The position numbers and the translations under genes were made by a program. Shown in pieces: positions 1-64,000 of a DNA stretch of 64,000 nt. A model generated the notes under the pieces. That model saw nothing but the letters and a program-made list of their open reading frames with translations. It ran no database searches and was not told the DNA's origin. Each line of letters opens with the position of its first letter. Position 1 is the first letter of the stretch. The DNA comes from Acrocarpospora catenulata (GTDB taxonomy: Bacteria > Actinomycetota > Actinomycetes > Streptosporangiales > Streptosporangiaceae): the NCBI RefSeq assembly GCF_018476525.1, contig NZ_JAHCST010000021.1:62001-126000 (forward strand), written 5' to 3'.

Positions 1-231
1 CGGCTCTCGCACAAGGAACTGGTGTCGCGGCACCGCGAAGGACGCGCGCACCTCTACAAAGCCACCGCTGACCGGGACGCCTTCGTGGCAGAGTCGATGC
101 GCGCCGCGCTCGACCAAGCCGGTGATGTCGAGGCGGCGGTGATGCGTTTCGTCGGGGCCGTCTCTCCCGAGGTCACCGCAGCGCTGAGAGCGGCTTTGGA
201 GGAGCACGAAGCAGACCGGGATTCTCGGTGA
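1..231 (+). CDS. BlaI/MecI-family transcriptional repressor, C-terminal part
   Basis: The frame runs in from the left edge, so only the last 76 residues are present. They contain the end of the winged-helix domain (wing GRAHLYKATADRDAFVAE) and the C-terminal dimerisation helices, as in BlaI/CopY repressors of about 120 residues. The end resembles that of the BlaI protein at 825-1193. Members of this family repress an adjacent M56 protease gene and often cell-wall or beta-lactam resistance genes. The stop overlaps the GTG of the next frame, the usual blaI-M56 coupling. The upstream part and start lie outside the window. Confidence 0.8.
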   Translation, partial: RLSHKELVSRHREGRAHLYKATADRDAFVAESMRAALDQAGDVEAAVMRFVGAVSPEVTAALRAALEEHEADRDSR

Positions 232-761
232 CCCCGTGGTTGATCGCCGTCGGTGTCTCCCTGCTTCCCCTCCTGCTCGGCGGACGGATCGCATCCGCGC
301 TGGCCGGGGCACGGTGGACTCGTGAGCACCCCCGCGCCGCGCTGGCGTTGTGGCAGACACTCAGCCTCGCGAGCTGAACCTCGCGCACGAGCGCGCCCAC
401 GCCCAGGGGCGACACGACCTGCTACTTCTCCCGTTCATGGCTGACCGCCGCCGGGAAGGCACGCCAAGCTGTCCCCGTCCTGCTGGAGATGCTCGCCGAC
501 GATCGGGCAAGGCACGCGCACGGCAGCCTGCCGCTGGCCTGCGCCCTTGTCCACATGAGCGCCCCCGGCGAGCCGGCACCCGCGAGAATGGCGCTGGCCG
601 ATTCGGCGGTGACCGAGCGGGTGGAGCGGCTGCTCACCGGCCCGCGCCCGGGGCCACGCTGGGTTTCCGCGACCGTGTACTTCGTCGGGATCGTGCTGCT
701 CAGCGGACCGATCACCATTCTGGTCGCCCCCGTACTATGCGGGATTCCTTGGCCAGGGTGA
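228..761 (+). pseudogene. Broken M56-family (BlaR1-like) metallopeptidase
   Basis: Starts with GTG overlapping the blaI stop. The first 49 codons encode a normal M56 N-terminal membrane segment (VTPWLIAVGVSLLPLLLGGR) and then hit TGA at 375-377. The zinc motif follows in another frame at about 373-440 (LAHERAHAQGRHDLLLLPF). A third frame from about 441 carries the conserved ELLADD-type segment (EMLADDRARHAHG) and a C-terminal membrane helix ending at 761. Compared with the intact 316-residue copy at 1190-2140, most of the region between the first helix and HERAH is missing and there is at least one frameshift. The gene is therefore decayed. A sequencing error could explain the frameshift but not the internal deletion. 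Confidence 0.85.
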
Positions 762-763
762 TG

Positions 764-779
764 GTAGGTGCGCATCTAC
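764..779. promoter_or_regulatory. Candidate BlaI operator in front of the intact blaI gene
   Basis: A 16-bp imperfect dyad, GTAGGTGCGCATCTAC, matches its own reverse complement at 14 of 16 positions. It lies 45 bp before the ATG of the blaI gene at 825. BlaI-family repressors bind dyads with TAC/GTA-rich half-sites near their own promoter. Assignment as the operator is inference from symmetry and position. Confidence 0.45.
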
Positions 780-824
780 GATCCCCGGTAGCATCAACGC
801 ATACGCGGAGGGAGTCATGGCACG

Positions 825-1193
825 ATGCGTGGCCTGGGAGAGCTAGAGTCCGCGATCATGGAGCGTCTGTGGTCGTACCGTCGGCCCGTATCGGTCCGCG
901 ACGTACTCGAAGATCTCCGCCAGGAACGTGAGATCGCCTACACCACGGTCATGACGGTGATGGACAAACTCTTCAAGAAGGGCTTGCTCCGTCGCGAACC
1001 GGCCGGCAAGGCCTACGCGTACGAGACCGTGGCCAGCCGGGAGGCGTACACGGCTCAACTGATGCGGGAGACGCTCGCCTCCAGCGCCAATCAGGCCGCC
1101 ACCCTGGTCCATTTCCTGGAGCGCCTGACGCCCGAGGAGGCGACCGCCCTGGAAGCCGCCCTGCAGGTCTATCCGACCAAGGGCCGCCAGTGA
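825..1193 (+). CDS. BlaI/MecI/CopY-family transcriptional repressor
   Basis: 122 residues, the usual BlaI length. An N-terminal winged helix (about 1-72, with the recognition segment AYTTVMTVMDKLFKKGLL and the wing GKAYAYETVASRE) is followed by a C-terminal dimerisation helix pair. It should repress its own operon and perhaps nearby envelope genes, with relief when the partner M56 protease cleaves it. The ATG at 825 is preceded by a GGAGGGAG Shine-Dalgarno at 808-814; an out-of-frame ATG at 817 is ignored. The stop overlaps the GTG of the M56 gene by 4 nt, so the two are translationally coupled. This is the second, intact copy of the blaI-M56 pair in the first 2.2 kb. Confidence 0.9.
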   Translation: MRGLGELESAIMERLWSYRRPVSVRDVLEDLRQEREIAYTTVMTVMDKLFKKGLLRREPAGKAYAYETVASREAYTAQLMRETLASSANQAATLVHFLERLTPEEATALEAALQVYPTKGRQ

Positions 1194-2140
1194 TCGTGTC
1201 CGCCGTCCTTGTGGCGTACACGGTTGTCGCCATGAGCTTGTTGCCCCGGGTTCTTCCCCGGGGTGCCTGGAGCGAGCGGGCGCCACGGCTGGCGATCGCC
1301 GTCTGGCTGGCCGCCTGTGCTTCCGCTGTCGTGTCGGCGTTCCTGGCTGGCGTCGCCGCCGCGGTCCCCGGCTCCGTCGTCGGGCATGGTCTGGCCGGGC
1401 TCTTCCAGATGTGCGCCGCGATGTTGTCAGGCGGCTCCGCCTTCGCCACGACCGGTGGTCGCCTGGCCATGACGGGCTCCCTTCTCATCGCCTCATGGGC
1501 CGCCTGCTGCGGGTTGGCCGTCCTGCTGCGGGCACGGAGGGAGCGGCGGCGGCACGCCCTGATGCTGCGCATCCTCGGCCGTCCTGACGACGCCATCGGC
1601 GCAACCGTGGTGGAGCATGACGAGCCCGTGGCCTACTGCCTGCCGGGCCGCCGGGGCCAGGCCGTCATCACCACCGGAGCACTACGATCGCTGGCTCCCG
1701 AGGAGGTGGCAGCGGTCATCGCCCATGAGCGGGCGCATCTTCGCGGCCGCCATCACCTGCTGCTCGCAGCCGTCGAGACCCTCGTCCGCGCGTTCCCCAG
1801 GCTTCCGCTGTTCGCCCAGGCCAGGGATGAGGTGACCCGGCTGGTCGAGTTGCTCGCCGACGACGTCGCAGCCAGCCGTCACCCGCGTATCCATATCGCC
1901 GCCGCGCTGGTACGGCTGGCGACCGGCCGGGCTCCGGCCTTCACGCTCGGCGCCGGCGGCGAGACAGCGATCACTCGGGTGCGCCGCATGCTCGATCCGA
2001 AGGCTCCGTTGAACCTGCGTGAGCGCCTGGCGGGTGTCATCACGATCACGGCCCTGCTGTCAGGACCCGCCGCCGTGGCGCTCGTACCCGGGATCAGCGT
2101 GTTCCTGGCCCACCACTGTCACCGCCTCACCATGTTCTGA
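1190..2140 (+). CDS. M56-family membrane metallopeptidase (BlaR1/MecR1 protease domain)
   Basis: 316 residues. There are three hydrophobic segments in the first 115 residues, then the gluzincin zinc motif HERAH at 179-183, followed by the ELLADD segment at about 223 that supplies the downstream ligand, and a last membrane helix near the C terminus. There is no C-terminal penicillin-binding sensor domain, so it is the short actinobacterial form and what it senses is unknown. It probably cleaves or inactivates the BlaI repressor encoded just upstream, with which it shares a GTGA overlap. The GTG start at 1190 is set by that overlap. Confidence 0.9.
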   Translation: MIVSAVLVAYTVVAMSLLPRVLPRGAWSERAPRLAIAVWLAACASAVVSAFLAGVAAAVPGSVVGHGLAGLFQMCAAMLSGGSAFATTGGRLAMTGSLLIASWAACCGLAVLLRARRERRRHALMLRILGRPDDAIGATVVEHDEPVAYCLPGRRGQAVITTGALRSLAPEEVAAVIAHERAHLRGRHHLLLAAVETLVRAFPRLPLFAQARDEVTRLVELLADDVAASRHPRIHIAAALVRLATGRAPAFTLGAGGETAITRVRRMLDPKAPLNLRERLAGVITITALLSGPAAVALVPGISVFLAHHCHRLTMF

Positions 2141-2159
2141 ACTAACTACGGTAGTTAGT
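2141..2159. promoter_or_regulatory. Perfect inverted repeat just after the M56 stop codon
   Basis: ACTAACTACGGTAGTTAGT has 9-bp perfect arms around one central base. It directly abuts the M56 stop and lies between convergent genes. It could be a weak bidirectional terminator, but it is AT-rich with no T tract. It also contains the CTAC/GTAG core expected of a BlaI-type operator, which I find slightly more likely. Confidence 0.45.
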
Positions 2160-2177
2160 GGATATTGGTTTCGCCTT

Positions 2178-3143
2178 TCAACGCGGGTCGGCGTAGGGGG
2201 TTCCGGCTGCCTTATGGGCCGCCCAGTTCAGGAGCGCCCGTGCGGTCTGGAAGCGCCTGCTGGAGACCGTCTCGCCGAGGATCACGCCGACCAGTCGACG
2301 GCCATGGCTGTCGGCGGCGAAGGACAGGTTGTAGCCCGCGGCACGGGTGAAGCCGGTCTTCAGGCCGATCACGCCGGGTGTGCCGAGCAGGCTGTTGGTG
2401 TTGGTCCAACTGTAGGCACCGTGCCTGGACGTCTCGGCGACCGTGTGGTGCCGGGTTGAGGTGATTTTCAGCAGTTCCTGCTTGCGTAGCGCGATCTGGG
2501 CCAACCGCGCCTGGTCCCGGGCGGTGGAGTAGCCTCCGCCGCCCGTGGGCATGCCGTCGATGTTGACGTACCGGGTGTCGCGCATCCCGAAATTGCGTGC
2601 GGCGGTGTTCATCTTCGCGACGAACCCGGAGACGCCGGGGCCGTAGGTGCGAGCCAGGGCGTGGGCGGCGTCCGAGCCCGAGGGGAGCAGCAGGGCGTAG
2701 AGCAGGTCTTCGACGGTGAGCCGGTCTCCCGCTTGCAGGTAGGCCACCGAGGCGCCGCCCTGTGCCCCGTACCGTACGTCCTCCGGTGTGATCGTGACCG
2801 TGTCCGTCGGCTTGGCCTCCTTGAGTACGACCTGCGCGGTCATCACCTTCGTCAGGCTGGCCACTGGCATGCGCCGGTTGGGCGCCTTGCTGAACTGGAC
2901 CTCACCGGTCGAGGCGTCGAGCAGGTAGGCCGCACGCCCAAGCACCGCCGGTGCGTTGACGTGGGCGGTCATGAGGGAGGACGGATGCTGCGGATGACCC
3001 ACCGCGGCGGCGGCCGGTGCGGCGGTGACACTCGCGGCTGTCGTGCCGACCGCGATGACGGCGCTGGTGAGCGCTTGGCTCAGCCGGTTCTTCGGGAAGA
3101 GCGGACGGGTTTTCGGGGACGCGGGGAGCCGATGTGGGGGCAT
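2178..3143 (-). CDS. D-alanyl-D-alanine carboxypeptidase, S11 family (low-molecular-weight PBP)
   Basis: 321 residues, exported (basic N terminus, hydrophobic stretch about 24-47 ending in AAPAAAAVG). The serine-acyltransferase motifs are in order: SLTK at 96-99 (nucleophile Ser96), SGS at 155-157 in place of SxN, and KTG at 262-264. It trims the terminal D-Ala of peptidoglycan stem peptides outside the membrane. The SGS variant replaces Asn in the second motif and is worth noting, although actinomycete S11 proteins vary there. The ATG at 3143 has an AAGGAG site 11 nt upstream. It is convergent with the BlaI/M56 operon. There is no C-terminal amphipathic anchor, so it may be released or held by the uncleaved N terminus. 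Confidence 0.92.
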   Translation of the reverse strand: MPPHRLPASPKTRPLFPKNRLSQALTSAVIAVGTTAASVTAAPAAAAVGHPQHPSSLMTAHVNAPAVLGRAAYLLDASTGEVQFSKAPNRRMPVASLTKVMTAQVVLKEAKPTDTVTITPEDVRYGAQGGASVAYLQAGDRLTVEDLLYALLLPSGSDAAHALARTYGPGVSGFVAKMNTAARNFGMRDTRYVNIDGMPTGGGGYSTARDQARLAQIALRKQELLKITSTRHHTVAETSRHGAYSWTNTNSLLGTPGVIGLKTGFTRAAGYNLSFAADSHGRRLVGVILGETVSSRRFQTARALLNWAAHKAAGTPYADPR

Positions 3144-3851
3144 GAAGGGGTTGACTCCTTACTTCCATGCCGCCTACCGGGTTAGCTGACGGGTTCGGGC
3201 TGGAGGTGCCCTACGACAAGTGGTGTGTCGATTCACCCCAGGGGATGGGTCCCCGGCTCCGCGAGTCGCGGATTCGGCGGCCGCGCGCCCTGGCGGGGTT
3301 CCCGCCCGAGGACACACGGTTTGGGCAACGAAACGACAGCGGCCTAACAGCCGCGTGCCGCGAGTACCCAGAAAGTAATATGGTCGCCCATAAGTACACA
3401 ACTAGGACAAGATGATTTTACTTGGACAGGCCCGCTACGAGGATGGATGGCGACGGCGAGCATCGGCGCCGCCGTCTCGTCAGACCCGGACCTGGGCCGA
3501 TCAGCTGGGCGCGCGCATCAGCTGCCGGCAGGCCTGTTCACAGCAGCACCAAGCGCCGAATTCGCTGCTGGATTGCGCGTTTCGGTACCTTCTTCGTGAC
3601 CATATCTACTATGGTCCATAGTCAGGTTCGGAGATCGTCGGGGTTCCGGTCGGGAGCGCGACGATCAGCGGGGCGAGTCGGCGGCTATGTGAGACGCCCG
3701 TACTGGCGTCCTATGAGCGATCGCGGTGGGATCACCGCCAATCACTACGACCATCCGCACATCTCGGCGGGGGCTGATTTACTAGGAGAAATAGTTGATT
3801 CGCTACGCTGGCGTTCGTACGTGCCCCTCCGCGTAAAGGGACATATCGATC
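3144..3851. other. Gene-free stretch between divergent carboxypeptidase and VanW genes
   Basis: About 700 bp between divergent genes with no convincing coding frame; the frames that remain open have the composition of GC-rich shadows. It must contain both promoters. The only structure I can define is the pair of overlapping palindromes at 3599-3621. Confidence 0.6.
3599..3621. promoter_or_regulatory. Overlapping palindromes upstream of the VanW gene
   Basis: ACCATA-TCTAC-TATGGT (3599-3615, perfect 6-bp arms) overlaps the perfect 13-mer CTATGGTCCATAG (3609-3621). Three copies of CCATA/TATGG half-sites are thus packed into 23 bp, about 230 bp before the VanW start. This arrangement suggests a regulator binding site. 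The TCTACTA core is similar to the candidate BlaI sites nearby, but the link is inference. Confidence 0.4.
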
Positions 3852-5525
3852 ATGCGCCGAGTCCCCCTCCGCTTCCGGCGTCGTCTGCTCGTCATCGTCG
3901 GCGGCACGCTGACGCTGCTGCTCCTCGGCTACGGCATCCCGGTCGCGGTGTTCGCCGGTGAGGTGCCTCCGAACACCTGGGTCGCGGGTGTCGGGATCGG
4001 CGGCCTCGCACCGGCCGACGCCGAAGACAAGCTGGGCCGCGCCCTTTCCGCGGCGGCTGACCAGCCGCTTACCGCGGTCCTTCCCGGGGGCCGTAAACGA
4101 TTGAAACCAGCCGAACTGGGCCTGTCCATTGATCTGAAGGCGACCGTGGCCGCCGCCGCCGATCAATCGTTGAACCCGGTCGGCGTCGCGCGGTCGTTGT
4201 TCGGCCGACGCGATTTCACGGTCCGGGTCCGAGTCGACCAGGAGCGCCTCGCCGCCGCCGTCGACAAGCTGGCCGCCGAGACCGACCGTACGCCGCGGGA
4301 GGGAAGTGTCCGTTTTCGCGGCCTCGAACCTCGGATCACCAAGCCACGCGCGGGTGCGCGGCTTGATCGGCAGGAAGCCGCGAAAGCGCTGCGAGCCGCG
4401 TACCCGGGCTTCGGCAAGGTCGTCCCGCTCCGAGTGGAGACCATCCCACCCGCCGTGTCGGAAGAGGAAATGCGGCGCGCGCTTTCCTTCGCCCGCGCGG
4501 CTGTCTCAGCGCCCGTCGTCCTGACCAACGAATCGCGGACGAGCGCGATCAGCCGCGAGGATCTGGCGGCGAACCTGAAATTCGTGCCCGATGGCGCCAC
4601 GCTCACCCCGGTCTTCGACGCGAAACGGCTGGCCCAGGAGGCGGAACCGGCCCTCGTTCCGGCAGAGGGCGCGCCCAAGGACGCCACCTTCACAATCGTG
4701 AACGGAAAACCCAAGATCGTCCCGTCTCGTGCGGGTCAGGGCATCGACCCTGCGGCGCTGGGGGAATCGATCATCGAATCCCTGAGCGGGGAGGGGAGCC
4801 GTACGATCAGCGTGCCGCTGACCCAGCGGCAGCCCGCGCTCACCACCGAACAGGCCAGGAAGCTCGGGGTGCGGGCCAAGGTGAGTTCGGCCACCACCTA
4901 CCACCCATGCTGTGCGCCACGGGTGACCAACATCCATCGCATCGCCGACATCCTCGACGGGCACATGGTCAGACCGGGGGAGACGTTCTCCCTCAACGGG
5001 ATCGTCGGCAAGAGGGACAAGGCCCGCGGGTTCGTCGAGGCGCCGATGATCCTTAACAACCGGTTCGTCAACGACGTGGGCGGCGGCATCTCCCAGTTCG
5101 CCACCACCATGTTCAACGCGGTCTTCTTCGGCGGCTTCCAGGACGTTCAGCACACCCCCCACCAGTACTACATCTCCCGATACCCGGCCGGACGGGAATC
5201 GACCGTCTCCTACCCCCAGCCCGATTTCCGCTGGCGCAACGACTCGCCGTACGGCGTGCTGATCAATACCTCCTACACCGGCACATCGATCACCGTGGAG
5301 TTCTGGAGCACCAAGAGATTCGACATCGAGTCCAGGAGTTCGGGACGCTACGACGTACGAGGCTTCCCGACGCTGTCGGATTCCGGCCCGGACTGCATCC
5401 CGATGGGGGGAGCCGAGGGGTTCACCATCGACATCTGGCGGATCTTCAACAAGGACGGCAAAGTCGTCCGGGAACAGAAGTTCCATACGGTGTACGACCC
5501 GGAGCCACGGCTGACATGCTCCTGA
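3852..5525 (+). CDS. VanW-family cell-wall protein with peptidoglycan-binding-like repeats
   Basis: 557 residues. A short cytoplasmic Arg-rich start and one membrane helix (about 11-36) are followed by a large extracellular region. Residues about 40-310 look like the repeated domain that precedes VanW in YoaR-type proteins. The VanW domain occupies about 355-500, with RPGETFSLNGIVGKR, the GGGISQFATTMFNAVFFGG segment and the HQYYISRYPAGRESTVSYP segment. VanW proteins are found with glycopeptide-resistance genes and cell-wall enzymes; their biochemical role is not settled. The ATG at 3852 has AAAGGGA 10 nt upstream. It is followed by a strong hairpin. Confidence 0.88.
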   Translation: MRRVPLRFRRRLLVIVGGTLTLLLLGYGIPVAVFAGEVPPNTWVAGVGIGGLAPADAEDKLGRALSAAADQPLTAVLPGGRKRLKPAELGLSIDLKATVAAAADQSLNPVGVARSLFGRRDFTVRVRVDQERLAAAVDKLAAETDRTPREGSVRFRGLEPRITKPRAGARLDRQEAAKALRAAYPGFGKVVPLRVETIPPAVSEEEMRRALSFARAAVSAPVVLTNESRTSAISREDLAANLKFVPDGATLTPVFDAKRLAQEAEPALVPAEGAPKDATFTIVNGKPKIVPSRAGQGIDPAALGESIIESLSGEGSRTISVPLTQRQPALTTEQARKLGVRAKVSSATTYHPCCAPRVTNIHRIADILDGHMVRPGETFSLNGIVGKRDKARGFVEAPMILNNRFVNDVGGGISQFATTMFNAVFFGGFQDVQHTPHQYYISRYPAGRESTVSYPQPDFRWRNDSPYGVLINTSYTGTSITVEFWSTKRFDIESRSSGRYDVRGFPTLSDSGPDCIPMGGAEGFTIDIWRIFNKDGKVVREQKFHTVYDPEPRLTCS

Positions 5526-5546
5526 GCCGGTCCTTCCGGCCGGCTG

Positions 5547-5576
5547 TGCCCGGACGCCGTACCGCATCCGGGCACC
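5547..5576. terminator. Terminator hairpin between convergent VanW and DUF305 genes
   Basis: GTGCCCGGA (5547-5555) and TCCGGGCAC (5568-5576) form a perfect 9-bp stem with a 12-nt loop, 22 nt after the VanW stop and 9 nt beyond the DUF305 stop. It is probably shared by both strands. Confidence 0.6.
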
Positions 5577-5584
5577 GGTCACCG

Positions 5585-6196
5585 TCAGAGCCGGTCGAGG
5601 ATCGCCTGTAGTTGGTCGACCTCGGCCTGCTGCGTGGTTTCGATGGTCTTGGCCAGCGCCACGGCATCGGGGTTGACCCCGCCCGCCTGCTCGGTCTTGG
5701 CCATCTGGATGGCCCCGTTGTGATGCGCGATCATCATCTGGGCGAAGTTCCGATCGAACGCGGTGCCGGTGGCGGCCTCGAGCGTCTTCATGTCGTCCCC
5801 GGTCATCATGCCGGCCATGCCGTGATCCATCCCTTCGCCCGGGGCCGCGAGCCGGCCCCACTCGGCCAGCCAGTCCTGGAGAAGCTTGATCTCCGGGTCC
5901 TGGGCGGCTTTGATCCGCACGGCCAGGTCCCTGACCTCCTGATCGGAGGCGCGGGTCTGCGCCAGTTGGGCCATCTCCACGGCCTGCTCGTGGTGCGGGA
6001 TCATCATCTGCGCGAACATCACGTCAGCGTCGTTGAAGTCGGCGCTCGCCGCCGCGACGGGTGTGCTTCTGCTGGTCATGCCCTCGTGAGCAGCGGCTGA
6101 GCCATCGCCGCCACAGGCCGTCAGGAGCAGGGCGGCGCTTGCTCCGGCGGCGACGGCGAGCATGCCGCGGTGGGGAATTGATCGGTTGCTGAACAT
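5585..6196 (-). CDS. DUF305 lipoprotein
   Basis: 203 residues from the ATG at 6196. A longer frame exists to 6262, but GAGGGA lies 10 nt before this ATG and the signal sequence begins right after it. The lipobox LTAC puts the acylated Cys at residue 28. The DUF305 repeats MMIPHHEQAVEMA and MMIAHHNGAIQMA, each with a His pair, are followed by spaced acidic helices. The family is ferritin-like, often next to metal-handling genes, and has no firm biochemical role. It lies 74 nt downstream of the DUF6153-type gene on the same strand, so both probably share a transcript. A second DUF305 lipoprotein is at 31808-32482. Confidence 0.9.
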   Translation of the reverse strand: MFSNRSIPHRGMLAVAAGASAALLLTACGGDGSAAAHEGMTSRSTPVAAASADFNDADVMFAQMMIPHHEQAVEMAQLAQTRASDQEVRDLAVRIKAAQDPEIKLLQDWLAEWGRLAAPGEGMDHGMAGMMTGDDMKTLEAATGTAFDRNFAQMMIAHHNGAIQMAKTEQAGGVNPDAVALAKTIETTQQAEVDQLQAILDRL

Positions 6197-6270
6197 ATGT
6201 GGTTGTCCCTCAGTTGCGGTCGGTATCGGCCGTCTCGCGGGGGTGCAGGACCTCCCGCGCATCCGCCGGC

Positions 6271-6654
6271 CTATATCCGCAGGACCGCGATTCTGATCAG
6301 AACCTGGGACAGGCCCTTCGGAGGCGGCCGCGGCGGCCTGCCGCGGCGCGAGAACCCGGCTTGTCCGGCGAACTCCGCGCCGCGCGCGTGAAACGCCGTC
6401 GCCATCAGCCTGAACAGCAGAATCGACGTCAGAACCGCCAGGCAGACGTCGAAGGGAGCCGGCCCTGGCGCGTTCGCGAGGAGACCGGTCTGGGCCGGAG
6501 CTTCAGGGGTCAGGTCATGCCCGGCGACCGAGACCATCGGTTCGGTGTCGCCGTGACTCGGGCCGTGGTGGCCGAAGGAGTGCATGCAAACGACCCCGAA
6601 AGCCAAACCGACCACCATGAGCCAACGCGCCACCTGCGCTTGCATCATGGTCAT
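6271..6654 (-). CDS. Small membrane protein, DUF6153-like
   Basis: 127 residues from the ATG at 6654, which follows GAGGAGACAG. The frame extends to 6690 without a better site. There are two hydrophobic segments: about 7-25 (WLMVVGLAFGVVCMHSFGHH) and a CLAVLTSILLFRLMATAFHA helix at about 72-91. The His-rich stretch between them and the gene's place directly before a DUF305 lipoprotein fit the actinomycete DUF6153 family, whose partner is often DUF305. The basic tail is rich in Arg and Pro. I infer a role in metal or stress handling at the membrane only from the neighbour. Confidence 0.7.
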   Translation of the reverse strand: MTMMQAQVARWLMVVGLAFGVVCMHSFGHHGPSHGDTEPMVSVAGHDLTPEAPAQTGLLANAPGPAPFDVCLAVLTSILLFRLMATAFHARGAEFAGQAGFSRRGRPPRPPPKGLSQVLIRIAVLRI

Positions 6655-6669
6655 CTGTCTCCTCGGCGG

Positions 6670-6980
6670 AACCTCCGATCTGCTATCCAATGTAGTAGAT
6701 GATCTGATCGGTCTGGACCGGTTGGCCGAAGCGCCTGAGCTGGGACGGGGTGGATCGGGGTTCCCTCCCTTCGTGCGCCCGCCCTGGCGGACGTCTACCT
6801 TTCACGGCTGATGCGGCTGCGGTCTGCGCAGGTCAGAGGCGATAGGAAGGGTCTCTATCCCTCGTAGTAGCTGCGGGCAGCCGGGTTGCTCCAGGAAATT
6901 GCAGCTAAAACCAGAAATCTCGATTGCCCCGCTCTGTACTATGTCGCCCCGAATGGACATTGATACGAGGAGGGATCGTA
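6670..6980. other. Divergent intergenic region with CTACTA-type half-sites
   Basis: Lies between the DUF6153-like and NlpC/P60 genes. I see no gene. It contains TGTAGTAGATG (about 6690-6700), CGTAGTAGCTG (about 6863-6873) and TGTACTATG (about 6935-6943), which resemble half-sites of the dyads near the BlaI/M56 operon. None is a full dyad. Confidence 0.3.
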
Positions 6981-7958
6981 GTGACCGTGGCGGGACAGTC
7001 ATGGCGAGCGGTGTCGGTGGCGATTGTCACGCTGTCCGCCCTCCAAGCTGGCGCGGTCGCCGAACCCCAGCCCACGGCCGCACAGGCCAGAGCCAAGCTG
7101 GTGAAGCTCAACGAGCGGGCCGACGGCCTGGTCGAGAAGTTCAACCAGGCCACCGAGGCGTACAAGAAGTCCAAGAAGCGGCACGACACCCTCCGTACGG
7201 ATCTGGAGCGAAAGCGTGCTCGGATCGACGACCTGCGCGACAACCTCGTCGCCATGGCGATCGCCGGCTACCAGTCCGGTGGGCCCGCCAGCTGGCAGGC
7301 CAACCTGGTGGCCGGTGACTTCAAGCGCACGCTGAATCGGGCCGTCACGATCAACCAGATGGCCGAGTCCCAGGTCAACGCCCAGCGGGTCTTCGACGCC
7401 GCCACCCGGGAACTCCAGGTTCAGCTGGACACCGCGAAAGCCGTTCTCGCTGACGCGGACGCCGCACGCGACAAGGTCCAGGCGGAGAAGAAGAAGGTCG
7501 ACAAGCTGGTGCTGGAGCAGACCAGGCTGCTGCGCAGGCTCGGCGCGTTCAATCCCGGCAACCCCGGCAGCGCGGGCGTCGTCTACACCGGTTCGGCCTC
7601 GGGTGACGCGCGCGTGATACTCCAGTTCGCCTTCAAGCAGATCGGCAAGCCGTACCGGTACGGGGGCACCGGGCCAGACTCCTACGACTGCTCGGGTTTC
7701 GCCCAGGCATCCTGGCGTGCCGCAGGAGTCAGTCTTCCTCGTACGACGTACGAACAGTGGAGCTGGGGAGCCGAGCGGCGGGTCTCCCTGAACGATCTAC
7801 AACCCGGGGACCTGCTCTTCAGCAAGGGCCTGGGCCACATGGGCATCTACGCGGGCGACGGCAAGATGATCCACGCCCCGCAGACCGGGGACGTCGTCAA
7901 GGTGGTCGACATCGACGGCTACTGGCGAGGCCGATTCCTGGGGGCGGTCCGCCCATGA
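6981..7958 (+). CDS. NlpC/P60 peptidoglycan endopeptidase with N-terminal coiled coil (RipA-like)
   Basis: 325 residues from the GTG at 6981, chosen because GAGGAGGGA lies just upstream and the signal peptide begins there. An ATG at 6924 is also in frame but poorly placed. The order is signal peptide (1-27, ending AGAVA), long coiled coil (about 35-195, rich in K/E/A), linker, and NlpC/P60 domain (about 210-325). The catalytic Cys is in YDCSGFAQ and the His in GHMGIYAGDGKMIHAP. It cleaves D-Glu-(di)amino acid bonds of stem peptides outside the cell. It fits the cell-wall theme of the surrounding genes. Confidence 0.92.
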   Translation: MTVAGQSWRAVSVAIVTLSALQAGAVAEPQPTAAQARAKLVKLNERADGLVEKFNQATEAYKKSKKRHDTLRTDLERKRARIDDLRDNLVAMAIAGYQSGGPASWQANLVAGDFKRTLNRAVTINQMAESQVNAQRVFDAATRELQVQLDTAKAVLADADAARDKVQAEKKKVDKLVLEQTRLLRRLGAFNPGNPGSAGVVYTGSASGDARVILQFAFKQIGKPYRYGGTGPDSYDCSGFAQASWRAAGVSLPRTTYEQWSWGAERRVSLNDLQPGDLLFSKGLGHMGIYAGDGKMIHAPQTGDVVKVVDIDGYWRGRFLGAVRP

Positions 7959-8112
7959 GGCAGGCGGCCTCAGAGCACCGGCCCCGGCGAGGATCTCCTC
8001 CATCCGAGCGGAACTTCCCATCGGGTCACGGATCAGCTAACGCCTCCACCTGCTCGCGGTGAGGCCGGCCCTCGATGTCGGCAGGGCTCTACACGTGTCC
8101 CCCCGCTCGCCC

Positions 8113-8325
8113 TCAGCGACGCCGCGGCTTGGTGGAGCCGCCTCCCTGGCGGGTCACCAGCCATTCTCCCGTCACCAGCGCGAAGGTGACGGCGAGTCCC
8201 GTCAGCACAAGGCCGATGAGAAACAGAAGCCAGTCCTGCCCAATTGCCGCTGCGACGGTCAAGAATAGGAACAGAATGAACGCAAAACAATAGACAATCA
8301 ATCGACTCTTTCGGGGAATTCCCAT
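8113..8325 (-). CDS. Small two-helix membrane protein
   Basis: 70 residues starting MGIPRKSR. Two clear membrane helices (about 10-28 and 33-53) are followed by a basic Ser/Arg-rich tail. The ATG at 8325 has AGGGG 5 nt upstream; TTG and GTT codons before it are unlikely starts. I do not recognise a family. It is single on its strand, convergent with the NlpC/P60 gene. The strong amphipathic pattern supports it being real, while short length keeps confidence moderate. Confidence 0.55.
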   Translation of the reverse strand: MGIPRKSRLIVYCFAFILFLFLTVAAAIGQDWLLFLIGLVLTGLAVTFALVTGEWLVTRQGGGSTKPRRR

Positions 8326-8540
8326 AACCAACCCCTACCCGCCAGGAGTGGGCAATCACCAGGCGGCGAACAGGATATGGCTGATCTTTACGGGATCGTG
8401 CCTGTTCTGGGTGGGTATGAGACCTCAGGCTACGTGCAGAGAAATTGGTCGGCAGGCCATGAGCGAACTGCGCCAGGAGTCGGGAACCTGGATCGGGCGT
8501 ACGGGCGACCTCCATTGGCGCCGAAGACGCCCGTCCAGGG

Positions 8541-8768
8541 GAGAACGATCTGCGTGCCTGCCTGCGGGTTCCCGAAGGACAGTGTCATGACCTCGTGCTG
8601 GAGCTGTCCTGCCGGCCCTTCGACACCGCGCTCATCGATCCGGAGGCGGCATGGCCCGCTACCGAGGCTGAGATGACCTCCCTGTTCGTCTCCGGCGCTG
8701 TTCCTGTCGCTCGGCGCGGAGGAGACCCACATCGGCGGCATCCTGCATTCGTGTTGGCTCATCTCTGA
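8541..8768 (+). pseudogene. Possible remnant of a small soluble protein gene
   Basis: This frame reads like real protein (ENDLRACLRVPEGQCHDLVL, then LELSCRPFDTALIDPEAAWP) and ends at TGA 8766-8768. It has no start of its own. A plausible N-terminal piece, MSELRQESGTWIGRTGDLHW, lies in another frame from 8459, so one frameshift near 8535 would join them. I cannot name a family. It may be a decayed gene or a wrongly sequenced one. Confidence 0.3.
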
Positions 8769-8824
8769 CGGGTAGGGGTGTGGGAAGTGGATAACGGCAC
8801 ATCAGCTGTAGTGAGGTGATGAGG

Positions 8825-9145
8825 ATGCCGAAGGGTTCCAGCCGCAAACGGGAACGGCAGTACGAGCACATCAAGGACAGCGCCAAGAAGCGCGGCGAGA
8901 GCGAGAAGCGGGCCAAGGAGATCGCGGCCCGCACGGTGAACAAGGAGCGTGCCCGCTCGGGCGAGGCCAAGACCAAGAGCCGCACCTCCATCGAGGACAT
9001 CTCCTCCTCTCGCCGCGGCGGACTGCGCTCCCACTCGGGCGCGGGCGGCCGCACCAAGCAGCAGCTCTACGCCGAGGCCCAGCACCGCAACATCAAGGGC
9101 CGTTCCTCCATGACCAAGGCGCAGCTGGAGAAGGCGCTCGGCTGA
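8825..9145 (+). CDS. Small basic protein with C-terminal Rho-N/SAP-like helix pair
   Basis: 106 residues, highly charged. Residues 1-60 are Lys/Arg/Glu-rich (KRERQYEHIKDSAKKRGESE) and probably helical. The end, KQQLYAEAQHRNIKGRSSM followed by TKAQLEKALG, has the pattern of the Rho termination factor N-terminal or SAP helix pair. Such actinomycete proteins are often labelled plasmid-stabilisation protein without direct proof. Among close in-frame starts (GTG 8816, ATG 8819, ATG 8825) the last is best spaced from GAGGTG. It is monocistronic. A nucleic-acid role is inferred from charge and the C-terminal motif. Confidence 0.75.
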   Translation: MPKGSSRKRERQYEHIKDSAKKRGESEKRAKEIAARTVNKERARSGEAKTKSRTSIEDISSSRRGGLRSHSGAGGRTKQQLYAEAQHRNIKGRSSMTKAQLEKALG

Positions 9146-9154
9146 AGTGCCCGT

Positions 9155-9168
9155 ATCAGCGCGCTGAT
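9155..9168. repeat. Perfect 14-bp palindrome after the basic-protein gene
   Basis: ATCAGCGCGCTGAT is a perfect palindrome 10 nt after the stop at 9145 and 112 bp before the AI-2E gene. It has no loop, so it is not an efficient hairpin and could be a protein site. The role is unknown. Confidence 0.3.
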
Positions 9169-9279
9169 TCGCCGGTTCGGCGGAGGGGGGACGTTCAATT
9201 TCCGGCAAAGCTCGATGTTGTCCTCGCAAGGGGACGTACGCGGGGGAATGGCCTGGGGTGATGGAGGGCCGAATATGCC

Positions 9280-10443
9280 ATGACCTCTCGAGACAAGCCG
9301 TCTGCGTCGTCCAATTCTGCGGCGGGGCGATCTCCCGAAGGAACCGTTGAGCGGGCGGCTGAGACAGCCAGTGCGACAGCCACGGAAGAGCAGCCGTTCG
9401 GCAAGCAGGGGCGGCCATTCGATCGGCGGTCACCGTTCTTTGTGGGGATGACGGCCGCGGCGGGGGTGGCCACCACCTACGGGGTGATCCTCCTGCTGGG
9501 TGCGGCCAGGCACGTGCTGGTGCTCATCGGGCTGGGTTTGTTCATCGCGATCGGGCTCGATCCGGCCGCCCGTTGGCTGGTACGGCGGGGGCTGCCGCGC
9601 TGGGCCAGCGTGTTGATTATCGTCGTCGCGACGCTGGCACTGGTCGGGGGGTTCCTCGCGCTGGCCATTCCGGTGATCGTCAGCCAGGTGGGTCAGTTCG
9701 TCCACGAGGTGCCCGTCTATCTCCGGGAGGCCACGGGCCGGAACACGTTCATCGGGCGGCTCAACACCCGGTTCAATCTGGCGCATGTCATTCAGCAGTT
9801 GGGCACGGGGAAGAGCGAGAGCACGCTGGTCGGCGGGCTTTTGGGCGCGGGCAAGGTGGTGGTGGGCGCGGTCGCCTCGACGGTGATCGTGCTGGTGCTG
9901 ACCGTCTACTTCCTCGCCGACCTGCCCCGGATCAAGCGCACCGCCTACCGCTGCGTACCCAACTCCCGGCGCCCCCGCGCGATCCTCATCGGCGAGGACA
10001 TCCTGAACAAGGTGGGCAGGTTCGTCCTCGGCAACCTCATCACCTCCGTGGTCGCCGGCGTCCTCACCTTCGTCTGGCTGTTCCTCTTCAACGTCCCCTA
10101 CGCGCTGCTCCTGTCGCTGTTCGTCGCGTTCATGGACCTGATCCCCGTCGTGGGCTCCGTCATCGGCGGCGTCGTGGTCTCCCTGGTGGCCCTGTCCGTC
10201 TCCCTCCCGATCGCGCTGGCCACCGCCGCCTACTTCGTGGCGTACCGGCACTTCGAGGACTACGTCCTGGTTCCGCGCGTCATGGGCAAAGCCGTCGAGG
10301 TCCCCGGAGCAGTCACCCTCATCGCCGTCACCCTCGGCGCCGCCCTGATGGGCATCCTCGGCGCTCTGTTCGCCATCCCCATCGCAGCGGCCCTTCGCCT
10401 CATCCTGCGAGAGGTCGCGTTTCCCCGCCTCGACAACTCTTGA
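9280..10443 (+). CDS. AI-2E family transporter (TqsA/PerM-like)
   Basis: 387 residues. A cytoplasmic Ser/Ala-rich tail of about 50 residues is followed by paired membrane helices (about 62-100, 107-135), a soluble insertion with helices (about 140-190), and a C-terminal bundle of four to five helices. The conserved PVVGSVIGGVVVSLVAL stretch and the DYVLVPRVMGKAVEVPG segment are typical of the family. These proteins act as exporters or Na+/H+ antiporters; the substrate cannot be read from sequence. The ATG at 9280 has GGAGGG about 13 nt upstream, a little far. It is a single gene. Confidence 0.9.
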   Translation: MTSRDKPSASSNSAAGRSPEGTVERAAETASATATEEQPFGKQGRPFDRRSPFFVGMTAAAGVATTYGVILLLGAARHVLVLIGLGLFIAIGLDPAARWLVRRGLPRWASVLIIVVATLALVGGFLALAIPVIVSQVGQFVHEVPVYLREATGRNTFIGRLNTRFNLAHVIQQLGTGKSESTLVGGLLGAGKVVVGAVASTVIVLVLTVYFLADLPRIKRTAYRCVPNSRRPRAILIGEDILNKVGRFVLGNLITSVVAGVLTFVWLFLFNVPYALLLSLFVAFMDLIPVVGSVIGGVVVSLVALSVSLPIALATAAYFVAYRHFEDYVLVPRVMGKAVEVPGAVTLIAVTLGAALMGILGALFAIPIAAALRLILREVAFPRLDNS

Positions 10444-10561
10444 GGGTTACGGCGTACCCGCCCGGCCTGACGGCCGCTTCTAGCATGGAGATGAGGAGGC
10501 GAAAGACATCGCGGCCCCTGTATCCCCCGGCGGGTCGGGACCGTCTGGGAAGGAGATCGAC

Positions 10562-10939
10562 ATGTCAGTGCGGTTGAACCACACGATCGTGGCAGCCCGT
10601 GACCGCGAGGAGACCGCCGCGTTTCTGGTGGAGATTCTCGGTCTGCCGCCCGCGACGGCCTTCGGGCCGTTCCTCGTCGTCGAGCTCGGCAACGAGGTGT
10701 CCCTCGACGTCGCCGGGACCGACGGTCCCGTGCATCCCCAGCACTATGCCTTCCTGGTCGCCGAGGAGGAGTTCGACCAGATCTGGGGCCGGATCAAGGA
10801 CCGCGGACTCATCTTCTGGGCCGACCCGTTCCACCAGCGGCCGGGTCAGATCAACACCAACGACGGAGGTCGCGGCCTGTACTGGTCCGACCCCAACGGC
10901 CACAACCTGGAGATCATCACTCGCCCGTACGGAGGGTGA
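10562..10939 (+). CDS. VOC-superfamily (glyoxalase/dioxygenase fold) protein
   Basis: 125 residues, one complete VOC unit of two beta-alpha-beta-beta-beta repeats. The metal-ligand positions are plausible: His in LNHTIVAARD near the N terminus, His in PQHYAFLV, and Glu in the closing strand GHNLEIITRPY. GGRGLYWSDPNGHNLE is the typical VOC terminal motif. The family covers isomerases, lyases, extradiol dioxygenases and drug-binding proteins, and this one cannot be placed more narrowly. AAGGAG lies 7 nt before the ATG. It is a single gene. Confidence 0.88.
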   Translation: MSVRLNHTIVAARDREETAAFLVEILGLPPATAFGPFLVVELGNEVSLDVAGTDGPVHPQHYAFLVAEEEFDQIWGRIKDRGLIFWADPFHQRPGQINTNDGGRGLYWSDPNGHNLEIITRPYGG

Positions 10940-11117
10940 GCATCCCGGATACGACTAACGAGTCGAACTCACAAGATGTCGCTTGCTGGTTCCAAAGGCG
11001 CCGCGTGAGGATGTGGAGAGGACAGCGTCTGGATCGGCCTGCGGGGTGCGAAAACCCCACCAACACTCAGTGGACACCCTCAGTACCTGGGGGAATGCAC
11101 AGGGTTACGATCTTCCT

Positions 11118-12506
11118 GTGGCAGGCGAGAGCTATGACGTGATTGTGATCGGGACCAGCCAGGGTGGCCGGTTCCTCCCCGTCGATCTGGCGAAGGCAGG
11201 TAAGAAGGTGGCGCTCGTCGAGCGCGACCATCTGGGTGGTGTCTGCGTGAACGCCGGGTGCACCCCGACCAAGACGATGGTCGCCAGCGCGCGTGTCGCC
11301 TATCAGGCGCGGCGCGCGGGGGAGTACGGCGTGCGGACGGGCCCGGTGTCGGTCGACCTCGCCGCCGTGCGGGAGCGCAAGCGGGGGATGGTCGCGGGCG
11401 CGCGGGAGAACTACGCGAGCCGCCTGGCACAGGACGGGGTCGATCTGATCGAAGGCGAGGCCCATTTCACGGGGCCCAAGACGGTCGAGATCGCCCTGAG
11501 GGACGGCGGGACGCGGGGGATCAGCGCACCGGTGATCGTCATCGACACCGGTAACAGGCCCAGGCCGTTGGCGATCAGCGGCGCGGAGAACGTCCCTGTC
11601 CTCGACTCAACGTCGATCATGGAGCTGGGCGCGCTCCCTGAGCACCTGATCATCCTCGGCGGGGGCTACATCGGGCTGGAGTTCGGGCAGATGTTCCGCA
11701 GGTTCGGCAGCGAGGTCACGATCGTCCAGACCGGCCCGCGCCTGATGATGATCGAGGACGATGACGTCTCCGACGAGGTCGCCGCCATCTTGCGCGATGA
11801 CGGGATCACGGTTCTGACTTCGGCAACGACGGACCGGGTCGAGGAGGCAGGCGGCGGGCGGGTGCGGCTGACCGTTCGCACGCCGGAGGGCGAGCGGCAG
11901 GTCGAGGGCTCCCACCTGCTGTCGGCCATCGGCCGCGTCCCCAACACGGAGGGGCTCGCGCTGGCGGCGGCCGGCATCCGGCTGCGCGACAACGGCTTCA
12001 TCGAGGTCGATGAGTACCTGGAGACCTCCGTCCCCGGCGTCTACGCCATGGGGGACGTCAAGGGCGGCCCGGCCTTCACCCATCTTTCCTACGACGACTA
12101 CCGGATCCTGCACGCCAACTTGCTCGGCCGCGAGAAGGCGAGTACTCGGGACAGGATCGTCCCCTATACCGTGTTCATCGACCCGCAGCTCGGCCGCGTC
12201 GGCATGACCGAGCGGCAGGCCAGGGAGCAGAACCGCGCGGTCCGCGTCGCGAAGCTGCCGATGAGCGCCGTCATCCGGGCCCTTGAGACCGGGGAGACGC
12301 GCGGCTTCATGAAGGCCGTCATCGACGCGCACACCCAGCAGATCCTCGGTGCCGCCGTGCTCGGCGCGGAAGGCGGCGAGATCATGACGATGATCCAGGT
12401 CGCCATGCTGGGCAAGCTCCCGTACACCGCCATGGCGAACGCCATCTTCACGCACCCGTTGCTGGCGGAGGGCCTTAACAGCCTCTTCACGACGCTCGAC
12501 GCCTAG
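11118..12506 (+). CDS. FAD-dependent pyridine nucleotide-disulfide oxidoreductase (mercuric-reductase-like)
   Basis: 462 residues from the GTG at 11118. The frame is open to 10983, but the family's first strand (SYDVIVIGTSQGG) begins only a few residues after this GTG. The order is FAD domain, redox-active pair CVNAGC in GGVCVNAGCTPTKTM (about 44-49), NAD domain (GGGYIGLEFGQMFRRFG), second FAD motif (GVYAMGDVKGGPAF) and dimerisation domain with the catalytic His-Glu in FTHPLLAEG. The N-terminal dinucleotide loop is GTSQGG rather than GxGxxG, a deviation seen in some mercuric-reductase-like proteins. It lacks an N-terminal HMA domain and the C-terminal Cys pair of MerA, so mercury as substrate is doubtful. 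Confidence 0.88.
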   Translation: MAGESYDVIVIGTSQGGRFLPVDLAKAGKKVALVERDHLGGVCVNAGCTPTKTMVASARVAYQARRAGEYGVRTGPVSVDLAAVRERKRGMVAGARENYASRLAQDGVDLIEGEAHFTGPKTVEIALRDGGTRGISAPVIVIDTGNRPRPLAISGAENVPVLDSTSIMELGALPEHLIILGGGYIGLEFGQMFRRFGSEVTIVQTGPRLMMIEDDDVSDEVAAILRDDGITVLTSATTDRVEEAGGGRVRLTVRTPEGERQVEGSHLLSAIGRVPNTEGLALAAAGIRLRDNGFIEVDEYLETSVPGVYAMGDVKGGPAFTHLSYDDYRILHANLLGREKASTRDRIVPYTVFIDPQLGRVGMTERQAREQNRAVRVAKLPMSAVIRALETGETRGFMKAVIDAHTQQILGAAVLGAEGGEIMTMIQVAMLGKLPYTAMANAIFTHPLLAEGLNSLFTTLDA

Positions 12507-12530
12507 GAATGTGACCGCCCCGCGTCCGGG

Positions 12531-12556
12531 CGTGCCGGACGCCCTCGTCCGGCACG
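12531..12556. terminator. Bidirectional terminator
   Basis: CGTGCCGGAC (12531-12540) and GTCCGGCACG (12547-12556) form a perfect 10-bp stem with a 6-nt loop, centred between convergent genes ending at 12506 and 12567. Confidence 0.75.
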
Positions 12557-12566
12557 CGATTCACGG

Positions 12567-13172
12567 TCAGCTCCAGGTCGCGCGTTTGAGCACATTCGAC
12601 AGCGACGGAGTGTCCCAGACGTCCACCACCAGGATCTTCGAGGTAGGCAGGAACCACTCCCGCTGAGTGAAGCTCGCCGTCTTCCGGCCAGTGTTGTTCG
12701 TCACGCACAGGTTGGGCCAGGCGTTGTACTTCGCCTTGTGGCCGCGTCCGACCTGGCGCAGGCCCGTCGAGGCGGCTTTCTCGTTGCCGGGGTACCAGCT
12801 GGTCTTGGGGTTGAACGGGCAGGGAATCACGCCGCTGAAGGGGTGGAACTGCTGCTTGCCCGTGTAGGTGAGGGAACCGCCCCCGACCGGAACGTTGATG
12901 AACGCCTTTGGGCCGAAGACCCAGAATCCCTGGCAGTTCGAGGCGAAGGGCTCCGGATTCTTGCACTTTCCGGTCACCACTACGACTCTGTCCCCGGCAC
13001 GGTGCACCTTCCAGCTGGCGGGGATCTTCAGGTTCATCCCCCGGAAGGAGAAGACCTTGGTCTGCGCGGCCGACAGGCTCGGGGAAACCCCTGTCGCGGC
13101 CGAGGCTGAGGCAGGAGCGGCGAGTACGGCGACCGCAGCCGGGATGATGAGGAGAGAAGATCGATTTCTCAT
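12567..13172 (-). CDS. Secreted protein of unknown function
   Basis: 201 residues. A signal peptide (1-26, MRNRSSLLIIPAAVAVLAAP then ASASAA) is followed by a soluble domain with six to seven beta-strand-like stretches. Four Cys residues in the mature part (CKNPEPFASNC, GVIPCPF, PNLC) suggest two disulfides outside the cell. Trp-rich end: WFLPTSKILVVDVWD. I do not recognise a domain. The ATG at 13172 starts the signal sequence directly. It is convergent with the oxidoreductase and shares its terminator. Confidence 0.75.
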   Translation of the reverse strand: MRNRSSLLIIPAAVAVLAAPASASAATGVSPSLSAAQTKVFSFRGMNLKIPASWKVHRAGDRVVVVTGKCKNPEPFASNCQGFWVFGPKAFINVPVGGGSLTYTGKQQFHPFSGVIPCPFNPKTSWYPGNEKAASTGLRQVGRGHKAKYNAWPNLCVTNNTGRKTASFTQREWFLPTSKILVVDVWDTPSLSNVLKRATWS

Positions 13173-13272
13173 GGTGAGAACGTACTCGTCCGCACTTGTC
13201 GATCTCTGGGATTTCGGTTGTGAGCTCGGGGTGCGAAAACCCGATGTGGCCTACCGCAGTGTCTCAATTGGC

Positions 13273-13680
13273 CTACTGGTCGCGGACCGGAATCGGCTCA
13301 GCCAGCGCCGCTCGCCCGGGAGGCGCGGGGAAGGGGTCGGCGAAGTACTGGGTCTCGTGCGTTACGAGACCATCGGTGATCTCCATGACGCTGAGCGAGT
13401 ATGTGGGCGCGCCGTCATAGGTGATCACGCACTCGCTCACCCAAAGGTCGCCGCCGCCCAGGATCCGGCGGATGGTGAAGTGGCGTTCGGCCGGGTGCCC
13501 ACCGCGTTGCGCCTGGATCCTTGACCGGCCTCTGAAGCGCTCGCCCGACTGCGAGTAGTCCAGGATCGCGTCCGCGGCGTAGATCGCGTGCTCAGCGTCG
13601 ACATCCCCGCGCTCGGAGGCCTCCCAGTGCTGCTGGAGCCCAGCCCGGAAATCGGCGTCCGGATCACTTGCGCTGTTCAC
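13273..13680 (-). CDS. SnoaL-like / NTF2-fold protein
   Basis: 135 residues, one cone-shaped NTF2 domain: helix LQQHWEASERGDVDAEHAIY, strand DAILDYSQSGERFRGR, then RFTIRR-like and LSVMEITDGLVTHETQYFADPF. The last is the conserved closing strand of SnoaL-type proteins. Members include polyketide cyclases, isomerases and many uncharacterised ligand binders. Nothing in the neighbourhood suggests polyketide metabolism, so no substrate is proposed. It is a single gene with a clear ATG. Confidence 0.82.
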   Translation of the reverse strand: MNSASDPDADFRAGLQQHWEASERGDVDAEHAIYAADAILDYSQSGERFRGRSRIQAQRGGHPAERHFTIRRILGGGDLWVSECVITYDGAPTYSLSVMEITDGLVTHETQYFADPFPAPPGRAALAEPIPVRDQ

Positions 13681-13776
13681 CCGTTAGTCCCTCATGACCA
13701 GAAGGAATGTCGCTGGTCCCCGCACGACAGATGTTACCTGAGGGTTCTCGTGCGCCCTCCGGGGAACGCGAGAACG

Positions 13777-14346
13777 TCAGCGGAACCTGATCAGCAGTTG
13801 TGCGGTAATGGTGATCCTGGTCAGGCTCGCCGCCAGCGCACACGCGATCAGAAGCGACGGTGTGGCCAGGACCTTGGCGGTGATCAGCACGGTCAGGTCC
13901 AGCATCACGAATCCGCAGGCAGCGCCTATGGCCCCGATCTGCACCGCCTTGTAGTGGCGCTTGGCCCGTATGGTCAGCGCGAGCACGGTCACGAGAAGCG
14001 CAAGTGTCGCTCCCACGGTCAACCGGGCGGCAATCGGCACCGGCCAGGTCCATGCCTGGGCGGTCACCAGTGCGGTGGCCCAGAGAGCTCCGACGAGCGG
14101 CCCGATGGCCAGCAACACCAGCGCCGCGGCGCGTCCGGGAGCCGCCCGGACGAAGGCGGCGCTGATGGTGTCGGCGTCTCCGAACTCCGCCAGGGTGGCC
14201 TTGGCCGCGGCGTCGGGCTCGCCCAACCGGGCCAACTGAGCTTGGTACGTCTCGGTCAGGCCGTCGGCCAGTTCGTCCACGATGGAGGCCGGGAGCCGTC
14301 CTGCCAGGACGTCGAGTTCACGCTCGATCAGCTCGTGATCGGCCAC
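13777..14346 (-). CDS. HAAS/permease-prefix membrane protein, partner of PadR
   Basis: 189 residues. An N-terminal soluble helical domain (about 1-65, IERELDVLAGRLPASIVDEL and the ATLAEFGDADTISAAF segment) matches the HAAS or permease-prefix signalling domain. Four membrane helices follow (about 71-90, 97-118, 125-150, 155-180). Such genes sit after PadR regulators and are thought to be regulated membrane sensors or transporter subunits. Its start overlaps the end of the padR gene by 19 nt, giving a two-gene operon. Confidence 0.82.
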   Translation of the reverse strand: MADHELIERELDVLAGRLPASIVDELADGLTETYQAQLARLGEPDAAAKATLAEFGDADTISAAFVRAAPGRAAALVLLAIGPLVGALWATALVTAQAWTWPVPIAARLTVGATLALLVTVLALTIRAKRHYKAVQIGAIGAACGFVMLDLTVLITAKVLATPSLLIACALAASLTRITITAQLLIRFR

Positions 14347-14666
14347 GGTGTGCTCCGCAACGCCGAAGAGATGACGTCGGCGAACTCACTCCAGTTCTGG
14401 CGCGCCTCCCTCAGGGCCGCAACGCCGGAGCCGGTCAGCTGATAGGTGCGTCGACGTCGCCCGGCCGTCACCGACCAGGTCCCGCTGATCAGACCGGCTC
14501 TTTCCAGCCGGTGCAAAGCCGGGTAGATCGTGCCGGTCGGCAGATCGAGCCTGCCCCCGGTCGCCTCGCACAGGGCTTCCTTGATCGCGTACCCGTGTCG
14601 AGGCCCCTCTTCCAGGGTGGCCAGCAGCAACGCGTCCAGATGGCCTTTCAAGGCCTCGGCCCTCAT
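14328..14666 (-). CDS. PadR-family transcriptional regulator
   Basis: 112 residues from the ATG at 14666; a longer start at 14696 would place the operator inside the gene. The winged helix (LKGHLDALLLATLEEGPRHG, GTIYPALHRLERAGLI, and the wing RRRRTYQLTGSG) is followed by a short C-terminal dimerisation helix. Family members repress neighbouring membrane-protein genes and themselves. Two direct copies of an imperfect dyad lie in the 90-bp divergent promoter region, one touching this start codon, so autorepression and control of the gene at 14753 are likely. Confidence 0.88.
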   Translation of the reverse strand: MRAEALKGHLDALLLATLEEGPRHGYAIKEALCEATGGRLDLPTGTIYPALHRLERAGLISGTWSVTAGRRRRTYQLTGSGVAALREARQNWSEFADVISSALRSTPWPITS

Positions 14667-14741
14667 AGGTAGTAACGCTATATCAGGGCTTCCCAAACGC
14701 CTATCCCATGCATAGGCTCACTATAGGTAGTAATGCTACTT
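14665..14741. promoter_or_regulatory. Two PadR operator copies in a divergent promoter
   Basis: ATAGGTAGTAACGCTA (14665-14680) and ATAGGTAGTAATGCTA (14723-14738) are direct repeats differing at one base. The second extends to an imperfect dyad of the form TAxGTAGxAxTxCTACxTA. They lie between padR (minus) and the DUF2306 gene (plus), each close to one start codon, as expected for a repressor controlling both directions. Confidence 0.65.
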
Positions 14742-14752
14742 ATGGACTCAGC

Positions 14753-15253
14753 ATGGATATGCCTGGCCTTCCCGTCACCCACCCCGACCCGTTGTTCCGC
14801 ATCGTGCTGATTCTGCACATCGCGGCCGGGCTGACCAGCGTGATCGCGGGCACCGTGGCGACCTTCTCCCGCAAGGGCAGGCGACGCCACCTGCGCTATG
14901 GCCGTGTCTACATCTGGGGCTTGAGCATGGTCTTCGGCACCATGACCGCGATGTCGGTGATGCGGTGGCCGGAGAACGCCCATCTGCTCGCCATCGGGTG
15001 CCTCACCTTCGCCTGCGGGCTGACCGGCTACCTGAGCAGAAGACGATTCCCGGCCGTCCACATCACCGGGATGGGCCTGTCCTACATCGGCCTGCTCACC
15101 GGCTTCTACGTCGACAACGGCCCGAACCTTCCGCTGTGGAACCGGCTGCCGACGATCGCCTTCTGGCTGCTCCCCAGCCTGATCGGCCTACCGATCATCA
15201 CGCGCTCGGTTCGCCGACGTTCGCGCCAGTCTTCTCCCGGGGCGGATCGATGA
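14753..15253 (+). CDS. DUF2306-type membrane protein
   Basis: 166 residues from the ATG at 14753. There are four or five membrane helices: LFRIVLILHIAAGLTSVIAG, the VYIWGLSMVFGTMTAMSV segment, LLAIGCLTFACGLTGYL, ITGMGLSYIGLLTGFYV and FWLLPSLIGLPII. The conserved HR/RR segment after helix one (RKGRRRHLRYGRVYIW) fits DUF2306. A frame from 14708 is open but would overlap the PadR operator and has no ribosome site. The chosen start also lacks a good one, so the mRNA may be leaderless. It is probably PadR-repressed; function unknown. Confidence 0.75.
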   Translation: MDMPGLPVTHPDPLFRIVLILHIAAGLTSVIAGTVATFSRKGRRRHLRYGRVYIWGLSMVFGTMTAMSVMRWPENAHLLAIGCLTFACGLTGYLSRRRFPAVHITGMGLSYIGLLTGFYVDNGPNLPLWNRLPTIAFWLLPSLIGLPIITRSVRRRSRQSSPGADR

Positions 15254-15273
15254 GCCGGCTCCGGCGAGGGTGG

Positions 15274-15696
15274 TCAGCCGGTGCGGCGGAAGCGGGTCAG
15301 AGTCAGCCAGCCGAGGATCAGGGCGATTAATCCCACGACCAGGGCCACGAAGCCCCCGACTATTCCGCCGCCGGTGCCGGGGCCGCCGTCGGCGGTGGCC
15401 ACGACCAGTCCGCCGATGACCAGGCCGGCCAGTCCCGCCACCAGGGCCACGATGGCTCCCCTTCTTCCGGTGCCGTTGCCGATTCGACCGGTGGAGCGGG
15501 CCAGGGCCAGCCCGCCGATGACCGCGCCGGCCAAGCCCAGTAGCACGGCCACCGAGGCCCAGAGGCGCCCGGCGGTCAGGGCGTAGGCAGCGGGGGCGGC
15601 GGGCTGGGCCAGGATGTGCGCGGTCGCTGGTGTGGCAGGCCCGAAAGCTCCGAGCAGGGCGGGTGTGGCGGCGGCAAGCAGGTGACGGGCGGACAT
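15274..15696 (-). CDS. DUF6223-like membrane protein
   Basis: 140 residues from the ATG at 15696, which has AAAGGAGCATCTC directly before it; an upstream in-frame ATG at 15738 lacks this. A cleavable signal (ending ATPATA) is followed by three Gly/Ala/Val membrane helices (about 48-65, 77-101, 112-132) and a conserved TGRIGNGTGRRGAIVALVAG loop typical of DUF6223. It is convergent with the DUF2306 gene and divergent from the kinase operon. No function is known for the family. Confidence 0.75.
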   Translation of the reverse strand: MSARHLLAAATPALLGAFGPATPATAHILAQPAAPAAYALTAGRLWASVAVLLGLAGAVIGGLALARSTGRIGNGTGRRGAIVALVAGLAGLVIGGLVVATADGGPGTGGGIVGGFVALVVGLIALILGWLTLTRFRRTG

Positions 15697-15891
15697 GAGA
15701 TGCTCCTTTCCTCCTACGACTGGACGTAGCCTGAGCATGTCCGCTCAGCCCGCCGCCGGTCGTCCTTCGGATGCAGGCATTTCGCGCTGCCGCGAACGTG
15801 GCAGGAACCGCGGAGGTACCGCGTGTGCGGTAGGTGGCCGGTCATCCGTGCGTAGGATTTGGTCGCGCGAACATCTGGTTAGGGTGCACGC

Positions 15892-17007
15892 ATGGGCAGG
15901 GGACCGATCGGTGTCAGGGACTGGGCGATCGCCGTCGGCGTGGCGGCGACGCTTCTGTTCACCGGGCTGTCCGGGGAGCATTCCCGTACCTACCTCGACC
16001 TGCTCGGCTACGGGCTACTGACGGGCGGCGGCCTGGGGTTGGCCGTGCGCCGTCGAGCTCCGGTTCCCGTTCTGGTCGTTACCGGGCTGTGCGCGGTGGG
16101 GTACCAGGCGGCCGGGTTCGACGTGCCTGCCGTCGCGTACCTGTTCGCGGTGTATGCGGCCGTGCGGGCGGGACACCGCACCATCACGGTGGTGGCGAGC
16201 GTGGCCATGCTGGCCGTTCTCCCTCTCGCGGCCTTCGCCTCGGGCCTGCACGACACGAGCGAGGCGCTTGCGCAGGCCCGGGGCGCCCTGGAGATAGCCT
16301 GGCTGATCGCGGCCGGTGCGGCGGGGGAGGCGCTGCGGCAGGCCGAGCAGCGGGCGGATGAGGCCGAGCGCACCCGGGAGGAGACCGCGCGCCGCCGCGC
16401 CGACGAGGAGCGGTTGCACATCGCGCGGGAGCTGCACGATTCGCTCACCCACCAGATCTCCGTCATCAAGGTGCAGGCCGAAGTCGCCGTCCACCTGGCC
16501 CAGAAGCGGGGTGAACAGGTGCCGGAGGCCCTGCTGGCGATCCGGGAGGCCGGTCGGGAGGCGGCCCGGGAACTGCGCGCGACCCTGGAGGTGCTGCGCG
16601 ACGATGAGAAGACCCCGTCGCATGGGCTCGACCACGTCCCGGAACTGGTGCAACGAGCCCGCACGACCGGCCTGGACGCGAAGCTGACGATCGAGGGACA
16701 ACGACATGACATGCCGGCCGCGGTGGACCGGACCGCTTACCGGATCGTTCAGGAGTCGCTGACCAACATCGCCCGTCACGCCGCCGCCACGACGGCGTCG
16801 GTCCAGATCGACTACCGTCCGGACATCCTGGTCATACGAGTCGATGATGACGGCAAGGCCACGCCGGACAGCGCCCCCATACCCGGTGTCGGGCTGCTGG
16901 GGATGCGCGAACGCGTCACCGCCCTCGGCGGCCACCTACGCGCGCAGCCGCGCAGCGAGGGCGGCTTCACCGTCCAGGCCGAACTTCCCGTGAAGCAGAC
17001 GTCATGA
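15892..17007 (+). CDS. Sensor histidine kinase, NarL/DesK type (HisKA_3)
   Basis: 371 residues. Five to six N-terminal membrane helices (about 10-145) are followed by a helical linker (about 146-172), the HisKA_3 dimerisation domain with phospho-acceptor His182 in ARELHDSLTHQIS, and the HATPase_c domain (YRIVQESLTNIARHA N-box, VDDDGKA and GVGLLGMRERVTALGGHL). The membrane domain has no recognisable sensor, so the signal is unknown. It overlaps the response regulator by 4 nt (ATGA). Confidence 0.93.
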   Translation: MGRGPIGVRDWAIAVGVAATLLFTGLSGEHSRTYLDLLGYGLLTGGGLGLAVRRRAPVPVLVVTGLCAVGYQAAGFDVPAVAYLFAVYAAVRAGHRTITVVASVAMLAVLPLAAFASGLHDTSEALAQARGALEIAWLIAAGAAGEALRQAEQRADEAERTREETARRRADEERLHIARELHDSLTHQISVIKVQAEVAVHLAQKRGEQVPEALLAIREAGREAARELRATLEVLRDDEKTPSHGLDHVPELVQRARTTGLDAKLTIEGQRHDMPAAVDRTAYRIVQESLTNIARHAAATTASVQIDYRPDILVIRVDDDGKATPDSAPIPGVGLLGMRERVTALGGHLRAQPRSEGGFTVQAELPVKQTS

Positions 17008-17666
17008 TCCGTGTCCTGCTGGTCGACGACCAGCCGCTCATTCGCAGCGGATTCCGCGCGCTTCTCGACGTCGAGGACGACATCGAGGTGGTGGCCGAGG
17101 CCGCCGACGGGAAGGAGTGCCTGGCCCTCGCCAGGGAACACCTGCCCGACATCGCGCTCATCGACATCCAGATGCCGGTCGTCGACGGTATCGAGGCGAC
17201 CCGGCGCATCGCCGCGGACCCGGCCCTGGCCCAGGTGCACGTCGTCATCCTGACCAACTACGGCCTGGACGAATACGTCTTCAACGCGCTGCGGGCCGGC
17301 GCCGCCGGATTCCTCGTCAAGGACATCGTGCCGGAAGATCTCCTGCACGCCATCCGCGTCGCCGCGCGTGGCGACGCCCTGCTCGCACCGTCGATCACCC
17401 GCCGATTGATCAACCGGTACGTCACCCAGCCGCTCAACACCGGCCTGGGCACCGGCCTGGAAGAACTGACCAACCGCGAACGCGAGGCCGTCGCACTGGT
17501 CGCGCAGGGCCTGTCCAACGACCAGATCGCCGACCACATGGTGATCAGCCCGCTGACCGCGAAAACCCACATCAACCGAGCCATGACCAAACTCCACGCC
17601 CGCGACCGCGCTCAGCTCGTAGTTCTCGCGTACGAATCCGGCCTGGTAACGCCACGAAACTGCTGA
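17004..17666 (+). CDS. NarL/LuxR-type response regulator
   Basis: 220 residues. The receiver domain (1-120) has acidic pocket D8-D9, phospho-acceptor Asp54 in ALIDIQMP, Thr in VVILTNYG and Lys in FLVKD. The C-terminal LuxR HTH (about 152-215) has ELTNREREAVALVAQGLSND, DHMVISPLTAKTHINRAM. It is phosphorylated by the kinase encoded immediately upstream and then activates or represses unknown targets. The next gene, a lipoprotein, starts about 107 nt later and could be one. Confidence 0.93.
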   Translation: MIRVLLVDDQPLIRSGFRALLDVEDDIEVVAEAADGKECLALAREHLPDIALIDIQMPVVDGIEATRRIAADPALAQVHVVILTNYGLDEYVFNALRAGAAGFLVKDIVPEDLLHAIRVAARGDALLAPSITRRLINRYVTQPLNTGLGTGLEELTNREREAVALVAQGLSNDQIADHMVISPLTAKTHINRAMTKLHARDRAQLVVLAYESGLVTPRNC

Positions 17667-17693
17667 CCCCTACAGGTGGAACTCCCGGAACTT

Positions 17694-17705
17694 GATCACG
17701 TGATC
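17694..17705. repeat. Perfect 12-bp palindrome before the lipoprotein gene
   Basis: GATCACGTGATC lies between the response regulator stop and the lipoprotein start, 68 bp before the latter. It may be a regulator site; no hairpin loop is possible. Confidence 0.3.
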
Positions 17706-17773
17706 TGTACGATCGATGGAATCGGGACCAATTCATCTGGTGCAGGGCAGGGTGTTCCAAAGGAGTTGGATCA

Positions 17774-18232
17774 TTGCGTCTCATGCGAATCGGTTTGGCG
17801 CTGGTTCTTGTGTCCGTTGCCGGTGCCACAGGGTGCGCGAGAGACTGTGCACGGACATCCTCCGGAATCCCGGTTCCTTCGGTGACGGAACCTCCTGCTC
17901 GGACGGTCACGGCCTACCTGGCCGCGATCAACGCCAATGACGCGGAAAAGGTCAGCGCCCTCTCGACCCCAGCATTCGCGGAGCGCATCCAGGGTGGTTC
18001 CCCCAGCATTCTCTGCGACTGGAGCGTGAGCAACGTCAAAATCGCCAGTGCGCACAACGACCGCGATCCCCAGGGGAGATTCCGCGATGTCGTCTACGTC
18101 GGTGTCCTATTCGACCTGCAACGACAACACGACACCCCGGAAATGCCGAGCGGCCAGCACGGCTGGGGCTACTGGCTGGGCCGAAACAGCCCAACCGAAC
18201 GTTGGCTCATCTACGATTCGGGCCTCGGCTAG
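17774..18232 (+). CDS. Small lipoprotein of unknown function
   Basis: 152 residues. The start is TTG at 17774 because AGGAG lies 8 nt before it; an ATG three codons later would be too far. The signal sequence ends in the lipobox ATGC with Cys21. The mature domain (about 35-152) has a Tim44/NTF2-like pattern: helix TVTAYLAAINANDAEKVSAL, then alternating strands ending WLIYDSGLG. I cannot name a family with confidence. It follows the two-component pair on the same strand. Confidence 0.78.
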   Translation: MRLMRIGLALVLVSVAGATGCARDCARTSSGIPVPSVTEPPARTVTAYLAAINANDAEKVSALSTPAFAERIQGGSPSILCDWSVSNVKIASAHNDRDPQGRFRDVVYVGVLFDLQRQHDTPEMPSGQHGWGYWLGRNSPTERWLIYDSGLG

Positions 18233-18514
18233 GCAGTGGCGACGTCGCGACCTACTGCGCGAAGCGAAGCCCCGGCCAAGTACGAGACAGCCCACGTTTC
18301 GTGGATCATGGGCAGGGTAGACCACGCCACGCTGAGACGCCTGACCGGTGACTCATCCGGCCACCGGCGAAGCCTCACATGCGTTCTGGCGGTAGCCCGG
18401 CCACCTCGTGATGCGCGTGAAGTCGGGGGCAAGGTACGTGGACAGAGTCGGAATGATCGTCGTTGGGGCCGACGCTAGGACTTTCGGCGTTGTTCGGGGT
18501 CGGCCGGGTCTGGC
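18233..18514. other. Short gene-free stretch
   Basis: 280 bp between two plus-strand genes. I see no gene, tRNA or clear hairpin. Confidence 0.5.
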
Positions 18515-19048
18515 ATGAGTGGTGTGCTCGACGCGCTGGTGGGCGAGCCGGAACGGGCGTTGCTGGCCGCGGTCAAGGTGTTGGCGCTGTTTGTTACCGC
18601 GGTAGTGGTGTTCCGGTTCACCGGGCGGCGCGCGCTGGCTGAGCTTGCCCCGTTCGACTTCGTCACGGCCGTCGCGGTCGGAGCGCTCATCGGGCGTACC
18701 GCGACGGCGACCGACGCCACCTGGCTGGATGGCGCGGCTGCCCTGATCACGCTGTTGCTCGCTCACCTCGCCGTCGTTCACCTGCGGTTCATGCCCGGAG
18801 TACGCCGGATGGCCGACCCGCCCCCGCGCCTGATCGTCCACGACGGCGTGGTGCAACAGCCTGCCCTGCGCCGTTGTGGAATGACACGGCAGGACCTGGA
18901 CGTCGTCCTGCGCCAGCATGGCGTCACGGAGGTCGCCGCCGTACGCCTGGCGGTATTCGAGCCGAGCGGTGTGGTTTCCGTCATCGCACGTACGGAACAA
19001 GGCGAGCACGACTTGCCCGTGCCGAACGGTCCGGTACACGGGGGCTAG
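18515..19048 (+). CDS. DUF421 (YetF-like) membrane protein
   Basis: 177 residues. Three membrane helices (about 18-36, 44-64, 68-86) precede a cytoplasmic domain. The conserved RFTGRRALAELAPFDFVTAV and the VGALIGRTATATDATWLDG segment are characteristic of DUF421. The C-terminal part has RLIVHDGVVQQPALRRCGMT, DLDVVLRQHGV and the closing VAAVRLAVFEPSGVVSVI. The family is widespread with no assigned reaction. The ATG at 18515 has no strong ribosome site. It is convergent with the DeoR gene at 19169. Confidence 0.85.
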   Translation: MSGVLDALVGEPERALLAAVKVLALFVTAVVVFRFTGRRALAELAPFDFVTAVAVGALIGRTATATDATWLDGAAALITLLLAHLAVVHLRFMPGVRRMADPPPRLIVHDGVVQQPALRRCGMTRQDLDVVLRQHGVTEVAAVRLAVFEPSGVVSVIARTEQGEHDLPVPNGPVHGG

Positions 19049-19151
19049 CCGGGAGGCGGTGGACAGCAAGGCGAGGGCGGCTTGGCGGGCGTGGTCGCCC
19101 GGTCGTCGAACCTCGCTGACCTGGGCAGTCTCCAAGACGAAACCGTGATTC

Positions 19152-19163
19152 TTCGTTAACGAA
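19152..19163. promoter_or_regulatory. Perfect palindrome resembling the DeoR box
   Basis: TTCGTTAACGAA is perfectly symmetric and contains both orientations of the CGTTA/TAACG core found upstream of the sugar operon (27059, 27107) and the secreted genes (31591, 31636). It lies 6 nt past the DeoR stop, not in a promoter, so it may be a distal operator or chance. Confidence 0.35.
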
Positions 19164-19168
19164 GGCGG

Positions 19169-19975
19169 CTACTCCGCGAGATCCACCGGTGTCCCGTCCT
19201 CGCGCAGGGCGGTGACGAGTTTCGGGTCGGCCTCCTTGCCGGTGATCAGGAGGTCCACCTCGGAGAGGGTGCAGACGGGCGCCAGCCCGGTCCGGCCCAG
19301 TTTCGAGGAGTCGGCGAGCACGATGTGCCGCCGTGACGCGCCGAGCATCTTGCGCTTCATCTCGGCTTCGAGCAGGTTGACCCCGGTGACGCCGGAATCC
19401 AGGTGGACACCGTGGCAGCTCAGGAAGAGCGTGTCGGCGTGGATCCGTTCCAGCATCAGGGCGCCGAGCGGATCCACCAGCGCGTGGGTGACCGGTCGCA
19501 ACGTTCCACCGGTGACCAGCACCGTGATGCGGGGGATCGCGGGCTCCAGCTCGACGGCCACCCGGAGGCTGTTGGTGAAGACGACGACGTCGGCCAGGTC
19601 GGCGCGGGTGACCAGGGCGCGGGCGAGGAAGGTCGTCGTGGTGCCGGCGTCGATGACCAGGCTCTCGCCGCTGGCCACCAGGCCGGCCGCGTGCCGGGCC
19701 AGCCGGGTCTTCTCCACGGCCGCGCTGCCGAGGGAGACCTCGAAGGACGGCTCCACCGCCCGGGACGGCTTGACCGGGATCGCGCCGCCGCGGACGCGGC
19801 GGATGGCCCCCTGCTTGTCGAGCAGTTCCAGGTCGGCGCGGATGGTGACGCTGGTGACCCCGAAGATCTCGGCCAGATCCGTGACCCGGACGAACTCGTG
19901 CTCCAGGACCATGGAGACGATGCGCTCGCGCCGGACATCCGCGGCGATGTCCGGCGCCGCCGCCGCATCCGTCAT
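19169..19975 (-). CDS. DeoR/GlpR-family transcriptional regulator (operon end)
   Basis: 268 residues. The N-terminal HTH (RRERIVSMVLEHEFVRVTDL, VTIRADLELLDKQGAIRRVRGGA) is followed by the DeoRC sugar-phosphate sensor domain with VIDAGTTTTFLARAL, VTGGTLRPVTHALVDP and the conserved DSSKLGRTGL. It senses a phosphorylated sugar or related effector. It is the last gene of the alpha-galactoside operon; its start shares one base with the GH4 stop. It is clearly paralogous to the DeoR protein at 26237-27040, so the operon is bracketed by two related repressors. Confidence 0.9.
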   Translation of the reverse strand: MTDAAAAPDIAADVRRERIVSMVLEHEFVRVTDLAEIFGVTSVTIRADLELLDKQGAIRRVRGGAIPVKPSRAVEPSFEVSLGSAAVEKTRLARHAAGLVASGESLVIDAGTTTTFLARALVTRADLADVVVFTNSLRVAVELEPAIPRITVLVTGGTLRPVTHALVDPLGALMLERIHADTLFLSCHGVHLDSGVTGVNLLEAEMKRKMLGASRRHIVLADSSKLGRTGLAPVCTLSEVDLLITGKEADPKLVTALREDGTPVDLAE

Positions 19976-21303
19976 CAGCAGGCCTCGCCCGGTACGGCGC
20001 GCCCGCCCCGCACGATGCCCGCGGGCAGCAGCGCCTCGTGCGCGTCGATGAGCTCGTCGCAGAGTTCCTCGATGGCCGCCAGAGGCAGGGTGGCCGAGGT
20101 GTTGGGATCAAGCATGGCCGCCTGATACACCGCCGATCGTCGTTCCTGAAGGGCCGCGGTCACCGTCAGCTCTACCACATTGAGGAAGGTACGGTTCAAC
20201 GCGGCGAGCTGGACGGGCAACGATCCGATCACCTGCGGGTGGATCCCGGAGCCGTCGACGAGGGCCGGGACCTCCACGCACGCCTGCGCGGGCAGGTTGT
20301 CGACGAGCCCGGCGTTCGGCAGCGTCAGATAGACCTCGCGCGGCGTCCCGGTGAGCATGGAGTGGATCACCTCGGAGGCCATCTCGAAATGCTTCCACCT
20401 GGCCAGCAGCGGCTTGCCGGAGGCCAGCGAGCCGCGCAGCCGCTCGTAGGCGTCGAGCTTGCGTGCGCTGCGCCGCAGGGCCTCCTCCAGCGGCAGGCCG
20501 AGCCGCGCGACCTCCTTCTCGTGCGGGAGGAACCACGGCACGTACTCCGCGGCGTGCTCGCTCGACTCGGTGGGGAAGTAGCCGAAACGGCGGTAGATCT
20601 CGCTGCGGACGTGGCCGCGCAGCTCCTGGTCGCTCGCCATGAGCTGGTCCAGCTCGGGGTAGAGCGAGTGACCTTCGCTTTCGAAACGCAGCACGAAGGC
20701 CTGGTGGTTCACCCCGGCCGTGCGGAAGGTGATCTCCTCCAGTTCGCGTCCGACCAGGTCGGCCAGGAGGGCGTGGGTGTCCCGGACCGAGTAGCACAGC
20801 CCGGCGACGTTGCGGAGCGGCGTGCCCTCCCGGAGCGCCCAGCACAGCGTGGCCATCGGATCGGTGTAGGTCAGCAGCCAGGCGTCCGGGCACAGCTCGG
20901 TCATGTCCCCGGCCAGGCCGAGGAGCACGGGGATGGTCCGCAGGGCGCGGAAGACGCCGCCGACGCCGATGGTGTCCCCGAGGGTCTGGCGCAGGCCGTA
21001 CCGGCGGGGGATCTCGAAGTCGCGCAGCACCGCGTCGTAGCCGCCGACGTCGAACTGGCAGATGACGAAGTCCGCGCCGTCGAGCAGCGGCCGCCGGTCC
21101 CGGCCCGCGTCGATGGTGGCCCCCGCGCCCGTCTCGGAGTCCAGCCGCCGGGCGAGCGCCTGGGCCGTGGCCAGCCGCCCGGGGTCCACGTCGTGCAGCG
21201 CGACGTGAAGCGTGCCGCCGAGCTCGGCGCTGGAGAAGAGATCCGAAAGGATCTTGCGGGTGAGCTCGACGTTCCCGGCCCCGGTGATGACGACCTTTGC
21301 CAT
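19975..21303 (-). CDS. Glycoside hydrolase family 4, alpha-galactosidase-like
   Basis: 442 residues, normal GH4 length. A Rossmann start binds NAD+ (VVITGAGNVELTRKIL). Metal and catalytic positions: Cys170 in GLCYSVRDT and His200 in TAGVNHQAF, with the conserved GDTIGVGGVFRALRTIP segment at 109-124. GH4 enzymes use NAD+ and Mn2+ in a redox-elimination mechanism in the cytoplasm. The usual N-P dipeptide after strand five reads D-P here (YTDPMA, 146-151), a change at a substrate-contact position. It sits between GH36 and DeoR genes in one operon. Alpha-galactosidase is the best guess; alpha-glucuronidase or glucosidase is possible. Confidence 0.85.
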   Translation of the reverse strand: MAKVVITGAGNVELTRKILSDLFSSAELGGTLHVALHDVDPGRLATAQALARRLDSETGAGATIDAGRDRRPLLDGADFVICQFDVGGYDAVLRDFEIPRRYGLRQTLGDTIGVGGVFRALRTIPVLLGLAGDMTELCPDAWLLTYTDPMATLCWALREGTPLRNVAGLCYSVRDTHALLADLVGRELEEITFRTAGVNHQAFVLRFESEGHSLYPELDQLMASDQELRGHVRSEIYRRFGYFPTESSEHAAEYVPWFLPHEKEVARLGLPLEEALRRSARKLDAYERLRGSLASGKPLLARWKHFEMASEVIHSMLTGTPREVYLTLPNAGLVDNLPAQACVEVPALVDGSGIHPQVIGSLPVQLAALNRTFLNVVELTVTAALQERRSAVYQAAMLDPNTSATLPLAAIEELCDELIDAHEALLPAGIVRGGRAVPGEAC

Positions 21304-21357
21304 CCGAAACCTCCTGGAGACAGGAGTTTACCCCTCGGAAAGGGGCACGGGCTCACC

Positions 21358-22857
21358 TCACTTCACCAGTAACCGATCCGAGATGCGCCCGTCCGGGTTG
21401 ACGTAAGGGGTGAAATCGACCTCTCTCCCGTCGACGGTGAAACGGTAGCGGCCGACGCGGCGGACCTCTGGACGGTCGGTCAGGAAAGCGGCCAGGGCCC
21501 GGCGTTCGGGGTCGTCGAGCCACTCGACCGGGTCGGAGACGGCGCGGAAGCCGCAGATGTGGGCGAGGTCGGTGAGCAGCCGCTTGGTCTCGCCGTCCAG
21601 CAGGTTGTAGCGGGTACGGAAGAACACCGGGTCGGGGTCCACCTCCAGCAGGGGGCGCAGCCACAGCCGGTGGAGCGAGGCGATGACCGCGTTGCGGGCG
21701 CCCGCCCCCGAGTAGTCCGTGGAGCGCTCGCTGTTGTCCCAGTACGGCGCCACGTCCGGGCTGACCCGGATGCCGTCGAAGACACCGATCGACGGGATGA
21801 TCGGGACGCCACTGCCGAGCAGGTAGGTGTCCTCCCCGGCGACCTCGCGGATCAGGCGGACGGCGTCGCGGTAGGCCTCCTCGCGGGGGATGTCCTGGTG
21901 GCGCGCCCCCGACAGCGCCCCGGCGTACATGAAGTCGAGCTTGAGATAGCGGTAGCCCCAGTCGCGCGCCTGCTGGAAGGTCTCCGTCAGGTGGTCGCGG
22001 GTCTCCGGCAGGGTCGTGTCCAACGTGAAGTAGTAGTCGCCCCAGTTGAACCCGGCCGGTTTGGGCTGCCCGTGCTCGTCGTGGAGGAACAGGTGGGGCC
22101 GGGTCCGGTAGATCTGGGACTGGGCGGGCGCGATGAACGGCGCCAGCCACAGGCCCGGGGTGAAGCCGCGCTCCTGGATGCGGGAGGCCAGGTCGGCCAT
22201 GCCGGACGGGAAGTCGGCATTGGCCGCCCAGTCGCCGACGCACCGCTGCCAGCCGTCGTCGAGCTGGACCACGTCGAACGGGTATCCCCGCAGGTCGTCC
22301 AGGACCTTGTGGATGAGCGGCTCGGTGATGTCCTCGAAGAAGGAGTACCAGCTGCACCACACGTTCCCCGCCGTCGTGGTCCGGCGGCCGAGGCGCTCCC
22401 CGAGAAGGGCGGCGTACTGCGCGAACACCTCCTCCTCCCGGCCGTAGGCGAGGAACCAGTCCGCGCCCGCCGCCTCGAAGTGACCGGCCAGCACGCGCCC
22501 GTCGGCCTCGACCCGCGGCACGTCGAGGCCGAGGCCGCCCAGCAGGAGGATGTTCCCGTCCGGTCCGTCCAGCGCGCCGACCGCGCTGCCGCCGTGCCGC
22601 CACGGGCTGTCGTTGTCGATGTCGTCGGCCGTCAGGCGGCGCGACTCCGCCGGGATGCGCAGCGGGTCGCCGCCCAGCGGCCACCACGACGTCGGGCTGT
22701 AGGAGTTCCAGCCGTGCCGGTAGAAGGTGGTCTCGCCGAAGGGATGCAGGATCTGGATGTCACCCGCAGGGATGATCAGCCCGTCGCCGGCCGCTCGCGG
22801 CTCGCCGGGCAGGCGAGCGGGCAGACGATGGCCCCCGAGCTGCAGAATGGTCTCCAT
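21358..22857 (-). CDS. Glycoside hydrolase family 36-type alpha-galactosidase
   Basis: 499 residues, shorter than the 700-residue GH36 enzymes. A reduced N-terminal beta domain (1-155) precedes the TIM barrel (about 165-420) and a small C-terminal beta part. The catalytic nucleophile is Asp308 in YLKLDFMYAG and the acid/base is Asp368 in IRVSPDVAPYWDN; the substrate-binding DDGW is at 200-203. There is no signal peptide, so it hydrolyses imported alpha-galactosides in the cytoplasm. It lies downstream of the ABC genes and 54 nt before the GH4 gene. A hairpin in front of it may lower its expression relative to the binding protein. Confidence 0.9.
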   Translation of the reverse strand: METILQLGGHRLPARLPGEPRAAGDGLIIPAGDIQILHPFGETTFYRHGWNSYSPTSWWPLGGDPLRIPAESRRLTADDIDNDSPWRHGGSAVGALDGPDGNILLLGGLGLDVPRVEADGRVLAGHFEAAGADWFLAYGREEEVFAQYAALLGERLGRRTTTAGNVWCSWYSFFEDITEPLIHKVLDDLRGYPFDVVQLDDGWQRCVGDWAANADFPSGMADLASRIQERGFTPGLWLAPFIAPAQSQIYRTRPHLFLHDEHGQPKPAGFNWGDYYFTLDTTLPETRDHLTETFQQARDWGYRYLKLDFMYAGALSGARHQDIPREEAYRDAVRLIREVAGEDTYLLGSGVPIIPSIGVFDGIRVSPDVAPYWDNSERSTDYSGAGARNAVIASLHRLWLRPLLEVDPDPVFFRTRYNLLDGETKRLLTDLAHICGFRAVSDPVEWLDDPERRALAAFLTDRPEVRRVGRYRFTVDGREVDFTPYVNPDGRISDRLLVK

Positions 22858-22878
22858 TGCCGTCCTTCTCAGGATGGG

Positions 22879-22906
22879 CCGGTACGGCTCGCGCGAGCCG
22901 TACCGG
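22879..22906 (-). terminator. Hairpin between binding-protein and GH36 genes
   Basis: A perfect palindrome of 28 bp: CCGGTACGGCTCGC (22879-22892) followed by its reverse complement. It sits between two genes of the same operon and is best read as a partial terminator or mRNA-stabilising hairpin that raises the level of the upstream solute-binding protein. Confidence 0.6.
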
Positions 22907-22932
22907 GCCGAGGTTCGTGGTGGATCGCGGGG

Positions 22933-24276
22933 TTACTTGAGGATCGAGGCGACGCGCTCGTCGAGCTGCTTGAGCGCGTCGGCGGGGACGACCTTGAATT
23001 CCTGGATCTCGTCGATCACCGCCTGGGCGTTGGTGTTGATCTCGTTGGCGCTGCCGGTGATCGGGTAGTACGCCAGGTTCGCCGGGTTGGCGGCGATCTC
23101 GGTGAAGGCCGAGACGTCCACGCCCTTGGACTTGTGCGCCTCCAGGGCCGTCGCGGCGGCCGTCTTGATCGCCGGGAACACCACGGCCTTCTTCGCCACC
23201 AGGTCCTGGCAGGCGCTGGAGCCGAGGAACTTGACCCACTCCCACGCCTGGTCGGGGTGCTTGGTGCCGGCGGTGATGGACGGCGCGAGGCCGTTGATGA
23301 TCGTCTTACGCCCTTCGGGACCCTGCGGCAGCGGGGCGAAGGCGAACTTCTGCTGGGTGCTCTGCGCCCAGGTGTTGATCCGCCAGGAGCCGTCCGGGAC
23401 GAGCGCGGCCTTGTTGGTCTGCATCATCGGCTCCAGGCCGAGCTTGCCCGCCTCCTCCCGGGGCATGACGTAGCCCGCCTTCATCTGGTCCTGCCACCAG
23501 GTGAGCGCCTGCGCCAGGCGGGGGTCGTCGAGCTTGTAGTCGGTGCCGAACGGGTTCTTGTCGAGGTACTGGAAGCCCATCGACAGCGGCATCCAGGACC
23601 ACTGCGTCTGACCCACGACGCCGCCGCCCTGCTCCAGGCCCCAGCCGTAGATCTTGACCTTGGTCTTGTCGAAGCCGGGTTCGTCGCCGCGCTTGCCGTT
23701 CTCGTCCACGGTGAGCTTCCTGACCAGCGCGCCGAAGGTGCCACCGTCGGCCGGGTTCCAGGTCAGGTCGTCGAGGCCGGCCGGGTCGACACCCGCGTCC
23801 GTGATGTCCTTGACGTTGTAGACGAGGGCGATGGTGTCCCAGTCCTGCGGCAGGCCGTACCGCTTGCCGTCCTTGACCCACAGGGACGCCAGGTCGCCGG
23901 TGTACTGGGACAGGTCGACCTTGTCCTTGTCCACGTACGGCTGGATGTCGAGCAGCTGGTTGTTGGCGGCGAGCTCGGGGTAGTACGCGACGTGGTTGGT
24001 GATCACGTCGGGGGCGGTGCCGGAGACCAGCGAGGTGGTCAGGCCGTTCCAGTAGTCCTCCCAGCCCTGCTGGGTGATTTTCACCTGGATGCCGGTGCTG
24101 GCGGTGAACGCGTTCGCGCACTCCTGGTACGCGGGGAGCTGGTTAGGGTCCCAGAGACTGTAGGTGAGCGTGACCTTCTCCGCGGCCTGGCCGGAATCGC
24201 CGGTCGGCTCGTTGGTGGTGCCACAGGCGGTGAGCGTCACGGCCAGGGCGAGGAGCGCACCGAGCTTACGATTCAT
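22933..24276 (-). CDS. ABC transporter sugar-binding lipoprotein
   Basis: 447 residues. Lipobox LTAC with Cys18, then a typical family 1 extracellular solute-binding protein: first strand KVTLTYSLWDPNQLPAYQEC, hinge and aromatic patches (YFPITGSANEIN-like end, YGLPQDWDTIALVYNVKDI, DGSWRINTWAQSTQQ). It captures an oligosaccharide outside the membrane and passes it to the two permeases encoded upstream in the operon. The downstream GH36 and GH4 genes point to alpha-galactosides such as melibiose or raffinose. No ATPase gene is present; a shared MsiK-type ATPase elsewhere is the usual actinomycete solution. Confidence 0.92.
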   Translation of the reverse strand: MNRKLGALLALAVTLTACGTTNEPTGDSGQAAEKVTLTYSLWDPNQLPAYQECANAFTASTGIQVKITQQGWEDYWNGLTTSLVSGTAPDVITNHVAYYPELAANNQLLDIQPYVDKDKVDLSQYTGDLASLWVKDGKRYGLPQDWDTIALVYNVKDITDAGVDPAGLDDLTWNPADGGTFGALVRKLTVDENGKRGDEPGFDKTKVKIYGWGLEQGGGVVGQTQWSWMPLSMGFQYLDKNPFGTDYKLDDPRLAQALTWWQDQMKAGYVMPREEAGKLGLEPMMQTNKAALVPDGSWRINTWAQSTQQKFAFAPLPQGPEGRKTIINGLAPSITAGTKHPDQAWEWVKFLGSSACQDLVAKKAVVFPAIKTAAATALEAHKSKGVDVSAFTEIAANPANLAYYPITGSANEINTNAQAVIDEIQEFKVVPADALKQLDERVASILK

Positions 24277-24304
24277 GATCGTTCCTTTTTTCGGGGGGTT
24301 GGCG

Positions 24305-24345
24305 GGATCCCCGCACGCCGGACAGGCGCGCCGGTTGGGGGATCC
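24305..24345 (-). terminator. Possible intra-operon hairpin
   Basis: GGATCCCC (24305-24312) pairs with GGGGATCC (24338-24345) across a GC-rich loop that can itself fold, between the second permease stop and the binding-protein start. It could be an mRNA processing or attenuation structure. Confidence 0.35.
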
Positions 24346-24355
24346 GCCGGCGGGG

Positions 24356-25294
24356 TTACTTGATTCCGGTGAACCCGAGCGAGTTCACGAGTTTGCGACC
24401 GAAGAGGAGAAGCAGCAGGAAGACCGGGATGACCTGAAGCGTCGCCGCGGCCATCAGCCCGGCCCAGTCGGGGGAGGAGGTCGGCGAGGCCTGGCGGAAG
24501 ACGCCGAGCGCCACGTTGAGCAGCCGCACCCCGTCGTCCTTGCCGACCAACTGCGGCCACAGGTACTCGTTCCAGGCGAACACCGCGGTGATCAGGGCCA
24601 GGGTGCTCAACGGCGGGCCGCTCATCGGCAGGATGATCCGCCAGAAGACGGTGACCTTCCCGGCGCCGTCGATCGTGGCGGCGTCCTCGATCTCAGGTGA
24701 GATGCCGAGGAAGAACTGCCGCAGGAAGAAGATCGCGAACGGGGTCATGAGCAGGTACGGCGCGAGCGTCCCCTGGAACGTGTTGAGCCAGCCCAAGCTC
24801 CTGACCAGGGCGAAGTTGGGCAGCACGGTGAAGATCGGCGGAACCATGAGGCCCGCGAGGAACACCGCGAACAGCGTGTCCCGGCCCTTGAACCGCAGCC
24901 GGGCGAAGGCGTACGCGGCGGTGGCGCTGAACCCCACCTGGCCGATCACCACGACCGCGGTGAAAACGAGGGAGTTGCGCAGGTAGAGCCAGAAGTTCAG
25001 CTCGGCGCCGCTGCCGCCGGCGGCGATCGCCTCCGCCACGCTCGTCTGCCCGAGGACCCGCCTGAAGTTGATCAGCGTCGGGTCGGCCGGAACGAGCGAG
25101 TAGTCGCCGTCGAAGATCTCGTGGTTCCCGGTGAAGGCGGTGCGCACCATCCAGACGAACGGGTAGAGCGTGACGACCAGCAGGATCGCCAGCAGGATCC
25201 AGGCGAGCACCCGGCCGGGACTCCTGCGGCGCCGGCGCGGCGAGCGCTGGTGGGCCGCTCCAGTGGCGCCCGCGGTGAGGGATCGAACAGCCAT
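24356..25294 (-). CDS. Carbohydrate ABC transporter permease, MalG type
   Basis: 312 residues. A basic cytoplasmic start is followed by six membrane helices: ILLAILLVVTLYPFVWMV, then LVFTAVVVIGQVGFSATAAY and onward. The EAA loop reads EIEDAATIDGAGKVTVFWRI (about 200-220), the site that docks the ATPase. It pairs with the permease encoded 13 nt upstream. Part of the alpha-galactoside importer. Confidence 0.93.
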   Translation of the reverse strand: MAVRSLTAGATGAAHQRSPRRRRRSPGRVLAWILLAILLVVTLYPFVWMVRTAFTGNHEIFDGDYSLVPADPTLINFRRVLGQTSVAEAIAAGGSGAELNFWLYLRNSLVFTAVVVIGQVGFSATAAYAFARLRFKGRDTLFAVFLAGLMVPPIFTVLPNFALVRSLGWLNTFQGTLAPYLLMTPFAIFFLRQFFLGISPEIEDAATIDGAGKVTVFWRIILPMSGPPLSTLALITAVFAWNEYLWPQLVGKDDGVRLLNVALGVFRQASPTSSPDWAGLMAAATLQVIPVFLLLLLFGRKLVNSLGFTGIK

Positions 25295-25307
25295 GTCAGC
25301 AGTCCCT

Positions 25308-26240
25308 TTAACGGAGATCGGAGTCGGCGGCGCGGAGCATGCGCATCTGGGCCAGGGTGAGCACGATGAGGATCAGGAACAGCGCCACCGCCATCGCGGC
25401 CGCGTAGCCCATATGGAACTCGTTGAAGGCCTTTTGGTAGATGTAGTAGTAGATGACCCTCGTCGCATCGGCGGGCCCGCCCTTGGTCGTCACGGCCACG
25501 GTGTCGAAGATCTGGAACGATCCGATGATCGAGACGACCAGCACGAGCACCATGACCGGCCGCAGCAGCGGCAGAGTGACCCGGCGGAACAGCGTCCACT
25601 CGCCCGCTCCGTCGATGGCCGCCGCCTCGTAGAGGCTGCGCGGGATCATCTGGATGCCGGCGAAGAACAGCAGGGCCGTGTAGCCCATGTTGCGCCAGGT
25701 GTTGACCAGGGCGATCGTCGGGATCGCCTGGTCGGAGTTGCCGTAGAACGCCTGCGGGTCCAGGCCGAACAGGTCCAGGACGTGGTTCACGAAGCCCACG
25801 TTGCGGTCGAGCATGAACAGCGTCACGACGGCCACCGTGACGTTGGGCACCAGCCAGGGCACCACGATCAGCGCCCTGACCAGGACCGATCGGGTCAGGC
25901 GGTCCATCAGCACCGCGATGGCGAGGGCCAGGACCGTCTGGCTGCCGATGTTGATCACGACGTACTCGGCGGTGATCCGCAGGGCGTTCCAGAACTTGTC
26001 GTCCTGGAGCATCTCCCGGTAGTTGTCCAGGCCGACGAACTCCGGGTCGGACAGCAGGTTCCAGTCGGTGAGACTGATCCAGAACCCGCGCACCGTGGGC
26101 ACCAGGTAGAAGATCACGAAGCCGGCCAGCGCGGGAAGCAGGAACAGCCAGGCCACCGGCGCGTCGCCGGAGCGCAAGCGGTTCCGCCTCGAGGGCTGCG
26201 CGGCTCTGGGGCGGCGCGGCGGAGCGGCGACGGTGGTCAT
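25308..26240 (-). CDS. Carbohydrate ABC transporter permease, MalF type
   Basis: 310 residues from the ATG at 26240, which overlaps the DeoR stop (ATGA). The open frame continues to 27059, but that extension is only the shadow of the DeoR gene. Six membrane helices (first VAWLFLLPALAGFVIFYLVP) and the EAA loop SLYEAAAIDGAGEWTLFRRV. The periplasmic segment after helix one is short. It works with the MalG-type protein and the binding protein of the same operon. Confidence 0.93.
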   Translation of the reverse strand: MTTVAAPPRRPRAAQPSRRNRLRSGDAPVAWLFLLPALAGFVIFYLVPTVRGFWISLTDWNLLSDPEFVGLDNYREMLQDDKFWNALRITAEYVVINIGSQTVLALAIAVLMDRLTRSVLVRALIVVPWLVPNVTVAVVTLFMLDRNVGFVNHVLDLFGLDPQAFYGNSDQAIPTIALVNTWRNMGYTALLFFAGIQMIPRSLYEAAAIDGAGEWTLFRRVTLPLLRPVMVLVLVVSIIGSFQIFDTVAVTTKGGPADATRVIYYYIYQKAFNEFHMGYAAAMAVALFLILIVLTLAQMRMLRAADSDLR

Positions 26241-27040
26241 GATCCGACCACCTCGACCCGCAGGCCCTGGTCGCGGAGGAGATCCAGGGTCCTGGCGTCC
26301 GCCGAAGGACCGGTGATGAGCAGGTCCACGCCGGAGATGGGCGCGACGGCGGCCAGCTGGATCTGGCCGATCTTGGAGCCGTCGGCGACCACGACGCGAC
26401 GGGCGGTGGCCCGCAACATCCGCTTCTTCATTTCTGCCTCGGGAAGGTTGATGTTGGTGATTCCGGCGACCGGATGCACGCCGTTGCATCCCAGGAACAC
26501 CGTGCAGGTGTTGACGCGCTCGAAGACGTGCTGGGCCATCGGATCGACCAGCGAGTGCTGGAGGGGGCGGAGCGTCCCGCCGGTGAGCACGACCGTGATC
26601 CGGGGGATGGCCACCTCCAGCTCCAGCGCGATGTTGAGCCCGTTGGTGAACACCACGACGTCGCGGAGGTCGTCGCGCGCCACCAGGGCGCGGGCGATGA
26701 ACGTGGTGGTGGTGCCGACGTCGAGCATGACGCTCTCGCCGTCGGAGATCATCGCCGCGGCCGCCGCGCCGATCAGGGTCTTCTCGATCGCGGACGCGCT
26801 GAGCGCCTCCTCGAAGGAGGGTTCCTCCCGTGGTCGCCTGCCGACGGCCATCGCCCCGCCACGGACCCGGCGCAGGGCGTTGCGCTCCTCCAGCGCCCCG
26901 AGGTCGGCCCGGACCGTCACGTCCGAGATGCCGAACATCGTGCTCAGGTCGCTGACCCGGACGAACTCGTGTTCCAGCACCATCGCGAGAATCCGCTCCC
27001 TGCGGACCTCGGCCGGCACCGGCTCTGAGGTGTTCGACAT
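26237..27040 (-). CDS. DeoR/GlpR-family transcriptional regulator (operon start)
   Basis: 267 residues. HTH at about 15-60 (ERILAMVLEHEFVRVSDLST, DVTVRADLGALEERNALRRV) and the DeoRC effector domain with LDVGTTTTFIARAL, LTGGTLRPLQHSLVDP and ADGSKIGQIQL. It is the first gene of the importer/GH36/GH4 operon and directly follows the CGAAA-box cluster at 27052-27116, so autoregulation and control of the operon are likely. It resembles the DeoR protein at 19169-19975 throughout. Confidence 0.9.
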   Translation of the reverse strand: MSNTSEPVPAEVRRERILAMVLEHEFVRVSDLSTMFGISDVTVRADLGALEERNALRRVRGGAMAVGRRPREEPSFEEALSASAIEKTLIGAAAAAMISDGESVMLDVGTTTTFIARALVARDDLRDVVVFTNGLNIALELEVAIPRITVVLTGGTLRPLQHSLVDPMAQHVFERVNTCTVFLGCNGVHPVAGITNINLPEAEMKKRMLRATARRVVVADGSKIGQIQLAAVAPISGVDLLITGPSADARTLDLLRDQGLRVEVVGS

Positions 27041-27051
27041 GGCGCAATCTT

Positions 27052-27116
27052 CGAAACATTTCGTTTACTTGTCAATAGGAAGGCTTTGGGGTCCAGTTGC
27101 GAAACCATAACGAAGG
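27052..27116. promoter_or_regulatory. Candidate DeoR operator and promoter of the sugar operon
   Basis: A 12-bp inverted repeat CGAAACATTTCG (27052-27063) overlaps TTTCGTTTA (27059-27067). Further upstream for the minus-strand operon, CGAAA (27100-27104) and CGAAG in CATAACGAAGG (27106-27116) are spaced one helical turn apart. DeoR-family repressors bind clusters of short direct or inverted repeats of this kind. Matching boxes lie before the DUF4832 gene at 31543. Confidence 0.55.
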
Positions 27117-27157
27117 TGATGTTGACGGTGATCCACCCCCACCAGCAAGAAACGCCG

Positions 27158-27191
27158 CCGCCCCCGGCTTCATAAGCGAAACCGAGGGCGG
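27158..27191 (-). terminator. Terminator of the DUF4832 gene
   Basis: CCGCCCCCGG (27158-27167) pairs with CCGAGGGCGG (27182-27191) with one mismatch, 15 nt beyond the stop at 27206 on the minus strand. The loop contains CATAAGCGAAA (27171-27181), identical in reverse to TTTCGCTTATG at 31614-31624. Confidence 0.55.
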
Positions 27192-27205
27192 TGGCAGTCA
27201 GGCCG

Positions 27206-29257
27206 CTATTCGAAGCGGATCTCGTCGATGGTGATGGTGGAGGTTCCGCCGTACCAGAAGCCCATGGCGAGCTGGCTGGGGGAGTTGCGGTTGATTCCGT
27301 TGGCGGCCATCGGGATCTTGATGTCCTGGTAGGTGGTGGTGATGGCCGGGTGTGTTCCGCCGTCGAGGGTGAAGTCGGCGAAGAGCTTGGTTGCTCCGCC
27401 GAGGCCGAGGTTGAAGTGTGTTTGTTCGCCGCCGGAGGCGCCCTTGATGCGGATGACCAGGTAAGTCTTGGTTGAAAGGTCGACGCCGACGTCGCTGCCG
27501 AACCAGCCGCAGTTGTTGTAGCGCAGGCTGAGTGCGCCGCTGGTGACGACGCCGGATCCGCCGCCGTCCAGGAAGCAGTTGCCGCCGGTCCATTTGCCCA
27601 GGTCGTTCTGTGCGCTGGACGGATACGGGGGTGTGCCGTCGAAGTTGTCCAGCAGCAGGCCGGTCACGGTCGGAGTGGGAGACGGTGACGGTGATGGAGA
27701 CGGCGAGGGTGAAGGCGAGGGCGACGGTGAGGGTGATGGAGACGGCGAGGGGGTCGGGCAGTTCGGTGCGCACTGGCCGACGGTGAAGTTGCTCGCCAGC
27801 ACGTTGTACCCGGTGGCCGCGTACCAGGTGCCGGCGTTGGCGAACCGGATCGAGTACTCGGGGCGTGACCGCAGGCCGGTGGCGGAGTCGGGCAGCCAGA
27901 GCGCCAGCCGGTAACTGCCGGGCGGCACGTTCGACGGCACGGAGACGGTCTGGGTCGGTACGGCACGCACCCCGGGCGTCCACGCGCGCGGATCCAGACC
28001 GGGCACCGGAATGTCGAATCGGCGGGTGCCGTCGTCGAGAACGAGGAACACCGGGCGTGGTTTGACCGGCCCCGCCCAGCCGTCATTGCTCAGGTTCGCC
28101 GAGAAGGCGAGCTGGCCGCCCGGCTGGACCGAGTCGGGGAAGCTCGCGTCGACCAACCGGATCCGGTAACCCATCTTGCGCTTGATCCGGGTGAAGGCGG
28201 TCTCGGCGGGGTCGTTCCCGGCGGCGGCGAGGTTGGTGGCCTTCCACTTGTCGGTGTTGACCGCGGCGTAGTCCTCGTTGATCTCGGTGAAGTTCAGCTT
28301 GGACATCTCGGTCTGGACGTTCACGCCCGCCGCGTCGTTGTAACCGTCGGAGTTGCAGGTCTCACCCCCCATGATCGTGTTGGTGCCCGCCGACGTCTGC
28401 CGGTCGTACATCCACTGCTTCTTGACCTCGATGTTGTACCAACCCATCCAGGAGTTGTTGTCGTAGGTCCCCATGTCGTTGTAGTCGGCCAGGAAGCAGT
28501 CGTTGTGGAAGCCGATCCGGTCCTTCTGCGCCTGGGTCAGGGCGCAGCCCTCCGGGACGATGCACGAGGGCGGGTCCACCATCTCCTTGATGAAGATCGG
28601 ATAGCGCATCGCCAGCGGGATAGAGGCCGGCGTGGTGTCGAGGATCTTCTTGACGATCCGGTAGCGGGTGACCGCCTGGTCCTGGGCGAAGGGGTCGGCG
28701 TAGTTCCCGGTGTGCCACTCGCCCCACGCGCCCAGGTACCCGGTCTCCAGGTGCGCCACGACGTCGGCGTTGGCCGAGATCACCGCGCCGATCTGCTCGA
28801 TGTGGCGGAGCACCTTGGCCTCGGTGACGGCGGCCCAGCCGTCCCAGGTGTAGGCCGGGCGCAGCACGATCTTCATACCGGCCTGGCGTACCGCCGCGAG
28901 GCCGCTGGTCAGGTTGTCCAGCAGCGCCTGCGGCAGGTTGTCGGACGCCACGTACTTGTCCAGGTGGAGGTAGCTGTGGATGAGGGTGTTGCCGTGCTGC
29001 TTGGCGCGGGCGAAGGTCCGGTCCAGGAGGTCGGGGTTGAAGCCCGGGATCGAGGAGGCGTTGGCGTAGTCGTTGACGGCGGGGTCGTTGATGATCTCGT
29101 AGCGGTTGTGGTAGCCGCGTTCGGGGTTGGCTATGACGGTCGCGAAGTCGGCCTGGTAGGTACGGGTCTGCGCCTGGGCGGTTGTGACCACCCCGCCGAT
29201 GACCAAGGCGGATGCCGCCAGCACCACGAGCAACGGCTTCCTGAGCGAATGCGACAT
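27206..29257 (-). CDS. Secreted DUF4874/DUF4832 protein with C-terminal carbohydrate-binding-like domain
   Basis: 683 residues. Signal peptide (1-29, ending AQAQ), then DUF4874-like (about 35-200, NPERGYHNRYEI, HSYLHLDKY, the LRPAYTWDGW and GYLGAWGEWHTGNY segments) and DUF4832-like (about 205-495) regions. A Ser-Pro linker (about 501-530) leads to a beta-rich domain (about 535-683). The acidic residue in GAWGEWH and TIM-barrel-like order suggest a glycoside hydrolase fold, but no activity is established for the families. The terminal domain is almost identical to that of the gene at 29327-31543 and looks like a CIA30/CBM-type sugar-binding module. Position next to an alpha-galactoside importer suggests extracellular polysaccharide attack. 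Confidence 0.85.
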   Translation of the reverse strand: MSHSLRKPLLVVLAASALVIGGVVTTAQAQTRTYQADFATVIANPERGYHNRYEIINDPAVNDYANASSIPGFNPDLLDRTFARAKQHGNTLIHSYLHLDKYVASDNLPQALLDNLTSGLAAVRQAGMKIVLRPAYTWDGWAAVTEAKVLRHIEQIGAVISANADVVAHLETGYLGAWGEWHTGNYADPFAQDQAVTRYRIVKKILDTTPASIPLAMRYPIFIKEMVDPPSCIVPEGCALTQAQKDRIGFHNDCFLADYNDMGTYDNNSWMGWYNIEVKKQWMYDRQTSAGTNTIMGGETCNSDGYNDAAGVNVQTEMSKLNFTEINEDYAAVNTDKWKATNLAAAGNDPAETAFTRIKRKMGYRIRLVDASFPDSVQPGGQLAFSANLSNDGWAGPVKPRPVFLVLDDGTRRFDIPVPGLDPRAWTPGVRAVPTQTVSVPSNVPPGSYRLALWLPDSATGLRSRPEYSIRFANAGTWYAATGYNVLASNFTVGQCAPNCPTPSPSPSPSPSPSPSPSPSPSPSPSPTPTVTGLLLDNFDGTPPYPSSAQNDLGKWTGGNCFLDGGGSGVVTSGALSLRYNNCGWFGSDVGVDLSTKTYLVIRIKGASGGEQTHFNLGLGGATKLFADFTLDGGTHPAITTTYQDIKIPMAANGINRNSPSQLAMGFWYGGTSTITIDEIRFE
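27671..27754. repeat. Ser-Pro linker coding repeat, copy 1
   Basis: Low-complexity DNA built from GGWGAYGG/GGCGAG hexamers on the plus strand, encoding alternating Ser-Pro residues on the minus strand. It joins catalytic-like and C-terminal domains of the DUF4832 protein. The repeat is a likely recombination and slippage point. Confidence 0.85.
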
Positions 29258-29282
29258 GGAGCTCTCCGTGAATCGTGGGGGA

Positions 29283-29318
29283 GCCGACGCCCTGGACGAG
29301 GGCCACCAGGGCGTCGGC
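29283..29318 (-). terminator. Hairpin between the two DUF4832 genes
   Basis: GCCGACGCCCTGG (29283-29295) and CCAGGGCGTCGGC (29306-29318) form a perfect 13-bp stem with a 10-nt loop, in the 69 bp between the stop at 29327 and the next start at 29257. It may terminate or attenuate the upstream gene's transcript. Confidence 0.7.
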
Positions 29319-29326
29319 CGGGACGG

Positions 29327-31543
29327 CTACTCGAAGCGGATCTCGTCGATGGTGATGGTGGAGGTTCCGCCGTACCAGAAGCCCATGGCGAGCTGGCTGG
29401 GGGAGTTGCGGTTGATTCCGTTGGCGGCCATCGGGATCTTGATGTCCTGGTAGGTGGTGGTGATTGTCGGGTGTGCCCCGCCGTCGAGGGTGAAGTCGGC
29501 GAAGAGCTTGGTTGCTCCGCCCAGGCCGAGGTTGAAGTGTGTCTGTTCGCCGCCGGAGGCGCCCTTGATGCGGATTACCAGGTAGGTCTTGGAGGACAGG
29601 TCGACGCCGACGTCGCTGCCGAACCAGCCGCAGTTGTTGTAGCGCAGGCTGAGCGCGCCACCGGTGACGACGCCGGATCCGCCGCCGTCGAGGAAGCAGT
29701 TGCCGCCGGTCCATTTGCCCAGGTCGTTCTGTGCGCTGGACGGGTACGGGGGTGTGCCGTCGAAGTTGTCCAGCAGCAGGCCGGTCACGGTCGGAGTGGG
29801 AGACGGTGACGGTGATGGAGACGGCGAGGGTGAAGGCGAGGGTGAAGGCGAGGGCGACGGTGAGGGAGACGGTGATGGAGACGGTGATGGAGACGGTGAT
29901 GGAGAGGTGCCGTTGGTGCTGATTGAGCCCAGGTTGACCCAGCCGTCGGTGCCCTGGTTGGCGTTGGCGAAGGAGAGTGGGTAGGCGGGGCGCCAGCGGT
30001 CGATGGTCCAGTCGGTGAGTCGTACGGCGGCGGGACGGCTGCGCAGGACGTCCTTGGTGATGGCCTCCAGCGGGTTGCGGACGCGCAGGACCAGTTGGTA
30101 CGTCCCGGCGGGCACGCCGGAGGCGTTGAGGGTGGCCGAGAAGTTCACCGGGCGGCCGTAGTCGAGGTAGGTCGGGTCCGCGCCCACGTTCCAGTCGGGG
30201 AAGGCCCGGATCCTGAGCGGCTGGACGGTACGGATGTCCCAGTCGGTGTCCCACGTCCTGACCACGGTCCCGCCGGCGTCGCGCAGCCCGAGCACGAACT
30301 TCCACGGGTAGTAGAAGGGCGCCACGCCGTCGTTCCGGACGGTCACGCCGACCTTGAACGTGCCGCCGAGGGTGCCGTTGAAGTTGGCCTGCGGGATGTG
30401 CAGGTTGTAGCCCATCTTCCGGACGCCCGCGGCGACCTTCGGGTCGGTGGCGCTGTAGCCGCCCGCGCCCGTCTGGTTGATCATCCAGCTGATGTGGGTG
30501 AGCTCGGTGGCGGCGAGCACGTCGTCGACCTGGCCCCCACCGCCCGGCCAGTTGGCGTACAGGCTGCCCTGGATCTCGGGGCGGGCCTCGCCGCCGATCG
30601 ACTGGGTGGTCCAGCGGTTCTCCGTGCCGTTGTCCAGCATGATCTGGGTGAACGCGTCGTCCCAGCCGTTCAGGGACTTCGGCAGTGTCATGCTCTTGAG
30701 CTGGCCGCCACGCCACTCCTTGTACGGCCAGGAGTCGTCGTGGAAACCGATGTTCGCCGTACGGGTTCCCGCCAGCCCCGGGTAGCGGACTTCGAGCTGG
30801 ATGTTGTCGAAGGCCGTGTCGTAGGCGTTGATGAGCGTCTGGATGGTGGCGTCGGTGGGCATCAGGTTCGGGTAGCCGTCGGCGGTGTCCCGGTCGTACG
30901 GCCAGGTGTGCCACTCACCCCACAGGCCGACCAGGCCCAGGGACATGAACCCGATCCGGGGATCGGCGGTACCGCCCGGTCCCGACCTGTCGTAGCGGGC
31001 GGCGAAGGCGTTGATGAAGTTGACGAACGCGGCGATGACGTCGGGGTCGTCATAGTCGGGGCTCACCGTGCCCCAGAACCCGTTGGTCCGCGTGGTCATC
31101 TTGCCGTTGAGGCAGGGCGGGATGCCGTTGCCCGGGTGGGAGGCGGTGCCGCCCGGATACTCGACGTAGAAGCGGAAAGCCGACTGGCGTCCCCACACGG
31201 CGGCCTCGTCCAGCGCCTTGTCGAAGATGGTCCAGTCGAAGGTGTTGCAGTTGGCGGGGTCCTTCATGACCTCGTTCAGCGCGAAGTAGCTCCACATGAG
31301 ACCGCCCGGGTACTTCGTCCCGTAGTCGTCGCCGGGGAACAGGTAGGGGGCGAAGCCTTTGAGCGGCTGTCCCACCGGGGTGTCCGCGTAGGCGTAGGTG
31401 TGGGTGGCCAGGGTCGTGTCCGGTGGCGGCCCGGCGGGCGGCCGCGCGGGTGGCCCGGCGGGTGCGGCCGTCGCGGGGATCGCGCCGCCTGCCAGCACGG
31501 TTGTCGCGGCGACGAGGGAGGCAAGCCAACGTCTGATCTTCAT
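29327..31543 (-). CDS. Second secreted DUF4832 protein with the same C-terminal domain
   Basis: 738 residues. Signal peptide (1-27, GGAIPATAAPAG), a catalytic-like region (about 45-545) with YPGGLMWSYFALNEV, GLVGLWGEWHTWPYD and the IQLEVRYPGL segment, a Ser-Pro linker (about 546-584) and the C-terminal beta domain (about 590-738). The N-terminal part is only distantly similar to the protein at 27206-29257, sharing the LWGEWHT-type motif. The last 150 residues differ at only about four positions. It is preceded by an unusually dense group of TAACGAAA/TTTCGTTA boxes, which links it to the DeoR-controlled sugar operon. Substrate unknown. Confidence 0.83.
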   Translation of the reverse strand: MKIRRWLASLVAATTVLAGGAIPATAAPAGPPARPPAGPPPDTTLATHTYAYADTPVGQPLKGFAPYLFPGDDYGTKYPGGLMWSYFALNEVMKDPANCNTFDWTIFDKALDEAAVWGRQSAFRFYVEYPGGTASHPGNGIPPCLNGKMTTRTNGFWGTVSPDYDDPDVIAAFVNFINAFAARYDRSGPGGTADPRIGFMSLGLVGLWGEWHTWPYDRDTADGYPNLMPTDATIQTLINAYDTAFDNIQLEVRYPGLAGTRTANIGFHDDSWPYKEWRGGQLKSMTLPKSLNGWDDAFTQIMLDNGTENRWTTQSIGGEARPEIQGSLYANWPGGGGQVDDVLAATELTHISWMINQTGAGGYSATDPKVAAGVRKMGYNLHIPQANFNGTLGGTFKVGVTVRNDGVAPFYYPWKFVLGLRDAGGTVVRTWDTDWDIRTVQPLRIRAFPDWNVGADPTYLDYGRPVNFSATLNASGVPAGTYQLVLRVRNPLEAITKDVLRSRPAAVRLTDWTIDRWRPAYPLSFANANQGTDGWVNLGSISTNGTSPSPSPSPSPSPSPSPSPSPSPSPSPSPSPSPSPSPTPTVTGLLLDNFDGTPPYPSSAQNDLGKWTGGNCFLDGGGSGVVTGGALSLRYNNCGWFGSDVGVDLSSKTYLVIRIKGASGGEQTHFNLGLGGATKLFADFTLDGGAHPTITTTYQDIKIPMAANGINRNSPSQLAMGFWYGGTSTITIDEIRFE
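29792..29906. repeat. Ser-Pro linker coding repeat, copy 2
   Basis: Same hexamer-based low-complexity DNA as at 27671-27754 but longer, encoding about 38 residues of alternating Ser-Pro. The length difference between copies is consistent with slippage. Confidence 0.85.
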
Positions 31544-31590
31544 GGGACCCTCTGTCAGGTTGGGGGGTGGTTGTCACAGCGAAGCCGGAC

Positions 31591-31646
31591 GTAACGAAAT
31601 AGAAGCATGCGATTTTCGCTTATGCAATAAGCGAGCTTTCGTTATC
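31591..31646. promoter_or_regulatory. Clustered DeoR-type boxes upstream of the DUF4832 genes
   Basis: GTAACGAAAT (31591-31600) and CTTTCGTTATC (31636-31646) form an outer inverted pair. Between them CGCTTAT (31617-31623) and ATAAGCG (31627-31633) form an inner perfect inverted repeat inside TTTCGCTTATG. All share the TTTCGYTWA core seen at 27052-27116. They lie 48-103 bp upstream of the start at 31543. The region is AT-rich compared with its surroundings, as expected for a promoter. Confidence 0.6.
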
Positions 31647-31761
31647 GCAAGCAACTGCGGGTCTGGCGCGGAACCCCGTTCGTCACGCTGTCCACCCAGC
31701 GGGCATGCCGATCTCTGCGACCGGCGCCGCGCTGTCCTCGAAGATGTGTACGCGCCTGAAG

Positions 31762-31798
31762 CCCCCGCCCGGGCGAACGTGTCTCGACCGGGCGGGGG
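31762..31798 (-). terminator. Terminator of the second DUF305 gene
   Basis: CCCCCGCCCGG (31762-31772) and CCGGGCGGGGG (31788-31798) form a perfect 11-bp stem, 10 nt beyond the DUF305 stop on the minus strand. Confidence 0.7.
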
Positions 31799-31807
31799 AG
31801 TGGCGGG

Positions 31808-32482
31808 TCAGTTCGTCGTGGGGCCGCCCAGTTGGGTCAGGAGTTGCTGCATGCGGTTGATCTCGATGCGCTGGTCGGCGTCCACGTGGGAGGCGTAGGT
31901 GAAGATCTCCGTTTCCTGGCCGCCGTCGCTGTTGAAGAGTTTCTCGACCATCTGCAGCGCGCCCATGTGGTGGGCGATCATGTCCTGCACGAAGAGCCGG
32001 TCGAAGTCCGTGCCGGTGGCGTTCTTCAGTTCGGCGAACTGCTCCTCGGTCAGCATTCCGGGCATGAGTTCGCCGCCCTTGACGGAGTGATCGTGGTTCG
32101 CGTCCGGAACCGTCTGGCCGCGGTCGCTGAGCCAGCGTCGCATCAGATTGATCTCGTCCTCCTGGGAGGCCTGGATCCGCTGGGCGATCAACGTGAGGTC
32201 CCGGTTCTTGCTCCGGGACGGGACGAGGTTGGTCATCCGCAGCGCCTGGGCGTGGTGCGGGATCATCCCCTGCATGAAGAGCACGTCCGCGGCGGTGAAC
32301 GCAGCGTCATCGACCGTTGGCAGCGCGGTGGCGGCCAAGGTCTGTCCGGGGTTGCCAGGAGCTCCTGGGTTAACGATAACAGGAGCTGCCGGCGCGTTGG
32401 GAGTCTCGGTGGTGCAGCCGGCGAGCACGCCCGTGACCAGCACAAACGTGGCCAGATATCGGAATGTGGGCAACGAACTCAT
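31808..32482 (-). CDS. DUF305 lipoprotein (second copy)
   Basis: 224 residues. Lipobox LAGC with Cys23, then DUF305 with repeats FMQGMIPHHAQALRMTNLVP and FVQDMIAHHMGALQMVEKLF. These carry the same paired His as the protein at 5585-6196, but the two differ widely in sequence. The ATG at 32482 is followed immediately by the signal peptide. It is a lone gene with its own terminator, divergent from the LVIVD-repeat gene. The family is ferritin-like with no proven function. Confidence 0.9.
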   Translation of the reverse strand: MSSLPTFRYLATFVLVTGVLAGCTTETPNAPAAPVIVNPGAPGNPGQTLAATALPTVDDAAFTAADVLFMQGMIPHHAQALRMTNLVPSRSKNRDLTLIAQRIQASQEDEINLMRRWLSDRGQTVPDANHDHSVKGGELMPGMLTEEQFAELKNATGTDFDRLFVQDMIAHHMGALQMVEKLFNSDGGQETEIFTYASHVDADQRIEINRMQQLLTQLGGPTTN

Positions 32483-32700
32483 TATTTGGACCTATTTTAC
32501 CTTGCTTGGTGGTGTCTATCCGGAACGGTAGATATGTCAGGGTATAGAACATCAAGGTCACTTCCGGTTACAGTGCGCGTGTAACACCAAAGTGGATCTC
32601 CCCCCCAGCTGGCGTCACAAGTGGCACCGGCCAGATCCCGGGTCGCCTCTCGCGATAGATCAACTAGGGAGGGGATGCCCGAAAGAAAGGGAAACGGCCC

Positions 32701-34548
32701 GTGAGAAGTAGCCGTTCGGCGCGTGGGGGACGTGCCAGACTACAAAAGCTCGGGATCATCGCCGTGGGCGCGTTAATGGTGGGTCTCCTGCCAGCCGCGA
32801 CTTCCGCAGCGGCTGCCGACGTCGACCCCCGGGTCGGTCTCGGCGCCGGCTGGCTGGACGCCCAGCAGGCAATCAGCGGACTCGAACTGACCGCCCACCG
32901 GGACCGACCGGAGGGTTTCTACGTCGCCAGCAGCCCAGGCAACGGTTCGTACCTCAACTCTGACCTGGCGTTCAGCGGCAACTACGCGTTCTCCGGCAAC
33001 TACCACGGTTTCAACATCTACGACATCTCCGACGGCGGGAACCCCGTCCTGAAGACGTCGGTGGTCTGTCCCGGTGGGCAGGGCGACCTGTCGGTGTACG
33101 GGAACCTGTTGTTCATGTCGGTCGAGGAGACCCGCGGCCGGATCGACTGTGGCACTCAGGGCGCCACCGGAACCGTCAACCCCGACCGGTTCCGCGGTGT
33201 CCGTGTCTTCGACATCAGCGACATCAGCCACCCGGTGCAGGTGGCGGCGGTGCAGACCTGCCGCGGCTCGCACACCCACTCGCTGGTGACCAGCAAGAAC
33301 GAGCCGGAGAACGTCTACGTCTACGTCTCCGGCACCTCCAGCGTGCGCTCCGGTCAGGAGCTCGCGGGCTGCGCCAACACGGCGGCGACCGACCCGGCCA
33401 CCTCGCTGTGGCGGATCGACGTCATCCGGGTTCCGCTGGCCGCGCCGCAGAACGCCGCGGTCGTGAGCAACCCCCGGTTGTTCACCGACCCGAACACCGG
33501 CGCGATCAACGGCCTGCAGAACACCCCGCCCACCACGCAGCACCCGTCGGGCACCAACTGGTCGCCGTCGCCGGTCACCAACCAGTGCCACGACATCACG
33601 GCGTACCCGGAGATCGGGCTGGCCGCCGGCGCCTGTGCGGGCAACGGCATCCTGATCGACATCTCCGACCCGACGAACCCGCAGCGGATCGACGCGGTCT
33701 CCGACCCCAACTACGCCTACTGGCACTCGGCGACCTTCAACAACGACGGTACGAAGGTCGTCTTCACCGACGAGTGGGGCGGCGGCTCCGGTGCGCGTTG
33801 CCGGACCACCGACCTCCCGTCCTGGGGTGCGAACTCGATCTACGACATCGTCGACGGCAAGCTCGTCTTCCGTAGCTACTACAAGCTGCCGGTGGCGCAG
33901 ACGACGCTGGAGAACTGTGTCGCGCACAACGGGTCGCTCATCCCGATCCCCGGTCGCGACGTGATGGTCCAGGCGTGGTACCAGGGTGGTCTGTCGGTGT
34001 TCGACTTCACCGACTCCAGCAACCCCAGGGAGATCGCGTTCTTCGACCGCGGCCCGGTCAGCCCGACCTCGCTGGTCACCGGCGGCTACTGGTCGGTCTA
34101 CTGGTACAACGGCCACGTCTACGGTAACGAGATCGCCCGCGGTTTCGACGCCTTCAAGCTGAAGCCGAGCCAGTTCCTCAGCCAGGCCGAGATCAACGCG
34201 GCGCAGGCCGTGAAGCTCGACCGGTTCAACGCGCAGCAGCAGCCGAAGCTGACCCCCGGCCTTTCGCTGTCGGTTTCCGCTCAGGCCCGTTGCGTGGGCA
34301 CCACCGCGTACGTGGCCGTCACCGCCGTCAACGACGGCACCGTGCCGGCGAATGTGACGCTGTCGACCCCGTACGGCTCCAAGACGGTGGCCGACCTGGC
34401 TCCGGGCAAGCAGGCGTACCAGTCCTTCAACGCCCGGACCGCGCAGCTCGCTGCCGGTACGGCGAGCGTGACTGGCACCGCGACGGTCAGTGGCCAGCCG
34501 GTCACCTCGTCGTCCAACCCCGCCTACGCCGCGATCAGCTGCAGCTGA
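32701..34548 (+). CDS. Secreted LVIVD-repeat protein with C-terminal Cys-bounded module
   Basis: 615 residues from a GTG preceded by GAAAGGG. A long signal peptide (1-38, ending SAAAA) precedes a beta-propeller of LVIVD-type repeats (about 85-480): FNIYDISDGGNP, VRVFDISDISHP, ILIDISDPTNP, LSVFDFTDSSNP. Several His sit in repeat loops (GSHTHSL, AYWHSATF, VAHNGSLIP), possibly binding metal. The end (about 521-615) is a module that starts AQARCVGTTAYVAVTAVN and finishes with Cys. It recurs at the C terminus of the M14 protein at 35751. It is followed by a GC hairpin and a WxL-like gene. Function unknown; I infer a cell-surface protein. Confidence 0.82.
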   Translation: MRSSRSARGGRARLQKLGIIAVGALMVGLLPAATSAAAADVDPRVGLGAGWLDAQQAISGLELTAHRDRPEGFYVASSPGNGSYLNSDLAFSGNYAFSGNYHGFNIYDISDGGNPVLKTSVVCPGGQGDLSVYGNLLFMSVEETRGRIDCGTQGATGTVNPDRFRGVRVFDISDISHPVQVAAVQTCRGSHTHSLVTSKNEPENVYVYVSGTSSVRSGQELAGCANTAATDPATSLWRIDVIRVPLAAPQNAAVVSNPRLFTDPNTGAINGLQNTPPTTQHPSGTNWSPSPVTNQCHDITAYPEIGLAAGACAGNGILIDISDPTNPQRIDAVSDPNYAYWHSATFNNDGTKVVFTDEWGGGSGARCRTTDLPSWGANSIYDIVDGKLVFRSYYKLPVAQTTLENCVAHNGSLIPIPGRDVMVQAWYQGGLSVFDFTDSSNPREIAFFDRGPVSPTSLVTGGYWSVYWYNGHVYGNEIARGFDAFKLKPSQFLSQAEINAAQAVKLDRFNAQQQPKLTPGLSLSVSAQARCVGTTAYVAVTAVNDGTVPANVTLSTPYGSKTVADLAPGKQAYQSFNARTAQLAAGTASVTGTATVSGQPVTSSSNPAYAAISCS

Positions 34549-34601
34549 CCGGACCGGCGGTAGCAACGGTGTGAATGCCGGGATACCGCCTTGTTCAAAA
34601 C

Positions 34602-34629
34602 GGGGCCGGCCGACAGGTCGGCCGGCCCC
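34602..34629 (+). terminator. GC hairpin before WxL-like gene 1
   Basis: GGGGCCGGCCGA (34602-34613) and TCGGCCGGCCCC (34618-34629) form a perfect 12-bp stem with a 4-nt loop, ending 24 nt before the next start. The flanks and hairpin are similar to those at 39055-39078, so they belong to the duplicated unit. It may be a leaky terminator or stabiliser. Confidence 0.65.
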
Positions 34630-34653
34630 GCCCCCCATAAGTGGAGCAATAAC

Positions 34654-35286
34654 GTGAAAATCAATAGGACCCCGCAGATACTGGCTGCGTCGGCGCTCGG
34701 TCTCGCCCTTGTGGGTGTGGCCGTTCCGGCGATGGCTGCCGACGACCCGCCCAGCGACGGCATCGACGTCTCGGTCAACATCGCGCCCATCCGCGTTCCG
34801 GGTGAGGTGTCGATGACCGTGGCCGACAACAACGGGGTGACCCTCACCGAGAACGGCTCGGACGCCGCCGCCCGCCAGTTCACCGGCACCCTGCCGACGG
34901 TCACCGTGACCGACACTCGCCTCCCGGACGAGATCCCCGCCGGTGACTTCTGGGCGGTCGTCGGCCAGTCCAGCCAGTTCACCGCTACTGGAGACCCGGC
35001 CAAGACGATCGGTCCGGAGTACCTGGGCTGGGCTCCGCGTCTGCTGTCGGGTTCCTCGACCGGTGCGGTGGCGGCCGGTGAGCCGGTCTCCAGTGTCGTC
35101 TCCGACGGCACCGGCGCACCCGCCGTCGGTCTGCAGGGCCAGGAACTGCTGGTCTCGACCGCCGACTCGGCCGAGGAGATCGGGACCCACCAGGTCAACG
35201 CCGACCTGGCGCTGCGGACTCCGGCGGACGTCGCCGCAGGTGAGTACCACTCGACCCTGACGCTCTCGCTGTTCAACCAGTCCTGA
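34654..35286 (+). CDS. Secreted WxL-like surface protein 1
   Basis: 210 residues from the GTG at 34654, chosen over an ATG at 34591 because GTGGAG lies 7 nt before it and the hairpin lies in the longer version. Signal peptide ends in PAMAA. The mature part (about 185 residues) is beta-rich with GDFWAVVGQSSQF, PEYLGWAPRLLSG and a C-terminal GEYHSTLTLSLFNQS. The last resembles the YxxTLTWTL end of Firmicutes WxL domains with the Trp replaced. No cysteines, no membrane anchor. The mature protein differs from that at 39102 at about two residues. WxL proteins bind peptidoglycan and DUF916 partners; one of the latter is encoded at 39829. Confidence 0.75.
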   Translation: MKINRTPQILAASALGLALVGVAVPAMAADDPPSDGIDVSVNIAPIRVPGEVSMTVADNNGVTLTENGSDAAARQFTGTLPTVTVTDTRLPDEIPAGDFWAVVGQSSQFTATGDPAKTIGPEYLGWAPRLLSGSSTGAVAAGEPVSSVVSDGTGAPAVGLQGQELLVSTADSAEEIGTHQVNADLALRTPADVAAGEYHSTLTLSLFNQS

Positions 35287-35432
35287 GCCAACGGGTGGCA
35301 CGCCCCAGGCCACGTTCACCGTCGTCGTGACGAAGGGAGTCGGGTACCCCCACACCCACCGACACACCATCAAGTGACGACCGACGCGGTACCTGTCTGC
35401 CTTCAGGCGGGTAGCGGGCGTGTCACAACTCT

Positions 35433-35466
35433 GGCGCTGGTGGAGCTCCCCAGCTCCACCAGCGCC
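35433..35466 (+). terminator. Strong terminator after WxL-like gene 1
   Basis: GGCGCTGGTGGAGCT (35433-35447), loop CCCC, AGCTCCACCAGCGCC (35452-35466): a perfect 15-bp stem, the strongest hairpin in the window. Confidence 0.8.
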
Positions 35467-35750
35467 GCCGTCTTGGCATGGGCCGGTCGGAAGACCGGTC
35501 CGATACCTGCATGTCTCAGCCAGGGCCGCCGGTTTCATAGGGGTTTCGTGTCGGCACCGCCAATGGGATCGGGGCGCTAGATCCCCCAAAATCCCTAGAA
35601 ACAAGACCGTTACCGAAAAATCCCTTAATTGCGAAAAATCACCGCTTGACGGAAATCGGACCGATCCAAAAGACTTCCCCTCGACTTGCGTGCGGCCTGC
35701 CAGGTTGAACTCCCCACCTGGTCAGGGGCACGCCAGATGGAGGATCATCG
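35467..35750. other. Promoter region of the M14 carboxypeptidase gene
   Basis: Gene-free. An AT-rich section at about 35580-35680 contains AAAATCCC, AAAAATCCC and GAAAAATCA runs and a TTGACG (35646-35651) that could be a -35 element. I cannot pick a matching -10 with confidence. Confidence 0.35.
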
Positions 35751-38700
35751 ATGAGAGGCTCTGCCTACCGCAGAAGAGCTCGCCGCTTCGCCGTGGTGCT
35801 CGCGTTACCCCTGGCGATGGCTGTCACCCCACCCCCGGTGCTCGCCGATCCGAGCCCACCGGTGAGCGAGGTGACCCCCGACCGCCTGCCCGCCACCGAG
35901 CAGAACGGCGTCGCCCTGATCAGGATCGTCGTGCCGGACCAGGCCGATGTGGAACGACTGAACGACCTGGGCGTCGACCTGGCCGAATACAAGAAGCCCG
36001 TGGACGACGGCATCGAGGTGCACGCCATCCTCAGCCCCAAGGAGGCCGACTACCTCCGGGACGAGGGCTTCGACCTGCGTGGCGTCATCTCCGACGAAAG
36101 CGACTTCGTCGCCAACAAGCTGGAGCGGGCCCGGGCCCTGGCGAGGATCGCGGTGGCCGAGGCCGCGGACTCCGACACGCTCACGGTCCTGCGTGCCGAA
36201 TGGTTCACCAGTCTGAACAACCAGCGCTTCCTGTCGGTCGAGGTGAAGTCGAGCGCGACCGACGCGCAGACCGTCCTCACCGCCACCTGGGACAGCGGGG
36301 CGGGCACCGCCGCCGACTCGGGGGGCACGGCGACGATGTCCCGCTTCACCGACGCCGGCCAGTACATGTACCACCGGTTCACCTCGCCCGTCGCGGTCAC
36401 CGAGACGCCGACCAAGGTGACCGTCACCAGCAACCGCGGCGGCACGGCGACGGTGAACGTGAGCAAGTGGCTGGGCGCGCCGCGTCCGGCACCGGGCGAG
36501 CACTACGTCTCCGACTTCGTCGACCACTACATGGACGCGACCGAGGTCACCAACCGGATCGTCGGGCTGGCCCAGGAGTTCCCGAAGATCGCGCGGATCA
36601 TCGATCTGCCGTACAAGACGAACGGCTACCGCCGGCTCGCCCAGGCGCAGTTCGGCACGGCATCGGCCGGCATCGTCTACCTGACCTCCAAGGCCTACGG
36701 CCACCAGGGCGGCAACGACATCAGCGCGGCGCTGGTCAACCCCAACGCCGCCGACTCTCCGCTGTCGGTCGCGGTCACCGGTAAGGACATCGTGGTCAAC
36801 CTGGCCACCAGCGGCACGGGCGCGCTCACCAGCACCGCCAAGCAGGTCGTGGACGCCATCAACGCCGACCCGGCCGCCGCGGCCCTGGTGAGCGCTAACA
36901 CCTACCGTGGCAACGCGGGCGCGGGCGTGGTGGCCGCGGCGGCGGCGGCGCGGCTGACCGACTACCTCAAGGCGCCGGCGAGCGTGTCGCGCGAGCCCTT
37001 CCAGACGAAGGTCCTGCGCATCGGCAAGAAGCGGGACGGCTCCAAGGTCGGTGTCTTCCTCTACTGCCAGGAGCACGCCCGTGAGTGGGTGACCACGCTG
37101 ACCTGCGTGGAGACCGCCGAGCGGCTGCTGCGCAACTACGCGCAGGACCCCGCGACCAAGCAGCTCGTGGACAACCTCGACATCTTCCTGTTGCCAACCG
37201 CCAACCCCGACGGTTCGCACTACTCGATGTACGACTACAACATGCAGCGCAAGAACATGACCAACCACTGCGCCGCAAGCGCCGCCGACCCCGCCAACCG
37301 CAACGGCTGGGGCGTGGACCTGAACCGGAACTTCTCGGTCGGCTCCCTGTTCGACGGGTACAACGGCGCCTCGACCACCTGCACCGGGGAGACCTACGCC
37401 GGCCCCGCCGAGCTGTCGGAGCCGGAGGCCCGCAACGAGGTGTGGCTGACCGAGCAGTACCCCAACATCAAGTTCGCCATGAACACCCACTCCTACGGCG
37501 GCTACTTCATGTGGCCTCCGGGTGCCTACAAGACCACCGGGCGTGAGGTGCTGCCGCGGGCGGATTACGGCACCGAGAACTACTTCTGGGCGGCCTCCGA
37601 CCACATCCTGTCCGCGGTGCAGACCCACCGTGGTACGGCGATCTGGCCGGGCCGTACCGGTCCCGTCACCGACGTGCTCTACTCGGCGGCCGGCAACAGC
37701 GCCGACGAGCACTGGTACAACCGCGGCATCATCGGCTGGGACTTCGAGGTCGGCGCCGACCTCTACAACCCCACCACCAAGCGGTTCACCGCGGTCGGCT
37801 TCCAGCCGGCCTTCAGCGAGGGCCACGAGGAGGCGATGGAGTTCGCCAACGGCCAGATCGCCATCCTGGAGGTCGCCCGCGCCTTCGCCGACGACGAGCA
37901 GCGGCCCACCTCGCAGCTGAAGGTCACCGGCACGACCGAGACCTCCACCACGTTCACCTTCGAGGTCGACGAGTCGGCCAACGTGTACTACACGCTGGAC
38001 GGCAGCCGGCCGACCTTCAACTCGCCCAAGCTGATGGCGGCGGGCATGCGTGAGGGCGCCCAGAAGATCACGGTCAACCAGACCACCGAGGTCCACTGGT
38101 TCGCCGTGGACATCGCCGGAAACGTCGAGAAGAACTACAAGCCTGACGGCAACGGCAAGAACTACAACAAGACCACCGTGACGGTCGGCAGCAAGACGCC
38201 GGTGACGACCGCGACGGTCACCCCGGCCGAGCCGGCCGGCGGCTGGTTCACCGGTCCGGTGTCGGTCACGCTGTCCGGAACCCCGGGGCCGGGCGGCAGC
38301 AACTGGCTCGACCGTACCGAGTACCAGCTGGACGGCGGCGCCTGGACCAAGTACACCGCGCCGATCGCCATCACCGGCGACGGCTCGCACAACCTGGCCT
38401 ACCGCTCCGTCGACACGGCCGGCAACACCGAGGACGCCAAGACGCTGACCGTCAAGGTGGACACGACGGCGCCGGTGACGACCGCGACGCTTGGTTCGGC
38501 CGTGGACGGCGCCGTGCCGGTCACCCTCTCCGCGACGGACGAGACGTCCGGCGTGGCCAAGACCGAGCACTCCCTGGACGGCGGCGCCTGGTCCCCCTAC
38601 GCCGGTACGGTCGCCGTCTCCGGCCAGGGCGATCACGAGCTGCGGTTCCGCTCGACCGACGCGGCCGGGAACGTTGAGGAGATCAAGTCTGTCGCGGTGC

Positions 38701-39002
38701 CGGTCGCTCCAGAGATCGCGCTGACCGTGACGGCCCAGGCCCGTTGCGTGGGCACCACGGCGTACGTGGCGGTCACCGCCGTCAACAACGCCTCCGTGCC
38801 GGCGACGATCACGCTGGGGACCGCCTACGGGTCCAAGACCGTGGCCGACGTCGCCCCCGGCGGCCAGGCCTACCAGTCCTTCAACACCCGGGTTAAGCAG
38901 CCGGCGGCCGGCACGGCGACCGTGACCGCCGCCGCGACCATCGGCGGCAGGCAGGTCACCTCGACCTACGACGCCGCCTACACCGCGGTCAACTGCGGCT
39001 GA
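35751..39002 (+). CDS. Secreted M14 zinc carboxypeptidase with Ig-like repeats and C-terminal module
   Basis: 1083 residues, ATG with GGAGG upstream. Order: signal peptide (1-32), N-terminal beta/propeptide region (about 40-255), M14 peptidase (about 258-700), chitobiase-C-like segment (about 735-790, YYTLDGSRPTFNSPKL), two Ig-like repeats with YQLDGGAWTKY and HSLDGGAWSPY, and a Cys-bounded C-terminal module (about 990-1083). Zinc ligands are His442, Glu445 (HAREW) and His580 (NTHSYGGY); the catalytic Glu is 666 (WDFEVGAD). The substrate pocket has DLNRNFSV. It should remove C-terminal residues from extracellular proteins. An insertion of about 90 residues after EFPKIARIID (ASAGIVYLTSKAYG onward) splits the peptidase domain. 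It is followed by WxL-like gene 2. Confidence 0.88.
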   Translation: MRGSAYRRRARRFAVVLALPLAMAVTPPPVLADPSPPVSEVTPDRLPATEQNGVALIRIVVPDQADVERLNDLGVDLAEYKKPVDDGIEVHAILSPKEADYLRDEGFDLRGVISDESDFVANKLERARALARIAVAEAADSDTLTVLRAEWFTSLNNQRFLSVEVKSSATDAQTVLTATWDSGAGTAADSGGTATMSRFTDAGQYMYHRFTSPVAVTETPTKVTVTSNRGGTATVNVSKWLGAPRPAPGEHYVSDFVDHYMDATEVTNRIVGLAQEFPKIARIIDLPYKTNGYRRLAQAQFGTASAGIVYLTSKAYGHQGGNDISAALVNPNAADSPLSVAVTGKDIVVNLATSGTGALTSTAKQVVDAINADPAAAALVSANTYRGNAGAGVVAAAAAARLTDYLKAPASVSREPFQTKVLRIGKKRDGSKVGVFLYCQEHAREWVTTLTCVETAERLLRNYAQDPATKQLVDNLDIFLLPTANPDGSHYSMYDYNMQRKNMTNHCAASAADPANRNGWGVDLNRNFSVGSLFDGYNGASTTCTGETYAGPAELSEPEARNEVWLTEQYPNIKFAMNTHSYGGYFMWPPGAYKTTGREVLPRADYGTENYFWAASDHILSAVQTHRGTAIWPGRTGPVTDVLYSAAGNSADEHWYNRGIIGWDFEVGADLYNPTTKRFTAVGFQPAFSEGHEEAMEFANGQIAILEVARAFADDEQRPTSQLKVTGTTETSTTFTFEVDESANVYYTLDGSRPTFNSPKLMAAGMREGAQKITVNQTTEVHWFAVDIAGNVEKNYKPDGNGKNYNKTTVTVGSKTPVTTATVTPAEPAGGWFTGPVSVTLSGTPGPGGSNWLDRTEYQLDGGAWTKYTAPIAITGDGSHNLAYRSVDTAGNTEDAKTLTVKVDTTAPVTTATLGSAVDGAVPVTLSATDETSGVAKTEHSLDGGAWSPYAGTVAVSGQGDHELRFRSTDAAGNVEEIKSVAVPVAPEIALTVTAQARCVGTTAYVAVTAVNNASVPATITLGTAYGSKTVADVAPGGQAYQSFNTRVKQPAAGTATVTAAATIGGRQVTSTYDAAYTAVNCG

Positions 39003-39054
39003 CCCGACCGGCGGTGACCACGGTGTACGCGCCGGGAACCCGCCTCGCTGAACC

Positions 39055-39078
39055 GGGGCCGGCCGACCGGCCGGCCCC
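39055..39078 (+). terminator. GC hairpin before WxL-like gene 2
   Basis: GGGGCCGGCC (39055-39064), loop GACC, GGCCGGCCCC (39069-39078): a perfect 10-bp stem ending 23 nt before the next start, equivalent to the hairpin at 34602-34629. Confidence 0.65.
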
Positions 39079-39101
39079 GCCCTCCCCTACATGGAGCACA
39101 C

Positions 39102-39728
39102 ATGAGAAGAACCACCCAGATACTGGCCGTGTCGGTGCTCGGTCTCGCCCTCGCGGGTGTGGCCGTGCCGGCGATGGCGGCCGACGACCCGCCGAGCGAC
39201 GGCATCGACGTGTCGGTGAACATCGAGCCGATCCGGGTTCCGGGTGAGGTGTCGATGACCGTGGCCGACAACAACGGGGTGACCCTGACCGAGAACGGCT
39301 CGGACGCCGCGGCCCGTCAGTTCACCGGTACGCTGCCGACGGTCACGGTGACCGACACTCGTCTTCCCGACGAGATCCCCGCCGGTGACTTCTGGGCGGT
39401 CGTGGGTCAGTCCAGCCAGTTCGTGGCGACCGGTGACCCGGCCAAGACGATCGGTCCGGAGTACCTGGGCTGGGCTCCGCGTCTGCTGTCGGGTTCCTCG
39501 ACCGGTGCGGTGGCGGCCGGTGAGCCGGTCTCCAGTGTCGTCTCCGACGGCACCGGGGCTCCCGCTGTGGGTCTGCAGGGCCAGGAGCTGCTGGTCTCGA
39601 CCGCCGACTCGGCCGAGGAGATCGGCACCCACCAGGTCAACGCCGACCTGGCGCTGCGGACCCCGGCGGACGTCGCCGCCGGTGAGTACCACTCGACCCT
39701 GACGCTCTCGCTGTTCAACCAGTCCTGA
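39102..39728 (+). CDS. Secreted WxL-like surface protein 2
   Basis: 208 residues. Signal peptide 1-27 (PAMAA). The mature part matches the protein at 34654 except at two positions: IEPI against IAPI and FVATG against FTATG. Signal peptides have diverged more, and so have synonymous positions, which suggests either recent duplication or selection or conversion of the mature sequence. Key segments are GDFWAVVG (95-102), YLGWAPRL (121-128) and the end YHSTLTLSLF (196-205). It follows the M14 gene and precedes the DUF916-type gene, the classical WxL partner order. Confidence 0.77.
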   Translation: MRRTTQILAVSVLGLALAGVAVPAMAADDPPSDGIDVSVNIEPIRVPGEVSMTVADNNGVTLTENGSDAAARQFTGTLPTVTVTDTRLPDEIPAGDFWAVVGQSSQFVATGDPAKTIGPEYLGWAPRLLSGSSTGAVAAGEPVSSVVSDGTGAPAVGLQGQELLVSTADSAEEIGTHQVNADLALRTPADVAAGEYHSTLTLSLFNQS

Positions 39729-39735
39729 GCCGAGA

Positions 39736-39755
39736 GGGCGGGGACGCCCCCGCCC
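39736..39755 (+). terminator. Hairpin after WxL-like gene 2
   Basis: GGGCGGGG (39736-39743), loop of 4, CCCCGCCC (39748-39755), 8 nt after the stop. Probably an attenuator before the DUF916-type gene. Confidence 0.55.
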
Positions 39756-39828
39756 TTGGGTCCGTCCGGGATGTGTGCCAGTCTGGCGCACGTCCCGGAT
39801 GTTCACGATGAGACAGGAGACACCTCTG

Positions 39829-40875
39829 TTGACCACGAGCAGTCCGCGCAGGGCACTCGCCCTCCTCACGCTCCTGTGCGCTGTCGTCGCGACCAGCCTG
39901 GTCGGATTCGCCGGCCCGGTCGCCGCCGGCCGGAGCGACACCACGTGGTCGGTCGCGCCGGCCAATGCCGACGGTCCCGACGGCCGCAGCGTGATCGACC
40001 TCGAACTGGCCGGCGGGCAGGAGGTGACCGAGCACATCGCGGTCACCAACCGCTCCACCAAGGAGGTCGTCTTCGCGATCGACGCCAACGACGGCTACCT
40101 GACCGCCAGGGGACTGTTCGACATGCGGCCTTCGGATGCCACGCCGACCGACGGCGGAGCCTGGATCCAGGTGCCCGACAAGGTGACCATCCCCGCCGGG
40201 GCCAGCGCTGTCGTGCCCATCAGGGTCGCGGTGCCGCGTAACGCCACGCCGGGGGACCACCCCGCGGGTGTCACCGCCTCCGTGGACACCATTTCCGGGC
40301 AGGTCCGGGTCCAGAACCGGGTGGGCGTCCGGGTCAACCTCCGGGTGACCGGCGACTACGTGACCAAACTCGCCGTCACCGATCTCCGCGCCGAGTACAC
40401 CGGCTCGTGGAACCCCTTCGCCGCGGGCACGGTCGAGGTGACCTACACCCTGGCCAACCTCGGCAACGTCCGCCTGGCCCCCGACACCCAGATCCGGACC
40501 TCGGCGTTGGTGGGGGAGAGCGGCTGGGACGACACCTCCGAGGCCAGGACCAGGGAGATCATGCCGGGCGGCAGCCGCGAGTTCACCGCGCAGGTGACCG
40601 GCGTCTGGCCGATGGGGGAGATCACCACCAAAGTCCTGGCGATCCCCTCGCCCGCCGGTCAGCCGCTGTCCACCACCACCGAGCGGGTGACGATCGACAC
40701 CACGCTCTGGGCACTGCCGTGGCCGCAGCTTGTTCTCCTGGTCATCCTCGTCGTCGCCTTCTTCGTCATCCGGGTGGTCCTTTCCCGGCGCCGCAAGCGA
40801 CGTCGGCAGCAGGAGGCGATCCTGCGTGAGGCGAGCGCGCTGATCGCCCAGTACGGCGGGCAGCCGAAAGACTGA
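39829..40875 (+). CDS. DUF916/WxL-interacting-type membrane-anchored surface protein
   Basis: 348 residues from TTG at 39829, picked because AGGAG lies 9 nt before it; in-frame ATGs at 39799 and 39808 lack a site. Signal peptide (to about residue 33), two Ig-like domains: about 36-165 (IDLELAGGQEVTEHIAVTNR, VPDKVTIPAGASAVVPIRVA) and about 166-285 (VEVTYTLANLGNVRLAP, VTGVWPMGEITTKVL). One membrane helix (about 296-316, LVLLVILVVAFFVIRVV) and an Arg-rich cytoplasmic tail follow. This is the layout of DUF916 proteins that partner WxL proteins in Firmicutes. Placed after two WxL-like genes, it is likely their membrane-anchored partner. Confidence 0.78.
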   Translation: MTTSSPRRALALLTLLCAVVATSLVGFAGPVAAGRSDTTWSVAPANADGPDGRSVIDLELAGGQEVTEHIAVTNRSTKEVVFAIDANDGYLTARGLFDMRPSDATPTDGGAWIQVPDKVTIPAGASAVVPIRVAVPRNATPGDHPAGVTASVDTISGQVRVQNRVGVRVNLRVTGDYVTKLAVTDLRAEYTGSWNPFAAGTVEVTYTLANLGNVRLAPDTQIRTSALVGESGWDDTSEARTREIMPGGSREFTAQVTGVWPMGEITTKVLAIPSPAGQPLSTTTERVTIDTTLWALPWPQLVLLVILVVAFFVIRVVLSRRRKRRRQQEAILREASALIAQYGGQPKD

Positions 40876-40882
40876 CGTAGCC

Positions 40883-40909
40883 GGAGGCGCCGGGCGACCT
40901 GGCGCCTCC
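40883..40909 (+). terminator. Terminator of the surface cluster
   Basis: GGAGGCGCC (40883-40891) and GGCGCCTCC (40901-40909) form a perfect 9-bp stem with a 9-nt loop, 7 nt after the DUF916-type stop. Confidence 0.65.
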
Positions 40910-41037
40910 GCGGACTGAAACCGCTGGTGGCGGCCGTGGAGAACGGCGTGTTCCTGCCACCTTCGCACCGGTCGCCCGCTCAGCCGCGGTGAGGTGGTGT
41001 CATCGGAGTCTGGCCCCGATGCGCGAGGGAGCGGCCG

Positions 41038-41784
41038 ATGGAACCACCTCCGGACTTCGACCTGTGGGCGGATCTCTACCGCACCTGGACGCGGCTCGCG
41101 GCTGAGGATCCCGTGGAGATCGCCTACTACCGGCGGCTGGCCGCGATGGCCGACGGGCCGGTGGCCGACCTCGGGGTCGGCGTCGGGCGCCTGGCCAAGG
41201 AGATCAAACCGGACGTCGGGGTGGACATCTCGGCGTCGATGCTGGCCGAGGCACGCGACACGCTGGGCATCGGCGTGCGGCTGATCCAGGCCGACCTCGC
41301 CGACTACACCCTGCCCGAGCCGGCGGCGCTGCAGTACTGCGCGCAGAACACCTTCAACCACCTGCCGCGCGAGTCCGTCGCGCGGGCGCTGGCGTGCGCG
41401 TTCCGGAACGCCGCGCCGGGCGGGCGGCTGGCCTTCGAGGTGGTCCAGCCGCGGCCGGAGCGGCAGAAGGCCAGGGACGGGGTGCCCAGATTGCGGGCGT
41501 GGGACGGCGACCGGGTGGTCTCCGAGATCACCCGCATGCTCGACAAGCAGGGCCGCGACGTCGAGATGATCGGCCTGCTCGAACGGCTGGACGAGCACGG
41601 CGTCGTCACCGAGCGGAAGTACTACCCGCCCATCCGGTTTTGCTTCCTCACCATGGCCGAGGTCGCCGGGTGGGCGCGCGCGGCCGGATGGGAGATCGAG
41701 AGCGCGCAGGCGGGCTTCTCCGGAGGTCCGCTCGCCCCCGAGTCGTCCACCGGCGTCTGGTGCCTGCGCCGGCCGGCCGGGTGA
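41038..41784 (+). CDS. Class I SAM-dependent methyltransferase
   Basis: 248 residues. SAM motif I reads VADLGVGVGRLAKEI (about 42-56), with GVDISASML as motif II and AALQYCAQNTFNHL as motif IV. The second half has FEVVQPRPERQKARDGVPRL and a closing beta strand EIESAQAGFSGGP, typical of small-molecule or peptide methyltransferases. It opens a tightly coupled three-gene run: its stop overlaps the next GTG by 4 nt. The substrate is unknown; being first in the peptide-type locus it may act on the micropeptides or their products. Confidence 0.87.
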   Translation: MEPPPDFDLWADLYRTWTRLAAEDPVEIAYYRRLAAMADGPVADLGVGVGRLAKEIKPDVGVDISASMLAEARDTLGIGVRLIQADLADYTLPEPAALQYCAQNTFNHLPRESVARALACAFRNAAPGGRLAFEVVQPRPERQKARDGVPRLRAWDGDRVVSEITRMLDKQGRDVEMIGLLERLDEHGVVTERKYYPPIRFCFLTMAEVAGWARAAGWEIESAQAGFSGGPLAPESSTGVWCLRRPAG

Positions 41785-42932
41785 GCGCGATGGCGGAGCT
41801 GACCGCGGCCGATCTGGAGCAGGTCCTCGCCCTGGTCACCGGGCAGGACATGGAGACGCCGGGCGAGGTGCTCCACGTGGCCAGGCTGGAGCAGCCGTCG
41901 CTGGTGGCGACGCTGCTCAGCGTCTGGGAGGCGGAGGGACACGCGCTGGGACCGGCGCTGACCCACGAGCTGGCCGCGCAGCGCGGGCGCATGGACTACT
42001 ACCGCGACCTGCACGAGCGGCTGGCCGCCGAATGGCGGGATCCGGTGTCGCTCAAGGGCTTGGAGATCGCGGGACGCTATCCCAAGCCTCTGGTGCGGTA
42101 CATGAACGATCTCGACTACTGGATCCCCGACCGGGAGCGCTACTGGGAGGTCGCGGAGTGGCTGCTCGCGGACGGCTGGTCGACGCACAGCGCGACGTTC
42201 TTCCGCGGCGGCTCCGGTGGCGGGGAACCGGAGATGATCCTGAGCCTGCGCAGGCTGCCCGATGACCCGTACGCGTTGCCGTACGGGGTGGAGCTGACCA
42301 CGGTCGCGCTGCTCGGCGACGGAGTCGGGGTGCCGAACCTGGCGAGCCTGCCCGCCGCCTGCGCCGACCCCGCCGTCAAGAACCTCGTCGCGCTGCTCTA
42401 CGAGCGGTTCGAGCAGCCCTTCCGGGCGCGGGACCTGGTGGACACGGCACTGCTGCTGGACGGCGCGCCGCTGCCGGACTGCGCGCGCGCCGTCACCGCG
42501 CTCGGGCTCTGGCCGGAGTACGTCGAGCTGGCCGGACTGCTGGCGGACAGCCCGCTGGAGGCGCCCGAACTGCCGGGCGATCGGCGGGCGCTGGCGCGGG
42601 CCTGCCGGCGCAGGCGGCGGATCACGATGGCCGGGGCGGCGCGCCGGCCGTTCCGCCTGGCGGTGACGGCGCTGCAGCGCGGTTTCATCGGCGGAAGGGC
42701 CGGCAGGGCCTGGCAGGCGGTGACGAACAGGATGAGCGCGCGTGCGGCGCTGGACGCGGGGCTGATGCTGTTCGGCCTGCCCGTGGCGGGCGAGACGACC
42801 GGCGGGCTCACGCTGCGTGAGAGCGGCGGGGCGCTGTGGGCGCACACTCCCGTCGGGCCGTTCATCCTGGTGCACGGCGACGTGGTGGGCGAGGACCTGC
42901 TGGGCGGCGCGAGCGTGGTGGAGGTGCGATGA
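41781..42932 (+). CDS. Nucleotidyltransferase-like protein (NTase_5-like fold), role in peptide locus
   Basis: 383 residues from the GTG at 41781, set by the GTGA overlap (an ATG at 41790 is possible). The segment KGLEIAGRYPKPLVRYMNDL, then DYWIPDRERYWEVAEWLLAD, follows the pattern of PF14907-type nucleotidyltransferase-fold proteins: K-G, then a D-x-D-like DLDYW, then a helix ending in a Leu-rich turn. These occur in several RiPP and cell-envelope clusters, but their reaction is not settled. C-terminal residues (about 255-383) are Arg-rich and then beta-rich (GGLTLRESGGALWAHTPVGP). It overlaps the M16 gene by 4 nt. The family call is moderate. Confidence 0.6.
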   Translation: MSAMAELTAADLEQVLALVTGQDMETPGEVLHVARLEQPSLVATLLSVWEAEGHALGPALTHELAAQRGRMDYYRDLHERLAAEWRDPVSLKGLEIAGRYPKPLVRYMNDLDYWIPDRERYWEVAEWLLADGWSTHSATFFRGGSGGGEPEMILSLRRLPDDPYALPYGVELTTVALLGDGVGVPNLASLPAACADPAVKNLVALLYERFEQPFRARDLVDTALLLDGAPLPDCARAVTALGLWPEYVELAGLLADSPLEAPELPGDRRALARACRRRRRITMAGAARRPFRLAVTALQRGFIGGRAGRAWQAVTNRMSARAALDAGLMLFGLPVAGETTGGLTLRESGGALWAHTPVGPFILVHGDVVGEDLLGGASVVEVR

Positions 42933-44152
42933 ACGAGCCGGTACGCGGCGAGTTGGCGGGAGGCGTGCCCGTCTGGGTCGCGCACCGCCCGGGAGCCGGG
43001 GCCACCACGGTCACCCTGTGGTTGCGCGCCGGCTCCCGCCACGAGGAGGAGGACACGGCGGGTGTCACGCACCTGCTGGAACACGTCCTCATGCAGGCGC
43101 CGTCGGTGGACGGGCAGCGTCCGGTCGACCTGCTGGAGGCGCTGGGCGGCGAGGCCGACGCGATCACCAGCCGGGAGTATCTGGTGCTGTACGCGCGGGT
43201 GCCCACGGAGGAGACGCGCACGGCCCTGGAGGTGCTGGGACGCGCGCTGGCGGAGCCCGCGCTGACGGGCGAGGTGCTCGAGGCGGAGCGCAGGGTGGTT
43301 CGGGAGGAACTGCGGCTGGCCGCGGGCGATCCGGCCGATGTGGTGCACGACGTCTTCTTCGACCTGGCCTTTCCCGGCCACGCGATGGGACGCCCGGTGG
43401 GCGGGACGGCGGAGCGGGTCGCGCGGCTGGACCTCGACGCGCTGCGCCGCCACCACGCCCGGTTCGCGGGCACGGCCGGGGTCGTGGTCTGCGGGGGCGC
43501 CGAGCCGCGGGCCGTGCTGCGGGCGCTGGAGAAGGGGCCGCTGGCGGACCTGTCCGCCGTTGCGGTTCCCGGTGGCGTCGATGGCGTCGGCCTGCGGGCG
43601 CACGGCGGGCGGCGGGCGCTCGCGCTCAACAGCGACACGGCCGGGGTGGTGGTCGGCGGCGCGGCGGTGCCGTACGGGGATCGCCTGGAACCGGCCTGGC
43701 AGGTGCTGATGGACCTGGTCGCCGGGGCAGGGTCGGCGCTGCTCACCGAGGAGCTCAGGAACCGGCGCGGCCTGGCCTACGACATCTGGGCGGTGCCCGC
43801 GCCCTACCGCGACACCGGCACCTGGCGGGTGTACGTCGCCACGGCTCCCGAGCACGTCGAAGAGGTGGTGGACACCGCGACGTGGCTGCTGATCGAGCGC
43901 GCCGCGCGCGGCTGGCCACCGGAGGAGGTCGCGCGCGCGGCCAGGCGGGTGGCCGGGCTGCTCCGGCTGGAGACCGAGCAGTCCCTGGAGGAGGCGTTGC
44001 GGTACGGCAGGCACGGCCTGGTGGCCGGCCGTCCCGACTGGACCCTGGCCCGCGAGGCGGCCGCCATCGAGGCCGTCACCGCCGCCGACATCGCCGAGGT
44101 GACGCGCCGGGCCGCGGGCCCGCTCGCCATCGCCGTCGCCGGTCCCGAATGA
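42929..44152 (+). CDS. M16-family zinc peptidase (single-chain, PqqF/MPP-like)
   Basis: 407 residues from the ATG at 42929 (ATGA overlap with the previous gene). The inverted zinc motif HLLEH is at 48-52 within DTAGVTHLLEHVLMQAP; the third ligand Glu lies in the RRVVREELR helix about 75 residues later. The C-terminal M16 half (about 215-400) has the LLTEELRNRRGLAYDIWAVP segment. Bacterial M16 enzymes of this size work as a dimer or as an active/inactive pair and cleave small peptides inside a chamber. In RiPP loci they remove leaders (PQQ and others). Here it directly precedes two micropeptide genes. Confidence 0.9.
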   Translation: MNEPVRGELAGGVPVWVAHRPGAGATTVTLWLRAGSRHEEEDTAGVTHLLEHVLMQAPSVDGQRPVDLLEALGGEADAITSREYLVLYARVPTEETRTALEVLGRALAEPALTGEVLEAERRVVREELRLAAGDPADVVHDVFFDLAFPGHAMGRPVGGTAERVARLDLDALRRHHARFAGTAGVVVCGGAEPRAVLRALEKGPLADLSAVAVPGGVDGVGLRAHGGRRALALNSDTAGVVVGGAAVPYGDRLEPAWQVLMDLVAGAGSALLTEELRNRRGLAYDIWAVPAPYRDTGTWRVYVATAPEHVEEVVDTATWLLIERAARGWPPEEVARAARRVAGLLRLETEQSLEEALRYGRHGLVAGRPDWTLAREAAAIEAVTAADIAEVTRRAAGPLAIAVAGPE

Positions 44153-44234
44153 TTGGCGCTTTCCTGCCAACAACCTCCTTTCGCGCCGCCATCGCGGCAG
44201 AAATAGCGACGATGGGGAAAAGGAAGGAGGGGTG

Positions 44235-44291
44235 ATGGATCGGAGAATCCGACTTGTTCGCCGCCCCAAAGTCGCGAGGAAGAAGGGCTGA
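44235..44291 (+). CDS. Arg-rich micropeptide A (18 residues)
   Basis: ATG with an excellent GGAAGGAGGGG site 5 nt before it. Reads MDRRIRLVRRPKVARKKG and stops at TGA. Ten of 18 residues are Arg or Lys. It is a clear paralogue of the next micropeptide: MDR-x-x-R-hydrophobic-x-RRP-(K/R)-V is shared. It sits between the M16 protease gene (82 nt upstream) and the NDK-like gene. It is too short for normal gene callers. Candidate precursor or signal peptide, or an expressed basic peptide that binds nucleic acid or phosphate; the function is inference. Confidence 0.6.
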   Translation: MDRRIRLVRRPKVARKKG

Positions 44292-44293
44292 CA

Positions 44294-44353
44294 ATGGACC
44301 GTCACCGTCGTGTGGCTCGGCGTCCCCGAGTTTCGCAGTCGCGTAAGAGCTAA
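44294..44353 (+). CDS. Arg-rich micropeptide B (19 residues)
   Basis: ATG 2 nt after the stop of micropeptide A; AAGAAGGG within A serves as ribosome site. Reads MDRHRRVARRPRVSQSRKS. Against micropeptide A, eight of 18 positions are identical and several more are conservative, while the DNA has diverged, so selection on the peptide is likely. The NDK-like gene begins 35 nt later with its own AAAGGGAGCGG site. Confidence 0.58.
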   Translation: MDRHRRVARRPRVSQSRKS

Positions 44354-44388
44354 AGGCGTTCCAGGAATTCGAAGAAAGGGAGCGGCAG

Positions 44389-45237
44389 ATGACGGACATC
44401 GCATGGGACCGGACGGTTTTCTTCCTGTTTCCGCCTGATGCGGTGCTGCGTCATCTGTGCGCTCCCGTCCTCGCGGTACTGGAGGACCACGGGTTCGAGC
44501 CGGTCCGCTACGAGGTGCTGTGGCACCGGCCGCCGAACCAGGACGCCCTGCACGAACGCAAAATCACTTCCGTCTGGAAGGCCTACTTCTACCGGCAGGT
44601 CGACCTGGTGTTCGAGCTGGGCCCCAGCCTCGCCCTGCTGGTAGAGGACAGGTCGGCCGCGGTCGACTCCCACACCCGGCTGCGCGCCCTGAAGGGCGCC
44701 AGCGATCCCGCGTCGGCCGCCCCAGGCACCATCCGCCGCGACCTGCGCGGCGTCAACGTCCTGCTGGACATCGTGCACAGCTCCGACACCCCCGACGACT
44801 CCCGCCACGAGGCCGGGGTGTTCTTCGGCCCCGAACTCGGCACGCCGCTCCACGGCGACCAGCGGGAGCTCCGCGACCTGGTGGCGATGCTGGAGGCCGG
44901 TCATCCCCGGGAGAACCGGGAGTTCGACCAGGTGCGGGCGGGGCTGCGGTCGCGGGTGGTGGCCGCCGTCTGGCACGAGCTCGACGCGGAAGGGCGCAAG
45001 CTGGCCCCCGAACTGGCGGCGTCGTACCGGCCGGACGCGGGCGCCGAGCTGGCCGCGCTGCTGCCGGTCGGCCACCCGCTGGCGGCTCTGCTGGCCTGCG
45101 AGTTCCTGCCCGACCTGCCGGGGATCGACCTGCCACGCGCCGAGGCGCACCTGGCGGTTTACGGCGTGACGCTCGACCGGTGGGAACGGGCCGTGCTGCG
45201 CAGCTCGATGCTCTTTTCCCCGCTGCGCTCAGGCTGA
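44389..45237 (+). CDS. Divergent nucleoside-diphosphate-kinase-like protein
   Basis: 282 residues. Residues 1-150 follow the NDK fold: VFFLFPPDAVLRHLCAPVLA matches the first strand, KGASDPASAAPGTIRRDLRG matches the GATNPxxAxPGTIR segment, and IVHSSDT at 128-134 matches the active-site NVIHGSDS with catalytic His130. The usual Lys of KPDAV is Pro16, and the Asn three before His is Asp127. The C-terminal 130 residues are not NDK and I do not recognise them. It may be a repurposed phosphotransfer or nucleotide-binding enzyme of the locus. It is convergent with the GNAT gene and overlaps it by 9 nt. Confidence 0.65.
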   Translation: MTDIAWDRTVFFLFPPDAVLRHLCAPVLAVLEDHGFEPVRYEVLWHRPPNQDALHERKITSVWKAYFYRQVDLVFELGPSLALLVEDRSAAVDSHTRLRALKGASDPASAAPGTIRRDLRGVNVLLDIVHSSDTPDDSRHEAGVFFGPELGTPLHGDQRELRDLVAMLEAGHPRENREFDQVRAGLRSRVVAAVWHELDAEGRKLAPELAASYRPDAGAELAALLPVGHPLAALLACEFLPDLPGIDLPRAEAHLAVYGVTLDRWERAVLRSSMLFSPLRSG

Positions 45238-46290
45238 CAGCCTGGTGCTTTCCGCGCTCCGCGCGACGGCGTCCTCAAGAAGAGGGTCCAGCGCCAGCAC
45301 CCAGGCGGGCAACTCGTCCGCGCGGCATCCCCTGGAGATCTTGGCCTGCCAGCTGCCGTGCCCGTAGTGCAGGCGGGTGACGCCGGCCACCGCGGCGTGC
45401 CGTACGGGCTCATAGAACAGGGTCGCGAAGTAGGTGTGGCGGGCTTGCGCGCACCCGTACGCCCTGGCGGTGCTGACGCAGTACCAGGTGTCGCCGTGGG
45501 CCAGGAAGAGGCCGTAGCCGAGCAGGGCGCCGTCGTGTTCGGCGCCGAACAGCAGTGCGCCCTGGTCGCAGAGGTCGCCGAGCCGCGCGGCGATCGCCAC
45601 GGGGTCGGCGCCGCCGTTCCACTTGGTGGAATGCCCGCACTTGAGCGCCACCAGCTCCGGTGTCGGGCGGGAGATCTCCGACACCGTCAGCTTCACCCCG
45701 GCCGCGTCGAGCTGTCGCAGCTCGCGGCAGGCCTCCCTGCGCCGCTTGGCGGGCAGTCCGTCCAGGTACGCGGGGAACCCGCCGGCCGGGACGGGCAGCT
45801 CGCAGCGGTAGGACAGCGGGACCCGACGGAAGCCACGCCCGTCCAGGACCCGCTGGAGCTCGCCCGTCTCCGGTGGGGTGTAGAGAAAAGCGACCGCGCG
45901 CAGCCCGCGCCCGGCCGACCAGGTCACGATGTCCTCCACCAGCGCCGCGAGCGCCCCCGGTGCGCGGGCGGCGGGGCCGAGCGGGTGGCATTCGTACCCG
46001 GGCAGCATGACGACCAGGTGGGGGAACCAGTCCAGCCCTTCGCCAGGCCCGCGCGCGGCCCGCGCGGCGTCGCTGAGCGGCAGCTCCGGCGGGTCGCCGG
46101 TGAGGACGTACGGCAGGTCGAAGACCTCACCGGGGTGGGCTTCCGTCACGACCGTGCCGTGCAGTGACACGCCGTCCCCGGAGAAGGTGTACGGCACGCC
46201 GGGCACCCGCCCGCGCATGGCGGTCAGCCAGTGCCCGGTGGCGAACAGCGGCCCGCCGGGGACGGGGGTGTGCCCGGGTGTCGCGCGCAT
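45229..46290 (-). CDS. GNAT/FemAB-like (BioF2-type) acyl or aminoacyl transferase 1
   Basis: 353 residues from the ATG at 46290, which shares one base with the upstream gene's stop and has GGAGG before it. A double-GNAT layout: first half with RCELPVPAGGFPAYLDGLPA and KRRREACRELRQLDAAGVKL, second with GALLFGAEHDGALLGYGLFL and a YGHGSWQAKISRGC-type end. These match the peptidoglycan-bridge (FemAB) and BioF2 type, in which RRE-helix and GHG-strand segments frame the acceptor site. Family members transfer acyl or aminoacyl groups to peptides or lipids. Substrate unknown. Confidence 0.72.
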   Translation of the reverse strand: MRATPGHTPVPGGPLFATGHWLTAMRGRVPGVPYTFSGDGVSLHGTVVTEAHPGEVFDLPYVLTGDPPELPLSDAARAARGPGEGLDWFPHLVVMLPGYECHPLGPAARAPGALAALVEDIVTWSAGRGLRAVAFLYTPPETGELQRVLDGRGFRRVPLSYRCELPVPAGGFPAYLDGLPAKRRREACRELRQLDAAGVKLTVSEISRPTPELVALKCGHSTKWNGGADPVAIAARLGDLCDQGALLFGAEHDGALLGYGLFLAHGDTWYCVSTARAYGCAQARHTYFATLFYEPVRHAAVAGVTRLHYGHGSWQAKISRGCRADELPAWVLALDPLLEDAVARSAESTRLSA

Positions 46291-47303
46291 CAGACCTCCA
46301 GCAGGCAGGCGTCCAGGGCCAGCCGGGACAGGCCATGCCTGAGCTTGAAGACGTGGTTGCCCCGGCCGCCCTCGAAGACGGCGCGGCCCTCCGCGATCGC
46401 CTCCTCCACGGTGGCGGCGTGCAGCAGCGGATAGGGGCTGAAGCCGCCCACGACGTCGTAGTCCACGCCGCACGCCCAGGCGTGGAAGCGGATCTCATCA
46501 CGCAGACAGACGCCGGCCGCGATGAGTCGGTCACCCTGACGCACCTCGACCGCCACCGCCAGGTCCCCGAGCGCGGCGACGAAACCGGTGAACAGGTCGG
46601 TGGGGTAGAAGCCGCCGGTGCCGTGCCTGGCCGCGGTCTTCGCGCACAGCCCGCCGATCTCGGCCAGGTCGGCTTCGGCGGCAGGTCTGACCTGCCAGGA
46701 GACCCCGGCCTCGGTGGCCCTGCGCCGGTTACGCCGCAGGTTGGCCCGCCCGGATCGGGGCAGCGCCGCGAAGTAGGACTCGACGCTGTCCAGCCCGCGC
46801 AGGTCCAGCTGGAAGCGGTCCTCGATGTGCACGGCGGGGAAGCCCAGGCCGGTCAGGCCCGCGCGCAGGGGGGAGCCGTGGGGGACGTTCACGAAGCCGT
46901 ACCAGGCCGCGCCCTGGTCGCGGGCCAGTTCGCGCAGGGCGCCGACCGCCGCGCGCAGGCAGGACTCGTCGGAGAGTTCGGGGAGCCCGGCGTCGTAGCA
47001 GTGCCAGACGTGGCTCAGCAGGCCGAGCTCCTGCCCGGTGAGGGGGTAGCGACCGCGCAGCTGCCCGAGAGGGTCGAGGCCGTCGATCAGGGAGACGGGC
47101 AGCACGGCGACGGGACGCCCGCCCTCACGGATCACGAAATATCCGAAGAGTTTGACCTGTGTCAGCGGAAATCGCTCATACGCGCGTAAGTAGCGAGATC
47201 GATAGAAAACCGGAGCGCGTGATCCGGTGACAATGGAGTCCCATTCGACAATGTCAAGGTCCTCGATTGACGTAAAGATGCCAACTTCCAGATTTTTCGT
47301 CAT
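46290..47303 (-). CDS. GNAT/FemAB-like (BioF2-type) acyl or aminoacyl transferase 2
   Basis: 337 residues. N-terminal half (about 15-165) with WDSIVTGSRAPVFYRSRYLR. C-terminal half with FQLDLRGLDSVESYFAALPR, SGRANLRRNRRRATEAGVSW and RLIAAGVCLRDEIRFHAWAC, the standard BioF2/FemAB pattern. It ends GNHVFKLRHGLSRLALDACL, where the KLRHG motif is typical. First gene of a two-gene minus-strand unit, divergent from the PP-loop gene. Similar in design to the next gene product, suggesting two successive transfers. Confidence 0.75.
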   Translation of the reverse strand: MTKNLEVGIFTSIEDLDIVEWDSIVTGSRAPVFYRSRYLRAYERFPLTQVKLFGYFVIREGGRPVAVLPVSLIDGLDPLGQLRGRYPLTGQELGLLSHVWHCYDAGLPELSDESCLRAAVGALRELARDQGAAWYGFVNVPHGSPLRAGLTGLGFPAVHIEDRFQLDLRGLDSVESYFAALPRSGRANLRRNRRRATEAGVSWQVRPAAEADLAEIGGLCAKTAARHGTGGFYPTDLFTGFVAALGDLAVAVEVRQGDRLIAAGVCLRDEIRFHAWACGVDYDVVGGFSPYPLLHAATVEEAIAEGRAVFEGGRGNHVFKLRHGLSRLALDACLLEV

Positions 47304-47344
47304 ATCTGCCTTTCATTCGGTGTAAGAGGATATTAAGCAGATAT
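47302..47344. promoter_or_regulatory. Inverted repeat across the divergent start region
   Basis: ATATCTGC (47302-47309) and GCAGATAT (47337-47344) are perfect 8-bp arms 27 bp apart, placed exactly between the start codons of the FemAB-like and PP-loop genes. Candidate operator controlling both directions. Confidence 0.4.
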
Positions 47345-47362
47345 TTGAGCAAGGAGGAAGTC

Positions 47363-48568
47363 GTGGCGCATGTCGTCTTCCACAACAAAGTGGGCGGTTC
47401 GGAAACTCTGGAGGCCGCCGTCGGCCAGCCCCTGACGGACGTGCTGACCGCTCATGGCATCCCTACCAACGCCGTCATCACCCTGCGCAACGGGAAGATC
47501 GTCCCCGAGGAGACGACGATCGTCGGTGAGCACGACGTCATCGAGCTCCGCCAGGTGCGCCACTACGATCTCGACGTCACCCGCCGTCCGGCCAGGGTCG
47601 TCTACGGCGTCCCCGACCCGGTCTACGTGAAGTCGGTCATGTTCGACACCGCGGGCCAGCTGGAACACCGGGTGGAGCAGTTCGACGAGGAGAGCTTCGT
47701 CCGCTACGTGGAGGAGACCTTCGTCCAGAGCGTGCTCAGCCACGGCGTGCTGAACCAGGGTGACTCCGTGGTGATCGGGCTCTCCGGCGGGCGCGACAGC
47801 GTCGCCTTCCTGAAGCTGCTGGAGCGCACCAGGCACCGGCTGCCCGCCTTCTCGATCACGTCGGTGACCATCACCGGGCTGCCCGACTGGGAGGAGCCCG
47901 CGACGTTCGCCGCCGCCCGCGCCTCGGCGGAAGGGCTGGGCATCGACCAGGTCATCGTGGACGCCCACGACATCGAGCGGGTCTTCAAGCTGCGCCGCCC
48001 CTTCGTCGAGGCCATGAACTCCGTGGTCGGCGGCGAGTCGCGGCACCTCAACATGGTCGTCGGCCACCAGGTGCTCCGCCGCATGCTGGAGGACCACGCC
48101 CAGCGCATCGGCGCCGACACCGTCGCCTTCGGCTTCAACGGCGACGACCTGGTGGCGAGCATGGTCACCTGGATCACCAGCGGCTACCGGATGGGCGGCA
48201 TCCCGGTCCGGCAGATCGGCGGGATGCGGTACATCTTCCCGCTCTACCGCATCCCCAAGAAAGAACTCACCATCTACCTCGAGCTCGTCGCCCCCGAGCT
48301 CAACCGCCAGGGCACCCCCGGGCGCTTCACCACCGGGCCGCAGGAGCGGTCGATGGCCTACGCGATGGCCGACCACCTCTACGGCCTCTGGCCGGGGATC
48401 GACTACTACCTGTTCGAGTCCTTCGCCACCATGCAGCGGTACATGTTCCCGCTGGTGGAGGAGAAGTGCCGGGTGTGCGAAGGCGTCTACGTCCTGCAGG
48501 AGGGGGTGCGCAACCCGATCGACATCTGTGACGTGTGCGACTTCTTCGCCCGGCAGGAGTTCTCGTGA
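47363..48568 (+). CDS. ThiS/MoaD-like domain fused to a PP-loop ATP pyrophosphatase
   Basis: 401 residues from the GTG at 47363 (AAGGAGG 5 nt before; a TTG at 47345 is less likely). Residues 1-70 resemble a ubiquitin-fold sulfur-carrier domain (VLTAHGIPTNAVITLRNGKI, VGEHDVIELRQV). The PP-loop SGGRDS is at 141-146, followed by a TtuA/TtcA-like adenylating domain. Two CxxC pairs (369/372 and 389/392) form a C-terminal zinc finger. There are no cysteines elsewhere, so the iron-sulfur or catalytic Cys of tRNA thiolases are missing. It may activate a carboxylate or amide by adenylation for sulfur transfer or amide formation. First gene of the coupled run to 53680. Confidence 0.82.
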   Translation: MAHVVFHNKVGGSETLEAAVGQPLTDVLTAHGIPTNAVITLRNGKIVPEETTIVGEHDVIELRQVRHYDLDVTRRPARVVYGVPDPVYVKSVMFDTAGQLEHRVEQFDEESFVRYVEETFVQSVLSHGVLNQGDSVVIGLSGGRDSVAFLKLLERTRHRLPAFSITSVTITGLPDWEEPATFAAARASAEGLGIDQVIVDAHDIERVFKLRRPFVEAMNSVVGGESRHLNMVVGHQVLRRMLEDHAQRIGADTVAFGFNGDDLVASMVTWITSGYRMGGIPVRQIGGMRYIFPLYRIPKKELTIYLELVAPELNRQGTPGRFTTGPQERSMAYAMADHLYGLWPGIDYYLFESFATMQRYMFPLVEEKCRVCEGVYVLQEGVRNPIDICDVCDFFARQEFS

Positions 48569-50535
48569 CAGGTTGGTACGCCGACTACTTCACCGCCGAC
48601 TACTGGCGCTTCGCACGGCACGAGTACAACGCGGAGCGTACGGCGGGCGAGGTCGACTACCTGGTGAAGACGCTGGAGGAGCACGCGCCTGGCCGGCGCG
48701 TGCTCGACCTCGGGTGCGGGACCGGGCGGCACGCGGTCGAGCTGGCCAGACGCGGTTTCGAGGTCACCGGTGTCGACGTCTGCCGGTGGGCGCTGGACCA
48801 GGCGGCCGAGGCGGCCGGACGCGCGGGCGTGCGGCTCCGGCTGGTCGAGGCCGACCTGCTCGGCCCGGTCGAGCTGCCCGAGTCCGACGCCGTGATCTGC
48901 GTGCAGTCCTTCGGCTGGGGGCGCGACGAGCAGCAGCGCGCCCTGCTGCGCCGGGTGCGCGACCGCCTCTCGCCCGGCGGCATTCTGGTGCTCGACCACT
49001 CCAACGTGGCCGCCATCCTCGCCGCGTACCAGCCGGTCGCGCGGTTCGCGGCCGACGGGGAGGTCTTCGACTTCCTGCGCTCCTACGACCCCATGAGCGG
49101 GCGCAGCCGGGGCGAGCTGAAGGTCACCCGCGCGGACGGGACGACGGTGGTGCTCCGCGACGACGTGCGCCTGTACCTGCCGGTCGAGGTCGCGGCCATG
49201 GTGCGGGAGACCGGCTTCGACATCCTGCGCGCCGACGCCGGCTTCACGGCCGGCGCGCCGGTCACCGCCGCCACCCGGTACGTCCAGCTCGTGGCGACCG
49301 CCGGACAGCGCCCAGAGCCGGCCGTCCTCGGGCACGGCGAAGCCGACAGGCAGGGGGAGGCCGCCCCTGGGTGGCGCTCTGGCTCCGCTGGGCCGGGGTA
49401 CGGGGAGGTCGCCCCTGGGCGGCGGCGGTCCGCTCCTGCTGTGTCGGGGAACGGTGCGGGGATCGTCGAAGCGAGGCCGGTGGACCTGCGGTGGGCGCCC
49501 GACGAGGTGGAGTTCGTGCGCGGCGCGATCGAGCGGGCATGGGAGCAGATCGGCGGGGAGCCCGCCGAGGTCGCCAGACGGTACGCGCTCGACGACCCCT
49601 ACGGCGCCGCGCGCTCGACCCCGGTGCTCGCCGCCTGCTTCGGCGCCGAACTGGACCCCGGCCAGGTCGTGACGGGGGCGGGCACCACTGGGCTGCTCCA
49701 CGCGCTGAGCGCCCTGGCGGAACGCGGCACCCTCGCCCACGCCCTCGACTCCCATCCCGACCTGCCCGCCTGGGCAGCCCACCGGGGAGCCCGCCTCCTG
49801 CCCTTCGACCCGTGGGCCGACGGCTCCGCCCCAGACGCTGGGCTGGCCCACTCCGAATTGGCCCACTCCGAATTGGCCCACTCCGAGTTGGCCCGCTCTG
49901 GGTTGGCCCGCTCTGGGTTGGCCCGCTCTGGGTTGGCCCGCTCTGGGTTGGCCCGCTCTGAGTTGATCCTCATCGAGCGGCCGGGCATCCGCGGCGACCT
50001 GCTGCCGCTGGACCGGGTGGCCGCGCTCGCCGAGGCGGTGCACGCGGCGGGCGGGCTGCTGGTGGTGGACGAGGCGCGGGCGTCCTACCTCGGCCCGGGG
50101 GAGAGCGCGGTGCCGCTGGTCACGCGCACGCCCGGCCTGGTGGTGCTGCGCAGCGTGTCGAAGGGCTACTGCTGCGGCGGCCTGCGCGCCGGGTTCGCGA
50201 TCTCCTCGCCCGGCGTGGCGGCGGCCGTGCGCGCGCTCGTCGCGCCGCTGGGCGTCTCGCCCCTGTCGCTGGAGGTGGCGCTGGGACTGCTCGGCCAGGG
50301 CGACGTGTTCGGCCCGCTCCGTGCGGCGGTCCGGGAGGCCAAACCCGAACTGGTGGCCACGCTCGACGGGCTGGGCTGCCGGGTCGATCCGGGGCATCCC
50401 GAACTGCCCTGGGTGGTGACCGCGGACGAGCCGCCGCAGGGGGTGCTGGGACGGCGGCTGCCCGGCCTGACCCGGATCAGCGTGCCGCTGTCGGCGGCGC
50501 GCCGGGCCGCCCTCCGCGAGGTGGCGGGCCGATGA
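48565..50535 (+). CDS. Methyltransferase-aminotransferase fusion
   Basis: 656 residues from the GTG at 48565 (GTGA overlap). N-terminal class I methyltransferase (1-240, SAM motif [16 protein letters not shown] at 46-61). A low-complexity linker (about 250-305). C-terminal fold-type I PLP enzyme (about 306-656) with PLP Lys533 in [24 protein letters not shown] as the ring-contact Asp and [15 protein letters not shown] as the phosphate loop. Eight copies of a five-residue repeat interrupt the aminotransferase at 427-466. The fusion could install or methylate an unusual amino acid. It overlaps the next gene by 4 nt. Confidence 0.88.
49843..49962 (+). repeat. Eight 15-bp tandem repeats inside the aminotransferase domain
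   Basis: Eight in-frame units of the form YTGGCCCRCTCYGRR encode LAHSE x3, LAR SG x4 and LARSE. The four central units are identical at DNA level or nearly so, typical of recent slippage. The insertion lies between strand [12 protein letters not shown] and the strand [12 protein letters not shown] of the PLP domain, probably a surface loop. Confidence 0.9.
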
Positions 50536-52481
50536 GCGCGCCCGCCGTCGACGCGGCCGTACAGCAGGCGCACGCCCGCTTCGACGTCGACGCGGCCGTC
50601 AAGGACGTCGTCGAACTGGCCGCGCACGACCGCTACCAGGCCTCGGACGGGATCATGGCCGCCGCCGCGTACGTCGCCGAGCGCGCAGAACAGGCCGGGC
50701 TGCGGGAGGTGCGGCTGCTGGAGTTCGCCGCGGACGGGGACCGGCGCTGGTGGAGCTTCCGCGCGCCCGTGTCGTGGACGCCGGTCCACGCGGAGCTGGC
50801 CGGCGTGGTCGGCTACCCCGAGCAGCCCTACGCGCTGGCCGCCTACTCCGCGCCCACCCCACCCGACGGAATCTGGGCACCCGTGGTCCGGCTCGGCCAC
50901 GCCGAACCGGACCAGCTGCGCGGCGCGATCGTGGCGCACGACGATCCACGCGTGCCGGTACCCGTCGCGCTCGATCTGGCAGCCGGGCAGGGCGCGGCGG
51001 GCTTCGTCACCGACCAGCTCTTCGTCGCCGACCAGCACTCCACCGGGCAGGGCGCGGTGGGCTTCGTCACCGACCAGCTCTTCGTCGCCGACCAGCACTC
51101 GACCGGCCGGAGCGCGGGCCGGGTCGGCCGCATCGAACTGCGCCCCGGCGCCCGGCTGCCGGCCTTCAGCCTGACCCCGGGACAGCTGGCCGAGCTGGTC
51201 CGGCGCGGCCGTGCGCACGTCGTGGTGCGTACGCACAGCAGAGCGCCGATGCCGGTGGTGACCGGGCTGCTGCCCGGGGAGGAGGCGGCGGAGGTGCTGC
51301 TCGGCGCCCACCTGTGCCATCCCAGGCCGAGCGTCAACGACAACGCCTCGGGAGCCGCCGCGCTGCTCGGCGCGGCCACGGTACTGGCGGAGGCGGGGAG
51401 CCGCCGCAGGGGTGTGCGCTTCCTGTGGGCGCCCGAGTTCACCGGGATGGCCGCCTACCTGCACGACGCGGCGGCGTCGGTCCCGGTCGCCGCCGTCAAC
51501 GTGGACATGGCCGGCCAGGACCAGCGGCGCTGCGGCGGCCCGCTCATCGTGGAGCGTAGCCCCGACCACCTGCCGGGGTTTGTCAGCGCGCTGACCGAGC
51601 ATGTGGTGGCGGCGCTGCCGCAGGCCGCCCGCTCCTACTCGGGCGCGGTGGCGTGCGACACCTGGGCCTGGCGCGCCACGCCCTTCGTGGGCGCCTCCGA
51701 CCACAGCCTCCTGGTGGACGCCTCGATCGGCTGCCCCACCGTGACGCTCGGCCACTGGCCGGACAGGTTCAACCACAGTTCGGCCGACACCCTCGACAAG
51801 CTCGACCCCGGCGAACTGCGCCGCACGGCGGCCGTCGCCTGCGCCACCGCCGGCGTGCTCGCTGCGGCGGGCGGGCGGGATTCCGGCGAGCGGACGGAAC
51901 TTGAGCGGATCGCACTCGGCTGGGGCGCAAGCCGACTCCTGGCCTGCCTGTCCGTTACGAGTGGCGGGATCGAGCCGACGCGCGGGCTGCTGCGGCACCG
52001 CACGGCGGTGGCGCTCGGCGCGCTCGACGGCCTCGACGCACTGTACGGCCAGGGCGGCGATCAAGACGGCGATCAGGGCGGCAATCAGGGCGGCAATCAG
52101 GACGGTGAGCAGAGCCGCGAGCCGTCGCGGCGGTGGTTGGGCGACCTGTCCGCCCACGTCGCCGCCATGCTGCCGGAGGAGGCCGCACCCGAGCCGCCAG
52201 GCCGGTCGCTCCGCCGTACCTGGGCCGGACCGTTCAACCTGCGCGGCCTGGCGGAGGCGGCGGGCGAGCGGGGCAGGCGGTGGATCGACGCCCAGGCGGC
52301 GCGGGACCGCGCCGGGTCGTACGCGCTCATGCTCGCCCTGGCGCACGGCATCGACGGCGCGCGCGACCAGGCGGGCGTCGCGCGGTACGCGGAACACGCC
52401 GCCGAGTTACCAGTCCAGCCCAGGTTCGCGAGCGAATTCCTGGCCGTCCTCGTCGAGGCCGGCTGGGCGGAGGAGGTGTGA
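50532..52481 (+). CDS. M28-like/DUF4910-type aminopeptidase
   Basis: 649 residues. An N-terminal domain (about 1-230) with the layout of a PA-type insertion is followed by an M28 peptidase core: LLGAHLCHPRPSVNDNASG (about 257-275, His and Asp metal ligands), WAPEFTGMAAYLHD (Glu), VAAVNVDMAGQD (Asp) and a final His in FVGASDHSLL. The C-terminal 200 residues are helical and basic. It probably removes N-terminal residues from a peptide intermediate in the cytoplasm; no signal peptide is seen. Two tandem repeat tracts lie within it. Coupled by ATGA and TGATG overlaps to both neighbours. Confidence 0.75.
   Translation: MSAPAVDAAVQQAHARFDVDAAVKDVVELAAHDRYQASDGIMAAAAYVAERAEQAGLREVRLLEFAADGDRRWWSFRAPVSWTPVHAELAGVVGYPEQPYALAAYSAPTPPDGIWAPVVRLGHAEPDQLRGAIVAHDDPRVPVPVALDLAAGQGAAGFVTDQLFVADQHSTGQGAVGFVTDQLFVADQHSTGRSAGRVGRIELRPGARLPAFSLTPGQLAELVRRGRAHVVVRTHSRAPMPVVTGLLPGEEAAEVLLGAHLCHPRPSVNDNASGAAALLGAATVLAEAGSRRRGVRFLWAPEFTGMAAYLHDAAASVPVAAVNVDMAGQDQRRCGGPLIVERSPDHLPGFVSALTEHVVAALPQAARSYSGAVACDTWAWRATPFVGASDHSLLVDASIGCPTVTLGHWPDRFNHSSADTLDKLDPGELRRTAAVACATAGVLAAAGGRDSGERTELERIALGWGASRLLACLSVTSGGIEPTRGLLRHRTAVALGALDGLDALYGQGGDQDGDQGGNQGGNQDGEQSREPSRRWLGDLSAHVAAMLPEEAAPEPPGRSLRRTWAGPFNLRGLAEAAGERGRRWIDAQAARDRAGSYALMLALAHGIDGARDQAGVARYAEHAAELPVQPRFASEFLAVLVEAGWAEEV
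50985..51104 (+). repeat. 60-bp tandem duplication inside the M28-like gene
   Basis: Two adjacent 60-bp units (50985-51044 and 51045-51104) encode GQGAAGFVTDQLFVADQHST and the same with AVG for AAG. They differ at only a few bases. The 20-residue duplication keeps the frame. Confidence 0.9.
52056..52103 (+). repeat. 12-bp tandem repeats in the M28-like gene
   Basis: Four 12-bp units beginning GGCGATCA or GGCAATCA encode GDQD, GDQG, GNQG, GNQD, followed by a degenerate fifth. A flexible acidic loop and a slippage tract. Confidence 0.85.
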
Positions 52482-53680
52482 TGCGCGCGCTGCTGCGTGA
52501 CGGACGGTTCGTCCTGCTGTTCTTCGGCCAGTCCATCAACATGATCGGTGACCGGGCGCTGCTGGTGGTCCTGGCCATCTACGTCAAGGAGCTCACCGGC
52601 TCGGACTCGATGGCCGGGATCGTCTTCGTGCTGCTCTCGGTGCCGTCGTTCTTCGCGCCCCTCACCGGGCTGCTCATCGACAGGTTCCCCCGGCGGCTCA
52701 CCCTGATCGTCAACGACCTGGCGGCCGCGGCGCTGGTGCTCGCGCTGCTGCTGGTGCGGCATCCCGGGGACCTGTGGATCGTCTTCGTCGTGACCCTCGG
52801 GTACGGCTTCGCCAACCAGATCTTCAACGCCGCCAAGGGCGGGCTGCTGCACTCGATGGTCCCCGGCGAGCTGCTCGGCGACGCCAACGGGCTGTTCGGC
52901 TCGCTCGGCCAGGCGCTGCGGATCTTCGGCCCGCTGCTGGGCGCGGTCGTCTACGTGAGCCTCGGGCTGGGCGCGGTCGCCCTGCTGGACGCGGGCACCT
53001 TCCTGATCTCGGTGCTGGTGCTGCTGATGTTGCGGGGCGTGCCGGACCTGGAGCGGCCGGAGCCGGGCGAGCGCGGCCGGTTCACCGCCGACCTGGTGGC
53101 CGGCCTCCGCCACATCCTCGGCGACCCGGAGTTGCGCGTCGCGGTGCTGGCCGTGGGCGCGGCGCTGGGCGCGGCCGGGCTGATCAACACCGCCATGTTC
53201 GCCGCCGTCGACCAGGGCCTGGGCCGGTCCGCCGCCTTCATCGGGGTGGTCGGCGCGTTCCAGGGCGCGGGCGCCGTCGCGGGCGGTCTGATGGTCGGCA
53301 AGCTCATCAGGATGTACGGCGAGCACCGCGTGGCGGCGATCGGCTTCGCCCTCAGCGCGGCCGGTCTGGCCCTGGTGATTCCCACCACCGAGGTGACGAT
53401 GTGCCTGGGCGGCGTCTTCGTCGGCCTTTCCATCCCGATCTTCATGGTGTCGACGACGACGCTGGTGCAGCGCCGTACCGAGTCGGGATTGCAGGGGCGG
53501 GCGCTGACCGCGATGGACGCGGTGATCGATCTGCCGTTCGTGTTGTCGATGGCGGTGGGAGCGCTGCTCATACCTTTCGTGGAATTCCGCTGGGTTTATG
53601 GGTTCAGCGCGGCGGTTTTCGCGGCGGTGGCGATATATGTGCTGGTGGGGCGCAGGGAAAGAGTCCTGGTGGCGGGTTAG
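52481..53680 (+). CDS. MFS exporter
   Basis: 399 residues from the ATG at 52481, which shares its A with the previous stop and has GGAGGAGG before it. Twelve hydrophobic helices; loop 2-3 signature LLIDRFPRRLTLIVND, and loop 8-9 counterpart GLMVGKLIRMYGEHRVAAIG. No large loops. It resembles the enterobactin-exporter or macrolide-efflux branch (MFS_3). As the last gene of the coupled run it is likely to export the mature product or give self-protection. Confidence 0.92.
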   Translation: MRALLRDGRFVLLFFGQSINMIGDRALLVVLAIYVKELTGSDSMAGIVFVLLSVPSFFAPLTGLLIDRFPRRLTLIVNDLAAAALVLALLLVRHPGDLWIVFVVTLGYGFANQIFNAAKGGLLHSMVPGELLGDANGLFGSLGQALRIFGPLLGAVVYVSLGLGAVALLDAGTFLISVLVLLMLRGVPDLERPEPGERGRFTADLVAGLRHILGDPELRVAVLAVGAALGAAGLINTAMFAAVDQGLGRSAAFIGVVGAFQGAGAVAGGLMVGKLIRMYGEHRVAAIGFALSAAGLALVIPTTEVTMCLGGVFVGLSIPIFMVSTTTLVQRRTESGLQGRALTAMDAVIDLPFVLSMAVGALLIPFVEFRWVYGFSAAVFAAVAIYVLVGRRERVLVAG

Positions 53681-53743
53681 TGCCAGAAATCGGCACTTCT
53701 GTGGACGGCCGAGTTATGAATATTTAGCGTCTATTTCATCGCA

Positions 53744-53759
53744 GTGGACGAATGTCCAC
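53744..53759 (+). promoter_or_regulatory. Small hairpin before the 46-residue peptide gene
   Basis: GTGGAC (53744-53749), loop GAAT, GTCCAC (53754-53759), a perfect 6-bp stem 7 nt before AGGAGG of the peptide gene. It may influence translation or mark a processed 5' end. Confidence 0.4.
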
Positions 53760-53777
53760 CTATCGCAGGAGGCGCAT

Positions 53778-53918
53778 GTGATTCGCGAGACCGTCCAGAC
53801 GGTGAAAACCCCGATTATGACCACGCCGGAATTCGTCGAGAAGATGCTCGCCGCCCGTCAGGCGGTGCAGGTCGTGAAGTTCCGTACGACCTGCACTGAC
53901 TGCGTGCCGAACTACTGA
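53778..53918 (+). CDS. 46-residue candidate precursor peptide
   Basis: GTG start with AGGAGG 5 nt before it. The peptide begins VIRETVQTVKTPIMTTPEFV, has a helical middle (EKMLAARQAVQVVK) and ends FRTTCTDCVPNY. This leader-plus-short-tail shape with two Cys and Thr/Asp/Asn residues confined to the tail is that of a RiPP precursor. It has no signal peptide and no recognised domain. It lies 97 nt after the exporter gene, at the end of the coupled run, and is followed by a strong hairpin, which is typical for a highly transcribed precursor gene. The precursor role is inference. Confidence 0.62.
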   Translation: MIRETVQTVKTPIMTTPEFVEKMLAARQAVQVVKFRTTCTDCVPNY

Positions 53919-53954
53919 TCGTCGCGTCCGGTGCGCCATGCCGGTCCGGTGAAG

Positions 53955-53984
53955 CCCGGGATGGGGATCATACCCCGTCCCGGG
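53955..53984 (+). terminator. Hairpin after the 46-residue peptide gene
   Basis: CCCGGGATGGGG (53955-53966), loop ATCATA, CCCCGTCCCGGG (53973-53984). A 12-bp stem with one G-T pair. It overlaps the annotated start of the phosphodiesterase gene, so either this is a read-through attenuator or that gene starts at GTG 54000. Confidence 0.65.
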
Positions 53985-55055
53985 CGTTCCCTGTGTTCGG
54001 TGCCCGCCCGCGTCCTGGCGGCGCTGGGGCGGGCCGAGCGGGGCGTGGTCGTCCTGGCGGTCGACGGCCTGTCCTGGGAGACGGCGGCCACCGCCTGGCG
54101 CGGGGCCGAGCTCGACCGCCTCACCTCGACCTTCCCTAGCACCTCGGCGACCGCCTGGATGTCCTCCATCACCGGCGCGCCGGTGTCGGAGCACCTGGTG
54201 GTGGGCGCCGCGTACCGCGCACCGGCGGACGGATCCCTGATCAACGTGATCACCGGCCAGACTCTGGCCCTCCCCCACTCAGGGGAGGACGGGCCGGGAC
54301 GGCCGTCAGAAGGCGACCGCGGGCTGCCCACGCTGTTCGAGCGCGCCGCCGGCCTCGCGGAGACGGTGGTCGTGGGGCGCGAGCTGGACACCCTGACCAG
54401 CCCGTGGGCCGCCGCCCTCACCCGGGGCGCGCGTCGCGCCCCGCACGCGCACCCGCTCACCACCGACCCCGAGGACCTGGTAGCCGGGGTGATCGCCGAC
54501 GTGGCGGCGGCCGTCGCGGCCCCGCGTGAGCGCCCACTGCTGCTCTGGGTCTACGTCAACCTCGACGACCACGTGCACCGGCACGGTTACGACGCCCGCG
54601 CCATGAGCGCGTTGCGCCGGCTGGAGCGGCAGGCGTCCGCCTGGGCCGCCCACGGCTGGCAGGTGCTCGCCTACGCCGACCACGGCCAGGTGCCGGTCAC
54701 TCCGGACGCCGCCCTCGCGGCGCGCTGGGCCGCGCTGGACACCCCGGAACTGTGCGCGCTGCCTGGCGGCGGCGCGGGCCGGGTGCGCTGGCTCTACCCG
54801 CGCCCCCCGCTGGCCGGCCAGGTCGCCGAGCGTCTGGCCGACGCGCTCGACGGCCACGCGCTGGTGCTGCCCGCCGCCGCGCTGGCGCAGGCCGGGCTGG
54901 AACCGGCCACGGGGCCCATGCTGGAACGGCTCGGCGCCGTGGTGGCGGTCGCCACCTCGCCGCGCTTCCCGGTGCCCGACCCCGGCCTGGCCTACGAGCA
55001 CGGCGGCTGGAGCCCCGAGGAGATGCTGGTGCCGCTGGCGCGGTGGGCTCCCTGA
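53961..55055 (+). CDS. Alkaline-phosphatase-superfamily phosphodiesterase / nucleotide pyrophosphatase-like
   Basis: 364 residues from ATG 53961; GTG 53931 and GTG 54000 are alternatives, and none has a strong ribosome site. Metal and nucleophile motifs of the type I phosphodiesterase family: VVLAVDGLSWETAA (first Asp), TFPSTSATAW (Thr nucleophile), YVNLDDHVHRHG (Asp and His), YADHGQVPV (Asp-His) and EHGGWSPEEMLVPL (final His). No signal peptide is obvious, so it is probably cytoplasmic. Substrates may be phosphodiesters, phosphonates or nucleotide adducts. Its position after the peptide gene suggests a late step or nucleotide removal. Confidence 0.8.
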   Translation: MGIIPRPGRSLCSVPARVLAALGRAERGVVVLAVDGLSWETAATAWRGAELDRLTSTFPSTSATAWMSSITGAPVSEHLVVGAAYRAPADGSLINVITGQTLALPHSGEDGPGRPSEGDRGLPTLFERAAGLAETVVVGRELDTLTSPWAAALTRGARRAPHAHPLTTDPEDLVAGVIADVAAAVAAPRERPLLLWVYVNLDDHVHRHGYDARAMSALRRLERQASAWAAHGWQVLAYADHGQVPVTPDAALAARWAALDTPELCALPGGGAGRVRWLYPRPPLAGQVAERLADALDGHALVLPAAALAQAGLEPATGPMLERLGAVVAVATSPRFPVPDPGLAYEHGGWSPEEMLVPLARWAP

Positions 55056-55066
55056 GGGGAGCCCAC
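55043..55066. terminator. Bidirectional terminator
   Basis: GTGGGCTCCC (55043-55052), loop TGAG, GGGAGCCCAC (55057-55066): a perfect 10-bp stem between convergent genes; the loop contains the phosphodiesterase stop codon. Confidence 0.75.
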
Positions 55067-55078
55067 CGCTGGGCCAGG

Positions 55079-55735
55079 TCAGATCCAGCCGCGCCGGGCG
55101 GCCTCCGCACCCGCCTGGAAGCGACTGGACGCGTTCAGGTGCTCCATCATGCTGGACACCCGCCGGGCGAACGTGCGCTTGCTCAGGTGCAGGCGCGCGG
55201 CGGCCCGGTCGTCGGTCAGGCCGTCGTTCAGCGCGCGCAGCACCTCGTGCTGCTCCTGCCCGCCGGGAGCGCCCCCGCGCCCCTGGTCGCTCATCACCCA
55301 GTGGATGAGGTCGAAGACCCCGGCGATGGAGGCGGCCAGCACCGGATTGATGACCCGCTGCATCCGATCGGGTGCCGTCCGATCGGAGAGCGGGATGTAC
55401 ACGACCGACCGGTCCCTGACCATCAACTGGTAGGGCAGGGAGGCGACGACGTGGACGTGGGCGCCCGCCTGTTTGGCGGGCGCGAACGGGCTGGTGAGCC
55501 CCGGCCGGCTCGGGCCGTGCAGGATGCGGATGGCCAGCCGGCGCTTGGCCAGGCCGGTGAAGAGCCTGGGCAGTGCGGGGTGGATCCGGTCGGGAGAGGC
55601 CGCCAGGACAAGGAGCTCCGAGCGGGTCTGCTCCGTCAGTTCCAGCTCCACCAGAGGGATGCTGAGGTCGAGCGCGGCGTGATCGCAATCGGCGCCGCGG
55701 GGGACGTAGGGCCTGTGCTCTGCAGTCAAGGACAT
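55079..55735 (-). CDS. LuxR-family regulator (HTH at C terminus)
   Basis: 218 residues from the ATG at 55735; the frame also allows 55744. The first 140 residues form an effector-type region (VHVVASLPYQLMVRDRSVVY, IPLSDRTAPDRMQRV) similar to the TrmB/PLD-like sensor part of actinomycete pathway regulators. The C-terminal 70 residues form a LuxR-like HTH (EVLRALNDGLTDDRAAARLH, LSKRTFARRVSSMMEHLNA, ending RRGWI). It is divergent from the SARP gene with 350 bp between them and likely belongs to control of the peptide or oxygenase operons. Confidence 0.78.
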   Translation of the reverse strand: MSLTAEHRPYVPRGADCDHAALDLSIPLVELELTEQTRSELLVLAASPDRIHPALPRLFTGLAKRRLAIRILHGPSRPGLTSPFAPAKQAGAHVHVVASLPYQLMVRDRSVVYIPLSDRTAPDRMQRVINPVLAASIAGVFDLIHWVMSDQGRGGAPGGQEQHEVLRALNDGLTDDRAAARLHLSKRTFARRVSSMMEHLNASSRFQAGAEAARRGWI

Positions 55736-56091
55736 CGTTACCAACCATGCTCGCCTGTATGAGGAAGGCTGCTGTCATGGACAGTAGACGGCGGCAATGT
55801 GGAAGCGATTTCGATGCGTTATTCGTGTCCGGCAACCCTCGAAACCCGCTGAAACCGTAGCCGCGATGGGGGAGGGCGGCAGAGCCCGGCACGTTACTGA
55901 GTGCCGCACGGCGTTGTACGTTTCGTCACCTTTGCTGTAAACCTCCACGAACGCACCACGGCATTTATCGTCAATGGTTACATAACCGCCTCTTCAACCT
56001 AAAGTCGTACCATCTCGGGTGGAGGGAGATCGTTGCCGGGAAGCCCGTGGACTGTGAAGATCGCATGAGTCGGACCCAGATGGGCGAACAC
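55736..56091. other. Divergent regulatory region between LuxR and SARP genes
   Basis: About 350 bp without a gene. AT-rich patches near 55800-55830 and 55915-56000 probably contain the two promoters. I see no clear heptameric SARP repeats or perfect dyad. Confidence 0.4.
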
Positions 56092-59000
56092 ATGGAGTTT
56101 CGGATCCTCGGGCCTCTCGAGGCCCTCGCGAGCGAGCGGAGTGTGCCGCTCGGCGGCCCTCGCCAGCGTGCGGTCCTGGCCATGTTGCTGATCAACGTCG
56201 ACCGGGTCGTCTCGATCGACCGGCTCGGCGTGGCGATCTGGGGACACGAACCACCCGCCACCGCCAGGAACCAGATCGCCATCTGCGTCTCGGGGCTGCG
56301 CCGCGAGTTCGCCGCCGCCGGCGTCCAGCACGACTTCATCGTCACCGCGCCCTCCGGCTACCTGCTGCGGCTCGGCGATCACGTCCTGGACCTCAAGCAG
56401 GTCGAGGAGACCCTGCGCCGGGCCAGGTCGGCCCGTACCGAAAGCGGTCCCGAGGAGGCGTCGAGGCTGTTCGCCGAGGCGCTGGACCACTGGCGCGGCG
56501 AGCCGCTGGCGGGCGTGGACGCCGAGGTGATCCGCTCGGAGGCCCAGCGCCTCAAGGAGTGGCGCCTGGCCATCCTCGAGGAGTACTTCGAGGTCGAGCT
56601 GGAGCAGGCGCGCGACTACCAGATCGTCGGCGAGCTGACCGCCCTGGTCGACCAGTTCCCGCTCCGCGAGCGGCTGCGCGCGCTGCTGATGCTGGCGCAG
56701 AGCCGCGCGGGCCGCCGGGCCGAGGCCCTGGCCACCTACCAGGAGGGATACCGGCTCAGCGTGGAGCGCCTCGGCCTGGAGCCCGGCGGGGAGCTGGTCA
56801 GCCTGCACGAGGCGATCCTGCGCGGCCAGACCGGCCCCAGGCAGAGCTGGCTGCCCGCCGAGCAGGAGGTCGTGGCACCCGCCCAGCAGCCGACCGTCCC
56901 CGCGCAGCTGCCCCCCGACGTGAGCGGCTTCGTCGGCCGGAGCAAGGAGCTCGACACCCTCAACTGGCTGCTGGCGGAGCGGCCCCGGGACGGCCGGCCG
57001 TTCATCGCGGTCATCACCGGCATGGGCGGGATCGGCAAGAGCGGGCTGGCGGTGCACTGGTCCCACCTGGTCTCCGCGCGCTTCCCCGACGGCCAGCTCT
57101 TCGTCGACCTCAACGGCTACTCCGAGGCCGGCCCCCCGCTGGCCCCCTTCGAGGTGCTCGACCACCTCCTGCGGGCGCTCAACGTGCCCAGGAGCCAGCC
57201 CCTGTCGACGCTGGAGGAGCGGGCGGCCATGTTCCGCAGCGCGCTGGCCGGCCGGCAGGTCCTGCTCGTCCTCGACAACGCCAGGGACTCCAGCCAGGTC
57301 AGGCCGCTGCTGCCGGGCGCCACCGGCTGCGCCGTCGTGGTGACCAGCCGCGACCAGCTGGTCGGGCTGATCACCCTGGAAGGCGCCACCCAGATCCGGC
57401 TCGGCGTGCTGGAGCCAGAGGAGGGCATGGGCGTGGTGGCCGGCATCGCCGGCGAGCAGCGGGTGAACGAGGACGTGGACGGCGCCAGGCGGCTGAGCGA
57501 GCTGTGCGGCGGGCTGCCCCTGGCGCTGCGGGTGGCCGCCGCCCGGTTGGCCATCAGGCCCAACTGGACCAGCGCCGACCTGGTGACCAGGCTCACCGAC
57601 GAGAGCCGCCGCCTCGACGAGCTCAGCCACAGCGAGGTGGACGTGCGCGCCAAGCTGACGCTCAGCTACCGGGACCTGCCGGCCGACCTCGCCCGCATGT
57701 TCCGCCGGCTCGCGCTGCCCGACATGCCGGAGTTCAGCCCGTGGCTGGGCGCCGCGCTGATGGACGTGCCCGTCGAGCGGGCCCAGGACCTGGTCGAGGA
57801 GCTGGTCGACGCGCAGCTCCTGGAGGTGGGCCAGCCGCGCCTGCCCGGGCAGCCGCGCTACCGCTTCCACGACCTGGTGCGCCTCTACGCGCGGGAGCGC
57901 GCCATGACCGAGGAGAGCGCGGCGGAGCGCGAGGCGGCGCTGCGCCGGGCGCTCGGCTGCTGGCTGTCGCTGGTGGAGGCCGCGCACGCCCGCCTGCTCG
58001 GCGGCGACTTCGCGGTCCTGCACGGCACCGCCGAGCGGTACCGCCTGCCCGGCGACGTGCTCGACCGGTTGCTGGCCGACCCCCTCGAATGGTTCGAGGC
58101 CGAGCGGCAGCCGCTGCTGTCGGCCATCGGCCAGGCGGCCGCCGCCGACCTGGCCGACCTGTGCTGGGACCTGGTGATGACCTCGGCCACCTTCTTCGAG
58201 TCGCGCAGCTACTTCGACGACTGGCGCGGCACGCACGAGCTGGCGCTGGCCGTGGCGCGCCGGATCGGCGACGCGCGCGGCGAGGCGGCGATGATCTACG
58301 GCCTGGGCAGCCTGGAGCTGTTCCGCCAGCGCTACGACGAGGCCGAGCCGCTGCTGACCCAGGCCATGCGGACCTTCGAGGAGCAGGGCGAGCTGCACGG
58401 CCACGCCCTGGCGCTGCGCAACCTGGCCTTCCTGGACCGGATGGCCGGCCACTTCGACCTGGCGCTGGAGCGCTACGCCGAGGCGGCGCAGGCGCTGCGC
58501 CAGTGCGGCGACCGCGCCGCCGAGGCGCACGTCCTGGCCAGCACCGCGCAGGTCAGGATGGACCGGGAGGAGTACGCCGCGGCCGAGCCGCTGCTGCGGG
58601 TGGCGCTGACCGCGTTCGAGGAGATCGGCCACCAGCGGGGGCTGGCCCAGGCGCTGCACCGGTTCGGCGAGGTGCTGCTGCACACCCAGCGGATCGACGA
58701 GGCCCGCCGGGCGCTGGAGAAGGCGCTGGACACCGTGCAGCGGCTGCGCGACGTGGTGGGGGAGTCGTACGTGATGCGCGCCCTGGGCGAGACCTACGCG
58801 CGGCAGGGCCGTACCGAAAAGGCGGAGAAGGCGCTGCTCACCGCCCGCGACATCGCCTACCGGATCAGGGAGCAGTTCGTGGTGGGCTCGGCCTCGCTCG
58901 CCCTGGGGAACCTTTACTTCGGCATCGGGGACACCACGCTGGCCAGAAACAACCTGACCCTGGCTGCCAAGGTCTTCGAGGAGCTCGGCACCAGGGTCTG

Positions 59001-59115
59001 GCACGCGCGGGCGCTGGAGGCCCTGGCCGTCAACGAGGCGCTGCTCCGCAACGACCAGGGAGCACACGAGTTGTGGGCGCTCGCGACGGCGATTCTGTCG
59101 GCCGAGGCGGGATGA
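56092..59115 (+). CDS. SARP-family (AfsR-type) pathway regulator with NB-ARC and TPR domains
   Basis: 1007 residues from ATG 56092, which gives the usual SARP start MEFRILGPLEALA; in-frame ATGs at 56047, 56065 and 56080 exist. The OmpR-type DNA-binding domain (about 1-85) and BTAD (about 90-240) are followed by an NB-ARC ATPase (about 275-600) with Walker A GMGGIGKSG and Walker B VLLVLDNA. TPRs fill the rest (about 690-990). AfsR-type SARPs activate antibiotic gene clusters by binding direct repeats near the -35 region. It stands between the peptide locus and the oxygenase operon and is the likely activator of one or both. Confidence 0.93.
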   Translation: MEFRILGPLEALASERSVPLGGPRQRAVLAMLLINVDRVVSIDRLGVAIWGHEPPATARNQIAICVSGLRREFAAAGVQHDFIVTAPSGYLLRLGDHVLDLKQVEETLRRARSARTESGPEEASRLFAEALDHWRGEPLAGVDAEVIRSEAQRLKEWRLAILEEYFEVELEQARDYQIVGELTALVDQFPLRERLRALLMLAQSRAGRRAEALATYQEGYRLSVERLGLEPGGELVSLHEAILRGQTGPRQSWLPAEQEVVAPAQQPTVPAQLPPDVSGFVGRSKELDTLNWLLAERPRDGRPFIAVITGMGGIGKSGLAVHWSHLVSARFPDGQLFVDLNGYSEAGPPLAPFEVLDHLLRALNVPRSQPLSTLEERAAMFRSALAGRQVLLVLDNARDSSQVRPLLPGATGCAVVVTSRDQLVGLITLEGATQIRLGVLEPEEGMGVVAGIAGEQRVNEDVDGARRLSELCGGLPLALRVAAARLAIRPNWTSADLVTRLTDESRRLDELSHSEVDVRAKLTLSYRDLPADLARMFRRLALPDMPEFSPWLGAALMDVPVERAQDLVEELVDAQLLEVGQPRLPGQPRYRFHDLVRLYARERAMTEESAAEREAALRRALGCWLSLVEAAHARLLGGDFAVLHGTAERYRLPGDVLDRLLADPLEWFEAERQPLLSAIGQAAAADLADLCWDLVMTSATFFESRSYFDDWRGTHELALAVARRIGDARGEAAMIYGLGSLELFRQRYDEAEPLLTQAMRTFEEQGELHGHALALRNLAFLDRMAGHFDLALERYAEAAQALRQCGDRAAEAHVLASTAQVRMDREEYAAAEPLLRVALTAFEEIGHQRGLAQALHRFGEVLLHTQRIDEARRALEKALDTVQRLRDVVGESYVMRALGETYARQGRTEKAEKALLTARDIAYRIREQFVVGSASLALGNLYFGIGDTTLARNNLTLAAKVFEELGTRVWHARALEALAVNEALLRNDQGAHELWALATAILSAEAG

Positions 59116-59159
59116 CCGCCCGGCGCGTGTCCGGTTGGGGTTCAGGTCTTTCCGGCAGA

Positions 59160-59291
59160 TCAGGTCCAGTGGAAGTTCTCGATGCTCTCGCTGGGCGGGG
59201 GCACCCGGTCGCTGGCCTCGGCGCTGGCGACGCCGGTCAGGGCGACGGACAGGACCGTGAAGAGGGTGGCTGCGGCGGCGAGTCTGCGCAT
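59160..59291 (-). CDS. 43-residue exported peptide
   Basis: Starts 2 nt after the SDR stop, with AAGGGA 9 nt before its ATG. A clean signal peptide (1-24, hydrophobic ATLFTVLSVALTGV, cleavage after VASA) leaves a 19-residue mature peptide EASDRVPPPSESIENFHWT. It has a Pro-rich middle and an aromatic end. It is the last gene of the minus-strand oxygenase operon. It may be a small secreted peptide product, a precursor modified by the operon's oxygenases, or a functionless short frame. The ribosome site, signal peptide and coupling favour a real gene. Confidence 0.6.
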   Translation of the reverse strand: MRRLAAAATLFTVLSVALTGVASAEASDRVPPPSESIENFHWT

Positions 59292-59293
59292 GA

Positions 59294-60112
59294 TCAGTTG
59301 TCCCTTTCGAATGGATGGAACGGGGTTGACACGTGCGGGGAGAGCGGCCAGGTGAGGGGCCCGGTGTCGACCGAGCCGCCGCGGGTGGCGAAGGTGGAGG
59401 TGGTGGCGCCGGCGGTCTCGCCGCCGTCGATGACCAGCTCCTGGCCGGTCATGAAGGCGGCGTCGTCGGAGGCCAGGTAGAAGAAGGCGGCGGCGATCTC
59501 GTCAGGGGAGGCGTGCCGCCCCAGCGGGATGTTGCCGTTGACCTCCTCCAGCATCTCCGGGGTGTACTCGGCCTCCTGCATGGGGGTCAGGACCGCGCCA
59601 GGGCTGACGCAGGCCACCCGCACGCGCGGGCTGAGCTCCAGGGCGAACGTGCGGCACAGCGCCACGATGCCGGCCTTGGTGGCGTTGTAGTCGGCGTAGT
59701 AGGGGTAGCCGCGGGAGCCGTTGACCGACGCGGTCGCCAGCAGCACCCCGTGCCCCTGGCGGGCCAGGTATCCCGCGGCGCACCGCCACAGTCCGAGCAC
59801 GCCGAGCAGGTTGACGTCCACGATCCGGCGCGCCGTGGCCTCGTCGATGTCGAGCACGCCGTGCCGCACGCTGATGCCGGCGTTGGCGATGACGACGTCG
59901 AGCCTGCCGTGTCTGGCCCAGACCTCGCCCACGGCGGCCTCGACCCCCGGCCAGTCGGTGACGTCGGTCTTCCGCCAGGTCACCGAGCTCGACGGCGTGC
60001 CCGACGGCGGCCGCACGTCGAGGTTGACCACGGCCGCGCCGGCGCGCGCGAAGCGCTCGGCCGTGGCGAAACCGATCCCGCTGGAGGCTCCGGAGATGAC
60101 CACGGTACGCAT
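59294..60112 (-). CDS. Short-chain dehydrogenase/reductase
   Basis: 272 residues, classical SDR. Cofactor loop GASSGIG (7-13), Asp at the end of strand two (VNLDVRPP, favouring NAD+), NAG motif (IANAGIS), catalytic Ser in TASVNGSRG, and YNATK in the YxxxK position. A full C-terminal region (MTGQELVIDGGETAG). It oxidises or reduces a hydroxyl or keto group of a pathway intermediate. Fifth gene of the minus-strand operon, 35 nt after the VioC-like gene. Confidence 0.9.
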   Translation of the reverse strand: MRTVVISGASSGIGFATAERFARAGAAVVNLDVRPPSGTPSSSVTWRKTDVTDWPGVEAAVGEVWARHGRLDVVIANAGISVRHGVLDIDEATARRIVDVNLLGVLGLWRCAAGYLARQGHGVLLATASVNGSRGYPYYADYNATKAGIVALCRTFALELSPRVRVACVSPGAVLTPMQEAEYTPEMLEEVNGNIPLGRHASPDEIAAAFFYLASDDAAFMTGQELVIDGGETAGATTSTFATRGGSVDTGPLTWPLSPHVSTPFHPFERDN

Positions 60113-60147
60113 GGGGTTCGTTCCTTATTTATGAGAAAGGCGCTGGG

Positions 60148-61164
60148 CTAGAAGATCACTCGACGGCTCTCGGTCGCCCGGTTGCCGATGGACCTGCGCA
60201 GGTTCCTGCTGACCGTCAGCTTCTTCAGCCAGCGGTCGGTGCCGTCGTACCGGGGCAGGAAGGGGCTGCGGCCGTGGACGGCCAGGTAGTTGTCGACCAC
60301 GAGCAGGCTGCCCTGGCCCACCACCACATCCTGCTTCTTGGCCTCCAGCTCCGCCATGAGCGCGTCCAGCGCCTGCTCGGCGGCCGGGTCGTCGCCCACG
60401 CAGGACATGAACGGCCGGTCGATCCGCAGGTACGGGCTGCGCCGGTCGCCGATGAGCACGGGCACCGCCTCCGGCTCGGACCGCATCCGGCGCATCAGCT
60501 CCAGCGCCGGGTGGCCGGGCTGGCGCAGTTCCAGCTGACGCAGGTGCTCGTCGTCGGGGCGGATGTGGAAGCCGGGCCTGGACAGCAGTTCCTCGTCCTC
60601 GGCGGCCAGTTCCAGGTCGCGCACCGAGGAGATGGTTGTCGCCACCCCGTCCTGGTTGCGCAGCCCGAACAGCAGCAGGTAGTCGCAGCGCAGCGGGTGG
60701 AAGCCGTCCTCGGTGTGGAACTCCAGCGGCGACTGGCTGCCGTGGCCGCTCTGCCGCCGTTCGTCGCCCTTTATCGGGACGATGTTCTGGATCATCCGGC
60801 CGCCCTGCAGGGTGGACCAGGCGAAGGGCTCGCCCAGGACCATCCCGCAGAGCGCGAGGAAGATCTCCACTTCGCCCGCGGCGGGTGACTGCCCGGCCGC
60901 GGACCAGTGCCCGGGGGTCGGGCCGAGCGCCGCGTCGTCCACCGGGAAGCCGTGCACCAGGCACATCTCGGCCGGCTCGGTCCGGCGGAAGTCCTCAAGA
61001 AACCGGCGCAGACCCACCGGCAGCTCCTCGCGGATGTGCCAGCAGCGGTCGTAGAAACCGGGATCGGCCGGATCCTCCTGCAGGGCGCGGACGCGGTCGG
61101 CGATCGCCAGGATCGCGTCCACCTCCTTGTCGTCCAGGAGGTACTCGACCGTGTCCGCGCTCAT
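60148..61164 (-). CDS. VioC/clavaminate-synthase-like Fe(II)/2-oxoglutarate oxygenase
   Basis: 338 residues from the ATG at 61164 (ATGA overlap with MbtH). The facial triad is His150, Glu152 (EFHTED) and His297 (LAVHGRSPF), with Arg311 14 residues later for 2-oxoglutarate. The HxE...H spacing and the Arg match the CAS-like subgroup of VioC and OrfP, which hydroxylate free L-arginine at C3. Segment LHxED-type [20 protein letters not shown] is conserved. Substrate is probably arginine or a related amino acid, free or carrier-bound; coupling to MbtH hints at a carrier-bound substrate. Confidence 0.87.
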
Positions 61165-61370
61165 GCTAGGGCTCTCCTGACACTCGCCGGACGGATGTCG
61201 GTCCAGTGCCGCTCGACGTAGTCCAGGCAGGCCGTGCGGCTGTCGGGGCCGAACGCCGCCGTCCAGCCCTCGGGCACCGGGAAGGACACGGGCCACAGGG
61301 AGTGCTGCTCCTCGTCGTTGACGAGGATGCGGAAGACGCCGTTTTCGTCGTCGAAGGGATTGCTGCTCAT
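61161..61370 (-). CDS. MbtH-family protein
   Basis: 69 residues, complete. [47 protein letters not shown]: all conserved Trp and the SLWP core are present. MbtH proteins bind and activate NRPS adenylation domains. No adenylation-domain gene is in the window, so its partner must lie outside or it serves another system. ATG at 61370 after GGAGTGACCGCC; overlaps the VioC-like gene by 4 nt. Confidence 0.95.
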
Positions 61371-61375
61371 GGCGG

Positions 61376-62377
61376 TCACTCCTGGCCGTCGGCGGGGCGC
61401 AGCTCGAACAGGACGCCTCCGGGGGGCGCGGCGAAGTGGCTCTCGCCGACGATCTCCCACCCCGACTCGGCGAACGCCTCGTACCACTCCTGGCGGGTGG
61501 GGATGTAGACGCCCATGAGCGCGTGGATGAGCTCGAAGCCGAGCGTGAAGATCTGGGTCTCGGGACCGGGCACCCGCTCGCTGCGGACCACGTCGCACAG
61601 CAGCAGCCGGCGGGCGGCGGGGAAGGCGGCGCGTAACTGCCGCAGGCCCGCCACGCAGGTGGCCTTGGGCCAGAAGTCGTGGCCGAGGAAGACACAGGTG
61701 ATCAGGTCCACGTCGGCGAACAGCTCCCGGGGCGCCAGGTTCCGCACGTCGCCGGTGACGATGCTGATCCGGTCGGCCAGACCGGCCTCGGCCACCGACT
61801 CCGCCGCCAGCTCGACGGCGGCGGGGGCGATGTCGACGCCCACGCCGCGCACGCCGGGCCGGGCCGTCGCGGCGGCCATCACCCGCTGGCCGGAGCCGCA
61901 GCCGAGGTCGCAGATGACCTTGTAGTCCAGCTCGGCCAGCAGCTTGGTGAAGTGCGGCTCCACGTGGGTGTCGCCGATGAGCCGCGAGCCGACGGCGACG
62001 GCCCGCATGTCCCTGGTGTAGAAGTCGCCGACCCGGTCGTCGGTGCGCGCGACCCCGGGGGCCACCGAGAACAGCTCGCCGCAGCCCCGGACCATCCAGT
62101 AGAAGTAGCCGCGCGCGGCGTAGGCCTCGTCGAAGCGCGGGCCGACCACGGCCTTGTCGTCGGCGACCTCCACGATCTCCGCCCAGGAGAGCGTGGCGAG
62201 AAGCTGACGCACCACCGTCCGGTCGAGCCCGCCGGCCTCGGCGGCGTCGAAGGAGTAGCTGCCCTGCTCCCTGAGCCCGTCCAGGATGCCCAGCTCGCTG
62301 GCGGCCGAGAGCGACACGGCGACGAGATACGACGAGAAGATGTCGGCTACCGGGCCGCGCGTGAAAGTAGTGCTCAT
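61376..62377 (-). CDS. SAM-dependent methyltransferase, O-methyltransferase type
   Basis: 333 residues. An N-terminal helical dimerisation domain (about 15-95, [38 protein letters not shown]) precedes the SAM domain (about 155-330, [47 protein letters not shown]). The layout is that of small-molecule methyltransferases from natural-product pathways; the winged N-terminal half chooses the substrate. Five nt separate it from the mbtH start. The acceptor atom cannot be told. Confidence 0.87.
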
Positions 62378-62405
62378 CGGATTCTTCCTTTCCCCGGCAT
62401 GGTGA

Positions 62406-63158
62406 TCATGCTTTTTCCGCCGCCGAGTCGGCCCAGAGCGCGTCCATGGTCTCGTGCGATACCACGGTCTCCAGGTCGGTCTTGGCGGCGTACCCCATAT
62501 TGATAATCGTGCGCACGCCGGAACTGAGCGGATAAACGCGGTGCAGCGTGGTGTTCGTGCGCATTACATAGAGGTCGCCGGGCAGCACTTCAAACGAATG
62601 GGTCGGATTGCTGAGCAGCGCCCTGTTAATGGACGGGTTCGCCTTGTCCCAGGTGGTTCCCGGCACGCACTGGACGAATCCGCCGTCTTCGGCCGGCGGG
62701 CACTCGATGACCCAGACCAGCGCGAAACTGTAGTCGTCCCAGTGCCAGCCGTGGGTGTCACCGCTGCGCTCAAGGCGCGTGATGACGTACTGCTCCGGCT
62801 CGTACGGGCACGCCAGTACGGGCTCCCCGACCAGCTCCGCGAGCAGGCCGACGAGGGTCTCCGACTGGTACACCCCGGGGATCAGCGCGCTGTGCGCGGT
62901 GATCTCCGCCTGGGTCACGTTGCGCATCCTGCGCGGCGTGTTCCCGGTCTCCTTGAATCGCAGATCGCGCCGGATTCCGGATTTTCCGATGATGGCGAGT
63001 ACGTCTTCCGCGACCGCTTCCTTTACGCTCGGCGGCACCAGGAATGACGCCGATGAGAAGCCGCAGGAGGCGAATCTCCGCCGGGCCGCCGCTAATTCTT
63101 CGGCCAGCTGCGGGCGGCGCGCGTGCTGGTCCAGCTCCTGAAGTATTCGAGCATTCAC
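62406..63158 (-). CDS. BesD-like Fe(II)/2-oxoglutarate amino-acid oxygenase with an intact HxD triad
   Basis: 250 residues from GTG 63158, chosen because GAAGGA lies 9 nt before it. The frame is open to 63533, but that part is antisense to the antiporter gene, and the chosen start gives the usual family length of about 250. The cupin core has DTHGWHWDDYSFALVWVIEC with His139 and Asp141, and the distal His206 in TNTTLHRVYP. Positions match BesD His137/Gly139/His204, but where BesD halogenases have Gly this protein has Asp. It is therefore predicted to hydroxylate, not chlorinate, a free amino acid. First gene of the minus-strand operon. Confidence 0.85.
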   Translation of the reverse strand: MNARILQELDQHARRPQLAEELAAARRRFASCGFSSASFLVPPSVKEAVAEDVLAIIGKSGIRRDLRFKETGNTPRRMRNVTQAEITAHSALIPGVYQSETLVGLLAELVGEPVLACPYEPEQYVITRLERSGDTHGWHWDDYSFALVWVIECPPAEDGGFVQCVPGTTWDKANPSINRALLSNPTHSFEVLPGDLYVMRTNTTLHRVYPLSSGVRTIINMGYAAKTDLETVVSHETMDALWADSAAEKA

Positions 63159-63342
63159 CGCGTGGATCCTTCGCTCGTGATGGGGATCTCGCTGCCTGGA
63201 CCGTATGGCAGCGATCAGTGCCGGTGAAGCGTCGAGGCCGACTGTGGCGAGAAATCGCCATTCATTCCTGGTCACGGCGGGGCCGTTCTCAGCCCTTCTA
63301 GGGTGGGGTGGCCAATGAAATTCGAGGTAGACAGGGCGTGAC
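63159..63342. other. Divergent intergenic region before the antiporter
   Basis: About 185 bp between the oxygenase start and the antiporter ATG; should contain both promoters. I see no clear palindrome. Confidence 0.4.
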
Positions 63343-64000
63343 ATGTCAGCCGGAGCCCTCTTTTTGCTGCAGGTCATCGTGATCCTGCTCCTGGCAGTGG
63401 TCCTCGGCCGACTGGCCGCCAGATTCGGCCTGCCGACCATCGTCGGCGAGCTGTCGGCAGGACTGATCCTCGGTCCCTCGGTGCTCGGGAGCCTGGTGCC
63501 CGGCTGGTCGAACTGGTTCCCCACCCCCGGCACCGGTCACAGCGTCCTCCTGGACGCCATCGCCCAACTGGGTGTCCTGCTCCTGGTGGGGCTGACCGCG
63601 GCGCAGCTGGACCTGGCCGAGCTGCGGCGCAGCGCGGGAACCCTGGCCAGGGTGAGCGCCTGGGGCCTGGTGGTGCCGCTCGCGCTGGGCGTGGCGGCCG
63701 GATTCCTGGTGCCGGTCGCGCTCATGGGGCCGGGTGTCGGACGCGGAGTGTTCGCGGCCTTCCTCGGGGTGGCGTTGTCCGTCAGCGCCATCCCCGTCAT
63801 CGCCAGGACCCTGTCGGACCTGCGGCTGCTTGACCACCGCGTCGGCCAGCTCACGCTGGCGGCCGGCGCCTGCCAGGACGCGGTCGGCTGGGTGCTGCTC
63901 GCGCTGGTGGGGGCGGTGGCGGCGGCCGGGTCCAGCCTGACCACCGCGGGCCTGCCGATCCTCGCCCTGGCCGTGCTGGTGGCCGTCGCCATGGCGGCCC
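63343..64000 (+). CDS. CPA2-type cation/proton antiporter, N-terminal part
   Basis: 219 residues are present before the right edge cuts the gene. At least six membrane helices. The PTIVGELSAGLILGPSVLG segment and the SAIPVIARTLSDLRLLDHRV segment are typical of KefB/NapA-like antiporters. The transport-site position reads ACQDAVGWVLL, with Gln-Asp where many CPA2 proteins have Asp-Asp or Asn-Asp. That suggests electroneutral exchange or altered ion choice. The ATG at 63343 has no strong ribosome site. It exchanges K+ or Na+ for H+ across the membrane. Confidence 0.9.
   Translation, partial: MSAGALFLLQVIVILLLAVVLGRLAARFGLPTIVGELSAGLILGPSVLGSLVPGWSNWFPTPGTGHSVLLDAIAQLGVLLLVGLTAAQLDLAELRRSAGTLARVSAWGLVVPLALGVAAGFLVPVALMGPGVGRGVFAAFLGVALSVSAIPVIARTLSDLRLLDHRVGQLTLAAGACQDAVGWVLLALVGAVAAAGSSLTTAGLPILALAVLVAVAMAA

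Follow-up and report, generated by a model that had tools for sequence, protein, structure and literature searches.

A conserved actinomycete locus that may represent a new class of ribosomal-peptide pathway

The window investigated in this study is a stretch of 64,000 nucleotides from a soil actinomycete. It contains a 14-kb block that is a genuine, single conserved unit and whose core consists of the genes for a 46-residue Cys peptide and for a ThiS/PP-loop fusion protein (Table 1). All members of the gene list compiled in a first-pass annotation of this DNA are present and, with the exception of the small peptides, every protein matches a Pfam or NCBIfam family in scans that covered 10 locus proteins against both collections and 10 further locus or flanking proteins against Pfam only. 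The same scans returned no YcaO, lanthionine synthetase, radical SAM, NRPS or lasso gene, as had been noted before. The described coupling by start/stop overlaps is found at the NTase/M16, FemB/FemA, PP-loop/MT-AT, MT-AT/M28 and M28/MFS junctions, and both Fem genes lie on the minus strand, which corrects the earlier description. Where two micropeptides had been reported, the reading frames starting at 44235 and 44294 are members of a conserved family, but the interval between the M16 and NDK-like genes holds three micro-ORFs, of which the one at 44149 was discarded as a gene, having no counterpart recognizable by eye in the two nearest loci, L026 and L027.

Table 1. Genes and features of the locus, with positions in the window.
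Feature	Position	Strand	Remarks
SAM methyltransferase MT1	41038..41784	+	clear homologue (72-73%) only in two Nonomuraea loci
NTP_transf_5-like nucleotidyltransferase (NTase)	41790..42932	+	PF14907, 33.5 bits vs cut-off 31.2
M16 metallopeptidase	42929..44152	+	HxxEH intact
28-aa micro-ORF	44149..44235	+	no recognizable counterpart in two nearest loci; probably not a gene
Micropeptide MDRRIRLVRRPKVARKKG	44235..44291	+	MDR-X5-RRP array family
Micropeptide MDRHRRVARRPRVSQSRKS	44294..44353	+	MDR-X5-RRP array family
Nucleoside-diphosphate-kinase-like (NDK-like) protein	44389..45237	+	His130 kept in 7/7 aligned
FemA, FemAB/GNAT-type transferase	45229..46290	-	Lys318 kept in 5/5
FemB, FemX-fold aminoacyl-tRNA-type transferase	46290..47303	-	W276, N316 and K320 kept in 10/10
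ThiS-like/PP-loop fusion, NcsA/TtuA lineage	47363..48568	+	lacks iron-sulfur ligand cysteines; C-terminal CxxC...CxxC
Methyltransferase and CobD/HisC-like class I aminotransferase fusion (MT-AT)	48565..50535	+	family matches
M28/DUF4910 peptidase	50532..52481	+	family match
MFS exporter	52481..53680	+	family match
46-aa Cys peptide, end KFRTTCTDCVPNY	53778..53918	+	proposed precursor or scaffold
Type I phosphodiesterase/alkaline-phosphatase-superfamily protein	53931..55055	+	alternative start possibly at 53961
LuxR-type (GerE) regulator	55079..55744	-	62-63% in two Nonomuraea loci
SARP/BTAD-NB-ARC-TPR regulator	56047..59115	+	71-72% in two Nonomuraea loci; only partly covered there, as the fetched stretches end within the match

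The first-pass annotation had treated the block as a unit whose homologues should co-occur, and the set is indeed shared across Streptosporangiaceae, Streptomycetaceae, a Nocardia and more distant bacteria. It was found again in nine other loci at 37-91% identity, and in two Nonomuraea loci the conserved unit extends over the LuxR-type and SARP regulators (to 59115). Within the order, the PP-loop enzyme type and the Cys peptide occur in the same 12 of 297 genomes, as judged from the best candidates per genome (up to 6 in one scan and up to 23 in the other), with one genome (G275) holding two genes of each kind. A conserved gene for a small candidate precursor beside modifying enzymes, as is characteristic of RiPP loci, is found in all 12 of these genomes and in 31 of 33 non-redundant PP-loop loci, which include Geobacillus, Pantoea and Xenorhabdus plasmids; in the other two (L052 and L055), a search for the peptide found none. 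The aminotransferase domain, the M28 peptidase and the phosphodiesterase were detected together in 21 of 29 loci by HMM searches, whose E-values, like those of the genome-scan profile, are inflated since the models were trained partly on loci that they recover. Among the group-3 loci, seven combine peptide and PP-loop gene, and the other enzymes were seen in none of the three with wide flanks. A phage origin was also considered and set aside, as no match was found among the phage sequences and viral contigs searched. The recurrence of the locus and the prevailing synonymous change in its peptides go beyond chance.

Two kinds of candidate precursor had been proposed, and both were recovered, as a near-invariant Cys peptide and a hypervariable micropeptide family. 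In 17 Cys peptides from 17 loci, retrieved with the leader alone as query, the last 13 codons show a pN of 0.037 and a pS of 0.407, compared to 0.277 and 0.503 for the 22 codons preceding them, which defines a near-invariant C-terminus. The peptide cores vary between groups and the group-3 peptide of L021 contains no Cys, so that a modified residue common to all cannot be specified; the peptide of L066 was assigned by position alone. The window micropeptides form part of arrays that comprise 2-10 mini-genes, mostly of the form MDR-X5-RRP with a hypervariable X5 stretch, and 48 such peptides, 40 of them distinct, were found in 10 loci. In two close pairs, synonymous outnumber nonsynonymous substitutions by 8 to 1 and 8 to 3, in a comparison where peptides were chosen by motif, and the constraint on motif codons is thus partly by choice, where the intervals holding the copies of L042/L050 and L043 were tiled without gaps and where a decayed copy in L032/L033 was omitted. 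The M16 gene is present in 10 of 29 loci and the arrays in the same 10, a pairing that is a correlation within these loci only. As a strict array marker, M16 is weakened by an orphan gene in one genome (G123), 62% identical and located without array or cluster.

The properties of the ThiS/PP-loop fusion place it close to, and yet apart from, the tRNA 2-thiolases NcsA, TtuA and Ncs6. Although its Pfam matches fall below the cut-offs for both domains (PP-loop 24.9 vs 27 bits, ThiS 20.0 vs 22.5 bits), both assignments are backed by profile and fold comparisons. In the predicted structure (pLDDT 83), the PP-loop protein has NcsA as its nearest fold (E 7.6e-15), followed by TtuA and TilS, and it shares with the thiolases the PP-loop fold, the SGGxDS motif, C-terminal CxxC pairs and a ThiS/Urm1-type beta-grasp partner, which is here fused at the N-terminus. 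In contrast, its genomic partner is a peptide gene, and its ThiS-like domain lacks the Gly-Gly end in the alignment. In NcsA and TtuA, three cysteines hold a [4Fe-4S] cluster (PMC8584467, in part). The CSFC of NcsA aligns to VVGH in the window protein, a CxxC at this position is found in none of 24 family members and the third ligand position is not a cysteine in the family consensus; the only four cysteines of the window protein are those of its C-terminal CxxC pairs. Iron-sulfur-dependent thiolation was accordingly rejected, and since these pairs hold its only cysteines, thioamidation via a persulfide of its own is not favoured either. Because an NcsA/TtuA-related enzyme without iron-sulfur cysteines is found here, it appears likelier that the protein would act in peptide adenylation and ligation than in thiolation.

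FemB displays the double-GNAT fold and catalytic lysine of FemX-type enzymes in its predicted structure (pLDDT 91) and alignment, with FemX (best TM 0.72) and the streptothricin-type Sbb17/Sba18 as nearest folds. It keeps the W/N/K residues of aminoacyl-tRNA transferases, as mapped by spacing and not by superposition, and the double-GNAT fold and W...NxxxK residues are shared with FemX and the antibiotic enzymes DhpH-C, VlmA, PacB, Orf11 and Sbb17/Sba18 (PMC12945691, in part), from which FemB differs in that its locus carries a ribosomal peptide. The acetyl-CoA-type tandem GNAT 2wpw ranks seventh among the FemB fold matches. Elsewhere in the locus, motif checks in which all totals count the window twice, as query and as its own ORF, found SK-GLRxG in 21/21 aminotransferases, HxxEH in 11/11 M16 proteins and a loose DxD in 17/17 NTases, whereas strict patterns were matched by 16/22 M28 peptidases and 10/22 phosphodiesterases; for the latter two we propose family membership only and not an intact active site. 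The window NDK-like protein carries FPPDAV in place of the canonical NDK motif KPDAV.

Nor did the block turn out to be a known pathway under another name: no named class was matched in the family scans, and no matching described class was found in the open-access literature. Asn-synthetase-like RiPP enzymes such as lasso cyclases, TsrC and the nitrile synthetase PesC are likewise PP-loop-type ATP enzymes and adenylate a peptide carboxylate (PMC13060819, in part), but asparagine synthetase ranks only 41st among the folds resembling the window enzyme, whose PF00733 match of 17.1 bits lies below the cut-off of 21; the divergent PP-loop protein of L053, at 22.8 bits, exceeds it. The pearlins, with their TglA-type scaffolds, would offer a parallel, as they too combine a small ribosomal peptide whose C-terminus is fixed with an enzyme of the aminoacyl-tRNA type, whereas the ligase family of the locus is a different one and scans of its proteins detected no LanB-like peptide aminoacyl-tRNA ligase. 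With daptides, whose biosynthetic steps are described in PMC12670281 (in part), the locus shares a methyltransferase and a PLP aminotransferase near a small peptide, but the daptide methyltransferase model scores only 59.7 bits (the MT domain) and 44.9 bits against a cut-off of 175, an oxidative decarboxylase of the daptide type is absent among the family-scan matches, and the best NCBIfam match of the aminotransferase domain, CobD, reaches 72.6 bits against a cut-off of 290.55. The YcaO-TfuA pair, a feature of thioamitides (PMC8120280, in part), is absent from the scanned locus proteins.

On balance, the locus is most plausibly interpreted as a candidate for a new class of ribosomal-peptide pathway. 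Modified-peptide biosynthesis, as we infer it from the genes, is well supported, and it is probable, if far from assured, that an exported product is made from a ribosomal peptide via a RiPP-like pathway class that has not been described. The most serious competitor, which we regard as possible though clearly less probable, holds that the Cys peptide is a reusable carrier on whose C-terminal region amino acids are built, to be released as a small molecule. Such a role has a precedent in 3-thiaglutamate, assembled on TglA (PMC9016710, in part). The near-invariance of the last 13 residues across families would be expected of a scaffold or of a single fixed product more than of a RiPP that diversifies, and FemB resembles an aminoacyl-tRNA transferase; the scanned proteins, however, include no LanB-like ligase. 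The chemistry differs too, in that FemX-type enzymes acylate amines and are not known to extend a C-terminus. It is quite unlikely that the PP-loop enzyme modifies tRNA and that the small ORFs are regulatory leader peptides, with RP[RK] of the micropeptides stalling ribosomes. The closest relatives of the enzyme are tRNA thiolases and TilS, the NDK-like gene directly follows the arrays, and RRP[RK] holds a basic-x-basic triplet, of a kind linked to macrolide stalling. Yet the iron-sulfur ligands are lost, as many as ten separate leader ORFs would be too many, and amino-acid sequence is kept while synonymous sites change. The Cys peptide gene, moreover, is located 3' of the PP-loop gene in nine loci, on the opposite strand in four of them, and therefore cannot be its leader there, although it is found 5' in L034.

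ClpX-like genes that lie close to some divergent relatives point tentatively to a different aspect of function, namely that the product would attack a Clp AAA+ unfoldase, with extra Clp-like genes as self-resistance copies, for which ClpP and ADEP provide a precedent (PMC12607617, in part). L073 contains a second ClpX (508.8 bits, compared to 659.1 for the other copy), in L066 a ClpX-like AAA protein of 297 residues adjoins the MFS gene, in L052 a C-terminal ClpX fragment lies 20 bases upstream of the PP-loop gene and L025 encodes a Clp_N-AAA protein. We consider this target unlikely, as such genes are found in only 4 of 33 loci and, among the 17 loci whose peptide carries FRT[TN]C[TS]DC, in no fetched stretch; L073 also contains an extra enolase, and either or neither may be the target, while a Clp protein could instead serve as processing partner. 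An island for anti-phage defence or toxin immunity, in which NTase, NDK and phosphodiesterase would take part in nucleotide signalling, would account for the presence of NTase and phosphodiesterase genes and for the scattered distribution, but it is highly improbable given that a PADLOC family is matched by only the two methyltransferase-bearing of 10 scanned proteins and that the presence of an MFS exporter and of a SARP regulator is in keeping with secondary metabolism.

For the preferred ribosomal-peptide pathway, we propose a mechanism where the N-terminal half of the Cys peptide would serve as leader and where the PP-loop enzyme would adenylate a carboxylate or carbonyl group of the core FRTTCTD, perhaps on its Asp, which does not vary within this peptide group, to enable attack by a nucleophile, in an activation equivalent to that carried out by the presumed ancestral enzymes on a tRNA base. 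FemB, and perhaps FemA, might then transfer an amino acid from aminoacyl-tRNA to an amine of the intermediate, which MT-AT could tailor, unless it supplies the amine, while the M28 peptidase would trim and the MFS protein export the product. Phosphoryl or nucleotidyl groups may be added or removed by NTase, NDK-like protein and phosphodiesterase, whether in tailoring or as self-protection. A second set of peptides, the MDR-X5-RRP micropeptides, would be processed by M16 in the Streptosporangiaceae version of the pathway, and their variable five-residue stretch would diversify the product or its uptake. A wider reading, doubtful if taken as a whole, joins these elements into a new class in which a clusterless former thiolase acts as peptide-activating ligase in a family that ranges from Streptomyces to Geobacillus, Pantoea and Xenorhabdus, the intermediate is extended by FemX-type enzymes that draw on aminoacyl-tRNA, the Streptosporangiaceae arrays of up to ten separately translated micropeptides, hypervariable over five residues, constitute a partner library cut by a dedicated M16 and some members attack Clp unfoldases.

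If true, the proposal would identify the lineage of PP-loop tRNA thiolases as a source of peptide-modifying enzymes and open a route for genome mining that may escape class-specific RiPP tools. It would also imply that a LanB-like ligase is not needed to bring aminoacyl-tRNA chemistry to ribosomal peptides, the link being made by FemX-type enzymes, and the micropeptide arrays would represent a natural case of many tiny genes in which five residues are varied in a fixed frame.

The locus resides in a genome of 10.3 Mb from a GTDB family that also contains Nonomuraea and Streptosporangium, and its genes were called from reading frame and GC3, with each protein call backed by family scans. In order, the locus encodes a methyltransferase, an NTase (PF14907), an M16 protease, three micro-ORFs, an NDK-like protein and the FemAB/GNAT-type transferases FemA and FemB, both on the minus strand, and then the ThiS/PP-loop fusion, a methyltransferase-aminotransferase fusion (MT-AT), an M28 peptidase, an MFS transporter, the 46-residue Cys peptide, a phosphodiesterase, a LuxR-type regulator and a SARP. 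Five adjacent gene pairs overlap by 1-4 bases, and short in-frame tandem repeats are found within two genes (table). An M14 carboxypeptidase was placed outside the unit because tblastn revealed no match to it in the loci of 15 relatives. Elsewhere in the window, a c-di-AMP riboswitch is located just 5' of a minus-strand gene (2178-3143).

Coordinates of features in the window and in related loci
Feature	Sequence	Coordinates	Remark
MT-AT, short in-frame tandem repeats	window	48565-50535	LARSG.. run
M28, short in-frame tandem repeats	window	50532-52481	FVTDQLFVADQHSTG twice
Large carboxypeptidase (M14) bearing chitobiase-type and Ig-like domains	window	35751-39002	directly upstream of unit
c-di-AMP riboswitch RF00379	window	3156-3289 (-)	90.8 bits
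ClpX/Clp-like gene and extra enolase	L073	7021-8421 and 11621-13399	near PP-loop
ClpX/Clp-like gene or fragment	L066	8308-9201	near PP-loop
ClpX/Clp-like gene or fragment	L052	9507-9980	near PP-loop
Clp_N-AAA protein	L025	13258-14532	near PP-loop
Glycosyltransferase and PIG-L deacetylase	L052	13051-14861	between MT-AT and M28 genes
Orphan M16 peptidase	L074	9326-10510	62% identical to window's
clpX	window's own genome, C15	7449-8651	670 bits
clpX	window's own genome, C1	344578-345777	631 bits

Co-occurrence of these genes in other actinomycetes, which the first-pass annotation had named as the point to check, is indeed found. When the window proteins were searched by tblastn in 15 retrieved loci, nine (L026-L034) proved to hold NTase, M16, NDK, FemB and PP-loop genes together with MT-AT, M28, MFS, Cys peptide and phosphodiesterase, with FemA present in eight of the nine and a PP-loop identity of 71-91% to the window protein. 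Parts of the set were detected in L035, L036, L037 and L025, the PP-loop gene alone in L038 and no match in L039. By its gene content, the block is one conserved unit. A wider scan revealed further relatives in Streptomyces, Streptacidiphilus, Streptantibioticus, Nocardia, Planobispora and a Thermomonosporaceae MAG, and also on a contig of 34% GC that is labelled Legionella sp., and a tblastn search of plasmids matched Geobacillus pGS18 at 36% along the entire length, with more distant plasmid matches in Pantoea agglomerans, Xenorhabdus and Paenarthrobacter and a fifth match in Bacteroides. The Pantoea PP-loop protein shares only about 22% identity with that of the window, and within 14 kb the plasmid encodes the peptide, PP-loop, phosphodiesterase, aminotransferase, M28/DUF4910 and PF14907 NTase proteins and a weakly matching MFS-type transporter. 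Scoring 29 loci with HMMs built from clear members, whose E-values are inflated since the model-building sequences included members scored, identified aminotransferase domain, M28 and phosphodiesterase together in 21 loci (L045, one of the remaining eight, stops at a contig edge), FemB in 21, NDK in 18, NTase in 17 and M16 in 10. On the contig labelled Legionella (L052), the presence of glycosyltransferase and deacetylase genes suggests a glycosylated product.

Of 297 genomes of the order, 18 encode the PP-loop protein, which is window-type or a relative of 29-30% identity in 12 of them and belongs to a more distant group (E ~1e-11 to 1e-13) in the other six. With profile A1 (E up to 1e-25) it was detected in 5/394 genomes of the class, in 2/396 of the phylum, own genome counted, and in 5/345 of a Streptomycetaceae-type family; within the genus, a search with the window protein detected it in one of five genomes, its own. 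This scattered occurrence fits a secondary-metabolism locus that is mobile or frequently lost.

The Cys peptide follows this distribution, as its profile matches the same 12 genomes, including two peptides in a genome having two PP-loop copies, and no other of the 297 (up to 23 candidates scored per genome); since the profile was built partly from these genomes, it is the absence from all others that is informative. The 33-residue leader alone retrieves the peptide in 17 of 26 loci, and all 17 sequences terminate in KFRT[TN]C[TS]DC[VL]PNx. Their final 13 codons (pN 0.037, pS 0.407) and the preceding 22 (pN 0.277, pS 0.503) point to a leader that varies more freely ahead of a conserved core. 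Cores that diverge from this one are FRTCCADPRASR in L053, L054 and L056 and FRTCATDPITSW in L025. Peptides of group 2 end in ..ICGASCETGAQ (L065), ..ITGGSCETGAQ (L073) or, assigned by position only, ..DICGGSTRVVSG (L066), and those of group 3 in ..VEETLACSALTAHF and variants in 7/7 loci. In total, 31 of 33 non-redundant loci contain a peptide gene, with none found in L052 or L055. A GMDRMT stretch is invariant in the leaders of group 3 (L018, L019, L020, L022, L023 and L067; GIDRMT in L021), and recalls the MDR with which the micropeptides begin.

The profile of the PP-loop enzyme matches NcsA (6scy, 1.2e-14), TtuA and TilS, with a weak match of its N-terminus to SAMP2/ThiS-like proteins (0.002-0.03). 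The nearest fold to its AlphaFold2 model (pLDDT 83) is NcsA (E 7.6e-15, TM 0.72 by target and 0.55 by query length), followed by TtuA and then TilS, NAD synthetase and GMP synthetase. In passages of PMC8584467, TtuA is described as requiring three cysteines for its iron-sulfur cluster, which NcsA and TtcA also carry. The ligand CxxC of NcsA is missing in the window family: VVGHQVLRR of the family consensus aligns to CSFCGVIRR of NcsA, and the CxxC is absent from 24 of 24 members checked. The four cysteines of the window protein all belong to C-terminal CxxC pairs, which are invariant across 14 aligned sequences and absent from groups 2 and 3, whose proteins carry cysteines elsewhere. With the iron-sulfur motif lost and no cysteines beyond the C-terminal pairs in the window protein, thiolation is disfavoured, and we favour a reaction where the enzyme would adenylate a peptide group for subsequent attack by an amine, thiol or other nucleophile. 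Models for such a reaction are TilS and asparagine-synthetase-like RiPP enzymes, the latter as portrayed in PMC13060819.

The FemB model (pLDDT 91) most closely resembles Weissella FemX (E 4e-14, best TM 0.72), with the streptothricin-type aminoacyl-tRNA-dependent synthases Sbb17 and Sba18 ranking somewhat lower and a tandem GNAT of the acetyl-CoA type, from clavulanate biosynthesis, in between. Trp284, Asn325, Phe328 and Lys329 are important in DhpH-C, according to sections of PMC12945691. Mapped by spacing, which is close to that in DhpH-C, W276, N316 and K320 of FemB are kept in 10/10 sequences, position F319 is Phe in six of 10, and K318 of FemA is kept in 5/5. FemB, and perhaps FemA, would use aminoacyl-tRNA.

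M16 is found in ten of 29 loci, and the same ten, which are related to one another, contain arrays of 2-10 micropeptide genes between the M16 and NDK-like genes, 48 in total and 40 distinct, with an additional TTG-started one in L044. Across 22 complete loci, among them the 64-kb window, a stricter pattern located such ORFs solely within these M16-NDK intervals, and a pattern scan of 15 further or repeated loci revealed none. The orphan M16 of L074 (genome G123) is accompanied by neither other cluster genes nor an array in the surrounding 19.5 kb. Exactly five residues separate MDR and RRP in 43 of the 48; in the 36 distinct sequences among these, used for position statistics, MDR is invariant bar one D-to-E exchange, RRP by construction of the search pattern, and positions 4-8 show an entropy of 2.0-3.1 bits. 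Close pairs differ by 8 synonymous vs 1 non-synonymous and by 8 vs 3 changes. In the ten-copy array of L043, codons 1-3 (pN 0.048, pS 0.369) and 9-13 (pN 0.178, pS 0.523) are constrained, and codons 4-8 (pN 0.623, pS 0.626) appear relaxed or diversifying, at a saturation that bars a claim of positive selection. A Shine-Dalgarno-like match, loosely defined, precedes 47 of 48 micropeptides and is often supplied by AAGAAGGGC codons in the KKG end just before it, whose conservation may thus partly reflect translational coupling.

NTase and NDK-like genes recur across clusters, and further phosphoryl-type genes include a metallophosphoesterase domain and NDK in one reading frame (L046) and SurE (L065) and 'phosphorylase' (L025) annotations; these proteins may confer phosphoryl or nucleotidyl tailoring or self-protection. 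Near the PP-loop gene of four divergent loci, and in none of the 17 window-type loci, we found a Clp-type AAA+ gene or fragment. In G1031, which carries L073, this gene codes for a second ClpX (508.8 vs 659.1 bits), and the extra enolase is also there; the Clp_N-AAA protein of L025 is unmatched by BLAST to the ClpX-like ones. By analogy to ClpP and ADEP, a precedent for such a target marker in PMC12607617, this gene may mark the target of the product. Both clpX genes of the window's own genome are located outside the window.

The first-pass annotation could assign the locus to no RiPP class, and this assessment holds in the comparisons made here. Six peptides compared with NCBIfam matched no family, apart from one chance match at 0.089, the micropeptides being too short for this comparison. 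Among the open-access papers searched, none contains the whole words 'PP-loop' and 'RiPPs' together, and the core peptide strings were not found in the 20 listed of 23 matching papers, all 20 of which had matched for pGS18. The locus is a candidate for a new class within ribosomal-peptide pathways.
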